From assembly GCA_032622095.1 (NCBI GenBank), contig CP136061.1, positions 2,728,001 through 2,792,000 on the forward strand: a DNA stretch of 64,000 nt, written 5' to 3'. Below, one piece after another: positions 1 through 64,000 of this stretch. Origin of the DNA: Siphonodentalium dalli (lineage: Eukaryota; Mollusca; Scaphopoda; Gadilida; Siphonodentaliidae). Position 1 is the first letter of the stretch. Every line of letters starts with the position of its first letter. Below the pieces are notes generated by a model that was not told the origin of the DNA, made no database searches, and saw only the letters and a list, made by a program, of their open reading frames with translations. Position numbers and translations under genes: made by a program.

Positions 1-115
1 ATACCTATAAGACACACATAAGGCCGTGGATATTGATAATCCATACCTATAAGACACATAAGCCACACATAAGGCCGGTGGATATTGATAATCCATACCT
101 ATAACACACACATAA
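1..115. repeat. 43-bp satellite, left fragment
   Basis: Two to three head-to-tail copies of the 43-bp monomer described for the next array segment. They contain the motifs GGCCGGTGGATATTGATAAT and CCATACCTATAAGACACAC. The array runs off the left end of the window, so its true start is unknown. It ends where a 246-bp non-satellite segment begins. Confidence 0.95.
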
Positions 116-361
116 GTCCGTTGTGAATTGTGGGGGTAATTATTGAACATGTTCTTGATATTCATTTGTTTATTAATATCTGTCTTGGTTCGGACTATAA
201 AATTGTCAACTTGTTTCAACATTATTGCAAATACATGCACACATCCGCTGTCATTTTTCTCGTTTATGTGAATGCTTGACAAGTTCAATGTTCCCGGTTC
301 AAACACTCTAAATTTTGCTTGTGTTTGGCCCTCACAGGCTCACACACAACCACATCATATC
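116..361. repeat. Non-satellite segment inside 43-bp array (copy 1 of 2)
   Basis: A 246-bp stretch without the 43-bp monomer. It recurs in the same orientation at 3483-3728, an offset of 3,367 bp, with only a few substitutions. It begins with GTCCGTTGTGAATTG and ends at CATCATATC. In this copy the satellite resumes directly at its right end (CTATAAGACAC). In the other copy, non-repetitive DNA follows. I recognise no gene or mobile-element family in it. Confidence 0.9.
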
Positions 362-3300
362 TATAAGACACACATAAGGCCATTGGATATTGATAATCCA
401 TACCTATAAGACACACTACAGGCCGGTGGATATTGATAACCCATACCTATAAGACACACATAAGGCCGGTGGATATTGATAATCCACACATATAAGACAC
501 ACATACGGCCGGTGGATATTGATAATCCTTACATATAATACACACATAAGGCCGGTGGATATTGATAATCCATACCTATAAGACACACATAATGCCGTTG
601 GATATTGATAATCCATACCTATAAGACACACATAAGGCCGTGGATATTGACAATCCATACCTATAAGACACATAAGGCCGGTGGATATTGATAATCCATA
701 CATATAATACACACATAAGGCCGGTGGATATTGATAATCCATACATATAAGACACACATAAGGCCGGTGTATATTGATAATCCATACCTATAAGATATAC
801 ATAAGGCCGGTGGATATTGATAATCCATACATATAAGACACACATAAGGCCGTTGGATATTGATAATCCATACCTATAAGACACACTACAGGCCGGTGGA
901 TATTGATAATCCTTACATATAATACACACATAAGGCCGGTGGATATTGGTAATCCATACCTATAAGACACACATAATGCCGTTGGATATTGATATTGGAA
1001 TCCATACCTATAAGGCACACATAACGCCGGTGGATATTGATAATCCATACCTATAAGACATACATAAGGCCGGTGGATATTGATAATCCATACCTATAAG
1101 ACACACATAAGGCCGGTGGATATTGATAATCCATACCTATAAGACACACATAAGGCCGGTGGATATTGATAATCATACATATAAGACACACATAAGGCTG
1201 GTGGATATTTATAATCCATACCTATAAGACACACATAATGCCGTTGGATATTGATATTGGAATCCATACCTATAAGGCACACATAACGCCGGTGGATATT
1301 GATAATCCATACCTATAAGACACACATAAGGCCGGTGGATATTGATAATCCATACCTATAAGACACACATAAGGCCGTTGGATATTGATAATCCATACAT
1401 ATAAGACATACATAAGGCCGGTGGATATTGATAATCCATACATATAAGACACACATAAGGCCGTTGGATATTGATAATCCATACATATAAGACACACATA
1501 AGGCCGGTGGATATTGGTAATCCATACCTATAAGACACATATAAGGCCGGTGGATATTGGTAATCCATTCCTATAAGACACACATAAGGCCGTTGGATAT
1601 TGATAATCCATACCTACAAGACACACATAAGGCCGGTGGATATTGATAACCCATACCTATAAGACACACATAATGCCGGTGGATATTTATAATCCATACC
1701 TATAAGACACACATAAGGCCGGTGGATATTGGTAATCCATACCTATAAGACACACATAAGGCCGGTGGATATTGATAATCATACATATAAGACACACATA
1801 ATGCCGGTGGATATTTATAATCCATACCTATAAGACACACATGAGGCCGGTGGATATTGATAATCCATACCTATAAGACACACATAAGGCCGTTGGATAT
1901 TGATAATCCATACATATAAGACATACATAAGGCCGGTGGATATTGATAATCCATACATATAAGACACACATAAGGCCGTTGGATATTGATAATCCATACC
2001 TATAAGACACACATAAGGCCGGTGGATATTGGTAATCCATACCTATAAGACACATATAAGGCCGGTGGATATTGGTAATCCATTCCTATAAGACACACAT
2101 AAGGCCGTTGGATATTGATAATCCATACCTCCAAGACACACATAAGGCCGGTGGATATTGATAATCCATTCCTATAAGACACACATAAAGCCGGTGGATA
2201 TTGATAATCCATACCTATAAGACACACATAATGCCGGTTGATATTGATAATCCATGCCTATAATACACACATAAGGCCGGTGGATATTGATAATCCATAC
2301 CTATAAGACACACTACAGGCCGGTGGATATTGATAATCCATACATATACTACACACATAAGGCCGGTGGATATTGATAATCCATACATATAAGACACACA
2401 TAAGGCCGGTGTATATTGATAATCCATACCTATAAGATATACATAAGGCCGGTGGATATTGATAATCCATACATATAAGACACACATAAGGCCGTTGGAT
2501 ATTGATAATCCATACCTATAAGACACACTACAGGCCGGTGGATATTGATAATCCTTACATATAATACACACATAAGGCCGGTGGATATTGGTAATCCATA
2601 CCTATAAGACACACATAATGCCGTTGGATATTGATATTGGAATCCATACCTATAAGGCACACATAACGCCGGTGGATATTGATAATCCATACCTATAAGA
2701 CACACATCAGGCCGGTGGATATTGATAATCCATACCTATAAGACACACATAAGGCCGGTTGATATTGATAATCATACATATAATACACACATAAGGCCGG
2801 TGGATATTTATAATCCATACCTATAATACACACATGAGGCCGGTGGATATTGATAATCCATACCTATAAGACACACATACGGCCGGTGGATATTGATAGT
2901 CCATACATATAAGACACACATAAGGCCGTTGGATATTGATAATCCATACCTATAAGACACACATACGGCCGGTGGATATTGGTAATCCATACCTATAAGA
3001 CACACATAAGGCCGGTGGATATTGGTAATCCATACCTATAAGACACACATAAGGCCGTTGGATATTGATAATCCATACCTACAAGACACACATAAGGCCG
3101 GTGGATATTGATAATCCATTCCTATAAGACACACATAAAGCCGGTGGATATTGATAACCCATACCTATAAGACACACATAATGCCGGTAGGTATTGATAA
3201 TCCATGCCTATAATACACACATAAGGCCGGTGGATATTGATAATCCATACCTATAAGACACACTACAGGCCGGTGGATATTGATAATCCATACCTATAAG

Positions 3301-3482
3301 ACAGACATAAGGCCGGTGGATATTGATAATCAATATATATAATACACACATAAGGCCGGTGGATATTGATAATCCATACTTATAAGACACACATAATGCC
3401 GTTGGATATTGATAATCCATACCTATAAGCCACACATAAGGCCGGTGGATATTGATAATCCATACCTATAACACACACATAA
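362..3482. repeat. 43-bp satellite, main array (about 72 copies)
   Basis: Head-to-tail monomers of 43 bp, with occasional 1-6 bp indels. Each carries a short dyad, TGGAT then seven bases then ATCCA. Common variants are GGCCGTTGG for GGCCGGTGG, CATATAAG for CCTATAAG, and a 5-bp insertion giving GATATTGGAATCC (near 990, 1252 and 2632). Blocks of variants are themselves repeated. About 700-1060 recurs at about 2342-2702 (offset 1,642 bp), and parts of 1313-1540 recur at 1828-2055 (offset 515 bp, about 12 monomers). The minus strand has few stop codons, so ORFs of 60-118 codons appear. They translate into a 43-residue cycle because 43 is not a multiple of three. I judge them non-coding. Confidence 0.97.
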
Positions 3483-3728
3483 GTCCGTTGTGAATTGTGG
3501 AGGTAAATATTGAACATGTTCTTGATATTCATTTGTTTATTAATATCTGTCTTGGTTCGGACTATAAAATTGTCAACTTGTTTCAACATTATTGCAAATA
3601 CATGCACACATCCGCTGTCATTTTTCTCGTTTATGTGAATGCTTGACAAGTTCAATGTTCCCGGTTCAAACACTCTAAATTTTGCTTGTGTTTGGCCCTC
3701 ACAGGCTCACACACAACCTCATCATATC
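3483..3728. repeat. Array-edge segment (copy 2 of 2)
   Basis: Second copy of the 246-bp segment at 116-361, in the same orientation. It forms the right boundary of the 43-bp satellite, and its right end continues into single-copy-looking DNA. A 97-codon minus-strand ORF (3380-3673) crosses the boundary, and about 60 of its codons lie in this segment. I recognise no domain in that translation, and it ends in satellite-derived residues, so I do not call it a gene. Confidence 0.9.
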
Positions 3729-4739
3729 ACGTTATCAACGATTTCTCCGGAATGAATTCATTCTCAAATATTACGCAACAATGACCTCTTTAACCTCATA
3801 TTTTCACAGTAAGGAAACAGTATTCTCCCCACAGCAACCAGACGAGGAGAACTATTTTCCATTGTAACACGATGGAATACAAAACACAGTTTCAGTTACC
3901 CTCATTACAGGGATGATCCACCATATTGCCTCTCCATAATCTCATATAATCCACAGATTGTTCGCAGCTGGAACAGTACGACGTAATTAGGGTGAACACA
4001 TTATAGCCAGTGCCATTCCAATGTATACATCAGCGGACAAACACAACTTCGATAACAATTGACCGATAGACATATTGCCAACATGTTCACGCAATATTGT
4101 AGAAAGCTATCGTCGCGTCAGAACTAAAGTGTTCTCTCTCCATATTTTCATTTTTGTTGGAAATCGAGTTTAAAGTTTGGCCGCCCCCCCCCCCCGGTTC
4201 ACATGTTCTCATTCTGTTTTGTAAGATATTACACAGCAGGTATGATGGCTGGTGTAAAATACTATTATATGACGAGTCTCGAAACAAAACATATGATATC
4301 TTGGGTGCAATTACGAACTGGAGAAAGAACAATTTGTGGAAACTTTTCTGGGTTTGTTTTCGTGCTTAAGTGTTGTTCTTCAATCATATAAACTTGCAAA
4401 AATCCAAAATCACACCCCTTTCTGTGTTATTTTAATCAAGTTATTATCCTAGAAATAAGATGTTCACACCAAGGAGCGAGAAAGTAATATTGCCAACTAG
4501 TCACTTCGCTGGCGCTCTGTCAGGTTCGGGTTCCATTTTGTTCATTGATGGTCAGAGATATATTTTAGCACTGAAATTTATGTAATCACGTGGTACAAAA
4601 TAAATAGATTAATTGGTTCACAGTGGAGATAGAACAATACAAGACTGTCAAAAGTTATATTACGAAAACTCCATCATTACGGAATCAGTCGTTGGGCCAA
4701 TGAATGGTTCCAATATAACTCATCAATAGTTTGATATAG
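3729..4739. other. Intergenic or intronic DNA, no gene recognised
   Basis: About 1 kb of AT-rich sequence. Small overlapping ORFs (71 and 62 codons on plus, 81 on minus, around 4087-4391) have no recognisable domain and overlap on opposite strands. A run of 12 cytosines lies at 4184-4195. Confidence 0.6.
4184..4195. repeat. Poly(C) run
   Basis: Twelve consecutive C, preceded by GCCG and followed by GGTT. The complementary strand is a G-run that could form a G-quadruplex. Assembled length may be unreliable at such a homopolymer. Confidence 0.9.
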
Positions 4740-4800
4740 ATCAACGATATAAACAGGGCACAAACATAACATTGAATTTATTGTATTATGCAGACAGTAA
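4740..4800. repeat. 61-bp minisatellite, left unit
   Basis: A diverged unit of the 61-bp repeat that continues at 6056-6609. The shared words are GATAT, GGGCA, AACATTGAATTTA and ATTATGCAGACAGTAA. The unit is cut exactly after CAGACAGTAA by the transposon at 4801-6055. Its continuation on the far side starts with the duplicated TAA. Confidence 0.85.
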
Positions 4801-6055
4801 GGGTACGTTCATACGCTGGCAATATTGCACTGCAAACTGCAAAAATGCCAGCTGCAAAGGTTGTTTTGTTTTGTTTTGTTAGATGGCATTTTTGCCAGCT
4901 ACAGACTAGCTCGTGCTGGGTCGTGGTTGGTCGTCAACAATCAACGGTGATAAATGATAACGGCGTATACCTCTCTGTCGGTGGCTACAACACAAGGCCA
5001 CCAACAATAATTGATTGTGTCTGTACCGTCCTTGATACGATCGAATGGGATCAGCGTGTGTTCTCTGTGATTCTCATACACACTTAGTTATACACGTGTA
5101 ACGATCTCCGTTATATGAGGATATGATGATATGGTCTGATACAAAGAGTACCAAAAGTGATGCTTCCCGAGTCATAAATGTGGAGCAATAGGGGAGGTGG
5201 TGGCAGGACTCACTATGAGTATCCATGCATTCCTTCAAATGTGCTTACTTCAGTGAGCGTGTACAAATTCTCAATTGTTATCGAAATGGTCATGTATCAA
5301 TCAGAATGGCACATAGAGATATCACTCAATTCAGATAAAGTTGGGGTACGAATACGTGACAACACCATCTACCCAGACTGCGATATCGATGTAATTGTAG
5401 TGGTTTAAAAGTGACTGCTTGTGTCGTGGTGGTGGGGCGTGGTCTAACAGTAGGGATAATGGGATGTTAGTCTTTGGCATTGATAAAGCATGTATGGGCC
5501 TATATAATTATTCATGCAATTTGAATAACAATATATTGTGTGCTTTTGATTAACTTGTGTTACTATTTATTTGATTTCTTTGTTTTGTTTAACATCAGCA
5601 CCACGTCCCCCGTTGTTCTTAACTTATTGTTTTGCTTAACATGAAGTCCAACGAGTTTGTGACTAAAATTATTGGAATGACAAGTTTGGAGTTTGGGATG
5701 ATACTCAGGAAGATTTGAATTCGTCGGTTATCTTCGTTGCGCAAAGTGCGGACCCACCATCTCCTGTCTAGGTGACGTTTATTGTACTCATATATGAGCA
5801 GCATCCCAGCGAGATCGAGAGCTGGCCGTGGCGATATCACATTCCAACATGTCAAGGGACATTATTTTGACTGGCCTAAGAATACCAACACGCATCGTGT
5901 TCTAATAATTGCAAACAGCTCACCAATCACGCAAAACGGCTGTCGTTCATTGATCACTACTAACGCTGATTTGTTGACATTAATCCGTTTTGGCAATTTT
6001 GCAGCTGAAATTTTTGCAGTTTGCAGTGCAATATTGCCAGCGTATGAACGTACCC
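4801..6055. mobile_element. Non-autonomous PIF/Harbinger-like DNA transposon (MITE-like, 1,255 bp)
   Basis: The element has terminal inverted repeats. The left end starts GGGTACGTTCATACGCTGGC and the right end is its reverse complement, ending in GTACCC. The first 46 bp match perfectly, and the repeats extend to about 58 bp with two mismatches. TAA sits immediately outside each end (4798-4800 and 6056-6058). Removing the element and one TAA restores a continuous unit of the 61-bp minisatellite, which fixes the target-site duplication at 3 bp. A TWA target-site duplication is characteristic of PIF/Harbinger transposons, and termini starting GGG or GGC are common there. No DDE transposase or Myb-like ORF is visible. 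The longest interior ORFs (about 70-100 codons, for example 4788-5087 and 5178-5408) have no recognisable domain. It therefore probably moved using a transposase encoded elsewhere. The family assignment rests on ends and duplication only. Confidence 0.85.
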
Positions 6056-6609
6056 TAAGCCTGCACAACGGTATACTCCGGGCATCAACATTGAATTTAA
6101 TATATTATGCAGACAGTACTGCAATGATGTACATCGATATACGCCGGGCATCAGCATTCCATTTATTACATTTCTGCAAGAATGTACTTCTATATACACC
6201 GGGCATCAACATTGAATTTAATATAGTATGCGGACAGTAACTCTATACATCGATATACACCGGGTATCAACATTGCATTTAATATATTATGCAGACAGTA
6301 ACTTTATACATCGATATACACCGGGCATCAACATTGAATTTAATATATTATGCAGACAGTAACTCTATACATCGATATACACCGGGTATCAACATTGAAT
6401 TTAATATATTATGCAGACACTAACTCTATACATCGATATACACCGGGTATCAACATTGAATTTAATATATTATGCAGACAGTAACTTTATACATCGATAT
6501 ACACCGGGCATCAACATTGAATTTAATATATTATGCAGACAGTAACTCTATACATCGATATACACCGGGCATCAACATTGAATTTAATATATTATGCAGA
6601 CAGTAACTC
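6056..6609. repeat. 61-bp minisatellite, main array (about 9 units)
   Basis: Near-identical 61-bp units begin at 6241, 6302, 6363, 6424, 6485, 6546 and 6607 (partial). More diverged units lie at 6056-6240. Each contains ATACATCGATATACACCGGG and ATTATGCAGACAGTAA. The array ends about 70 bp before the splice acceptor of the SRCR exon, so it probably lies in the upstream intron. Small ORFs across it (5782-6240 plus, 5960-6199 minus) are repeat by-products. Confidence 0.95.
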
Positions 6610-6680
6610 TAGTTCACATGAGGTCGTAACTGCGACACATCGAGTGACGTCGACCAATTGATGTGTTTTATCAGTTGCAG

Positions 6681-6980
6681 AAAACATTCGCCTGGTTGGT
6701 GGATCAATAATAACATCTGGTCGAGTTGAGGTGTATATGAACGGTCAATGGGGAACAGTGTGCGACCAAAGATGGGATGACTCTGATGCATCTGTCGTGT
6801 GCAAGATGCTGGGATTTCGAGGAGGCATCGCCAGACGGTCAGCAACCTACGGACGAGGTACGGGACCTATCTGGATGAGAGACGTCGCGTGTACCGGGGA
6901 GGAGGCTGCAATATGGAATTGCTCCCATTCGCGGACATTCATCTGTAACCACTATAAGGACGCTGGAGTTGACTGCCAGG
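6681..6980 (+). CDS. SRCR-domain exon (internal, partial gene)
   Basis: One complete scavenger receptor cysteine-rich domain of about 100 residues, encoded by a single exon. The acceptor is TTATCAGTTGCAG ending at 6680 and the donor is GTGAGT from 6981. Both ends are phase 1, giving a symmetric 300-bp 1-1 module. The frame is open throughout. Counting the codon that begins at 6680 as residue 1, the domain reads IRLVGG near 3-8, GRVEV at 14-18, WGTVCDQRW at 24-32, VVCKMLGF at 39-46, GTGPIWMRDVAC at 60-71, IWNC at 78-81 and DAGVDC at 94-99. Cysteines are at 28, 41, 71, 81, 89 and 99. The C1 and C4 positions of eight-cysteine domains are T/S-like and F46, so it has the six-cysteine (group A-like) pattern. 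SRCR domains are extracellular ligand-binding modules in receptors and secreted proteins. No neighbouring exon, signal peptide or membrane segment was found, so the parent protein is unknown. An ATG-like start near 6731 is actually GTG (Val18), not a start codon. Confidence 0.93.
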
Positions 6981-7180
6981 GTGAGTACAATATGTAACAG
7001 TTGGGTAGAAGCTTGTATGTGTTATTTGGATCGTGTTGAAGAGCCCCGTGGCCCGTGTTGATACGAGTGAAACACGAATGTAATAAATGTAATATGGTGT
7101 CAGTGGCTGTGTTGAATGGATTTGATGCTGGTTGTTAAAATTGTTGCCAGGAATATAATTTCGGGAGACTATAGAATTGA
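6981..7180. other. Start of intron downstream of SRCR exon
   Basis: Begins with a consensus donor, GTGAGTAC. The SRCR reading frame meets a stop (TAA, 6995-6997) soon after the donor, as expected for intron. No second SRCR exon was found anywhere to the right in this window. Confidence 0.6.
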
Positions 7181-7935
7181 ACGGTGTCCGTCCGTCTGTT
7201 CGAACCGGGCGTCAGTTCGTTCGGTTCGCATTTGGGTTTGGTCAGACCATTTTGACAGAGTTATGCCCCTTTTTCGACTTGGAAATTGCCGATTATTTTG
7301 TTTTCGAGATGTTAACTTGAATAGTATTCGACATAATGTAATGAAACTTGGTATGGGTCACGATCGAGTTCAAATTGTTATCCGGTCCGACGATTTCTGG
7401 CGGAGTTATTGCCCATGTTCGCCTTAGAATTTGCTGACTATTTTGTAGTCCGGATGATAACTCAACTTAATATGATTATCCGATTACTGAAATTTAATAT
7501 GTGGATTGATACAGGTCAGTTTCTAATTATGGCTCGCTCTGAATAGTACTGACGTAGTTATGCCTCTTGTTTGGCTATACTTTGCCGATTAGTTTGTTGT
7601 CCGGATGTTAACATGAATTATAGTATTTGACAGCATTTGATGAAATATGGTATTATTTGTCCTTCATATCAGAAAGTTCCGACCAAGTTTGGATTTGGAT
7701 TCTATCCAACATTTGAACTTTGATTCGATCCGACAATTTTTGGCAGAGTTTTGTCACTTATCAACTTTTTATGCGGATAATAACACATTGTGATGTTATG
7801 ATTGCATGGATAGCTATCAAATTAATATGAGTATGTGGATTAATAACATGGACATACAGGTCAAATTCGAATTTTGGTTCAGTCCGACCTTTTATGATGG
7901 AGCTATGCCCATTTTTCAAATTTGAATATCCAACT
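7180..7935. repeat. Degenerate interspersed or tandem repeat (about 150-190 bp units)
   Basis: Recurring words such as GAGTTATGCCC, TTGCCGATTA, GTCCGGATGTTAAC and CGACAATTTTTGGCAGAG repeat about five times (near 7261, 7405, 7558, 7751 and 7900). The units are strongly diverged. Motifs like this on the opposite strand (GGGCATAACTCTGTCAAAAT) are, as I recall, common in bivalve DNA. The 103-codon ORF at 7116-7427 lies in this repeat and has no recognisable domain, so I do not treat it as a gene. Confidence 0.6.
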
Positions 7936-7941
7936 AAATTT

Positions 7942-8275
7942 TCTTGACCAATTAAAGTAAATGTGCCATCATATCAAATACCGATACCTTATTACGACAA
8001 TTTCTCAAAAAGGAAAAAAAAACTAAGTAAATATTTCTCGCGCTACCTGTATTTATACAATTAAGCCTCAGTTGATCGATTGATTGATTGAAGTTTAATG
8101 TCGCTTTTATCAACTAAGGCTATATCACGCCAGTTTTAGTGGTGGAGGAAATCCGTACACTTAATATGCCGTGCAGAACTCCGGGCTCTATATTCCCAGT
8201 TTCATATATAAGATTGGTTAAATTAGTAATATAGTGGTAGGTATGTGATTATGAAGAATAATGATACCCATTATT
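7942..8275. repeat. Dispersed repeat, copy A (short form)
   Basis: Matches copy B (8806-9500) along its whole length in the same orientation. The shared order is an AATTAAAGTA start, TTACGACAATTT, TCTCGCGCTACC, (TTGA)n, AGTGGTGGAGGAAATCCG, TGCCGTGCAGAACTCC, then CATATATAAGATTGG. Copy A lacks about 330 bp present in copy B, including the tRNA-like head of the SINE, so it looks like a deleted version. Confidence 0.8.
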
Positions 8276-8791
8276 TAAAAAGGGTTACAAAGTTACATTT
8301 GCAAGTCGTTTCAAAAATGCGACGTGTTTTCGCGGTTACGGTTACAAATGATTGGCAGAGAATAACTCCAACTAGAAAAATGAAAATAGTTCACCTATCC
8401 TTGTTAAAAAAGGGTTACAAAGTTACATTTGCAAGTCGTTTCAAAAATGCCACGTGTTTTCGCGGTTACGGTTACAAATGATTAGCAGAGAATAACTCCA
8501 ACTAGAAAAATGGAAATATTTCACCCATCCTTGTTAAAAAAGGGTTACAAATTACATTTGCAAGTCGTTTCAAAAATGCGACGTGTTTTCGCGATTATGA
8601 TTTAAAATGATTAGCAGAGAATAACTCCAACTAGAAAAATGAAAATATTTCACCTATCCTTGTTAAAAAAGGGTTACAAAGTTACATTTGCAAGTCGTTT
8701 CAAAAATGCGACGTGTTTTCGCGGTTACGGTTACAAATGATTAGCAGAGAATAACTCCAACTAGAAAAATGAAAATAGTTCACCTATCCTA
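8276..8791. repeat. 130-bp tandem repeat, 4 copies
   Basis: Four nearly identical units with AGGGTTACAA at 8281, 8411, 8541 and 8670 (spacing 130, 130, 129). Each contains ACATTTGCAAGTCGTTTC, CGACGTGTTTTCGCG and AATAACTCCAACTAG. The array is bracketed by copies A and B of a dispersed repeat. The 78-codon ORF at 8245-8481 is a by-product. Confidence 0.93.
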
Positions 8792-8805
8792 AATGTTGAT
8801 TAAAT

Positions 8806-9500
8806 GTTGTTGACGAATTAAAGTAGCTGTGCTATCACATCAAGTACCGTTACCGTATTACGACAATTTTTTCAAAAAGCGAAAAAATAATATAAACAAA
8901 TAAATAAATTGTTCTCGCGCTACCGGTATTTATACAATTACGCCTCAGTTGATCGATTGATTGATTGATTGAGGTTTAATGTCGCTTTCATCAACTAAGG
9001 CCATATCACGACATTGCCAGTTTTAGTGGTGGAGGAAATCCGCACACTTACGGATAATATAAGTGTGATTTCAATGGCTGGTTAACAACTCGACCATGGG
9101 CGGCAACCACCGGCAATCGGCGAGTAAATGGCAACTCTACCATATAACGATTTCGAGTTACAAAGTCCACTATGAAAACATGTGAATTTGAACCCTTATC
9201 GCCATCACTGAAGGGCGAATAGCTTTGGATTTTACCCCTTACCGACTGAGCCACCGAGGCCCCTTAAGCATAAGTATGTGGCAAATACATTTAACTGAAT
9301 TGATAACAACACAGACAATACAGTAATTTTGTTAGATTTTGGGATCTTACAGAAGATGTCACTGGGTATGGATACTATCCAATGGATATGCCGTGCAGAA
9401 CTCCGGGGCTCTATATTCCCAGTTTCATATATAAGATTGGTCAAATTAGAAATATAGTGGTATGTAAGTGATTATGAAGAATATAGATACGCATTACGGA
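8806..9500. repeat. Dispersed repeat, copy B (long form)
   Basis: Second copy of the repeat at 7942-8275. It matches at 8806-9050 and again at about 9386-9500. The extra 335 bp between the two matched parts hold the head of a SINE. The common parts differ by scattered substitutions, so the duplication is not very recent. Confidence 0.8.
8949..9266 (-). mobile_element. tRNA-derived SINE (molluscan type), minus strand
   Basis: Read on the minus strand, the element starts GGGGCCTCGGTGGCTCAG. It has an A-box match TGGCTCAGTCGG (9242-9253) and a B-box-like GGTTCAAATTC (9184-9194, about 9 of 11 consensus positions). Their spacing of about 50 bp fits a tRNA-like pol III promoter. The body includes the complement of AGTGGTGGAGGAAATCCG. 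The tail is a run of AATC repeats (complement of the TTGA run at 8949-8973). I recall this body and the CCACCGAGGCCCC end as frequent in mollusc genomes, and I cannot name the family. No target-site duplication was identified with confidence. Confidence 0.7.
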
Positions 9501-11186
9501 ACTGTGTAATCCAGCTACGCGTACTAAACATGTGTTAAAACATATTCAAAAGGTGGGTAAGAATTTCGATTCAAAAATGTGTTGCTGTATACTATACATG
9601 TATGGTTATATTTAGTGTCTATGTTTTGTACCGGTATACTTTGATACATGTAACTTGGCAGCAGGTCACGTCACCTGTTTGCTTATTTACATACCTTTAA
9701 ATGCCGCCTGAACTTAAGATATAAATCTTTGTGAACCCAGGCAGCGCATACACATGTTAGTATGTATATATAATATGCATCATAGCTCGTGCGCATGCTT
9801 ACATTAGTTTATGTCGTTCAAAAGGGATAACTCAGTTTGAAAGTTTAATATGAGACACAGCTACCTCCCATGATATATCAAATTCCCTCTTCATATATCG
9901 TATGTCAGACAAGTTACCTTTTGATAGCAATAACAATTGACCAGACAACAATTTATTACACGCTTGTTCCTAGAAATACAGTGTTATTGCTGTTCCATAT
10001 TTACAAATCCGTATGGAACGTACTTTCCATACGCATCTCGTTTACGTAAAATGACGTACATGCCGTTCGGCTCAAACATGAAACGGGAACTATTTAAATA
10101 AAAGAATCATGAACATAAATAAATCTTTAATCCTGTATTTTTAATGCACGGATTCTAGGACGCGAACCGTGTAATAAACACAGAACGACACGATGTGTAA
10201 ATGGGTAATCACATTTTGCCAAGGTAAAACGATCTCGAAACTGTTGGGCTTAACCAACATTAGTATTGATATCATTATCACAACCAAAGAGGAAGTAAAT
10301 ACACATTCAAGACATAATATAGTTCCATTCTAAATGTGTCTTTTCGTGCTAACAAAAGTGTTCTGCCATGCTTATCTCACAGTCAGCACTAAATAGCCCA
10401 ACACGAATTGAATATCATAATTATATTCTAATTAACATAATAATAAACTTCCAGCATTGACATCGTTATCACTGCGCTAAGCTCTTATATCAATGTGTGT
10501 GCCGATAATACACGTGTATCTTACTAAATAATATTAGGCCGGATTTAGGGCCTACTTATGTGATAAATGTTACATGCGTTGACATGGTAGTGTTCACATG
10601 TATATGCGTTGACATGGTAGTGTTCACATTTGCCTGTGACCCTTTGTCTGGTTATTTCTATTTATTTAATTGAGCTATTTCACTTCATTCAAATCACTCT
10701 CAGAATATCGGACTATGGAATAATTTTGTCTGTATTCGCAATGTATATTTTAAACCAGGGGACCATCCGTCCGTTTGACTATTGAACCTTCTGACAATTA
10801 AATTTCCCAACAATTGAACCTTCCGATTAACGGACCTTCGGAATATCAAGCCGTCGGTCAAACGCTCCGGTAATTGTTCTGCGACCAGATGAATTGATCC
10901 AATCTATTTCTGCATAAGTCAGTAATTTGTCCCTATTGTATTAACATATTACTTTCTAGTTTGTGCTCCTTGCTTATGCAGAACACCACTATATCTCTAT
11001 TTGCAACGAGCGGCTGTGAATGGGTTATCAGGCGCCGACGTATGGATTTACATAAATTCTATAAACTAATCCCACCAATCGTATCATAGTCTGCTTCAAA
11101 TAATACCTATGGTACATGCACTTAAGTACTCTAAGTACTAGTAGTACAATCATGTTTCTAAGTTCTGAAATATCCCAGGACTCATT
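9501..11186. other. AT-rich DNA, no gene recognised
   Basis: About 1.7 kb with no ORF over 60 codons and no recognised RNA gene. It contains one exact short duplication (10574-10630). The satellite follows at 11187. Confidence 0.6.
10574..10630. repeat. 30-bp tandem duplication
   Basis: ATGCGTTGACATGGTAGTG followed by TTCACAT occurs at 10574 and again at 10604. Period is 30 bp, two copies. Confidence 0.9.
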
Positions 11187-13840
11187 CTAAGATAATAATA
11201 CGGTACATGTGGTACAGTTATACCACATCAACTCCCTTAAGTTAATAATACCGTACACGTGGTACAGTTATACCACATCAACTCCCTTAAGTTAATAATA
11301 CCGTACACGTGGTACAGTTATACCACATCAACTCCCTTAAGTTAATAATACCGTACACGTGGTACAGTTATACCACATCAACTCCCTTAAGTTAATAATA
11401 CCGTACACGTGGTACAGTTATACCACATCACCTCCCTTAAGTTAATAATACGGTACACGTGGTACAGTTATACAACATCGCAACCCTTAAGTTAATAATA
11501 CCGTACACGTGGTACAGTTATACCACATCAACTCCCTTAAGTTAATAATACGGTACACGTGGTACAGTTATACAACATCGCAACCCTTAAGTTAATAATA
11601 CCGTGCACGTGGTACAGTTATACCACATCACCTCCCTTAAGTTAATAATACCGTACACGTGGTACAGTTATACCACATCACCTCCCTTAAGTTAATAATA
11701 CGGTACACGTGGTACAGTTATACAACATCGCAACCCTTAAGATAATAATACCGTACACGTGGTACAGTTATACCACATCAACTCCCTTAAGTTAATAATA
11801 CGGTACACGTGGTACAGTTATACAACATCGCAACCCTTAAGTTAATAATACCGTACACGTGGTACAGTTATACCACATCACCTCCCTTAAGTTAATAATA
11901 CCGTACACGTGGTACAGTTATACCACATCACCTCCCTTAAGTTAATAATACCGTACACGTGGTACAGTTATACCACATCACCTCCCTTAAGTTAATAATA
12001 CGGTACATGTGGTACAGTTATACAACATCGCAACCCTTAAGTTAATAATACCGTACACGTGGTACAGTTATACCACATCAACTCCCTTAAGTTAATAATA
12101 CCGTACACGTGGTACAGTTATACCACATCAACTCCCTTAAGTTAATAATACGGTACACGTGGTACAGTTATACAACATCGCAACCCTTAAGTTAATAATA
12201 CCGTACATGTGGTACAGTTATACCACATCAACTCCCTTAAGTTAATAATACCGTACACGTGGTACAGTTATACCACATCACCTCCCTTAAGTTAATAATA
12301 CCGTACACGTGGTACAGTTATACCACATCAACTCCCTTAAGTTAATAATACCGTACACGTGGTACAGTTATACCACATCACCTCCCTTAAGTTAATAATA
12401 CCGTACACGTGGTACAGTTATACCACATCAACTCCCTTAAGTTAATAATACCGTACACGTGGTACAGTTATACCACATCAACTCCCTTAAGTTAATAATA
12501 CCGTACACGTGGTACAGTTATACCACATCAACTCCCTTAAGTTAATAATACCGTACACGTGGTACAGTTATACCACATCAACTCCCTTAAGTTAATAATA
12601 CGGTACACGTGGTACAGTTATACCACATCAACTCCCTTAAGTTAATAATACCGTACACGTGGTACAGTTATACCACATCAACTCCCTTAAGTTAATAATA
12701 CCGTACACGTGGTACAGTTATACCACATCACCTCCCTTAAGTTAATAATACGGTACACGTGGTACAGTTATACCACATCAACTCCCTTAAGTTAATAATA
12801 CGGTACACGTGGTACAGTTATACAACATCGCAACCCTTAAGTTAATAATACCGTACACGTGGTACAGTTATACCACATCACCTCCCTTAAGTTAATAATA
12901 CCGTACACGTGGTACAGTTATACCACATCACCTCCCTTAAGTTAATAATACCGTACACGTGGTACAGTTATACCACATCACCTCCCTTAAGTTAATAATA
13001 CGGTACATGTGGTACAGTTATACAACATCGCAACCCTTAAGTTAATAATACCGTATACGTGGTACAGTTATACCACATCAACTCCCTTAAGTTAATAATA
13101 CGGTACATGTGGTACAGTTATACCACATCAACTCCCTTAAGTTAATAATACGGTACACGTGGTACAGTTATACCACATTACCTCCCTTAAGTTAATAATA
13201 CCGTACACGTGGTACAGTTATACCACATCACCTCCCTTAAGTTAATAATACCGTACACGTGGTACAGTTATACCACATCATCTCCCTTAAGTTAATAATA
13301 CGGTACATGTGGTACAGTTATACAACATCGCAACCCTTAAGTTAATAATACCGTACATGTGGTAGAGTTATACCACATCACCTCCCTTAAGTTAATAATA
13401 CCGTACACGTTGCACAGTTATACCACATCACATCCCTTAAGTTAATAATACCGTACACGTGGTACAGTTATACCACATCACCTCCCTTAATTTATCAATA
13501 CGGTACACGTGGTATTGTTATACCACATCACCTCCCTTAAGTTAATAATACCGTACACGTGGTACATTTATACCACATCACCTCTATTCAGTTAACAATA
13601 CCGTACACGTGGCACAGTTATACCACATCACATCCCTTAAGTTAATAATACCGTACACGTGGTACATTTATACCACATCACCTTCCTTAAGTTAATAATA
13701 CGGTACACGTGGTACAGTTATACCACATCACATATCTTAAGTTAACAATACCGTACACGTGGTATTGTTATACCACATCACCTCCCTTAAGTTAATAATA
13801 CCGTACATTTGGTGCAGTTATACCACATCACCTCCCTTGA
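11187..13840. repeat. 50-bp satellite (about 53 copies)
   Basis: Strict 50-bp head-to-tail monomers with almost no indels. Each has TTAATAATACCGTACACGTG (or ACGGTACACGTG), then GTACAGTTATACCACATC and CTCCCTTAAG. Most carry CACGTG, and a few carry CATGTG. Three main variants exist. One ends in ATCAACTCCC and one in ATCACCTCCC. The third, with CGGTACACGTG and TACAACATCGCAACCC, breaks the dyad GTGGTA-N6-TACCAC seen in the other two. The order of variants at 11791-12090 recurs at 12791-13090, an offset of exactly 1,000 bp. Monomers after about 13341 are more diverged (for example ATTTATACC, GGTATTGTTATACC), as expected at an array edge. Confidence 0.97.
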
Positions 13841-16800
13841 ATATAATTAAAACGATGCAACGTATCGTACATCTATAGCAATACAGTGAAGAGCATTTCA
13901 TCTCATTTCCTTGACCTGTGATTGCGAGAGTGACGTTGAAACAAATACAACATAAATAGAACACAGCACGCATCTTACTCGATAATCCATTATCGAATAA
14001 GTTGCGGATGGCGCAATTATCTATTTATTTACAAATGTTACTATGTGCCATCCGCCACAGTGTTTCACAGGGGCAAGTTGACCCGATGAGTGTCATGGGA
14101 CAGCTGGGGATCAACTTAAAACTAATAGTAGCATATGTGAGCAATACAGAAATGTTCTTATCATCTTAGACGATATGTAGAAACATTGGTACACATGGCT
14201 CACATGACCAGGGGAATGATAAGGGGTAGGCGCCTTTGATATCAGATTACTTAAACGGGGACAAAAAAAATGCTATTAGCATATACGGTCAATGAAGAGC
14301 GTTTATTGTCAGCTCAGAAGATATGTGGGCAATGTGGCCCATTGTGGTCATTTGACGTTCACATGCGATTATTTAAATAGCCTCTAATAACTAGCAATAA
14401 AGAGCGTGTGTTATCCACTTAAACGATAGAGGTAATGTTCTAGAGATCAATTTATCCGAAACATGTCAAACCGGTACGGGTACGGATACGCGTACCGGCA
14501 CACGTTTTGTAATCGCAAACTGTTTTACGGGTAGAATTCATCACATCGACTGGTAATGTATGGTGAGCCAACTGCAACAAAAAAGATATTATAATATTGT
14601 TATTCGCATTCGCTTTATTGGCCGATGTTATACTTACCGTTATTGATTGTTGGAAAATTGTATTTAGATTAGATTAGATGGGCGGGCCTCGGGATAATCA
14701 GTTGCTTTCATCAAGGACGCTGTGGCAGTTGGAAGGGGTTGGTGCTTTTCTTTCACTCGTCTTGATAACATGTTCAACAATTGGATTCTACAAGTCATAG
14801 ACCGATCGAGTGTTGACTATAAATCGGTTGGAATTTTCAGACTTAGAAAATAGATTATGATAGCTCAAATTTACAATTACGTTAATTTTTCCAACCAATA
14901 TTCGGTATAAAATGTATTGTTTTAGACCCAGGGTCTAATAATGTCGTGCATGTACTTTCAGTCAGATATAAGACCGAATGTGTCCCTTATTTTAGTTAGG
15001 GAATATTTATTCGTATTAAGTAATCTTTGGTTTGGATCGAAGGGTCGGGACAAGGGAATATTTATCCCAAGAATTGAGATTTTTGTCGGGAACTAAACCC
15101 GGAGGTAGGTTTGAAAAATTAAACTTGGAAGCATAAAGGTGTTAAAATGTAGTCTGTTTATTTGTAATGTATTGAATAAAGAGCATTTGCTTCACTTCTG
15201 TGCGAAACACAGAAAACAGCTGAAACTCGTTATGATTATGCTTAGATTTTGTAGAGTATGTATAGGTATTTCGTGTCTTTAGCGACCTGTATTATCACCG
15301 CTACAATATACACAAGTATTGTGGTTCAAATGCGTCCTGTCCGTTCAGATGGTAAATATATATTAAAATGAGAAATCAGTCCCCAATTATATACGATAAA
15401 GTAACTAAACGGTTGTATTCAAATGTACAATGCATTGATAAATCCACGATATATTGATTCCCTTGTACAAAGGATTGACACAGGGACTTGACGACAGAGG
15501 TGTCTCGCCCTCCAACTTTGGTCAAATGTTCAATTGTTGGAAATGTGATATACCTGACACAACATTTGTTGGAAATTTCACACCAACAATAGGTTAAAAT
15601 TGTTCTCGTAGTTTGATTTTCCAAAAAGTTATTACTGGAGAATTTGTAGTTTTTAGACCAACATTTGCATATTTTCCTAGTATTAGTAAACAAATTGGGG
15701 TGAAATGGCTATCAGAAACTGTTGGAAATTTTCCAACCTTTGTCAGGTCTCAAAATTTACAACAATTGGAAATCTTGATGCCAGTCTGGATGCTAGGATT
15801 TAGCAAATTTCATGTTCAGATTTCCAAAAAATTTCTCACACCGGGCTGAACCATGGTCGATCCGGTGTGCCCCAGTCCCCCCAGTGGCCAGTCAGAAACT
15901 GATAATTAACTCAAGAAAAAACAAATCTGGGTGAATTTGCATGACGTTAGACCACTAGATATTGGGTTTTTTCAGGCTCAGATCTACACATTGTCTTGTA
16001 CTGCATGGTCGACCCAGTGGATTATGCCCCCCCCCCCCGATTAGTGACAAAAATACTACTGATTTATTTAGAATATGCGAACCATTCAGGCAATTGTGAG
16101 GGACAAGTTTGGAAAAATCAAAGCCCAACCGGCGGGGGGGTGCAAATGGAATTACGCGCAAACATATGAATTTGATATGGTTCAAGGGGTGTAGTTAGAA
16201 ATTCGAAGGTGAACACCCCTCCTCACGCGGAGACCATATATAGTCACGTCTCTGCAATGGGTCGAGACTGTGTCGATAGCGCTATCTGCTCACTCTATTA
16301 ACGACAACCTGTCGTTAATGCGTGAACAAAGTTGTCAGTGAAATGATCAGCCTTCCGTATTTATCTAAGTGCTAGAAGCCGCATCGAGAATTTGAACATA
16401 AAACCTGGCTTAAAATGACAACTTTATCAATGATGTTTGCTCATGACATCTTGCAATAAAAGGTTGACGCATAGCTGACTGGAATTTCATGTAATTCGTG
16501 AACATTTGAGTGAGAAAATCGCAGTGAAAGGTTACCGGTCAACAGGACACATCTACCCGTTCCAAATCGCTATCGCTTTATGAGCTGCATTGAAAGTACA
16601 CAAGATACCGTGACGATGTTCACCGATTTACCCGTACCCGTTCCCATCGGACGGGTATCGCAAACTCGCTATTTACCCGAGCAACACCGGTTTGTCCAGC
16701 TTGTGTATATAGACACACACAGCGACTTTGTCGAATGTGAGGCGGGCATACGTGTACATATTATACCTTGATGTGACTTGACCCGTTTTAAAGCAATTAT

Positions 16801-16920
16801 CACTGAAATGTCACATTCTTAATTATGTCACATCAGCATACCATGGTTCACTATAATTAGTCTTCCTTAATCCGTTTCGGTAGAGCCCAGATTTGTTCGG
16901 ATGGTATTTACATTCCCTAT
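13841..16920. other. Single-copy-looking DNA, no gene recognised
   Basis: About 3 kb. Small ORFs at 15376-15693 (minus, 105 codons), 15613-15849 (plus), 15955-16185 (minus) and 16580-16771 (plus) overlap or lack any domain I recognise. Minor structures are a dyad TCGATAAT-CC-ATTATCGA at 13979-13996, an imperfect inverted repeat around GCGGATGGC (14002-14017 with 14043-14057), and a 12-C run at 16027-16038. Words like AAGAGCATTT and AAGAGCGT recur near 13889, 14296, 14402 and 15180, suggesting an old degenerate repeat. Confidence 0.55.
16027..16038. repeat. Poly(C) run
   Basis: Twelve consecutive C between ATTATG and GATTAG. It is a possible G-quadruplex on the minus strand and a possible length error in assembly. 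Confidence 0.9.
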
Positions 16921-18179
16921 TTTATATAAGCCTCAATGTTCACTTATGATTATGTGTTTAGTTGTAGGTCATCTGATTCAGTATGCCAGTATGATGTTAT
17001 TAGAGACCTTTATATAAGCCTCAGTGTTCACTTCTGATTATGTGTTTAGTCGTTGGTCATCTGATTCAGTATGCCAGCACGCTGTTATTAGAGACCTTTA
17101 TATAAGCCTCAATGTTCACTTCTGATTATCTGTTTAGCCGTAGGTCATCTGATTCAGTATGCCAGCATGCTCTTATTAGAAACCTTTATATAAGCCTCAG
17201 TGTTCACTTCTGATTATGTGTTTAGTCGTAGGTCATATGATGCAGTGTGCCAGTATGCTGTAATTAGAGACCTTTATATAAGCGTCAGTATTCACTTCTG
17301 ATTATGTGTTTAGTCGTAGGTGATCTGATTCAGTATGCCAGCAAGCTGCTATTATATACCTTTATATAAGCTTCAATGTTCACTTCCGATTATGTGTTTA
17401 GTCGTAGGTCATTTGATTCAGTAATTCAGCATGGTGTTATTAGAGACCTTTCTATAAGCCTAAATGTTCATTTCTGATTATGTGTTTAGTCGTAGGTCAT
17501 CTGATTTAGTATGCCAGCATACTGTTATTAGATACCTTTGTATAAGCCTCAATGTTCACTTATGATTATGTGTTTAGTCGTAGGTCATCTGATTCAGTAT
17601 GCCCGCATGCTGTTATTAGAGACATTTATATAAGCCTCAATGTTCACGTCTGATTATGTGTTTAGTCGTAGGTTATCTGATTCAGTATGCCAGCATGCTG
17701 TTATTAGAAACCTTTATATAAGCCGCAAACTTCACTTCTTATTATTATGTGTTTAGTCGTAGGTCATCTGATTCAGTATGCCAGCATACTGTTATTAGAT
17801 AACTTTATATAAGCCTCAATGTTCACTTTAGATTATGTGTTTATTCGTAGGTCGTCTGATTCAGTATGTCAGCATGCTGCTATTAGAGACCTTTATATAA
17901 GCCTCAATGTTCACTTCTGATTATGTGTTTAGTCGTTGTTCATCTGATTCAGTATGTCAGCATGCTGTTATTAGATACCTTTGTATAAGCCTCAATGTTC
18001 ACTTCTGATTATGTTTTTAGTCGTGGGTCAACTGATTCAGTATGCCAGCATGCTGTTAGTAGCAACCTTTATATAAGCCTCAATTTTCACTTCTGATTAT
18101 GTATTTAGTTGTAGGTCATCTGATTCAGTATGCCAGCATGCTGTTATTTGAAAACTTTATATAAGCCTCAATGTTCACT
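16921..18179. repeat. 88-bp satellite, detached block (about 14 copies)
   Basis: Head-to-tail copies of the same 88-bp monomer as the main array at 25987, in the same orientation. They contain TATATAAGCCTCAATGTTCA, TTCTGATTATGTGTTTAGTC and CCAGCATGCTGTTATTAG. The copies are relatively diverged from one another. The block is separated from the main array by 7.8 kb of other sequence. It starts abruptly at TTTATATAAGCC and stops mid-monomer at GTTCACTG. Confidence 0.96.
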
Positions 18180-19097
18180 GAAGACGGTAAGTTACTAACG
18201 TTTGGGTTAATGTATCTATTCTTGAATTATAATGGGTAATTTCCAATAAACTAAAATTTTTAATAGACATGTGAAGTATGGCATTGATCACGTGATCTGC
18301 TATTATGTGTTTGTATCGTACAGTCTTTCTGTGGGTAACATCCTTAGCATTCGAAGCGAATCGCTGACATAAACGGAGCCTGGTGGTGAATTGATGGGTA
18401 ACACGTGATTGCATTGGCATCAAATGGAGCCGAGTTCGGAACGTATCCTCTGCATGATTGTGTGGGACCATTTTAGCACTTGTAATTAGTTGCTATGAAT
18501 GTAATGAGAAATATAATACTTGAAAGCCTCGGCATGTTAAATTGGCCGGGTCTCTGTGTATGACGAGGGATAAAAGCGTACGGAACGAATGATAGATCAT
18601 TATTAGTGTGTCAGGCTTTATATATATAAACACTTATGCGAGCAGTGAAATAAATTTTTGTTTTTGGCGATTTCTCGTAGGCAGAATTTGATGGGTTAGC
18701 TTGACTTGGGTTTCTCCTATTCTATTATGTTTGAGATGGTCTGGTTTTATTAGGGGGGGGCTCTCCCAATTGAATGCAATTGCGCGTGATAGGCGCCGTG
18801 CGATATACTAATAACTTAGTTAATGAATATCAAGTAATTTTGAGTTTAAATATACGTATTCGTATTATGGACTTTTTGGAGAGCGTGAATCTGATAAGTT
18901 AGTACTCAGGTGCTATGCCAACCTGGGTAATGTCGCTTTCTACTAAGTTTAACTATGATCAATTGTAAAATATTCACATTACGATTGGGGACGCAACTTT
19001 ATATGTCAGCGAGAAACTAGCACAAATGATTTCGCCATCGAGGGTCATTTTAATTGAGTAATTTATAAGAATGGTGATGTGTGTGCTGGCCGAGCGA

Positions 19098-19113
19098 AGG
19101 GGGGGGGGGGGGG
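19098..19113. repeat. Poly(G) run
   Basis: Sixteen consecutive G between GCGAA and TTAATAC. It is a G-quadruplex candidate on the plus strand, and its assembled length is uncertain. Confidence 0.9.
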
Positions 19114-19712
19114 TTAATACTTAATTTTCGCGTCGGGGTATGTATAGATGAGGCATCTAGATGGATACGGGACTGTGCTTGATATATATGTGCGTGTACT
19201 TTGCGGCCGTGCGTGTGCTATGTCGCTGATTATATTATTGAGTCAAGCATATTTGAAGCAATGAAGACGTAACTGAGTTCCTGATTTCCATAATTTTCAC
19301 GATATATGTATATATATATATACTCGAATTGAAAGCATATCGCGAATGCGGATATATACTATTTTAAGTGATAGTAGATAATTCAGAATTCAAAATCAGA
19401 TATTTGTCTCTATATACTTTGGAAGTTATGACTTCAGCCGAACAGGAGTTTGCCATATGGAAAATCCATCAATATCATAGATGCGGATATGGCAGGTGGC
19501 AGAAGCAGTGATTGACAGAATGGCATGAGCCGTGAATAATCAATTGGTCAAAGACGCTAAGTGTCAGTCGTTACCGAAGGATATATTACATGTCTATTTG
19601 GGTTTATTTGCTTCGAGGCTTGAGTCGATGATGACTCAACGTACACCTGTTATCGAGAATTGAATTTTGGGAAGCGAGATAGTGCCCTGGTGGATCTATA
19701 TGCTAATTCTTT

Positions 19713-19750
19713 CACCCACAGACCGACGCGCGAAGCGCGTCCAGTGGGTG
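19713..19750. other. Two-step inverted repeat (hairpin)
   Basis: The outer arms are CACCCAC and GTGGGTG (7 bp, perfect). The inner arms are GACGCGC and GCGCGTC (7 bp, perfect) around a GAA loop. The internal bulges are AGACC and CA. The GC-rich stem stands out in AT-rich DNA. It has no CTRR end nearby to mark a Helitron terminus. Confidence 0.75.
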
Positions 19751-20518
19751 TCTATAATCGTAGGACTCATGCGTTTCTGATGAATTGAACTAGTGCCTAT
19801 GCGTTTCTGCTGAGCTGCACTGGCGTTTGATCGCAAAATAAAATTATAATCACTATCAAAGCACACCTTTGGATAACACCGCCATAAACAGTGACATATT
19901 ATGATGTTGAGCTTGTATCATCAATAAAATTAGAGTTATAACTTATAAAACTAAGAATTACTGAGTATTTCTACCAATTGAGTAACTAGATTCAGGTTGA
20001 GCTGGAACTTGAGAACTTTTTAATTTAGACCAATTGAAATGTCGTTGAGAGTGGAAAGGGTTAAGGTTGGGAAGCAACGCAAATGACGTCATCGTAAACA
20101 AGGCGCCTCAAAATCAAATCGTACACATGTACATGTCTCGCTTCGTCTCGGAAGCTGATTTAAATTCATTCATTTTGACTGTTTCTGTGTCCTAAGATAT
20201 TTAAAACTTGCGTGATATCTTTGAATGTGCTTTGGGAGGATTGTTTTGATATCTAATTTATTGGATTTACCTCACAAAAAGGTGAGTTTCAGGCCTGCAT
20301 TTGTTCAATTTGCATGTTTGAAGCAAACGTTTTCTCCACTAAAATTCTCTCAAAATGCACCATAATCTGTCAAATTCTCTCAATAATTCTATCTAAATAC
20401 ATCTTAGCTTTTGTTAGGATCAAATCTCCCCGTCGAGAAAGCGATATTTTGACCAAAACGACACTTGGGAAAATGATTGTTAAATTTGTTTACGCTCACA
20501 GGCTGGTTTAAGCTGGAT

Positions 20519-21045
20519 TTTTATCACCGAAAAAAATCAATTTCTTCCATCTAAAAGATAATTACGTACTGAACCCTGCCGTTTTAGGAATATATAAGTA
20601 TTCCATACAGAAACACCGACTCTCAGCTTAAAATTTTGAAAAATAACAGTTTTATCGACATAAATAGATTTGAATGGGACAATCCCATGTTAAAATTTAT
20701 CATCGAAAACAATTCATTTCTTCCGTCTAAAATATAATTACGTAACGGACCCTGGCATTTTAGGAATATATAAGTATTCCACGCAGATATACCAAGGCTC
20801 AGCTTAAAATTTTGAAAAATAAGAGTTTTATGGACATAAATCGTTTTGAATGGCAAATCCTATATTAAAATTTATCATCGAAATTTTTTTCTTTCTGCTA
20901 TCTAGAACATAATTACGTGCTGGAACCTGTCATTTTAAGAATATATAAGTATTTCACGCAGACACACCAAGTCTCAGCCTAAAATTTTGAAAAATAAGAG
21001 TTTTATGGACATAAATCGATCTGAATGGGAAATCCTGTGTTATAA
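20519..21045. repeat. Tandem repeat of about 175 bp, 3 copies
   Basis: Units begin at about 20520, 20697 and 20870 (TTTATCAYCGAAA). Each contains ATAATTACGT, GAATATATAAGTATT, CTCAG and AAAATTTTGAAAAATAA followed by TTTTATSGACATAAAT. Identity looks to be roughly 85-90% by eye. The minus-strand ORF at 20623-20856 lies inside and is a by-product. Confidence 0.9.
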
Positions 21046-21144
21046 CTGACTAAATAATTTTAGGGCCCTGCGAATGTTTTCTGATGTGCTCCATATTGGA
21101 CACCAGGGAACATATTTGACAATTTCTACCTGATAATTGTGCGA

Positions 21145-22330
21145 CAATACAGTCGCATTACTTTTTACGTCAACATTGGTCACTATCACTCGACAAATTT
21201 ATTTCGGTTTATTTATTTCGGTCTATCGTATCAACCCCTATCTTACTTACTTCTTCTTCTCTACACCATTGTACGAGCAACCTCAATATGAGTATTAAAA
21301 TAATCATCACCTTCCAATTTAGTGAGTTTATATACAGTAGTTGATCTAACAATACTAATTGACATTTTGTTGCTGTGTATATGACTGGGAACTGTGTTGT
21401 AGTTTCATAGAATTCTTCTGCTCTTTCATAAGTAACAGCTTATTGTACCTCTCGATATGTAGCCCATAGCATAACCTGGAAGTATGGAACTGCATCTGGG
21501 TGATGTCTTTGGAGTTATGAATATCTTCAGATAGATTGGACACATCTAGTATGACATCCATCTTGGAGTCTTCAGTCAAGTCGGTGTAGTTGACAGCAAG
21601 ATACTCCCTCAATTCGTCCTCAATCTGTGGTAAAGTTAGATTTCTGACTTCATTCAGGGGCTGGACATCTTATCAGAAAGTGCTGTCTGTTTTCATCTAT
21701 CGTATTAACTGCATATCCAATTATCCACATGTAACCAACCCAACCTCTAATCCTGGTCCAATTTATTACTTTTTTCATCGGTATAGTCGAGTTATATACT
21801 TATTTGTATCATGTGATCAATACTTATGTGTATGGTATTACGTGTACTATGCCGTATACGTATATCAATTGCTATTCCTTTCTATATAATTCTGGTGCCA
21901 TCTATAGAGATAGAGATAATTTCAGACCCCCCCCTTACATTTTATACAATTGTCGCTACAGTACAGTCGCGATGCATTACATGGCAACATTGATCGCTAT
22001 AGCTCTACTAATTTATGTCAGTTCATCGTATGAACTCCTTTTACTCCATATAACCAACCCAACATCTAATCCCAGCCCAAATTATTATTTTTCTTTTCAT
22101 CGGTATAGTTGTGTTAGATACATTTTTTATAATTTGATTCTAATTTGCATTGTACCACTATAGAAGTCGATAAATAACTATTCTGGCACTATATAGAGAT
22201 AACTACTAGTAAGTTTCTGACACCCCCTCTATTTTATAGCCTTGTCGCAACAATAGAGTTGAGATGCATAATATATCAACATTGGTCATTATCGTTCTTC
22301 AAATCTATATCGGTATCAACCCATATTTCC
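21145..22330. repeat. Degenerate tandem repeat (about 290 bp), interrupted
   Basis: Three related units start near 21150, 21964 and 22255. They share GCATTAC or GCATAAT, CAACATTGRTC, ATCGTATSAAC, TAACCAACCCAAC and CATCGGTATAGT. The last two are about 293 bp apart. The first is split by about 474 bp of unrelated sequence (21236-21709) carrying an exon-like open frame. Plus-strand ORFs of 99-123 codons here (21590-21889, 21804-22163, 22264-22635) are low-complexity, Ile/Tyr-rich, and judged non-coding. Confidence 0.65.
21355..21669 (-). CDS. Possible exon or gene fragment (minus strand), unknown function
   Basis: Open on the minus strand for 104 codons between a TAA (21670-21672) and a TAG (21355-21357). 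A plausible splice acceptor, TAACTTTACCACAG, ends at 21625, so an exon could begin at 21624 with IEDELREYLAVNYTDLTED. The translation looks protein-like, with charged and hydrophobic residues interleaved, unlike the Ile/Tyr-rich noise around it. It may be the last exon of a gene or a captured fragment. I have no secure family assignment. The first 30 residues only faintly recall ciliary C1a-32-type (CLAMP) proteins, and this may be chance. It lies within an insertion that interrupts an old tandem repeat. No upstream exon was located. Confidence 0.3.
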   Translation of the reverse strand, partial: DVQPLNEVRNLTLPQIEDELREYLAVNYTDLTEDSKMDVILDVSNLSEDIHNSKDITQMQFHTSRLCYGLHIERYNKLLLMKEQKNSMKLQHSSQSYTQQQNVN

Positions 22331-22599
22331 CCGTATCGCCCACCCCTCCCCAAGTTTTTCATTTGTATTATAGACTCGTTACATATACATTTTATCATTT
22401 GATACTGATTTGTATTCTGTATTTCTCTTCTGTTCAACAATGCCAAAATCATAACGGTGCAATGCCTTGTAACTTTTGCTTAAACATGCCGAGTTCCGCT
22501 GCAGACGATACAAAATTGACAACATTTCGAAATGTAAACAGGCTTCAAACTCACCAAAAACAAAGGTCCCAAGTCAAGGTCCAAAATCCCCAACACACT

Positions 22600-22770
22600 G
22601 ATGTGAGGTATAATGATAACTCCACATCTAAATAACCAATATAAGGATGTGAGGTTTAATGATAACCCCATCCACATAACCGATATAAGGATGTGAGGTT
22701 TAATGATAACCCCATCCGCATAACCAATATAAGGATGTGAGGTTAATTATAACTCCATCCACATAACTAT
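22600..22770. repeat. 44-46-bp tandem repeat, 4 copies
   Basis: GATGTGAGGT begins units at 22600, 22646, 22690 and 22734. Each continues with TTAATGATAACCCCATCC and a variant of ACATAACCGATATAAG. Length and word order (ATAAGG, then TGATAAYCC, then CAT) recall the 43-bp satellite at the left end of the window. The similarity is too short to prove descent. Confidence 0.88.
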
Positions 22771-23111
22771 TAAATATGTCTGAAAATTAAACACAAAAAT
22801 TAAATTCCACGAATGCGTCCAATATGGAATACCCGGTACCTAATTCTTCTCCAAAAACATGTACTTTGAATATATGGATGTTTATGGGGAGAAACCGATT
22901 ATTTCAATGACATTTTAATTCACTTGGGGCCAAAACCCGACCTACATGTACGGGATCGCGTTTTGCGCGCGACTGTATATTCAGCATATGTGCATCTTTA
23001 ATAAGCCAATAATTGGAATCCCAACAGAGAAGATTGGCGTGGGTCCCTTGCGCATAGACATCATTGATGATCTCTATGGATATCAAAATTGACATTTAAT
23101 AGACAATTTTG

Positions 23112-23545
23112 ATTAACCGCAATAACTTAAGGAATCTCTAATTGCGCTTAAGCCCAATGATAATGCAATAAGACATTCCTTATTACGCTTAACCGCAATT
23201 ACTTCCCATTGCACTTAAACACAATTAATATCTCTCTCAATAGATCACCCTTCTGCAAATAGTAGAATAATCCTATATTTGTTCCACCCATTGCGCATTG
23301 GAGATTGACTACACCACCTGAATTATAAGGAGTTTATGTACTATATTATTCCTTATTAAGAGATTCATTACTGGGCTTTATCAGCGCAATTTGAATATTC
23401 TTTATTGCGCTTAAGCGCAATTAAATATTCCCTTATTGCGCTTAGCACAATAGAGATTCCCTTATTCCCTTATTGGGCTTATAAGCGCAATAAGGAATAT
23501 CCCTTATTGTGCTTAAGCACAATTAGCTCTTCTTGCGCTTAATTA
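23112..23545. repeat. Cluster of short palindromes (TTGCGCTTAAGCGCAA type)
   Basis: About a dozen copies of a palindromic word built on GCGCTTAAGCGC, spaced irregularly. Perfect 16-bp palindromes are TTGCGCTTAAGCGCAA (near 23405-23420) and TTGTGCTTAAGCACAA (23507-23522). A 28-bp near-perfect palindrome spans 23468-23495. Flanking words such as TTCCTTATT, GGAATATCCC and AATTAAATATT recur. The region is about 430 bp long. No coding potential was seen. Confidence 0.85.
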
Positions 23546-24969
23546 AGAAAAAAAGTTATAATTGTATTGTAACTATTGGTTTGTCCTTTAATATTTCCAT
23601 ACATCATGCCCACATATATTATAAAAGAATAGTACTATTATTATCAATAGTGCTCGTAGTAGTTAATACCACCTTACCGTCAATATTCTAGCATGGTTAG
23701 TTTCAAAATCACGACGTTAATTGTTATTACTATTTGTGTGTAGTGTATATGTACATCAGTCATCAATTGAGAAACTTAAGCACAGCCTGGTTGAATATCA
23801 GCCATATATGGTGGGTTATTCTAACATTCAAGCTGTTGGTGTCATTCATGTTATTTTGCAATGCGAAGTGGTAGACCCCCCCCCAATAGCTTATCAATAC
23901 CACTCAGGACAGTGGGTGTTTTTCCTCAATTAATTGAATTTCTTGTTTGCTAACTGACCATGCACGAGGCATGGTCAAGATTTTCGCTCTTTGGCAAGCC
24001 CATATTGTGAGATGACAGTGTGTCTCTCTAAGTATAAGGGGGTAGGGGGAGGTGTCGTTTTGTCTGCCTTTGTAAATAAAACATGTATTATATAATACTA
24101 ATAACAATCATGTACACACTATCTAACATTAGTGATTGTGAAGTATTGAAGTTACCATATAAGTTATATCTAGATATGTGATGCCTCGTATCGCATTCAA
24201 ACTGCATGATACGGCTATGTTTCATGGGCAGCGAAATGTTTGCCGAATGGTTTGTGTTGAAGTTAGTTTGCATTATAACTCAACTAATTCGTATTTATTT
24301 AATTCGTATTTCATATGAAATACGACTTATTAAATTTAATTTTAATGTGAAAAGTTGCGCGTTTTATACCAGAGTGGTGTTTTATTGCCCGTGAATGACA
24401 TGATGTGTGTATATGTTGCGCATTACGTGGAAGATTGTTTAGTACATTAAAGTGAAGTCCAGTTCGCGTGTTAGTTGTGTGCACGTGGCAGGTTAGCTGT
24501 TTTTAATGCGATGGCTTAAATGGAGAGCTTTTCTGGTTTGCGTTAATTGTATTGTTGTTTTTTGTTGCATGGTGCACCCGTGTTGTCGATGGGCGGTGTA
24601 TGGTTCGATATAATTAAAAAAGTTTAATGGAGAATAATTTGTTTTCTTGGATTGTATTTAACGCGAATTATCACAATATGTACGGCTTTTATGTACATTT
24701 TATTTTTGGCAGTTAAATGTTGTGTAAGTGTATATTGTTGTATAATAAAGGTGTCTTTGTTTTGTTCCAACGCATGTGCATGGATGAAATGTGGAAATGG
24801 GTGTTTCAATGGGTGTGCAACGTGTATGTGGCAGCAATGATAAAGTGAACGGTCACTCACCAGATTTCCAAGAATAATGATGTGCATGAATCTGTAGAGA
24901 TGAATGTCTATACTGGAACTGGTAGATGAGTTAACGAATGTTTTGTAGATGTGAGTTTGTGGGTGACCA
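23546..24969. other. AT-rich to GT-rich DNA, no gene recognised
   Basis: About 1.4 kb. Several ORFs of 60-87 codons occur on both strands (23721-24394, 24624-24887), overlap each other and show no domain. From about 24400 the plus strand becomes strikingly rich in G and T (many GTGTG words), a strand asymmetry that continues to about 25500. Confidence 0.55.
23955..23977. other. Perfect hairpin, 9-bp stem
   Basis: TGACCATGC, loop ACGAG, GCATGGTCA. It lies between two short ORFs (23721-23933 plus, 23904-24107 minus) that have no recognisable domain. Confidence 0.75.
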
Positions 24970-25240
24970 AAGTGTGTCCGGAACCGTGTGTGAATGTTTA
25001 TATGCGGAGAACATGTAGTCTGTGGCTGGATCTGTGTCCGCGAAAGTGTGTGAGTGTTTATTTTTGGATTAACGGTGTAATGTAGCTGTGGTTTATGAAA
25101 CTCTGTTCGAGACGTACTGAATGGTTATATCTGGAGAAGCGCTGTGGACTGTATAGTTGAAGAAGCTGTGTCCGCGAACGTGGCGAAAACGTGAGATATC
25201 TATGTCGGAGAATTCAGTGTGGTTGAAATTGTACGTGTCT
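24970..25240. repeat. Degenerate tandem repeat of about 65 bp
   Basis: Units with GTGTCCGSRAA or a variant near 24974, 25036, 25102 and 25168 are followed by TGTGAATGTTTATAT-like and GGAGAA words. They are strongly diverged and lie in the GT-rich segment. The 72-codon minus-strand ORF at 25093-25311 has no recognisable domain. Confidence 0.6.
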
Positions 25241-25380
25241 GTGAGTGATGTCGTATTTTCTATAATTCTAAACGCGAGAATATTGGTGATCACCGGATCT
25301 GCCAATATCATCAGGCTGTGTTCCCGTGGTTGAGTCGTGGTTGATATTGTCTGGTTGTTGGCCGTTGATTGATGCGTTGG

Positions 25381-25495
25381 TCTAGCATGTATCTTGTCAG
25401 TGGTCGTCTAGTATGTATCTTGGCAGTGGTCGTCTAGTATGTATCTTGGCAGTGGTCGTCTAGTATTTATCTTGGCAATGGTCGTATAGTAGCTG
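25381..25495. repeat. 26-bp tandem repeat, about 4.5 copies
   Basis: TCTAGTATGTATCTTGGCAG followed by TGGTCG, starting at 25381, 25407, 25433 and 25459 plus a decayed unit at 25485. Period is exactly 26 bp. Confidence 0.95.
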
Positions 25496-25668
25496 AGACT
25501 TCAAGCTGATGTGTAGTAGTTAGACGCAGAACTGTTCACGGTACAATTAATACTATGTGAGGTAATGGACACATAGCTATATATAGGTACAAGTCTTTAA
25601 TACGTCGTGAATAAGATACAAGCAGTGTATACAAATGTGACAATCGATGATCCTAGTGTTAGAATAGT

Positions 25669-25694
25669 CGAGCCTCTATCGTATTAGAGGCTCG
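25669..25694. other. Perfect hairpin, 10-bp stem
   Basis: Arms CGAGCCTCTA and TAGAGGCTCG around a 6-nt TCGTAT loop. It is not followed by a T-run. Its function is unknown. Confidence 0.8.
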
Positions 25695-25806
25695 GAAGGG
25701 GAATAGGAAAAGCATGATATATTGGGGAATTGTATTTACTTATATACCATTTGGGTGAATACACAATGATGTGTTTGGTAATACACATCGGGATTGGTCC
25801 CGCTGT

Positions 25807-25829
25807 TATGGTCATTTCCTATGACCATA
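25807..25829. other. Perfect hairpin, 9-bp stem
   Basis: Arms TATGGTCAT and ATGACCATA around TTCCT. A separate 12-bp palindrome, TTCCTTAAGGAA, follows at 25891-25902. Both lie shortly before the main satellite array. Confidence 0.8.
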
Positions 25830-28030
25830 TTTGGGAAGCCGTCTTCATTGTGTGTAGGTCTTGTTAGGGAGTAAGATGTGTAAGGTTTCTTTCCTTAAGG
25901 AACCGAACACGGATATTCGAGTTTGGGGTATATATGTCCTTGAATCAAGTTATGGGAATATAATGGGGCATGTGTAGTTATGTAACAGTATGCCAGCATG
26001 CTGTTATCTGAGACCTTAATATAAGCCTCAATGTTCATTTCTGATTATGTGTTTAGTCGTAGGTCATATGATTCAGTATGCCAGCATGCTGTTATCAGAG
26101 ACCTTTATATAAGCCTCAATGTTCACTTCTGATTATGTGTTTACTCGTGGGTCATTTGATTCAGTATGCCAGGATGCTGTTATCAGAGACCTTTATATAA
26201 GCCTCAATGTTCTCTTCTGATTATGTTTTTAGTCGTGTGTCACCTGATTCAGTATGCCAGCATGCTGTTATTAGCGACCTTTATATAAGCCTCAATGTGC
26301 ACTTCTGATTATGTGTTTAGTCGTAGGTCATCCGATTCAGTATGCCAGCATGCTGTTATTAGAAATCTTTATATAAGCTTCAATGTTCACTTCTGAGTAT
26401 GTGTTTAGTCGTAGGTCATATGATTCAGTATGCCACGATGCTGTTATCAGAGACCTTTAGATAAGCCTCAATGTTCACTTATGATTATGTGTTTAGTCGT
26501 AGGTCATCTGATTCAGTATGCCAGCAAGCTGTTATTAGAGACCTTTATATAAGGCTCAATGTTCACTTCTGATTATGTGTTTAGTCGTAGGTCATCTGAT
26601 TCAGTATGCCAGCTTGCTGTTATTAGAAACCATTATAGTCGTAGCTCATCTGTGTCCATATGACAGCAAGCTGTTAATAGATACCTTTATATAAGCCTCA
26701 ATGTTCGCTTCTCATTATGTGTTTAGTCGTAGGTCATCCGATTCAGTATGCCAGCATGCTGTTATTATAAATCTTTATATAAGCCTCAATGTTCACTTCT
26801 GGGTATGTGTTTAGTCGTAGGTCATCTGATTCGGTGTGCCACTATGGTGTTATCAGAGACCTTTAGATAAGCCTCAATGTTCACTTCTGATTATGTGTTT
26901 AGTCGTAGGTCATCTGATCCAGTATGCCAGCATGCTGTTATGAGATACATTTATATAAGCCTCAATGTTCACTTCTGATTATGTGTTTAGTCGTAGATCA
27001 TCTGTGTCCATATGCCAGCAAGCTGTTAATAGAGACCTTTATATAAGCCTCAATGTTCACTTCTGATTATGTGTTTAGCGTAGGTCATCTGATTCAGTAT
27101 GCCAGCCTGCTGTTATTAGAGATATGTATATCAGCCGCAATGTTCACTTCAGGTTATGTGTTTAGTCGTAGGTCATCTGATTCAGTATGAAAGCATGCTG
27201 TTATTAGATACCTTTATATAACCCTCAATTTTCACTTCTGATTATGTGTTAGCCGCAGGTCATATGATTTAGTATGTCAGTATACTGTTATTAGAGACCT
27301 TTATATAAGCCTCAATATTCACTTCTGATTATGTGTTTAGTCGTAGGTCATCTGATTCAGTATGCCAGCAAGCTGTTATTATATACCTTTATATAAGGCT
27401 CAATATTCACTTCTGATTATGTGTTTAGTCGTGGGTCATCTGATTCAGTATGCCAGCATGCTGTTATCAGAGACATTTATATAAGCCTCAATGTTCACTT
27501 CTGAATATATGTTTAGTCGTAGGTCATCTGATTCAGTATGCCAGCATGCTGTTATCAGATACCTTTATATAAGCCTCAATGTTCACTTCTGATTATGTGT
27601 TTAGTCGTAGGTCATCCGATTCAGTATGCCAGCATGCTGTTATTAGAAATTTTTATATAAGCCTCAAAGTTCACTTCTGATTATGTGTTTAGTCGTAGTT
27701 CATCTGATTCGGTATGCCAGCATGCTGTTATTATATACCTCTATATACGCCTCAATGTTCACTTCTGATTATGTGTTTAGTCGTAACTCATCTGATTCAG
27801 TATGTCAGCATGCTGTTATTGTAGACCTTTATATAAGCCTCAATGTTCACGTCTGGTTATTAGTTTAGTCGTTGGTCATTTGATTCAGTATGCCAGCATG
27901 CTGTTGTTAGATACATTTACATAAGCCTCAATTTTCAATTCTGATTATGTGTTTAGGCGTAGGTCATCTGCTTCAGTATGCCAGCATGCTGTTATTGGAG
28001 ACCTTTATATAAGCCACAATGTTCACTTCT

Positions 28031-29964
28031 GATTATGTGTTTAGTCGTATGTCATCTGATTCAGTATGCCACCATGCTGTTATTAGATACCTTTATATAA
28101 GCCTTAATGTTCACTTCTGATTATGTGTTTAGTCGTAGTTTATCTGATTCAGTATGTCAGCATGCTGTTATTAGAGACCTTTATATAAGCCTCAATGTTC
28201 TCTTCTAATTATGTGTTTAGTCGTGGCTCATCTGATTCAGTACGTCAGCATGCTGTTATTAGAGACCTTTATATAACCCTCAATGTTCACTTCTGATTAA
28301 GTGTTTAGTCGTATGTCATCTGATTCAGTATGCCACCATGCTGTTATTAGATACCTTTATATAAGCCTCGATGTTCACTTCTGATTATGTGTTTAGTCGT
28401 AGGTCATCCGATTCAGTATGCCAGCATGCTGTTATTATAAATTTTTATATAAGCCTCAATGTTCACTTCTGAGTATGTGTTTAGTCGTAGGTCATCTGAT
28501 TCAGTATGCCACTATGCTGTTATTAGAGACCTTTATATAAGCCACAATGTTCACTTCTGAGTATGTGTTTAGTCGTAGGTCATCTGATTCAGTATGCCAT
28601 CATGCTGTTATTAGATAACTTTATATAAGCCTCAATGTTCACTTCTGTTTTTTTGTTTAGTCGTAGGTCATCTGATTCAGTATGCCAGCATGCTGTTATT
28701 AGAGACCTTTATATAAGTCTCAATGTTCACCTCTGAGTATTTGTTTAGTCGTAGTTCATCTGATTCAGTGTGCCAGCATGATGTTATTAAAGACCTTTAT
28801 ATAAGACTCAATGTTCACTTCTGATTATGTGTTTAGTCGTAGTTCATCTGATTCGGTATGCCAGCATACTGTTATTATAGACCTTTATATAAGCCACAAT
28901 GTTCACTTCTGATTATGTGTTTATTCGTAGTTCATCTGATTCGGTATGCCAGCATACTGTTATTATAGACCTTTATATAAGCCTCAATGTTCACTTCTGA
29001 TTATGTGTTTATTCGTAGTTCATCTGATTCGGTATGCCAGCATACTGTTATTATAGACCTTTATATAAGCCTCAATGTTCACTTCTGATTATGTGTTTAG
29101 TCGTAGTTCATCTGATTCGGTATGTCAGCATGCTGTTATTAGAGACCTTTATATACGCCTCAACGTTCACTTCTGATTATGTGTTTAGTCGTAGTTCATC
29201 TGATTCGGTATGCCAACAAGCTGTTATTAGAGACCTTTATATAAGCCACAATGTTCACTTCTGATTATGTGTTTAGTCGTCGGTCATCTGATTCAGTATG
29301 CCAGCATGCTGTTATTAGAGACCTTTATATAAGTATCAATGTACACATCTGATTATGTGTTTAGTCGTAGTTCATCTGATTCGGTATGCCAGCATGCTGT
29401 TATTAGATACCTTTGTATAAGCCTCAATGTTCACTTCTGATTATGTGTTTAGTCGTAGGTCATCTGATTCAGTATATCAGCATGCTGTTATTGTAGAACT
29501 TTATATAAGCCTCGATGTTCACTTCTGATTATGTGTTTAGTCGTAGGTCATCTGATTCAGTATGCCAGCATGCTGTTATTAGAGACCTTTATATAAGCCT
29601 CAATGTTCACTTCTGATTATGTGTTTAGTCGTATGTCATCTGATTCAGTATGCCACCATGCTGTTATTAGATACCTTTATATAAGCCTTAATGTTCACTT
29701 CTGATTATGTGTTTAGTCGTAGTTTATCTGATTCAGTATGTCAGCATGCTGTTATTAGAGACCTTTATATAAGCCTCAATGTTCTCTTCTAATTATGTGT
29801 TTAGTCGTGGCTCATCTGATTCAGTACGTCAGCATGCTGTTATTAGAGACCTTTATATAACCCTCAATGTTCACTTCTGATTAAGTGTTTAGTCGTATGT
29901 CATCTGATTCAGTATGCCACCATGCTGTTATTAGATACCTTTATATAAGCCTAGATGTTCACTT
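28031..29964. repeat. 1,584-bp higher-order duplication in 88-bp array
   Basis: Variant monomers at about 28031-28380 recur at about 29615-29964, an offset of 1,584 bp (18 monomers). Shared markers include GCCACCATGCTG, ATATAACCCTCAATG and CTGATTAAGTGTTTAG. A further marker, ATGAGCCTCAATGTTCTC, recurs at about 30033 and 30909. Confidence 0.8.
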
Positions 29965-32900
29965 CTGATTATGTGTTTATTCGTATGTCATCTGATTCAG
30001 TATGTCAGCATGCTGTTATTAGAGACCTTTATATGAGCCTCAATGTTCTCTTCTAATTATGTGTTTAGTCGTAGCTCATCTGATTCAGTACGTCAGAATG
30101 CTGTTATTAGAGACCTTTATATAAGCCTCAATGTTCACTTCTGATTAAGTTTTTAGTCGTAGTTAATCTCATTCAGTATGCCAGCATGCTGTTATTAGAG
30201 ACCTTAATATAGGCCGCAATGTTCACTTCTGATTATGTGTTTATTCGTAGGTCATCTGATTCAGTATGCCAGCATGCTGTTATTATATACCTTTATATAA
30301 GCCTCGATGTTCACTTCTGATTATGTGTTTAGTCGTAGGTCATCTGATTCAGTATGCCAGCATGCTGTTATTAGAGACCTTTATATAATCCTCATTGTTC
30401 ACTTCTGATTATGTGTTTAGTCGTATGTCATCTGAATCAGTATGCCAGCATGCTGTTATTAGATACCTTTATATAAGCCTTAATGTTCACTTCTGATTAT
30501 GTGTTTAGTCGTAGTTCATCTGATTCAGTATGCCAGCATGCTGTTATTAGAGACCTTTATATAAGCCTCAGTGTTCACTACTGATTATGGGTTTAGTCGT
30601 AATTCATCTGATTCAGTATGCCAGCATGCTGTTATTAGAGACCTTTATATAAGCCACAATGTTCACTTCTGATTATGTGTTTAGTCGTCGGTCATCTGAT
30701 GCAGTATGCCAGCATGCTGTTATTAGAGACCTTTATATAAGTATCAATGTACACATCTGATTATGTGTTTAGTCGTAGTTCATCTGATTCAGTATGTCAG
30801 CATGCTGTTATTAGATACCTTTATATAAGCCTCGATGTTCACTTCTGATTATGTGTTTATTCGTATGTCATCTGATTCAGTTTGTCAGCATGCTGTTATT
30901 AGAGACCTTTATATGAGCCTCAATGTTCTCTTCTAATTATGTGTTTAGTCGTAGCTCATCTGATTCAGTACGTCAGAATGCTGTTATTAGAGACCTTTAT
31001 ATAAGCCTCAATGTTCACTTCTGATTAAGTGTTTAGTCGTAGTTAATCTCATTCAGTATGCCAGCATGCTGTTATTAGAGACCTTTATATAAGCCTCAGT
31101 GTTCACTACTGATTATGTGTTTAGTCGTAGGTCATCTGATTCAGTATGCCAGCATGCTGTTATTAGAGACCTTTAGATAAGCCTCTATGTTCACTTCTGA
31201 TTATGTGTTTAGTCGTAGGTCATCTGATTCAGTATGCCATCATGCTGTTATTAGATAACTTTATATAAGCCTCAATGTTCATTTCTGTTTTTTTGTTTAG
31301 TCGTAGATCATCTGATTCAGTATGTCAGCATGCTGTTATTAGAGACCTTTATATAAGCCTCAATGTTCACTTCTGATTATGTGTTTAGTCGTAGTTCATC
31401 TGATTCGGTATGCCAGCATACTGTTTTTTATAGACCTTTATATAAGCCTCAATGTTCACTTCTGATTATGTGTTTAGTCGTAGGTCATCTGATTCAGTAT
31501 GCCATCATGCTGTTATTAAATAACTTTATATAAGCCTCAATGTTCACTTCTGTTTTTTTGTTTAGTCGTAGATCATCTGATTCAGTATGCCAGCATGCTG
31601 TTATTAGAGACCTTTATATAAGCCTCAATGTTCACTTCTGATTATGTGTTTAGTCGTCGGTCATCTGATTCGGTATGCCAGCATACTATTATTATAGACC
31701 TTTATATAAGCCTCAATGTTCACTTCTGATTATGTGTTTAGTCGTAGTTCATCTGATTCGGTATGCCAGCATACTATTATTATAGACCTTTATATAAGCC
31801 TCAATGTTCACTTCTGATTATGTGTTTAGTCGTAGGTCATCTGATTCAGAATGCCAACATGCTGTTATTAGAGACCTTTATATAAGCCTCAATGTTCACT
31901 TCGGATTATGTGTTTAGTCGTAGGTCATCTGATTCAGTATGTCAGCATGCTGTTGTTAGAGACCTTTATATAAGCCTTAATGTTCACTTCTGTTTTTTTG
32001 TTTAATCGTAGATCATCTGATTCAGTATGCCAGCATGATGTTATTAAAGACCTTTATATAAGCCTCAATGTTCACTTCTGGTTATGTGTTTAGTCGAAGG
32101 TCATTTGATTCAGTATGCCAGCATGCTGTTATTAGAGACATTTATATAAGCCTCAGTGTTCACTTTTGATAATGTGTTTAGTGGTAGGTCATCTGATTCA
32201 GTATGTCAGCATGCTGTTATTAGAGACCCTTATATAAGCCTCAATGTTCACTTCTGATTATGTGTTTAGTCGTAGTTCATCTGATTCGGTATGCCAGCAT
32301 ACTGTTATTATAGACCGTTATATAAGCCTCAATGTTCACTTCTGATTATGTGTTTAGTCGTAGGTCATCTGATTCAGTATGTCAGCATGCTGTTATTAGA
32401 GACCTTTAGATAAGCCTCTATGTTCACTTCTGATTATGTGTTTAGTCGCAGGTCATCTGATTCAGTATGTCAGCATGCTGTTGTTATAGACCTTTATATA
32501 AGCCTCAATGTTCACTTCTGAGTATGTGTTTAGTCGTAGGTCATCTGATTCAGTATGCCATCATGCGGTTGTTATAGACCTTTATATAAGCCTTAATGTT
32601 CACTTCTGTTTTTTTGTTTAATCGTAGATCATCTGATTCAGTATGCCAGCATGATGTTATTAAAGACCCTTATATAAGCCTCAATGTTCACTTCTGATTA
32701 TGTGTTTAGTCGTAGTTCATCTGATTCGGTATGCCAGCATACTGTTATTATAGACCTTTATATAAGCCTCAATGTACACTTCTGATTATGTATTTACTCG
32801 TAGTTCATCTGATTCGGTATGCCAGCATACTGTTATTATAGACCTTTATATAAGCCTCAATGTTCACTTCTGAGTATGTGTTTCGACGTAGGTCATCTGA

Positions 32901-35734
32901 TTCAGTATGCCAGCATGCTGTTATTAGAGACCTGTATATAAGCCTCGCTGTTCACTTCTGATTATTATGTATTTAGTCGTAGGTCATCTGATTCAGTATG
33001 CGAGAATGCTGTTATTAGAGACCTTTATATAAGCCTCAATGTTCACTTCTGATTATGTGTTTTGTCGTATGTCATCTGATTCAGTATGCCAGCATACTGT
33101 TATTAGAAACCTTTATATAAGCCTCAATGTTCACTTCTGATTTTGTGTTTAGTCGTAGGTCATCTGATTCAGTATGCCAGCATGCTGTTATAAGATACCT
33201 TTATATAGGCCTCAGTGTTCACTTCTAATTATGTGTTTAGTCGTAGGTCATCTGATTCAGTATGCCAGCATACTGTTATTAGAGACCTTTAGATAAGCCT
33301 CTATGTTCACTTCTGATTATGTGTTTAGTCGTAGGTCATCTGATCCAGTATGTCAGCATGCTGTTATAGACCTTTATATAAGCCTCAATGTTCACTTCTG
33401 AGTATGTGTTTAGTCTTATGTCATCTGATTCAGTATGCCAGCCTGCTGTTATTAGAGACCTTTATTTTAGCCTCACTGTTCATTTCTGATTATTTGTTTA
33501 GTCCTAGGTCATCTGCTTCATTGTCCCAGCATGCTGTTATTAGAGACCTTTATATAAGCCTCAATGTTCACCTCTGATTATGTGTTTAGTCGTATGTCAT
33601 CTGATTCAGTATACCAGCATGCTTTTATTAGAGACCTTTATATAGGCCTCAATGTTCACTTCTGTTTATGTGTTTAGTCGTAGGCCATCTCAGTCAGTAT
33701 GCCAGCTTGCTGTTATTAGATATCTTTATATAAGCCTCAATGTTCACTTCTGATTATGTGTTTAGTCGTAGGTCATCTGATTCAGTATGCCAGCATGCTG
33801 TTATTAGAGACCTGTATATAATCCTCGCTGTTCACTTCTGATTATTATGTGTTTAGTCGTAGGTCATCTGATTCAGTATGCGAGAATGCTGTTATTAGAG
33901 ACCTTTATATAAGCCTCAATGTTCACTTCTGATTATGTGTTTTGTCGTATGTCATCTGATTCAGTATGCCAGCATACTGTTATTAGAAACCTTTATATAA
34001 GCCTCAATGTTCACTTCTGATTTTGTGTTTAGTCGTAGGTCATCTGATTCAGTATGCCAGCATGTTGTTATAAGATACCTTTATATAGGCCTCAGTGTTC
34101 ACTTCTAATTATGTGTTTAGTCGTAGGTCATCTGATTCAGTATGCCAGCATACTGTTATTAGAGTCCTTTATATAAGCCTCAATGTTCACTTCTGATTAC
34201 GTGTTTAGTCGTAGGTCATCTGATTCAGTGTGCATCTGATTCAGTATGCTGTTATTAGATACCTTTATATAAGCCTCAATGTTCACTTCTGATTTTGCGT
34301 TTAGTCGTAGGTCATCTGATTCAGTATGCCAGTATGCTGTCATTAGAGATCTTTATATAAGCTTCAATGTTCACTTCTGATTGTGTGTTTATTCGTAGGT
34401 CATCTGATTCAGTATGTCAGCATGCTGTTATTAGAGACCTTTATATAAGCTTCAATGTTCACTTCTGATTATTTGTTTATTCGTAGGTCATCTGATTCAG
34501 TGTGCCAGCATGCTGTTATTAGAAACCTTTACATAAGCCTCTATGTTCACTTCTGATTATGTGTTTAGTCGTGGGTAATCTGATTCAGTATGCCAGGATG
34601 CTGTTATCAGAGACCTTTATAGAAGCATCAATGTTCACTTCTGATTATGTGTTTAGTCGTAGGTCATCTGATTCAGTGTGCCAGCATGCTGTTATTAGAA
34701 ACATTTACAGAAGCCTCTATGTTCACTTCAGATTATGTGTTTAGTCGTGGGTAATCTGATTCAGTATGCCAGCATGCTGTTCCTAAAGACCATTATACAA
34801 GCCTCAATGTTCACTTCTGAGTATGTGTTTAATCGTAGGTCATCTGATTCAGTATGTCAGCATGCTGTTACCAGAGACCTTTATATAAGCCTCACTGTTC
34901 ACTTCTGATTATGTGTTTAGTCGTAGGTGATCTGATTCGGTATGCCAGCATGCTGTTATTAGAGACCTTTATATAAGCCTCAATGTTCACTTCTGTTTGT
35001 GTACTTAGTCGTTGGTCATCTGATTCAGTATGCCAGTATGCTGTTCTTAGAGACCTTTACATAAGCCTCAATGTTCACTTCTGATTTTGTGTTTAGTCGT
35101 AGGTCATCTGATTCAGTATGCCAGAATGCTGTTATCAGATACCTTTATATAGGCCTCAGTGTTCACTTCTAATTATGTGTTTAGTCGTAGGTCATCTGAT
35201 TCAGTATGCCAGCATACTGTTATTAGAGTCCTTTATATAAGCCTCAATGTTCACTTCTGATTATGTGTTTTGTCGTAGGTCATCTGATTCAGTGTGCATC
35301 TGATTCAGTATGCTGTTATTAGATACCTTTATATAAGCCTGAATGTTCACTTCTGATTTCATTTTTAGTCGTAGGTCATCTGATTCAGTATGCCAGTATG
35401 CTGTCATTAGATACCTTAATATAAGCCTCAATGTTCACTTCTGATTATGTGTTTAGTCGTAGGTCATCTGATTCAGTGTGCCAGCATGCTGATCTTAGAG
35501 ACCGTTATACATGTATAAGCCTCAATGTTCACTTCTCATTATGTGTTTTGTCGTAGGTCATTTGATTCAGTATGCCAGCATGCTGTTATTAGAGACCTTT
35601 ATTTTAGCCTCACTGTTCATTTCTGATTATGTGTTTAGTCCTAGGTCATCTGCTTCATTGTCCCAGCATTCTTTTATTAGAGACCTTTATATAAGCATCA
35701 ATGTTCACGTCTGATTATGTGTTTAGTCGTAGGT

Positions 35735-38700
35735 CATCTGATTCAGTATGCCAGCATGCTGTTATTAGATATCTTTATATAAGCTTCAATGTTCACTTCT
35801 GATTATGTGTTTAGTCGTAGGTCATCTGATTCAGTATGCCAGCATGCTGTTGTTAGATAACTGTATATAAGCCTCGCTGTTCACTTCTGATTATTATGTG
35901 TTTAGTCGTAGGTCATCTGATTCAGTATGCGAGAATGCTGTTATTAGAGACCTTTATATAAGCCTCAATGTTCACTTCTGATTATATGTTTTGTCGTATG
36001 TCATCTGATTCAGTATGCCAGCATACTGTTATTAGAGACCGTTATATAAGCCTCAACGTTCACTTCTGATTTTGTGTTTAGTCGTCGGTCATCTGATTCA
36101 GTATGCCAGCATGCTGTTATAAGATACCTTTATATAGGCCTCAGTGTTCACTTCTGATTATGTGTTTTGTCGTATGTCATCTGATTCAGTATGCCAGCAT
36201 ACTGTTATTAGAGACCTTTATATAAGCCTCAATGTTCACTTCTGATTTTGTGTTTAGTCGTAGGTCATCTGATTCAGTATGCCAGCATACTGTTATAATA
36301 TACCTTTATATAGGCCTCAGTGTTCACTTCTGATTATGTATTTAGTCGTAGGTCATCTGATTCAGTATGCCAGCATGCTGTTGCTAGAGACCGTTATACG
36401 TGTACAAGCTTCATTTTTACATCTGATTATGTATTTAGTCGTAGGTCATCTGATACAGTATGCCCACATGCTGTTATTAAAGACCTTTATATCAGTATCA
36501 ATGTTCACTTCTGATTATGTGTTTATTCGTAGGTCATCTGATTCAGTATGTCAGCATGCTGTTATTAGAGACCTTTGTATAAGTCTCAACGTTCACTTCT
36601 GATTATGTGTTTAGTCGTAGTTCATCTGATTCAGTATGCCAGGATGCTGTTATTAGAGACCTTTATAGAAGCATCAATGTTCACTTCTGATTATGTGTTT
36701 AGTCGTAGGTCATCTGATTCAGTGTGCCAGCATGCTGTTATTAGAAACCTTTACATAAGCCTCTATGTTCACTTCTGAGTATGTGTTTAATCGTAGGTCA
36801 TCTGATTCAGTATGTCAGCATGCTGTTACTAGAGACCTTTATATAAGCCTCACTGTTCACTTCTGATTATGTGTTTAGTTGTAGGTGATCTGATTCAGTA
36901 TGCCAGCATGCTGTTATTAGAGACCTTTATATAAGCCTCAATGTTCACTTCTGTTTATGTATTTAGTCGTAGGTAATCTGATTCAGTATGCAAGTATGCT
37001 GTTCTTAGAGACCTTTACATAAGCCCCAATGTTCACTTTTGATTTTGTGTTTAGTTGTAGGTCATCTGATTTAGTATGCCAGCATGCTGTTATAAGTTAC
37101 CTTTATATAGGCCTCAGTGTTCACTTCTAATTATGTGTTTAGTCGTAGGTCATCTGATTCAGTGTGCCAGCATGCTGATCTTAGAGACCGTTATACATGT
37201 ATAAGCCTCAATGTTCACTTCTCATTATGTGTTTAGTCGTAGGTCATTTGATTCAGTATGCCAGCATGCTGTTATTAGAGACCTTTATTTTAGCCTCACT
37301 GTTCATTTCTGATTATGTGTTTAGTCCTAGGTCATCTGCTTCATTGTCCCAGCATTCTTTTATTAGAGACCTTTATATAAGCATCAATGTTCACGTCTGA
37401 TTATGTGTTTAGTCGTAGGTCATCTGATTCAGTATGCCAGCATACTGTTATTAGAGACCTTTATATAAGCCTCAATGCTCACTTTTGATTATGTGTTTAG
37501 TCGTATGTCATCTGATTCAGTATACCAGCATGCTTTTATTAGAGACCTTTATATAAGCCTCAATGTTCACTTCTGAGTATGTGTTTAGTCGTAGGTCATC
37601 TGATTCAGTATGCCAGCATGCTGTTATTAGATATCTTTATATAAGCTTCAATGTTCACTTCTGATTATGTGTTTAGTCGTAGGTCATCTGATTCAGTATG
37701 CCAGCATGCTGTTGTTAGATAACTGTATATAAGCCTCGCTGTTCACTTCTGATTATTATGTGTTTAGTCGTAGGTCATCTGATTCAGTATGCGAGAATGC
37801 TGTTATTAGAGACCTTTATATAAGCCTCAATGTTCACTTCTGATTATATGTTTTGTCTTATGTCATCTGATTCAGTATGCCAGCATACTGTTATTAGAGA
37901 CCTTTATATAAGCCTCAACGTTCACTTCTGATTTTGTGTTTAGTCGTCGGTCATCTGATTCAGTATGCCAGCATGCTGTTATAAGATACCTTTATATAGG
38001 CCTCAGTGTTCACTTCTGATTATGTGTTTTGTCGTATGTCATCTGATTCAGTATGCCAGCATACTGTTATTAGAGACCTTTATATAAGCCTCAATGTTCA
38101 CTTCTGATTTTGTGTTTAGTCGTAGGTCATCTGATTCAGTATGCCAGCATGCTGTTATAATATACCTTTATATAGGCCTCAGTGTTCACTTCTGATTATG
38201 TATTTAGTCGTAGGTCATCTGATTCAGTATGCCAGCATGCTGTTGCTAGAGACCGTTATACGTGTACAAGCTTCATTTTTACATCTGATTATGTATTTAG
38301 TCGTAGGTCATCTGATACAGTATGCCCGCATGCTGTTATTAAAGACCTTTATATCAGTATCAATGTTCACTTCTGATTATGTGTTTATTCGTAGGTCATC
38401 TGATTCAGTATGTCAGCATGCTGTTATTAGAGACCTTTGTATAAGTCTCAACGTTCACTTCTGATCATGTGTTTAGTCGTAGTTCATCTGATTCAGTATG
38501 CCAGGATGCTGTTATTAGAGACCTTTATAGAAGCATCAATGTTCACTTCTGATTATGTGTTTAGTCGTAGGTCATCTGATTCAGTGTGCCAGCATGCTGT
38601 TATTAGAAACCTTTACATAAGCCTCTATGTTCACTTCTGAGTATGTGTTTAATCGTAGGTCATCTGATTCAGTATGTCAGCATGCTGTTACTAGATACCT

Positions 38701-39010
38701 TTATATAAGCCTCACTGTTTACTTCTGATTATGTGTTTAGTTGTAGGTGATCTGATTCAGTATGCCAGCATGCTGTTATTAGAGACCTTTATATAAGCCT
38801 CAATGTTCACTTCTCTTTATGTATTTAGTCGTAGGTAATCTGATTCAGTATGCAAGTATGCTGTTCTTAGAGACCTTTACATAAGCCCCAATGTTCACTT
38901 CTGATTTTGTGTTTAGTTGTAGGTCATCTGATTTAGTATGCCAGCATGCTGTTATAAGTTACCTTTATATAGGCCTCAGTGTTCACTTCTAATTATGTGT
39001 TTAGTCGTAG
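35735..39010. repeat. 1,862-bp higher-order repeat in 88-bp array
   Basis: Markers recur at an offset of exactly 1,862 bp. TGTTAGATAACTGTATATAA occurs at 35851 and 37713, CCGTTATACGTGTACAAGC at 36391 and 38253, and TTATAAGTTACC at 37090 and 38952. Parts recur again around 39,800-41,200 with monomers lost or gained. A neighbouring marker pair (35511 and 37197) is offset by 1,686 bp, two monomers less, showing an internal gain or loss. Confidence 0.85.
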
Positions 39011-42000
39011 GTCATCTGATTCAGTATGCCAGCATACTGTTATTAGAGTCCTTTATATAAGCCTCAATGTTCACTTCTGATTACGTGTTTAGTCGTAGGT
39101 CATCTGATTCAGTGTGCATCTGATTCAGTATTCTGTTATTAGATATCTTTATATAAGCCTCAATGTTCACTTCTGATTATGTGTTTAGTCGTATGTCATC
39201 TGATTCAGTATGCCAGCATGCTGTTATTAGAGACCTGTATATAAGCCTCGCTGTTCACTTCTGATTATTATGTGTTTAGTCGTAGGTCATCTGATTCAGT
39301 ATGCGAGAATGCTGTTATTAGAGACCTTTATATAAGCCTCAATGTTCACTTCTGATTATGTGTTTTGTCGTATGTCATCTGATTCAGTATGCCAGCATAC
39401 TGTTATTAGAAACCTTTATATAAGCCTCAATGTTCACTTCTGATTTTGTGTTTAGTCGTAGGTCATCTGATTCAGTATGCCAGCATGCTGTTATAAGATA
39501 CCTTTATATAGGCCTCAGTGTTCACTTCTAATTATGTGTTTAGGCGTAGGTCATCTGATTCAGTATGCCAGCATACTGTTATTAGAGTCCTTTATATAAG
39601 CCTCAATGTTCACTTCTGATTACGTGTTTAGTCGTAGGTCATCTGATTCAGTGTGCATCTGATTCAGTATGCTGTTATTAGATACCTTTATATAAGCCTC
39701 AATGTTCACTTCTGATTTTGTGTTTAGTCGTAGGTCATCTGATTCAGTATGCCAGTATGCTGTCATTAGAGATCTTTATATAAGCTTCAATGTTCACTTC
39801 TGATTGTGTGTTTATTCGTAGGTCATCTGATTCAGTATGCGAGAATGCTGTTATTAGAGACCTTTATATAAGCCTCAATGTTCACTTCTGATTTTGTGTT
39901 TAGTCGTCGGTCATCTGATTCAGTATGCCAGCATGCTGTTATAAGATACCTTTATATAGGCCTCAGTGTTCACTTCTGATTATGTGTTTTGTCGTATGTC
40001 ATCTGATTCAGTATGCCAGCATACTGTTATTAGAGACCTTTATATAAGCCTCAATGTTCACTTCTGATTGTGTGTTTATTCGTAGGTCATCTGATTCAGT
40101 ATGCGAGAATGCTGTTATTAGAGACCTTTATATAAGCCTCAATGTTCACTTCTGATTTTGTGTTTAGTCGTCGGTCATCTGATTCAGTATGCCAGCATGC
40201 TGTTATAAGATACCTTTATATAGGCCTCAGTGTTCACTTCTGATTATGTGTTTTGTCGTATGTCATCTGATTCAGTATGCCAGCATACTGTTATTAGAGA
40301 CCTTTATATAAGCCTCAATGTTCACTTCTGATTTTGTGTTTAGTCGTAGGTCATCTGATTCAGTATGCCAGTATGCTGTTATAATATACCTTTATATAGG
40401 CCTCAGTGTTCACTTCTGATTATGTATTTAGTCGTAGGTCATCTGATTCAGTATGCCAGCATGCTGTTATAAAAGACCTTTATATCAGTATCAAAGTTCA
40501 CTTCTGATTATGTGTTTATTCGTAGGTCAACTGATTCAGTATGTCAGCATGCTGTTATTAGAGACCTTTGTATAAGCCTCAACGTTCACTTCTGATTATG
40601 TGTTTAGTCGTAGTTCATCTGATTCAGTATGCCAGGATGCTGTTATTAGAGACCTTTATAGAAGCATCAATGTTCACTTCTGATTATGTGTTTAGTCGTA
40701 GGTCATCTGATTCAGTGTGCCAGCATGCTGTTATTAGAAACCTTTACATAAGCCTCTATGTTCACTTCTGATTATGTGTTTAGTCGTGGGTAATCTGATT
40801 CAGTATGCCAGCATGCTGTTCCTAAAGACCTTTATACAAGCCTCAATGTTCACTTCTGAGTATGTGTTTAATCGTAGGTCATCTGATTCAGTATGTCAGC
40901 ATGCTGTTACTAGAGACCTTTATATAAGCCTCACTGTTCACTTCTGATTATGTGTTTAGTTGTAGGTGATCTGATTCAGTATGCCAGCATGCTGTTTTTA
41001 GAGACCTTTATATAAGCCTCAATGTTCACTTCTGTTTATGTATTTAGTCGTAGGTAATCTGATTCAGTATGCAAGTATGCTGTTCTTAGAGACCTTTACA
41101 TAAGCCTCAATGTTCACTTCTGATTTTGTGTTTAGTTGTAGGTCATCTGATTTAGTATGCCAGCATGCTGTTATAAGATACCTTTATATAGGCCTCAGTG
41201 TTCACTTCTAATTGTGTGTTTAGTCGTAGTTCATCTGATTCAGTATGCAGCATACTGTTATTAGAGTCCTTTATATAAGCCTCAATGTTCGCTTCTGATT
41301 ATGTGTTTAGTCGTAGGTCATCTGATTCAGTATGCCAGTATGCTGTCATTAGAGACCTTTATATAAGCTTCAATGTTCACTTCTGATTATGTGTTTATTC
41401 GTAGGTCATCTGATTCAGTATGTCAGCATGCTGTTATTAGAGACCTTTATATAAGCTTCAATGTTCACTTCTGATTATTTGTTTATTCGTTGGTCATCTG
41501 ATTCAGTATGCCAGCAAACTGTTATTAGAGACCATTATATAAGCCTCAATGTTCACTTCTGATTATGTGTTTAGTCGTAGGTCATCTGATTCAGTATGCC
41601 AGCATGCTGTTATTAGATACCTTTATATAGGCCTCAGTGTTCACTTCTAATTATGTGTTTAGTCGTAGGTCATCTGATTCAGTATGCCCGCGTGCTGTTG
41701 ATATAGACCTTTATATAAGCCTCAATGTTCACGTCTGATTACGTGTTAGTCGTAGGTCATCTGATTCAGTATGCCAGCATGCTGATGTTAGATACCGTTA
41801 TACACGTATAAGCCTCAATTTTCAGTTCTCATTATGTGTTTAGTCGTAGGTCATCTGATTCAGTATGCCAGCATGCTGTTATTAGAGACCTTTATATAAT
41901 CCTCAATGTTCACTTCTGATTATGTGTTTAGTCGTAGGTCATCTGATTCAGTATGCCAGCATGCTGATCTTAGAGACCGTTATACATGTATAAGCCTCAA

Positions 42001-42879
42001 TGTTCACTTCTCATTATTTGTTTAGTCGTATGTCATCTGATTCAGTATGCCAGCATGCTGTTATTAGAGACCTTTATTTTAGCCTCACTGTTCATTTCTG
42101 ATTATTTGTTTAGTCCTAGGTCATCTGCTTCAGTGTCCCAGCATGCTTTTATTAGAGACCTTTATATAAGCCTCAATGCTCACTTTTGATTATGTGTTTA
42201 GTCGTATGTCATCTGATTCAGTATACCAGCATGCTTTTATTAGAGACCTTTATATAGGCCTCAATGTTCACTTCTGAGTATGTGTTTAGTCGTAGGTCAT
42301 CTGATTCAGTATGCCAGCATGCTGTTATTATATATCTTTATATAAGCCTCAATGTTCACTTCTGATTATGTGTTTAGTCGTAGGTCATCTGATTCAGTAT
42401 GCCAGCATGCTGTTATTAGAGACCTGTATATACGCCTCGCTGTTCACTTCTGATTATTATGTGTTTAGTCGTAGGTCATCTGATTCAGTATGCTAGAATG
42501 CTGTTATTAGAGACCTTTATATAAGCCTCAATGTTCACTTCTGATTATGTGTTTTGTCGTATGTCATCTGATTCAGTATGCCAGCATACTGTTATTAGAA
42601 ACTTTATATAAGCCTCAATGTTCACTTCTGATTATGTGTTTTGACGTAGGTCATCTGATTCAGTATGTCAGCATGCTGTTATTAGAGACCTTTATATAAG
42701 CCTCAATGTTCACTTCTGATTATGTGTTAATCGTAGTTCATCTGATTCAGTATGCCAGCATGCTGTTATTAGATACCTTTATATAAGCCTCAATGTTCAC
42801 TTCTGATTATGTGTTTAGTCGTGTGTCATCTGATCCAGTATGCCAGCATGCTGTTATTAGAGACCTTTATATAAGCCTC

Positions 42880-43140
42880 AATGTTCACTTACGATTATGT
42901 GTTTAGTCGTAGGTCATCTGCTTCAGTATGCCGGCATGCTGTTATTAGAAACCTTTACATAAGCATCAATGTTCACTTACGATTATGTGTTTAGTCGTAG
43001 GTCATCTGCTTCAGTATGCCGGCATGCTGTTATTAGAAACCTTTACATAAGCATCAATGTTCACTTACGATTATGTGTTTAGTCGTAGGTCATCTGCTTC
43101 AGTATGCCAGCATGCTGTTATTAGAAACCTTTACATAAGA
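42880..43140. repeat. Near-identical monomer triplet in 88-bp array
   Basis: Three successive monomers share CACTTACGATTATG, ATCTGCTTCAG and AAACCTTTACATAAGC, a combination not common elsewhere. This suggests a recent single-monomer expansion. Confidence 0.75.
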
Positions 43141-43299
43141 CTCAATGTTCACTTCTGATTATGTGTTTAGTCGTAGGTCATCTGATTCACTATGCCAGCA
43201 TGCTGTTATTAGAGACCTTTATATAAGCATCAATGTTCACTTACGATTATGTGTTTAGTCGTAGGTCATCTGATTCAGTATGTCAGCATGCTGTTATTA

Positions 43300-46200
43300 G
43301 AGACTTTATAGAAGCCTCAATGTTCACGTCTGATTATGTGTTTAGTCGTAGACCATCTGATTCAGTATGCCAGCATGCTGTTAGTAGAGACCTCTATACA
43401 AGCCTCAATGTTCACTTCTGATTATGTGTTTAGTCGTAGACCATCTTCTTCAGTATGCCAGCATACTGTTATTAGAGACCTTTATATAAGTCTCAAAGTT
43501 CACTTCTGATTATGTGTTTAGGCGTAGGTCATCTGATTCAGTATGCCAGCATGCTGTTAGTAGAGACCTTTATATAAGCCTCAATGTTCACTTCTGATTA
43601 TGTGTTTAGTCGTAGACCATCTTCTTCAGTATGCCAGCATACTGTTATTAGAGACCTTTATATAAGTCTCAAAGTTCACTTCTGATTATGTGTTTAGGCG
43701 TAGGTCATCTGATTCAGTATGTCAGTATGCTGCTATTAGAGACCTTTGTATAAGCCTCAATGTTCACTTCTGATTATGTTTTTAGTCGTATGTCATCTGA
43801 TTCAGTATGGCAGCATGCTGTTATTAGAGACCTTTATATAAGCCTCACTGTTCACTTCTGATTATGTGTTTAGTCGTAGGACATCTGATTCAGTATGCCA
43901 GAATACTGTTATTAGAGACCTTTATATAAGCCTCAATGTTCACGTCTGAGTATGTGTTTAGTCGTAGGTCATCTGATTCAGTATGCCAGAATGCTGTTAT
44001 TAGAGACCTTTATATAATCCTCAATGTTCACTTCTGATTATGTGTTAGTCGTAGGTCATCTGATTCAGTGTGACAGCATGCTGTTATTAAAGACCTTTAT
44101 ATAAGCCTCAATGTTCACTTCTGAGTATGTGTTTAGTCGTATGTCATCTGATTCAGTATGCCAGCATGCTGTTATTAGATACCTTTATATAGGCCTCAGT
44201 GTTCACTTCTAATTATGTGTTTAGTCGTATGTCATCTGATTCAGTATGCCAGCATGCTGTTATTAGAGACCTTTATATAGGCCTAAGTGTTCACTTCTAA
44301 TTATGTGTTTATTCGTAGGTCATCTGATTCGGTATGCCAGCATGCTGTTATTAGAGACCTTTATATAAGCCTCAATGTTTACTTCTGATTATGTGTTTAG
44401 TCGTAGGTCATCTGATTCAGTATGCCAGCACGCTGTTATTATATATCTTTATATACGCCTCAATGTTCACTTCTGATTATGTGTTTAGTCGTAGATCATC
44501 TGAATCAGTATGTAAGCATGCTGCTATTAGAGCACTTTATATATTCATCAATGTTCACTTCTGGTAATGTGTTTAGTCGTAGGTCATCTGTAATAGATAC
44601 ATTTATAGAAGCCTCAATGTTCACTTCTGATTATGTGTTTAATCTTAGACCATCTGATTCAGTTTGCCAGCATGCTGTTAGTAGAGACCTCTATATAAGC
44701 CTCAATGTTCACTTTTTATTATGTGTTTAGTCGTAGGTCATCTGATTCAGTATGCCAGCATGCTGTTAGTATAGACCTTTATATAAGCCTCAATGTTCAC
44801 TTCTGATTATGTGTTTAGTCGTAGACCATCTGATTCAGTATGCCAGTATGCTGTTATTACAGACATTTATATAATCCTCAATGTTCACTTCTTGTTATGT
44901 GTTTAGTCGTAGGTCATCTGATTCAGTATGCCAGCATGCTGTTAATAGATACCTTTATATAAGCCTCAATGTTCACTTCTAATTATGTGTTTAGTCGTAG
45001 ACCATCTGATTCAGTATGTCAGTATGCTGCTATTAGAGACCTTTATATAAGTCTCAAAGTTCACTTATTATAGAGACCTTTATATAAGCCTCAATGTTCA
45101 CTTCTGATAATGTGTTTAGCCGTAGGACATCTGATTCAGTATGCCAGCATAGTGTTATTAGAGACCTTTATATAAGCCTCACTGTTCACTTCTGATAATG
45201 TGTTTACTCGTAGGATATCTGATTCAGTATGTCAGCATGCTGTTATTAGAGACCTTTATATAAGCCTCACTGTTCACTTCTGATTATGTGTTTAGTCGTA
45301 TGTCATCAGATTCAGTGTGCCAGCATGCTGTTATTAGAGACCTTTATATAAGCCTCACTGTTCACTTCTGATTATGTGTTTAGTCGTATGTCATCTGATT
45401 CAGTATTCCAGCATGCTGTTATTAGACACCTTTATATATGCCTCAATGTTCACTTCTGATTATGTGTTTAGTCGTAGGTCATCTGATTCAGTATGTCAGC
45501 ATGCTGTTATTATATACCTTTATATAAGCCTCAATGTTCACTTCTGATTATGTGTTTAGTCGTAGGTCGTCGGATTCAGTATGCCAGTATGCTGTTATTG
45601 GAGTCCTTTATATAAGCCTCAGTGTTCATTTCTGAATATTTGTTAGTCGTAGGTCATCTGATTCAGTATCTCAGCATGCTGTTATTAGAGACCTTTACAT
45701 AAGCCTCAATGTTCACTTCTGATTATGTGTTTAGTCGTAGGTCGTCGAATTCAGTATGCCAGTATACTGTTATTAGAGTCCTTTATATAAGCCTCAATGT
45801 TTACTTCTGATTATGTGTTAGTCGTAGGTCATCTGATTCAGTGTGACAGCATGCTGCTATTAGAGACCTTTATATAAGCCTCAATGTTCACTTCTGATCA
45901 TGTGCTTAGTCGTAATTCATCTGATTCCGTATGTCAGCATGCTGTTATTAGAGACCTTTATATAAGCCTAAATCTTCACTTTTGATTATGTGTTTAGTCG
46001 TGGGCCATCTGATTCAGTATGACAACATGCTGTTATTAAAGAACTTTATATAAGCATCAATGTTCACTTCTGATTATGTGTTTAGTCGTAGGTCATCTGA
46101 TTCAGTATGCCAGCACGCTGTTATTATATATCTTTATATACGCCTCAATGTTCACTTCTGATTATGTGTTTAGTCGTAGATCATCTGATTCAGTATGTAA

Positions 46201-49115
46201 GCATGCTGCTATTAGAGAACTTTATATATTCATCAATGTTCACTTCTGGTAATGTGTTTAGTCGTAGGTCATCTGATTCAGTATGCCAGCATGCTGTTAT
46301 TAGAGACTTTATAGAAGCCTCAATGTTCACGTCTGATTATGTGTTTAGTCGTAGACCATCTGATTCAGTATGCCAGCATGCTGTTAGTAGAGACCTCTAT
46401 ACAAGCCTCAATGTTCACTTTTGATTATGTGTTTAGTCGTTGGTCATCTGATTCAGTATGCCAGTATGCTGTTATTACATACATTAATATAATCCTCAAT
46501 GTTCACTTCTGGTTATGTGTTTAGTCGTAGGTCATCTGATTCAGTATGCCAGCATGCTGTTAGTAGAGACCTTTATATAAGCCTCAATGTTCACTTCTGA
46601 TTATGTGTTTAGTCGTAGACCATCTTCTTCAGTATGCCAGCATACTGTTATTAGAGACCTTTATATAAGTCTCAAAGTTCACTTCTGATAATGTGTTTAG
46701 GCGTAGGTCATCTGATTCAGTATGTCAGTATGCTGCTATTAGAGACCTTTGTATAAGCCTCAATGTTCACTTCTGATTATGTTTTTAGTCGTATGTCATC
46801 TGATTCAGTATGGCAGCATGCTGTTATTAGAGACCTTTATATAAGCCTCACTGTTCACTTCTGATTATGTGTTTAGTCGTAGGACATCTGATTCAGTATG
46901 CCAGCATACTGTTATTAGAGACCTTTATATAAGCCTCAATGTTCACGTCTGAGTATGTGTTTAGTCGTAGGTCATCTGATTCAGTATGCCAGAATGCTGT
47001 TATTAGAGACCTTTATATAATCCTCAATGTTCACTTCTGATTATGTGTTAGTCGTAGGTCATCTGATTCAGTGTGACAGCATGCTGTTATTAAAGACCTT
47101 TATATAAGCCTCAATGTTCACTTCTGAGTATGTGTTTAGTCGTATGTCATCTGATTCAGTATGCCAGCATGCTGTTATTAGATACCTTTATATAGGCCTC
47201 AGTGTTCACTTCTAATTATGTGTTTAGTCGTATGTCATCTGATTCAGTATGCCAGCATGCTGTTATTAGAGACCTTTATATAGGCCTCAGTGTTCACTTC
47301 TAATTATGTGTTTATTCGTAGGTCATCTGATTCGGTATGCCAGCATGCTGTTATTAGAGACCTTTATATAAGCCTCAATGTTTACTTCTGATTATGTGTT
47401 TAGTCGTAGGTCATCTGATTCAGTATGCCAGCACGCTGTTATTATATATCTTTATATACGCCTCAATGTTCACTTCTGATTATGTGTTTAGTCGTAGATC
47501 ATCTGAATCAGTATGTAAGCATGCTGCTATTAGAGCACTTTATATATTCATCAATGTTCACTTCTGGTAATGTGTTTAGTCGTAGGTCATCTGTAATAGA
47601 TACATTTATAGAAGCCTCAATGTTCACTTCTGATTATGTGTTTAATCTTAGACCATCTGATTCAGTTTGCCAGCATGCTGTTAGTAGAGACCTCTATATA
47701 AGCCTCAATGTTCACTTTTTATTATGTGTTTAGTCGTAGGTCATCTGATTCAGTATGCCAGCATGCTGTTAGTATAGACCTTTATATAAGCCTCAATGTT
47801 CACTTCTGATTATGTGTTTAGTCGTAGACCATCTGATTCAGTATGCCAGTATGCTGTTATTACAGACATTTATATAATCCTCAATGTTCACTTCTTGTTA
47901 TGTGTTTAGTCGTAGGTCATCTGATTCAGTATGCCAGCATGCTGTTAATAGATACCTTTATATAAGCCTCAATGTTCACTTCTAATTATGTGTTTAGTCG
48001 TAGACCATCTGATTCAGTATGTCAGTATGCTGCTATTAGAGACCTTTATATAAGTCTCAAAGTTCACTTATTATAGAGACCTTTATATAAGCCTCAATGT
48101 TCACTTCTGATAATGTGTTTAGCCGTAGACATCTGATTCAGTATGCCAGCATAGTGTTATTAGAGACCTTTATATAAGCCTCACTGTTCACTTCTGATAA
48201 TGTGTTTAGTCGTAGGATATCTGATTCAGTATGTCAGCATGCTGTTATTAGAGACCTTTATATAAGCCTCACTGTTCACTTCTGATTATGTGTTTAGTCG
48301 TATGTCATCAGATTCAGTGTGCCAGCATGCTGTTATTAGAGACCTTTATATAAGCCTCACTGTTCACTTCTGATTATGTGTTTAGTCGTATGTCATCTGA
48401 TTCAGTATTCCAGCATGCTGTTATTAGACACCTTTATATATGCCTCAATGTTCACTTCTGATTATGTGTTTAGTCGTAGGTCATCTGATTCAGTATGCCA
48501 GCATGCTGTTATTATATACCTTTATATAAGCCTCAATGTTCAGTTCTGATTATGTGTTTAGTCGTAGGTCGTCGGATTCAGTATGCCAGTATGCTGATAT
48601 TGGAGTCCTTTATATAAGCCTCAGTGTTCATTTCTGAATATGTGTTAGTCGTAGGTCATCTGATTCAGTATGTCAGCATGCTGTTATTATATACCTTTAT
48701 ATAAGCCTCAATGTTCACTTCTGATTATGTGTTTAGTCGTAGGTCGTCGGATTCAGTATGCCAGTATACTGTTATTAGAGTCCTTTATATAAGCCTCAAT
48801 GTTTACTTCTGATTATGTGTTAGTCGTAGGTCATCTGATTCAGTGTGACAGCATGCTGTTATTAGAGACCTTTATATAAGCCTCAATGTTCAATTCTGAT
48901 CATGTGCTTAGTCGTAATTCATCTGATTCCGTATGTCAGCATGCTGTTATTAGAGACCTTTATATAAGCCTAAATCTTCACTTTTGATTATGTGTTTAGT
49001 CGTGGGCCATCTGAGTCAGTATGACAACATGCTGTTATTAAAGACCTTTATATAAGCATCAATGTTCACTTCTGATTATGTGTTTAGTCGTAGGTCATCT
49101 GATTCAGTATGCCAG
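43300..49115. repeat. 3,003-bp higher-order duplication in 88-bp array
   Basis: Two adjacent copies, about 43,300-46,302 and 46,303-49,115. Markers at constant offset are AGACTTTATAGAAGCC (43301, 46304), ATCTTCTTCAG (43617, 46620), AGAGCACTTTATATATTC (44529, 47532) and TTCACTTATTATAGAGAC (45061, 48064). After a 1-bp deletion near 48,128 the offset becomes 3,002 (45896, 48898; 46111, 49113). An aberrant short monomer (TTCACTTATTATAGAG) is preserved in both copies. Confidence 0.88.
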
Positions 49116-50220
49116 CACGCTGTTATTATATATATTTATATACGCCTCAATGTTCACTTCTGATTATGTGTTTAGTCGTAGATCATCTGATTCAGTATGC
49201 CAGCATGCTGTTAGTAGAGACCTCTATATAAGCCTCAACGTTCACTTTTGATTATGTGTTTAGTCGTTGGTCATCCGATTCAGTATGCCAGTATGCTGTT
49301 ATTACAGACATTAATATAATCCTCGATGTTCACTTCTGAGTTTGTGTTTAGTCGTAGGTCATCTGATTCAGTATGCCAGCATACTGTTATTAGAGACCTT
49401 TATATAAGCCTGAATGTTCACTTCTCATTATGTGTTTAGTCGTAGGTCATCTGATTCAGTATCCCAGCATGCTGTTATTAGATACCTTTATATAAGCCTC
49501 GATGTTCACTTCTGAGTTTGTGTTTAGTCGTAGGTCATCTGATTCAGTATGCCAGCACGTTGTCATTATAGACCTTTATATAGGCCTCACAGTTCACTTC
49601 TGATTATGTGTTTAGTCGTAGGACATCTGATTCAGTATGCCAGCATGCGTTATTGGAGACCTTTAAATAAGCCTCAATGTTCACTTCTGATTATGTGTTT
49701 AGTCGTAGGTCGTCGGATTCAGTATGCCAGTATACTGTTATTAGAGTCCTTTATATAAGCCTCAATGTTTACTTCTGGTTATGTGTTAGTCGTAGGTCAT
49801 CTGATTCAGTGTGACAGCATGCTGTTATTAGAGACCTTTATATAAGCCGCAATGTTCACTTCTGATCATGTGCTTAGTCGTAATTCATCTGATTCCGTAT
49901 GTCAGCATGCTGTTATTAGAGACCTTTATATAAGCCTAAATCTTCACTTTTGATTATGTGTTTAGTCGTGGGCCATCTGATTCAGTATGACAACATGCTG
50001 TTATTAAAGACCTTTATATAAGCATCAATGTTCACTTCTGATTATGTGTTTAGTCGTAGGTCATCTGATTCAGTATGCCAGCACGCTGTTATTATATATA
50101 TTTATATACGCCTCAATGTTCACTTCTGATTATGTGTTTAGTCGTAGATCATCTGATTCAGTATGTAAGCATGCTGCTATTAGAGAACTTTATATATTCA
50201 TCAATGTTCACTTCTGGTAA
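48898..50220. repeat. 966-bp higher-order duplication in 88-bp array
   Basis: Markers GATCATGTGCTTAGTCG (48898 and 49864) and CAGCACGCTGTTATTATA (49113 and 50079) recur at 966 bp, about 11 monomers. This overlaps the end of the 3,003-bp duplication. Confidence 0.75.
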
Positions 50221-50399
50221 TGTGTTTAGTCGTAGGTCATCTGATTCAGTATGTTAGCATGCTGTTATTAGAGACCTTTATATTAGCCTCAATGTTCACT
50301 TCTGAGTATGTGTTTAGTCGTAGGTAATCTTATTCAGTATGCCAGCGTGCTATTATTATAGACCTTTATATAAGTCTCAATGTTCACTTCTGAGTATGT

Positions 50400-51540
50400 G
50401 TTTAGTCGTAGGTCATCTGATTCAGTATGCCAGCATGCTGTTATTAGATACCTTTATATAAGCCTCAATGTTCACTTCTGATTATGTGTTTAGTCGTAGG
50501 TCATCTGATTCTGTATGCCAGCATGCTGTTATTAGAGACCTTTATATAAGCCTCAATGTTCACTTCTGATTATGTGTTTAGTCGTAGTTCATCTGATTCA
50601 GAATTCCAGCATGCTGTTATTAGAGACCTTTATATAAGCCTCAATGTTCACTTCTGATTATGTGTTTAGTCGTTGGTCATCTGATTCAGTATGCCAGCAT
50701 GCTGTTATTAGAGACCTTTATATAAGCCTCAATGTTCACTTCTGATCATGTGTTTAGTCGTTGGTCATCTGATTCAGTATGCCAGGATGCTGTTATTAGA
50801 GACCTTTATATAAGCCTCAATGTTCACTTTTGATCATGTGTTTAGTCGTAGGTCATCTGATTCAGTATGCCAGGATGCTGTTATTAGAGACCTTTATATA
50901 AGCCTCAATGTTCACTTCTGATTATGTGTTTAGTCCTAGTTCATCTGATTCAGTATGCCAGCATGCTGGTATTAGAGACCTTTATATAAGCCTCAATGTT
51001 CACTTCTGATTATGTGTTTAGTCGTAGGTCATCTGATTCAGTATGCCAGCATGCTGTTATTAGAGACCTTTATATAAGCCTCAATGTTCACTTCTGATTA
51101 TGTGTTTAGTCGTAGGTCATCTGATTCAGTATGCCAGCATGCTGTTATTAGAGACCTTTATATAAGCCTCAAAGTTCACTTCTGATTATGTGTTTAGTCG
51201 TAGGTCATCTGATTCAGTATGCCAGCATGCTGTTATTAGAGACCTTTATATAAGCCTCACTGTTCACTTCTGATTATGTGTTTAGTCGTAGGTCAACTAA
51301 TTCAGTATGCTAGCATGCTGTTATTAGAGACCTTTATATAAGCCTCAATGTTCACTTCTGATTATCTGTTTAGTCGTAGGTCATCTGATTCAGTATGTCA
51401 GCATGCTGTTATTAGATACCTTTATATAAGCCTCAATGTTCACTTCTGATTATGTGTTTATTCGTAGGTCATCTGATTCAGTATGCCAGCATGCTGTTAT
51501 TAGAGACCTTTATATAAGCCTCAGTGTTCACTTCGTATTA
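50400..51540. repeat. Low-divergence stretch of 88-bp array
   Basis: About 13 consecutive monomers lie close to the consensus, with only one to three substitutions each. This contrasts with the more diverged copies before about 30 kb and suggests recent local homogenisation. Confidence 0.7.
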
Positions 51541-51893
51541 TTTGTTTAGTCGTGTGTCATCTGATTCAGTATGTCAGCATGCTGTTATTAGAGACCTTTA
51601 TGTAAGCCTCAATGTTCACTTCTGATTATGTGTTTAGTAGTAGGTCATCTGATTCAGTATGTCAGCATGCTGTTAGTAGAGACCTTTATATAAGCCTCAA
51701 TGTTCACTTCTGATTATGTGTTTAGTCGCACGGCATCTGGTTCAGTATGTCAGCATGCTGTTATTAGAGACCTTTATATAAGCCTCAATGTTCACTTCTG
51801 ATTATGTGTTTAGTCGTTGGTCATCTGATTCAGTATGTCAGCATGCTGTTATTAGAGACCTTTATATAAGCCTAAATGTTCACTTCTGATTAT

Positions 51894-53350
51894 GTGTTGG
51901 TCGTATGTCATCTGATTCAGTATGCCAGCATGCTGTTATTAGAGACCTTTATATAAGCCTCAATGTTCAATTCTGATTATGTGTTTAGTCGTTGGTCATC
52001 TGATTCAGTATGTCAGCATGCTGTTATTAGAGACCGTTATATAAGCTTCAATGTTCACTTCTGATTATGTGTTGGTCGTATGTCATCTGATTCAGTATGC
52101 CAGCATGCTGTTATTAGAGACCTTTATATAAGCCTCAATGTTCAATTCTGATTATGTGTTTAGTCGTTGGTCATCTGATTCAGTATGTCAGCATGCTGTT
52201 ATTAGAGACCGTTATATAAGCTTCAATGTTCACTTCTGATTATGTGTTGGTCGTATGTCATCTGATTCAGTATGCCAGCATGCTGTTATTAGAGACCTTT
52301 ATATAAGCCTCAATGTTCAATTCTGATTATGTGTTTAGTCGTTGGTCATCTGATTCAGTATGTCAGCATGCTGTTATTAGAGACATTTATATAAGCCTAA
52401 ATGTTCACTTCTGATTATGTGTTTAGTCGTAGGTCATCAGATTCAGTATTTCAGCATGCTGTTATTAGAGACCTTTGTATAAGCCTAAATGTTCACTTCT
52501 GATTATGTGTTAGTCGTAGGTCATCTGATTCAGTATGTCAGCATGCTGTTATTAGATACCTTTATATAAGCCTCAATGTTCAATTCTGATTATGTGTTGG
52601 TCGTATGTCATCTGATTCAGTATGCCAGCATGCTGTTATTAGAGACCTTTATATAAGCCTAAATGTTCACTTCTGATTATGTGTTTAGTAGTAGGTCATC
52701 TGATTCAGTATGTCAGCAAGCTGTTATTAGAGACCTTTATATAAGCCTCGATGTTCACTTCTGATTATGTGTTGGTCGTATGTCATCTGATTCAGTATGT
52801 CAGCATGCTGTTATTAGATACCTTTATATAAGCCTCAATGTTCAATTCTGATTATGTGTTTAGTCGTATGTCATCTGATTCAGTATGCCAGCATGCTGTT
52901 ATTAGAGACCTTTATATAAGCCTCAATGTTCAATTCTGATTATGTGTTTAGTCGTTGGTCATCTGATTCAGTATGTCAGCATGCTGTTATTAGAGACCGT
53001 TATATAAGCTTCAATGTTCACTTCTGATTATGTGTTGGTCGTATGTCATCTGATTCAGTATGCCAGCATGCTGTTATTAGAGACCTTTATATAAGCCTCA
53101 ATGTTCAATTCTGATTATGTGTTTAGTCGTTGGTCATCTGATTCAGTATGTCAGCATGCTGTTATTAGAGACCGTTATATAAGCTTCAATGTTCACTTCT
53201 GATTATGTGTTGGTCGTATGTCATCTGATTCAGTATGCCAGCATGCTGTTATTAGAGACCTTTATATAAGCCTCAATGTTCAATTCTGATTATGTGTTTA
53301 GTCGTTGGTCATCTGATTCAGTATGTCAGCATGCTGTTATTAGAGACATT
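51894..53350. repeat. 175-bp dimeric higher-order repeat in 88-bp array
   Basis: An 87-bp monomer with GTGTTGGTCGTATGTC alternates with an 88-bp monomer with GTTCAATTCTGATTATG and GTCGTTGGTC. The marker GTGTTGG occurs at 51894, 52069, 52244, 52594, 52769, 53032 and 53207. Steps are 175 or 350, with one step of 263 where a monomer was inserted. Confidence 0.9.
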
Positions 53351-53389
53351 TATATAAGCCTCAATGTTCACGTCTGATTATGTGTTTTA

Positions 53390-56300
53390 GTCGTAGGTCA
53401 TCTGATTCAGTATGCCAGCATGCTGTTATTAGAGACCTTTATATAAGCCCCAGTGTTCACTTCTGTTTATGTGTTTAGTCGTAGGTCATCTGATTCAGTA
53501 TGCCAGCATACTGTTATTAGAGACCTTTATATAAGCCTCAATGCTCACTTTTGATTATATGTTTAGTCGTATGTTATCTGATTCAGTATACCAGCATGTT
53601 TTTGTTAGAGACCTTTATATAAGCCTCAGTGTTCACTTCTGAGTATGTGTTTAGTCGTAGGTCATCTGATTCAGTATGCCAGCATGCTGTTATTAGATAC
53701 CTTTATATAAGCCTCAATGTTCACGTCTGATTATGTGTTTAGTCGTAGGTCATCTGATTCAGTATGCCAGCATGCTGTTATTAGATACCTTCATATAAGC
53801 CTCAATGTTCACTTCTGATTATGTGTTTAGTCGTAGGTCATCTGATTCAGTATGCCAGCATGCTGTTATTAGATACCTTTATATAAGCCTCAATGTTCAC
53901 TTCTGATTATGTGTTTAGTCGTAGGTCATCTGATTCAGTATGCCAGCACGCTGTTATTAGATACCTTTATATAAGCCTCAATGTTCACGTCTGATTATGT
54001 GTTTAGTCGTAGGTCCTCTGATTCAGTATGCCAGCATGCTGTTATTAGATACCTTTATATAAGCCTCAATGTTCACTTCTGATTATGTGTTTAGTCGTAG
54101 GTCATCTGATTCAGTATGCCAGCATGCTGTTATTAGATACCTTTATATAAGCCTCAATGTTCACGTCTGATTATGTGTTTAGTCGTAGGTCATCTGATTC
54201 AGTATGCCAGCATACTGTTATTAGAGACCTTTATGTAAGCCTCAATGTTCACTTCTGATTATGTGTTTAGTCGTAGGTCATCTGATTCAGTATGCCAGCA
54301 TGCTGTTATTAGAGACCTTTATATAAGCCTCAATGTTCACTTCTGATTTTGTGTTTAGTCGTTGGTCACCTGATTCAGTATGCCAGTATGCTGTTCTTAG
54401 AGGCGTTTACATAAGCCTCAATGTTCACTTCTGATTTTGTGTTTAGTCGTTGGTCATCTGATTCAGTATGCCAGCGTGCTGTTATTAGATACCTTTATAT
54501 AGGCCTCAATGTTCACTTCTGATTATGTGTTTAGTCGTAGATCATCTGATACAGTATGCCAGCATGCTGTTGTTAGAGACCGTTATACATGTATAAGCCT
54601 CAATGTTCACTTGTGATTATGTTTTTAGTCGTATGTCATCTGATTCAGTCTGTCAGCATGCTGTTATTAGAGACCTTTATATAAGCCTCAATGTTCACTT
54701 CTGATTATGTGTTTAGTCGTAGGTCATCTGATTCAGTATGCCAGCATACTGTTATTAGAGACCTTTATATAAGCCTCAATGTTCACTTCTAATTATGTGT
54801 TTAGTCGTAGGTCATCTGATTCAGTATGCCCGCGTGCTGTTATTATATACCTTTATATAAGCCTCAATGTTCACTTCTGATTATGTGTTTAGTCGTAGGT
54901 CATCTGATCCAGTATGCCAAGATGCTGATGTTAGAGACCTTTATATAAGCCTCAATGTTCACTTCACATTATGTGTTAAGTCGTAAGTCATCTGATTCAG
55001 TATGTCAGCATGCTGTTATTAGAGACCTTTATTTGAGCCTCACTGTTCATTTCTGATTATGTGTTTAGTCGTAGGTCATCTGATTCAGTATTCCAGCATG
55101 CTGTTGTTATAGACCGTAATACATGTATAAGCCTCAATGTTCACTTGTGATCATGTATTTAGTCGTAGGTCATCTGATTCAGTCTGACAGCATGCTGTTA
55201 TTAGAGACCTTTATATAAGCCTCAATGTTCACGTCTGATTATGTGTTTAGTCGTAGGTCATCTGATTCAGTATGTCCGCATACTGTTATTAGATACCGTT
55301 ATATAAGCCTCAATGTTCACTTCTGATTATGTGTTTTAGTCGAAGGTCAACTGATTCAGTATGTCAGTATGCTGCTATTAGAGACCGTTATACATGTATA
55401 AGCCTTAATGTTCACTTCTGATTATGTGTTTAGTCGTAGGTCAACTGATTCAGTATGCCAGCATGCTGTTATTAGATACCTTTATATACGCCTCAATGTT
55501 CACTTCTGATTATGTGTTTTAGTCGTTGGTCATCTGATTCAGTATGCCAGCCTACTGTTATTAGAGACCTTTATATAAGCCTCAATATTCACTTTTGATA
55601 ATGTGTTTAGTCGTATGTCATCTGATTCAGTATACCAGCATGCTTTTATTAGAGACCTTTATATAAGCCTCATTGTTCACTTCTGAGTATGTGTTTAGTC
55701 GTAGGTCATCTGATTCAGTATGCCAGCATGCTGTTATTAGATACCTTTATATAAGCCTCAATGTTCACTTCTGATTATGTGTTTAGTCGTAGGTCATCTG
55801 ATTCAGTATGCCAGCATGCTGTTATTAGATACCTTTATATAAGCCTCAATCTTCACGTCTGATTATGTGTTTAGTCGTAGGTCATCTGATTCAGTATGCC
55901 AGCATACTGTTATTAGAGACCTTTATATAAGCCTCAATGTTCACTTCTGATTATGTGTTTAGTCGTAGGTCATCTGATTCAGTATGCCAGCATGCTGTTA
56001 TTAGATACCTTTATATAAGCCTCAATGTTCACGTCTGATTATGTGTTTAGTCGTAGGTCATCTGATTCAGTATGCCAGCATGCTGTTATTAGATACCTTC
56101 ATATAAGCCTCAATGTTCACTTCTGATTATGTGTTTAGTCGTAGGTCATCTGATTCAGTATGCCAGCATGCTGTTATTAGATACCTTTATATAAGACTCA
56201 ATGTTCACTTCTGATTATGTGTTTAGTCGTAGGTCATCTGATTCAGTATGCCAGCATGCTGTTATTAGAGACCTTTATATAAGCCTCAATGTTCACTTCT

Positions 56301-59300
56301 GATTTTGTGTTTAGTCGTAGGTCATCTGATTCAGTATGCCAGCATGCTGTTATTATATACCTTTATTTGAGCCTCACTGTTCATTTCTGATTATGTGTTT
56401 AGTCGTAGGTCATCTGATTCAGTATGCCAGCATACTGTTATTAGAGACCTTTATATAAGCCTCAATGCTCACTTTTGATTATATGTTTAGTCATATGTCA
56501 TCTGATTCAGTATACAAGCATGCTTTTATTAGAGACCTTTATATAAGCCTCAGTGTTCACTTCTGAGTATGTGATTAGTCGTAGGTCATCTGATTCAGTA
56601 TGCCAGCATGCTGTTATTAGATACCTTTATATAAGCCTCAATGTTCACTTCTGATTATGTGTTTAGTCGTAGGTCATCTGATTCAGTATGCCAGCCTGCT
56701 GTTATTAGATACCGTTATATAAGCGGCAATGTTCACGTCTGATTATGTGTTTAGTCGTAGGTCATCTGATTCAGTATGCCAGCATGTTGTTATTATAGAC
56801 CTTTATATAAGCCTCAATGTACACTCCTGATTATGTGTTTAGTTCGTAGGTCATCTGATTCAGTATGCCAGCATGCTGTTATTAGAGACCTTTATATAAG
56901 CCTCAATGTTCACTCCTGATTATGTGTTTAGTTCGTAGGTCATCTGATTCACTATGCCAGCATAGTGTTATTAGATACCTTTATATAAGCATCAATGTTC
57001 ACTCCTGATTATGTGTTTAGTTCGTAGGTCATCTGATTCAGTATGCCAGCATGCTGTTATTAGATACCTTTATATAAGCCTCAATGTTCACGTCTGATTA
57101 TGTGTTTAGTCGTAGGTCCTCTGATTCAGTATGCCAGCATGCTGTTATTAGATACCTTTATATAAGCCTCAATGTTCACTTCTGATTATGTGTTTAGTCG
57201 TAGGTCATCTGATTCAGTATGCCAGCATGCTGTTATTAGATACCTTTATATAAGCCTCAATGTTCACGTCTGATTATGTGTTTAGTCGTAGGTCATCTGA
57301 TTCAGTATGCCAGCATACTGTTATTTGAGACCTTTATGTAAGCCTCAATGTTCACTTCTGATTATGTGTTTAGTCGTAGGTCATCTGATTCAGTATGCCA
57401 GCATGCTGTTATTAGAGACCTTTATATAAGCCTCAATGTTCACTTCTGATTTTGTGTTTAGTCGTTGGTCACCTGATTCAGTATCCCAGTATGCTGTTCT
57501 TAGAGACGTTTACATAAGCCTCAATGTTCACTTCTGATTTTGTGTTTAGTCGTTGGTCATCTGATTCAGTATGCCAGCGTGCTGTTATTAGATACCTTTA
57601 TATAGGCCTCAATGTTCACTTCTGATTATGTGTTTAGTCGTAGATCATCTGATACAGTATGCCAGCATGCTGTTGATAGAGACCGTTATACATGTATAAG
57701 CCTCAATGTTCACTTGTGATTATGTTTTTAGTCGTATGTCATCTGATTCAGTCTGTCAGCATGCTGTTATTAGAGACCTTTATATAAGCCTCAATGTTCA
57801 CTTCTGATTATGTGTTTAGTCGTAGGTCATCTGATTCAGTATGCCAGCATACTGTTATTAGAGACCTTTATATAAGCCTCAATGTTCACTTCTAATTATG
57901 TGTTTAGTCGTAGGTCATCTGATTCAGTATGCCCGCGTGCTGTTATTATATACCTTTATATAAGCCTCAATGTTCACTTCTGATTATGTGTTTAGTCGTA
58001 GGTCATCTGATCCAGTATGCCAATATGCTGATGTTAGAGACCTTTATATAAGCCTCAATGTTCACTTCACATTATGTGTTAAGTCGTAAGTCATCTGATT
58101 CAGTATGTCAGCATGCTGTTATTAGAGACCTTTATTTGAGCCTCACTGTTCATTTCTGATTATGTGTTTAGTCGTAGGTCATCTGATTCAGTATTCCAGC
58201 ATGCTGTTGTTATAGACCGTAATACATGTATAAGCCTCAATGTTCACTTGTGATCATGTATTTAGTCGTAGGTCATCTGATTCAGTCTGACAGCATGCTG
58301 TTATTAGAGACCTTTATATAAGCCTCAATGTTCACGTCTGATTATGTGTTTAGTCGTAGGTCATCTGATTCAGTATGTCCGCATACTGTTATTAGATACC
58401 GTTATATAAGCCTCAATGTTCACTTCTGATTATGTGTTTTAGTCGAAGGTCAACTGATTCAGTATGTCAGTATGCTGCTATTAGAGACCGTTATACATGT
58501 ATAAGCCTTAATGTTCACTTCTGATTATGTGTTTAGTCGTAGGTCAACTGATTCAGTATGCCAGCATGCTGTTATTAGATACCTTTATATAAGCCTCAAT
58601 GTTCACTTCTGATTATGTGTTTTAGTCGTTGGTCATCTGATTCAGTATGCCAGCCTACTGTTATTAGAGACCTTTATATAAGCCTCAATACTCACTTTTG
58701 ATTATGTGTTTAGTCGTATGTCATCTGATTCAGTATACCAGCATGCTTTTATTAGAGACCTTTATATAAGCCTCATTGTTCACTTCTGAGTATGTGTTTA
58801 GTCGTAGGTCATCTGATTAAGTATGCCAGCATGCTGTTATTAGATACCTTTATATAAGCCTCAATGTTCACGTCTGATTATGTGTTTAGTCGGAGGTCAT
58901 CTGATTCAGTATGCCAGCATGCTGTTATTAGATACCTTTATATAAGCCTCAATGTTCACGTCTGATTATGTGTTTAGTCGGAGGTCATCTGATTCAGTAT
59001 GCCAGCATGCTGTTATTAGATACCTTTATATAAGCCTCAATGTTCACGTCTGATTATGTGTTTTAGTCGTAGGTCATCTGATTCAGTATGCCAGCATGCT
59101 GTTATTAGAGACCTTTATATAAGCCCCAGTGTTCACTTCTGTTTATGTGTTTAGTCGTAGGTCATCTGATTCAGTATGCCAGCATACTGTTATTAGAGAC
59201 CTTTATATAAGCCTCAATGCTCACTTTTGATTATATGTTTAGTCGTATGTTATCTGATTCAGTATACCAGCATGTTTTTGTTAGAGACCTTTATATAAGC

Positions 59301-62300
59301 CTCAGTGTTCACTTCTGAGTATGTGATTAGTCGTAGGTCATCTGATTCAGTATGCCAGCATGCTGTTATTAGATACCTTTATATAAGCCTCAATGTTCAC
59401 TTCTGATTATGTGTTTAGTCGTAGGTCATCTGATTCAGTATGCCAGCATGCTGTTATTAGATACCTTTATATAAGCCTCAATCTTCACGTCTGATTATGT
59501 GTTTAGTCGTAGGTCATCTGATTCAGTATGCCAGCATACTGTTATTAGAGACCTTTATATAAGCCTCAATGTTCACTTCTGATTATGTGTTTAGTCGTAG
59601 GTCATCTGATTCAGTATGCCAGCATGCTGTTATTAGATACCTTTATATAAGCCTCAATGTTCACGTCTGATTATGTGTTTAGTCGTAGGTCATCTGATTC
59701 AGTATGCCAGCATGCTGTTATTAGATACCTTCATATAAGCCTCAATGTTCACTTCTGATTATGTGTTTAGTCGTAGGTCATCTGATTCAGTATGCCAGCA
59801 TGCTGTTATTAGATACCTTTATATAAGCCTCAATGTTCACTTCTGATTATGTGTTTAGTCGTAGGTCATCTGATTCAGTATGCCAGCACGCTGTTATTAG
59901 ATACCTTTATATAAGCCTCAATGTTCACGTCTGATTATGTGTTTAGTCGTAGGTCCTCTGATTCAGTATGCCAGCATGCTGTTATTAGATACCTTTATAT
60001 AAGCCTCAATGTTCACTTCTGATTATGTGTTTAGTCGTAGGTCATCTGATTCAGTATGCCAGCATGCTGTTATTAGATACCTTTATATAAGCCTCAATGT
60101 TCACGTCTGATTATGTGTTTAGTCGTAGGTCATCTGATTCAGTATGCCAGCATACTGTTATTAGAGACCTTTATGTAAGCCTCAATGTTCACTTCTGATT
60201 ATGTGTTTAGTCGTAGGTCATCTGATTCAGTATGCCAGCATGCTGTTATTAGAGACCTTTATATAAGCCTCAATGTTCACTTCTGATTTTGTGTTTAGTC
60301 GTTGGTCACCTGATTCAGTATGCCAGTATGCTGTTCTTAGAGACGTTTACATAAGCCTCAATGTTCACTTCTGATTTTGTGTTTAGTCGTTGGTCATCTG
60401 ATTCAGTATGCCAGCGTGCTGTTATTAGATACCTTTATATAGGCCTCAATGTTCACTTCTGATTATGTGTTTAGTCGTAGATCATCTGATACAGTATGCC
60501 AGCATGCTGTTGTTAGAGACCGTTATACATGTATAAGCCTCAATGTTCACTTGTGATTATGTTTTTAGTCGTATGTCATCTGATTCAGTCTGTCAGCATG
60601 CTGTTATTAGAGACCTTTATATAAGCCTCAATGTTCACTTCTGATTATGTGTTTAGTCGTAGGTCATCTGATTCAGTATGCCAGCATACTGTTATTAGAG
60701 ACCTTTATATAAGCCTCAATGTTCACTTCTAATTATGTGTTTAGTCGTAGGTCATCTGATTCAGTATGCCCGCGTGCTGTTATTATATACCTTTATATAA
60801 GCCTCAATGTTCACTTCTGATTATGTGTTTAGTCGTAGGTCATCTGATCCAGTATGCCAAGATGCTGATGTTAGAGACCTTTATATAAGCCTCAATGTTC
60901 ACTTCACATTATGTGTTAAGTCGTAAGTCATCTGATTCAGTATGTCAGCATGCTGTTATTAGAGACCTTTATTTGAGCCTCACTGTTCATTTCTGATTAT
61001 GTGTTTAGTCGTAGGTCATCTGATTCAGTATTCCAGCATGCTGTTGTTATAGACCGTAATACATGTATAAGCCTCAATGTTCACTTGTTATCATGTATTT
61101 AGTCGTAGGTCATCTGATTCAGTCTGACAGCATGCTGTTATTAGAGACCTTTATATAAGCCTCAATGTTCACGTCTGATTATGTGTTTAGTCGTAGGTCA
61201 TCTGATTCAGTATGTCCGCATACTGTTATTAGATACCGTTATATAAGCCTCAATGTTCACTTCTGATTATGTGTTTTAGTCGAAGGTCAACTGATTCAGT
61301 ATGTCAGTATGCTGCTATTAGAGACCGTTATACATGTATAAGCCTTAATGTTCACTTCTGATTATGTGTTTAGTCGTAGGTCAACTGATTCAGTATGCCA
61401 GCATGCTGTTATTAGATACCTTTATATAAGCCTCAATGTTCACTTCTGATTATGTGTTTTAGTCGTTGGTCATCTGATTCAGTATGCCAGCCTACTGTTA
61501 TTAGAGACCTTTATATAAGCCTCAATACTCACTTTTGATTATGTGTTTAGTCGTATGTCATCTGATTCAGTATACCAGCATGCTTTTATTAGAGACCTTT
61601 ATATAAGCCTCATTGTTCACTTCTGAGTATGTGTTTAGTCGTAGGTCATCTGATTCAGTATGCCAGCATGCTGTTATTAGATACCTTTATATAAGCCTCA
61701 ATGTTCACGTCTGATTATGTGTTTAGTCGGAGGTCATCTGATTCAGTATGCCAGCATGCTGTTATTAGATACCTTTATATAAGCCTCAATGTTCACGTCT
61801 GATTATGTGTTTAGTCGGAGGTCATCTGATTCAGTATGCCAGCATGCTGTTATTAGATACCTTTATATAAGCCTCAATGTTCACGTCTGATTATGTGTTT
61901 TAGTCGTAGGTCATCTGATTCAGTATGCCAGCATGCTGTTATTAGAGACCTTTATATAAGCCCCAGTGTTCACTTCTGTTTATGTGTTTAGTCGTAGGTC
62001 ATCTGATTCAGTATGCCAGCATACTGTTATTAGAGACCTTTATATAAGCCTCAATGCTCACTTTTGATTATATGTTTAGTCGTATGTTATCTGATTCAGT
62101 ATACCAGCATGTTTTTGTTAGAGACCTTTATATAAGCCTCAGTGTTCACTTCTGAGTATGTGATTAGTCGTAGGTCATCTGATTCAGTATGCCAGCATGC
62201 TGTTATTAGATACCTTTATATAAGCCTCAATGTTCACTTCTGATTATGTGTTTAGTCGTAGGTCATCTGATTCAGTATGCCAGCATGCTGTTATTAGATA

Positions 62301-64000
62301 CCTTTATATAAGCCTCAATCTTCACGTCTGATTATGTGTTTAGTCGTAGGTCATCTGATTCAGTATGCCAGCATACTGTTATTAGAGACCTTTATATAAG
62401 CCTCAATGTTCACTTCTGATTATGTGTTTAGTCGTAGGTCATCTGATTCAGTATGCCAGCATGCTGTTATTAGATACCTTTATATAAGCCTCAATGTTCA
62501 CGTCTGATTATGTGTTTAGTCGTAGGTCATCTGAATCAGTATGCCAGCATGCTGTTATTAGATACCTTCATATAAGCCTCAATGTTCACTTCTGATTATG
62601 TGTTTAGTCGTAGGTCATCTGATTCAGTATGCCAGCATGCTGTTATTAGATACCTTTATATAAGCCTCAATGTTCACTTCTGATTATGTGTTTAGTCGTA
62701 GGTCATCTGATTCAGTATGCCAGCACGCTGTTATTAGATACCTTTATATAAGCCTCAATGTTCACGTCTGATTATGTGTTTAGTCGTAGGTCCTCTGATT
62801 CAGTATGCCAGCATGCTGTTATTAGATACCTTTATATAAGCCTCAATGTTCACTTCTGATTATGTGTTTAGTCGTAGGTCATCTGATTCAGTATGCCAGC
62901 ATGCTGTTATTAGATACCTTTATATAAGCCTCAATGTTCACGTCTGATTATGTGTTTAGTCGTAGGTCATCTGATTCAGTATGCCAGCATACTGTTATTA
63001 GAGACCTTTATGTAAGCCTCAATGTTCACTTCTGATTATGTGTTTAGTCGTAGGTCATCTGATTCAGTATGCCAGCATGCTGTTATTAGAGACCTTTATA
63101 TAAGCCTCAATGTTCACTTCTGATTTTGTGTTTAGTCGTTGGTCACCTGATTCAGTATGCCAGTATGCTGTTCTTAGAGACGTTTACATAAGCCTCAATG
63201 TTCACTTCTGATTTTGTGTTTAGTCGTTGGTCATCTGATTCAGTATGCCAGCGTGCTGTTATTAGATACCTTTATATAGGCCTCAATGTTCACTTCTGAT
63301 TATGTGTTTAGTCGTAGATCATCTGATACAGTATGCCAGCATGCTGTTGTTAGAGACCGTTATACATGTATAAGCCTCAATGTTCACTTGTGATTATGTT
63401 TTTAGTCGTATGTCATCTGATTCAGTCTGTCAGCATGCTGTTATTAGAGACCTTTATATAAGCCTCAATGTTCACTTCTGAGTATGTGTTTAGTCGTAGG
63501 TCATCTGATTCAGTATGCCAGCATACTGTTATTAGAGACCTTTATATAAGCCTCAATGTTCACTTCTAATTATGTGTTTAGTCGTAGGTCATCTGATTCA
63601 GTATGCCCGCGTGCTGTTATTATATACCTTTATATAAGCCTCAATGTTCACTTCTGATTATGTGTTTAGTCGTAGGTCATCTGATCCAGTATGCCAAGAT
63701 GCTGATGTTAGAGACCTTTATATAAGCCTCAATGTTCACTTCACATTATGTGTTAAGTCGTAAGTCATCTGATTCAGTATGTCAGCATGCTGTTATTAGA
63801 GACCTTTATTTGAGCCTCACTGTTCATTTCTGATTATGTGTTTAGTCGTAGGTCATCTGATTCAGTATTCCAGCATGCTGTTGTTATAGACCGTAATACA
63901 TATATAAGCCTCAATGTTCACTTGTGATCATGTATTTAGTCGTAGGTCATCTGATTCAGTCTGACAGCATGCTGTTATTAGAGACCTTTATATAAGCCTC
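53390..64000. repeat. 2,837-bp higher-order repeat, about 4 copies, open at right end
   Basis: The marker GTTGGTCACCTGATTCAG occurs at 54361, 57464, 60301 and 63138. The last two intervals are each exactly 2,837 bp (32 monomers plus small insertions). The first is 3,103 bp, three monomers longer, and includes monomers with CACTCCTGATTATG and TTTAGTTCGTAGG at about 56,820-57,030. A second marker, AGCCCCAGTGTTCAC (59122, 61959), confirms 2,837 bp. Copies differ by only a few substitutions in the stretches I compared. The fourth copy is cut by the window end. Confidence 0.92.

Follow-up and report, generated by a model that had tools for sequence, protein, structure and literature searches.

Organization of the 88-bp arrays

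An array of 88-bp monomers, arranged head to tail and all on the plus strand, extends from position 25,986 to 64,000 of the window (the whole 64-kb stretch of DNA analysed), where it runs off the window end, its right edge lying outside. Wrap-around alignment divides this array into 432 segments, of which 427 are full monomers and 347 are exactly 88 bp long, and Tandem Repeats Finder reports period 88 at 25,986-26,637 and again at 26,636-64,000, giving about 430 monomer copies in ~38,000 bases. A separate small array with 14 full copies of the same monomer was found by Tandem Repeats Finder, consensus and 13-mers at 16,920-18,180 (plus strand), 8 kb from the large array and with unrelated DNA between them. 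The 88-bp consensus is identical in all six zones of the large array and in the small one. When monomer 13-mers were counted across the 64-kb window, their 19,058 plus-strand occurrences were confined to the two 88-bp arrays, none being found outside them, and there were no minus-strand matches that would mark inverted monomers. The window also contains an SRCR exon, which makes an animal its probable source.

No closed stop-to-stop frame of at least 110 aa is present in the large array, and the whole window yielded no Rfam family at gathering score and no tRNA. With its many copies in one orientation and without coding or known RNA content, the locus is a non-coding satellite DNA array; no product or function is indicated, and it is most simply explained as selfish or structural satellite DNA. 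No relatives turned up when two short strings (of 31 and 23 bases) and a 601-base query were searched against prokaryotic, viral, phage and plasmid sequences, the expected outcome for DNA of an animal.

That one monomer forms two arrays 8 kb apart recalls the Pacific oyster, in which, according to PMC7492417, many satellite-like arrays are carried by Helentron/HINE elements; Cg_HINE, a Helentron, likewise has non-coding repeats in tandem, with more than one array in a region. On this precedent, the arrays described here would be the central repeats of such a mobile element, which we regard as highly improbable. Comparison of 400-bp flanks revealed none common to the three visible edges of the two arrays (best chance match E 2.1), so that the shared flanks of such an element are missing at these edges; the large and small arrays start at different monomer positions; and the oyster arrays are described in that paper as short, whereas the present array is far longer, at over 38 kb.

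Within the large array, length breaks of more than ~12 bp occur in just seven segments: the left end, the window end, a 54-bp monomer at 26,632, and two variants, of 66 and 125 bp, each of which is present twice because it lies inside the 34-monomer pair described below. Block junctions are free of such breaks and keep the monomer register, and a search for out-of-register junctions among breaks of this size found none. Since register is kept at the junctions and indels (for example, 5-bp and 8-bp insertions) lie inside monomers, unit lengths arise that are not multiples of 88. The monomer also carries a 42-bp imperfect palindrome (consensus dimer fold z -2.77; hairpin -7.7 kcal/mol), within which fall the common variants at sites 46, 47, 65, 69, 72, 82 and 84. 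Hairpin-driven mutation was considered and rejected: the palindrome is not significantly more variable (Mann-Whitney p 0.78), and variant frequency is uncorrelated with hairpin stability (Spearman -0.02, p 0.84).

Higher-order units

The original prediction placed six periods (175, 966, 1,584, 1,862, 2,837 and 3,003 bp) in separate zones of the array. All six are among the 25 commonest 24-mer offsets, and offsets and block matches together bear out their separation. Further offsets were seen at 3,103, 963, 880, 5,423/6,303 and 5,940 bp; the last is the sum of 2,837 and 3,103, the 963-bp offset occurs at another place than the 966-bp one, and the 880-bp offset is present near 30 kb as well as at the pair given below. 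Expressed in monomers, the units are of 2, 10, 11, 18, 21, 32, 34, 35 and 61.

All of the blocks are on the plus strand. Leftmost is an 18-monomer (1,584 bp) offset pair at 27,939-28,395 and 29,523-29,979 (98.9% over 457 bp). A 10-monomer (880 bp) offset pair lies at 32,844-33,344 and 33,724-34,224 (98.0%), and a block at 33,710-34,470 has its second copy 61 monomers (5,423 bp) away at 39,133-39,893 (98.8%), with the 21-monomer (1,862 bp) pair at 35,671-37,163 and 37,533-39,025 (99.2%) between. The 34-monomer (3,003 bp) pair comprises 43,510-46,512, where the match ends at 46,197, and 46,513-49,199, where it ends at 49,199, the copies being 99.75% identical over 1,616 bp and then 98.6% over 1,072 bp; an 11-monomer (966 bp) offset joins 48,701-49,199 to 49,667-50,165 (99.2%). 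The 2-monomer (175 bp, 88+87) zone at 51,751-53,361, delineated by block matches and monomer runs, contains runs at roughly 51.77-52.39 and 52.91-53.35 kb, separated by mixed monomers; 51,900-52,398 and 52,863-53,361 agree at 499 of 499 bases (963-bp, 11-monomer offset), and a 2-monomer run is found inside a later 11-monomer duplication. Finally, a large unit begins with a copy of 35 monomers (3,103 bp; 53,919-57,021), the first 2,042 bp of which are 99.2% identical to the next copy and the remainder of which is rearranged relative to it, and continues with 32-monomer (2,837 bp) copies at 57,022-59,858 and 59,859-62,695, both supported by block match and monomer runs, and a copy cut by the window end (62,696-64,000; block match). 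Identity at the 2,837-bp offset is 99.73% over 4,142 bp.

As a chance control, we shuffled the order of monomers 60 times and scored runs of near-identical monomer pairs (at most one difference). The real array contains 17 runs at least four long, the longest of 45, whereas no shuffle produced a run longer than 3. Copies of the named blocks differ by 0-2%, as against 6-12% between monomers, and are therefore higher-order repeats; alignment, offsets and shuffles all confirm an 88-bp array with nested higher-order units. Layered generations on one monomer, as had been proposed, are supported by the 9-12% mutual difference of monomers left of 50 kb compared with 0-2% between blocks, and by the 2-monomer run within the later duplication. 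Most units are single tandem pairs: among the matches listed (100 of 214), this holds for 1,862, 3,003, 1,584, 966 and 963 bp, three or more consecutive copies are confined to the 32/35-monomer and 2-monomer units, and pieces of some units recur at a distance, for example at 40.1-41.2 kb (21-monomer) and 39.1-39.9 kb (10-monomer).

Satellites are a classic place for assembly duplications and mis-joins, and the higher-order units might accordingly be haplotype copies or repeat mis-joins. We consider this very unlikely, although the counter-evidence applies to the units collectively rather than to each pair. The units come in nine sizes, which do not all represent independent events, and their divergences vary from 0 to 2%; substitutions between copies are scattered, 11 being counted over 4,142 bases at the 2,837-bp offset, where there is no indel; the 34-monomer pair contains one 1-bp shift (offset 3,003 to 3,002); and blocks join one another in monomer register. 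The block-duplicated satellite array is real, and represents a type of organization familiar from other satellite DNA.

Divergence and relationships among monomers

After removal of 168 of the 427 monomers as near-duplicates, divergence decreases rightward across the array as a whole (Spearman -0.21, p 0.0008), the highest value being that at 26-28 kb (6.35%, s.e. 0.45). To this extent the expectation that monomers would look oldest on the left and most homogeneous on the right was correct, but the array is flat left of 50,350 (Spearman +0.09, p 0.21; mean 5.9% from 26 kb), and there is a single step at 50.35 kb, from 5.9 to 4.0% (Mann-Whitney p 3e-8, for a boundary picked after the data were seen). 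Steady left-to-right ageing finds no support left of 50.35 kb, where the trend is absent.

Position in the array has little bearing on which monomers are alike. Monomers one to three apart differ at 8.70, 9.34, 9.26, 5.23 and 6.61 bases in five zones, compared with shuffled values of 8.93, 9.32, 9.50, 5.62 and 6.68, and in three of the five the excess similarity of near neighbours is small but significant (2.5-7%, p 0.010-0.018). We also calculated the variance of pairwise differences relative to independent sites in six segments that exclude later copies of the 34- and 32-monomer units, with and without near-duplicate removal. The ratios are 0.96, 1.36, 0.76, 1.22, 1.64 and 1.75, lying above independence at 32.9-42.2 kb (1.34-1.37) and 53.5-64 kb (1.5-1.75). 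A simulated burst gives 0.95 (sd 0.16) and stepwise simulations give means of 3.5, 5.9 and 7.3, with single stepwise runs as low as 1.0, 1.9 and 1.25. This test was used in place of the ratio of pairwise distance to twice the divergence, which was dropped as star-tree evidence because it is set by site frequencies only.

Alternatively, the array might have been built slowly, by unequal exchange in steps of one monomer or a few, accompanied by continuing gene conversion. Such a history would fit the weak excess likeness seen between near neighbours in three of the five zones, and the sharing of some common variants across zones and arrays. However, when turnover is simulated in steps of up to 1 or 3 monomers, the ratios of near to all distances are 0.23 and 0.42, compared with 0.93-1.00 observed, and the nearest-neighbour distance is 0.002, compared with 0.017-0.035 observed after the same removal of 168 of 427 monomers, which also preceded the first variance analysis. 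Turnover by larger blocks is opposed by the nearest-neighbour distance only (0.002-0.003 simulated versus 0.017-0.035), and not by the near/all ratio, which reaches 0.90 for blocks of up to 10 and 1.02 for blocks of up to 35. These simulations are simple and few; the first stepwise set stood at pairwise 0.24-0.39 and was rerun nearer the observed level, and the block-35 setting is still at 0.19. Taken together, they make the stepwise history distinctly unlikely.

The monomer tree is nevertheless not a pure star. Monomers at 35.5, 42.0, 54.6 and 55.4 kb have a 5-bp insertion form in common, a close version of which occurs at 55.1 kb, and their backgrounds differ in part. Several variants have similar frequencies in the large and small (n=14 monomers) arrays (84G>T, 27.6 and 28.6%; 65C>T, 18.3 and 21.4%; 72G>A, 14.5 and 14.3%), while 46G>T, at 12.9% in the large array, is absent from those 14 monomers; over all 264 variants the frequencies correlate at Spearman 0.28. 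The insertion on mixed backgrounds and the variants common to both arrays call for a mixed founder pool, exchange or hot sites.

Proposed origin of the array

Rapid amplification followed by in-register block duplication is, very probably, the best explanation of the array. The initial array would have formed quickly as many near-identical monomers, for example by rolling-circle or other replication-based amplification, and not by slow duplication of single neighbours, after which the monomers would have mutated largely independently to ~6%. Later, the array may have grown as entire blocks were occasionally duplicated when monomers paired homologously but out of step, by unequal sister exchange or break-induced replication, routes that are indistinguishable by sequence. 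These duplications would differ in place and time, the latest of them lying in the 2-monomer/11-monomer, 32-monomer and 34-monomer zones, and the lower divergence right of 50.35 kb could reflect more recent renewal of that segment.

Relation to centromeric and other satellites

The array might also be the edge of a centromere or pericentromere, its layered units reflecting the layered-expansion pattern of centromeres. This is compatible with amplification followed by block duplication, and we consider it unlikely. Such a position fits the presence of several higher-order generations and of a single zone, away from the edge, in which divergence is lower. Two monomers measure 175-176 bp, close to the nucleosome repeat, which also fits. 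So does the 42-bp imperfect palindrome, dyad symmetries having been noted at centromeres (PMC11639080). In the layered-expansion model, as given in PMC11034957, the newest homogeneous repeat lies inside and older, diverged ones outside. The likeness drawn to this pattern in the original prediction is weak, with units side by side, flat divergence for 24 kb and one visible edge, although the single step that follows is compatible with the model. Furthermore, block duplications also occur in an unrelated 43-bp array at 356-3,487, and are thus not special to the 88-bp satellite, and the second small array lies 8 kb off, beyond unrelated DNA. Neither strand of the array has a CENP-B-box-like site at one mismatch or fewer from the core motif, which also speaks against a centromere edge; the CENP-B box is a mammalian feature and is not known to be required outside mammals. 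Nothing in the window shows the array to be a centromere.

A more ambitious reading joins two claims: that the array arose in one burst (for example, by rolling circle from circular DNA) and grew solely by in-register blocks of 2 to ~35 monomers, almost without single-monomer turnover and with each block boundary datable, and that its part outside the window is the centromere core of an unstudied invertebrate. We give this combination very little credence. If real, the array is a compact, readable record of the origin of higher-order repeats outside primates, in which numerous unit sizes, each in few copies, adjoin one another with register kept at the junctions, so that block growth can be separated from monomer turnover in one array; by itself this record says nothing about centromeres.

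Among the closest parallels are the higher-order repeats of primate alpha satellite, in which, according to PMC11276891, block copies of n monomers are likewise far closer than monomers within a block and several n-mer sizes occur in one array. There, however, the monomer is ~171 bp and within-block divergence is 20-40%, compared with 88 bp and 6-12% here, so that the array falls outside the alpha-satellite definition; it is also unlike alpha satellite in consisting mostly of single pairs and in having no CENP-B-box-like site at one mismatch or fewer. Higher-order monomer arrangement is also described or discussed in reports on root-knot nematodes (PMC3694981) and the scallop Adamussium colbecki (PMC5874043). 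In the nematodes, junctions lie at short conserved motifs between divergent satellites, whereas here they are in register and within one monomer family.

A continuous 88-bp array built up in part by block duplication

The region 25,986-64,000 is one continuous array with a unit of 88 bp which, as the original prediction had it, is open at the window end and continues past 64,000. Wrap-around alignment to the consensus divided it into 432 segments, of which 427 are full monomers and 347 are exactly 88 bp long. Exact 13-mers of the monomer gave 19,058 matches, all on the plus strand and all inside either this large array or a small array of the same monomer at 16,920-18,180. Searches of viral contigs with one 31-base monomer string, of prokaryotic contigs with one 23-base string, and of phages and plasmids with 601 bases taken from the small array gave no match; the open-licence literature searched yielded no mention of the 88-bp sequence. 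The array is real and of an already known kind: higher-order satellite arrays are described in primates (PMC11276891), and PMC3694981 and PMC5874043 discuss them for invertebrates.

Self-comparison recovered all six of the predicted unit offsets (175, 966, 1,584, 1,862, 2,837 and 3,003 bp), together with further ones. When the 427 monomers were shuffled 60 times and each shuffle was scanned for runs of near-identical monomer pairs at any lag, the longest run was 3 and none was of 4 or more, compared with 17 runs of at least 4 monomers, the longest of 45, in the real order. The 32-mer (a block of 32 monomers, 2,837 bp), from 57,022 onward, matches at 99.73% over 4,142 bp; directly before its copies, at 53,919-57,021, lies a longer form of this unit, a 35-mer of 3,103 bp, the initial 2,042 bp of which are 99.2% identical to the next copy. 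The 34-mer (3,003 bp; 43,510-49,199) is 99.75% identical over its initial 1,616 bp and 98.6% over the following 1,072 bp. Other blocks are a 21-mer (1,862 bp; 35,671-39,025; 99.2%), a 61-mer (5,423 bp; 98.8%), an 18-mer (1,584 bp; 98.9%, over just 457 bp) and a 10-mer (880 bp; 98.0%), whose offset occurs a second time near 30 kb. Two 11-mers lie in different places, one of 966 bp (99.2% over 499 bp) and one of 963 bp (100% over 499 bp), and a 2-mer (175 bp, 88+87) forms two runs within 51.75-53.36 kb.

Among the matches listed, all units are single pairs except the 32/35-mer and the 2-mer, and fragments of the 21-mer, the 10-mer and the 34-mer/11-mer were found again further off. The predicted nesting is real in places, one 2-mer run having itself been copied by the 963-bp duplication. 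For most units "block duplication" is a better description than "higher-order array". We also note that the 34-mer copies are unevenly diverged, being 0.25% apart in the initial 1.6 kb and 1.4% in the next 1.1 kb (43,510-46,197), which may reflect either patchy conversion or two events.

Assembly error is unlikely as a general source of these units: substitutions are scattered between block copies, no indel occurs in the 4,142 bp over which the large 32-mer unit matches, the 34-mer pair shows one 1-bp shift, and unit sizes and divergences vary. Any single block pair may still be an assembly artefact.

Monomer register and the origin of blocks

A junction well off the monomer register is expected to appear as a large length change. 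Such changes were found in seven segments, none of them at a block junction: at the array's left end, at the window end, in one 54-bp monomer at 26,632, and in 66-bp and 125-bp variants, each present twice because they lie within the 34-mer pair. Smaller indels occur inside monomers, for example a 5-bp insertion (the TTATACATGTATAAG form) and an 8-bp insertion. Since register is not broken at block junctions, these smaller indels account for the unit lengths that depart from a multiple of 88, and the blocks most likely arose through out-of-step pairing of homologous monomers. Unequal exchange and break-induced replication, both among the mechanisms proposed for satellite arrays (PMC11034957), would each fit.

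Divergence and genealogy of the monomers

With 168 of the 427 monomers removed as near-duplicates, divergence from the consensus in six successive zones is 6.4, 5.3, 6.1, 6.0, 3.5 and 4.3%. Across the whole array it declines with position (Spearman -0.21, p 0.0008); left of 50,350 there is no trend (Spearman +0.09, p 0.21), and a step at 50,350 separates 5.9 from 4.0% (p 3e-8, for a boundary picked after the data were seen). The right end is therefore probably younger or more recently renewed. This agrees with one half of the prediction that monomers are oldest at the left and most homogeneous at the right, but the left is not graded.

The majority sequence is identical at 88/88 bases in all six zones and the small array. 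Monomers 1-3 apart are nearly as different as in shuffled order, with a deficit of 0-7% that reaches p <=0.02 in three zones out of five. Across six segments, pairwise differences have a variance of 0.96, 1.36, 0.76, 1.22, 1.64 and 1.75 times the independent-site expectation. In simulation this ratio was 0.95 (sd 0.16) for a burst, and its means were 3.5, 5.9 and 7.3 (minima 1.0, 1.9 and 1.25) for stepwise turnover. A flat neighbour curve (0.90, 1.02) also resulted when turnover was simulated with blocks of at most 10 or 35 monomers, but nearest neighbours were then much closer (0.002-0.003) than those observed (0.017-0.035). The analysis favours a fast initial amplification, followed by mutation of monomers that would have been mostly independent, and by later duplication of blocks. 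A pure star genealogy is at odds with the variance ratios above 1.3, with the 5-bp insertion form common to several zones, and with three common variants at similar frequencies in both arrays, although 46G>T is present in 12.9% of monomers in the large array and in 0/14 in the small one. Such departures would be accounted for if the founding pool already carried some variants, if there were hot sites, or if the arrays exchanged sequence.

A candidate centromere role

A centromeric function is a candidate reading of the 88-bp array that sequence alone neither shows nor excludes. The monomer contains a 42-bp imperfect palindrome whose predicted hairpin (-7.7 kcal/mol) lies below all 300 simple base shuffles, and the consensus dimer has a folding z of -2.77; palindrome-like features are among those noted for centromeric DNA (PMC11639080). 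No CENP-B-box-like site at <=1 mismatch was present in the 88-bp array, and the zones are ordered in one step, without a grading towards older monomers outside.

Other features of the window

An open frame on the plus strand at 6,662-6,997, one of four frames tested, matches the SRCR domain (Pfam PF00530, E 1.6e-29) and, by its AG/GT borders, reads like a single exon; the match indicates that the window DNA is probably animal, and the animal may be a mollusc. Within the window, no tRNA was detected with bacterial search settings, and no Rfam match reached the gathering score.

A 43-bp tandem array at 356-3,487 has block duplications of its own (offsets 1,642, 515 and 950 bp; 98-99%), which shows that the 88-bp satellite is not alone in growing by blocks. 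Bases 1-361 repeat 3,376-3,728 at 95.9%. A 1.25-kb element at 4,800-6,056, resembling the Harbinger type, has 59-bp inverted ends (96.6%) and TAA at both ends; it lies inside a 61-bp tandem array, and pieces at 4,742-4,800 match units beyond 6,087. A 50-bp array at 11,188-13,838 comprises 53 copies of about equal similarity at the eight lags tested (0.93-0.94).

Transitions are unusually few in the 88-bp array and in other arrays. We counted 16 transitions and 47 transversions between five sets of block copies of the 88-bp array and 529 and 678 among its deduplicated monomers; the corresponding counts are 43/84 in the 43-bp array, 32/79 in the 50-bp array, 12/12 in the 61-bp array, 35/42 in the small 88-bp array, and 18/25 in four flank duplications.
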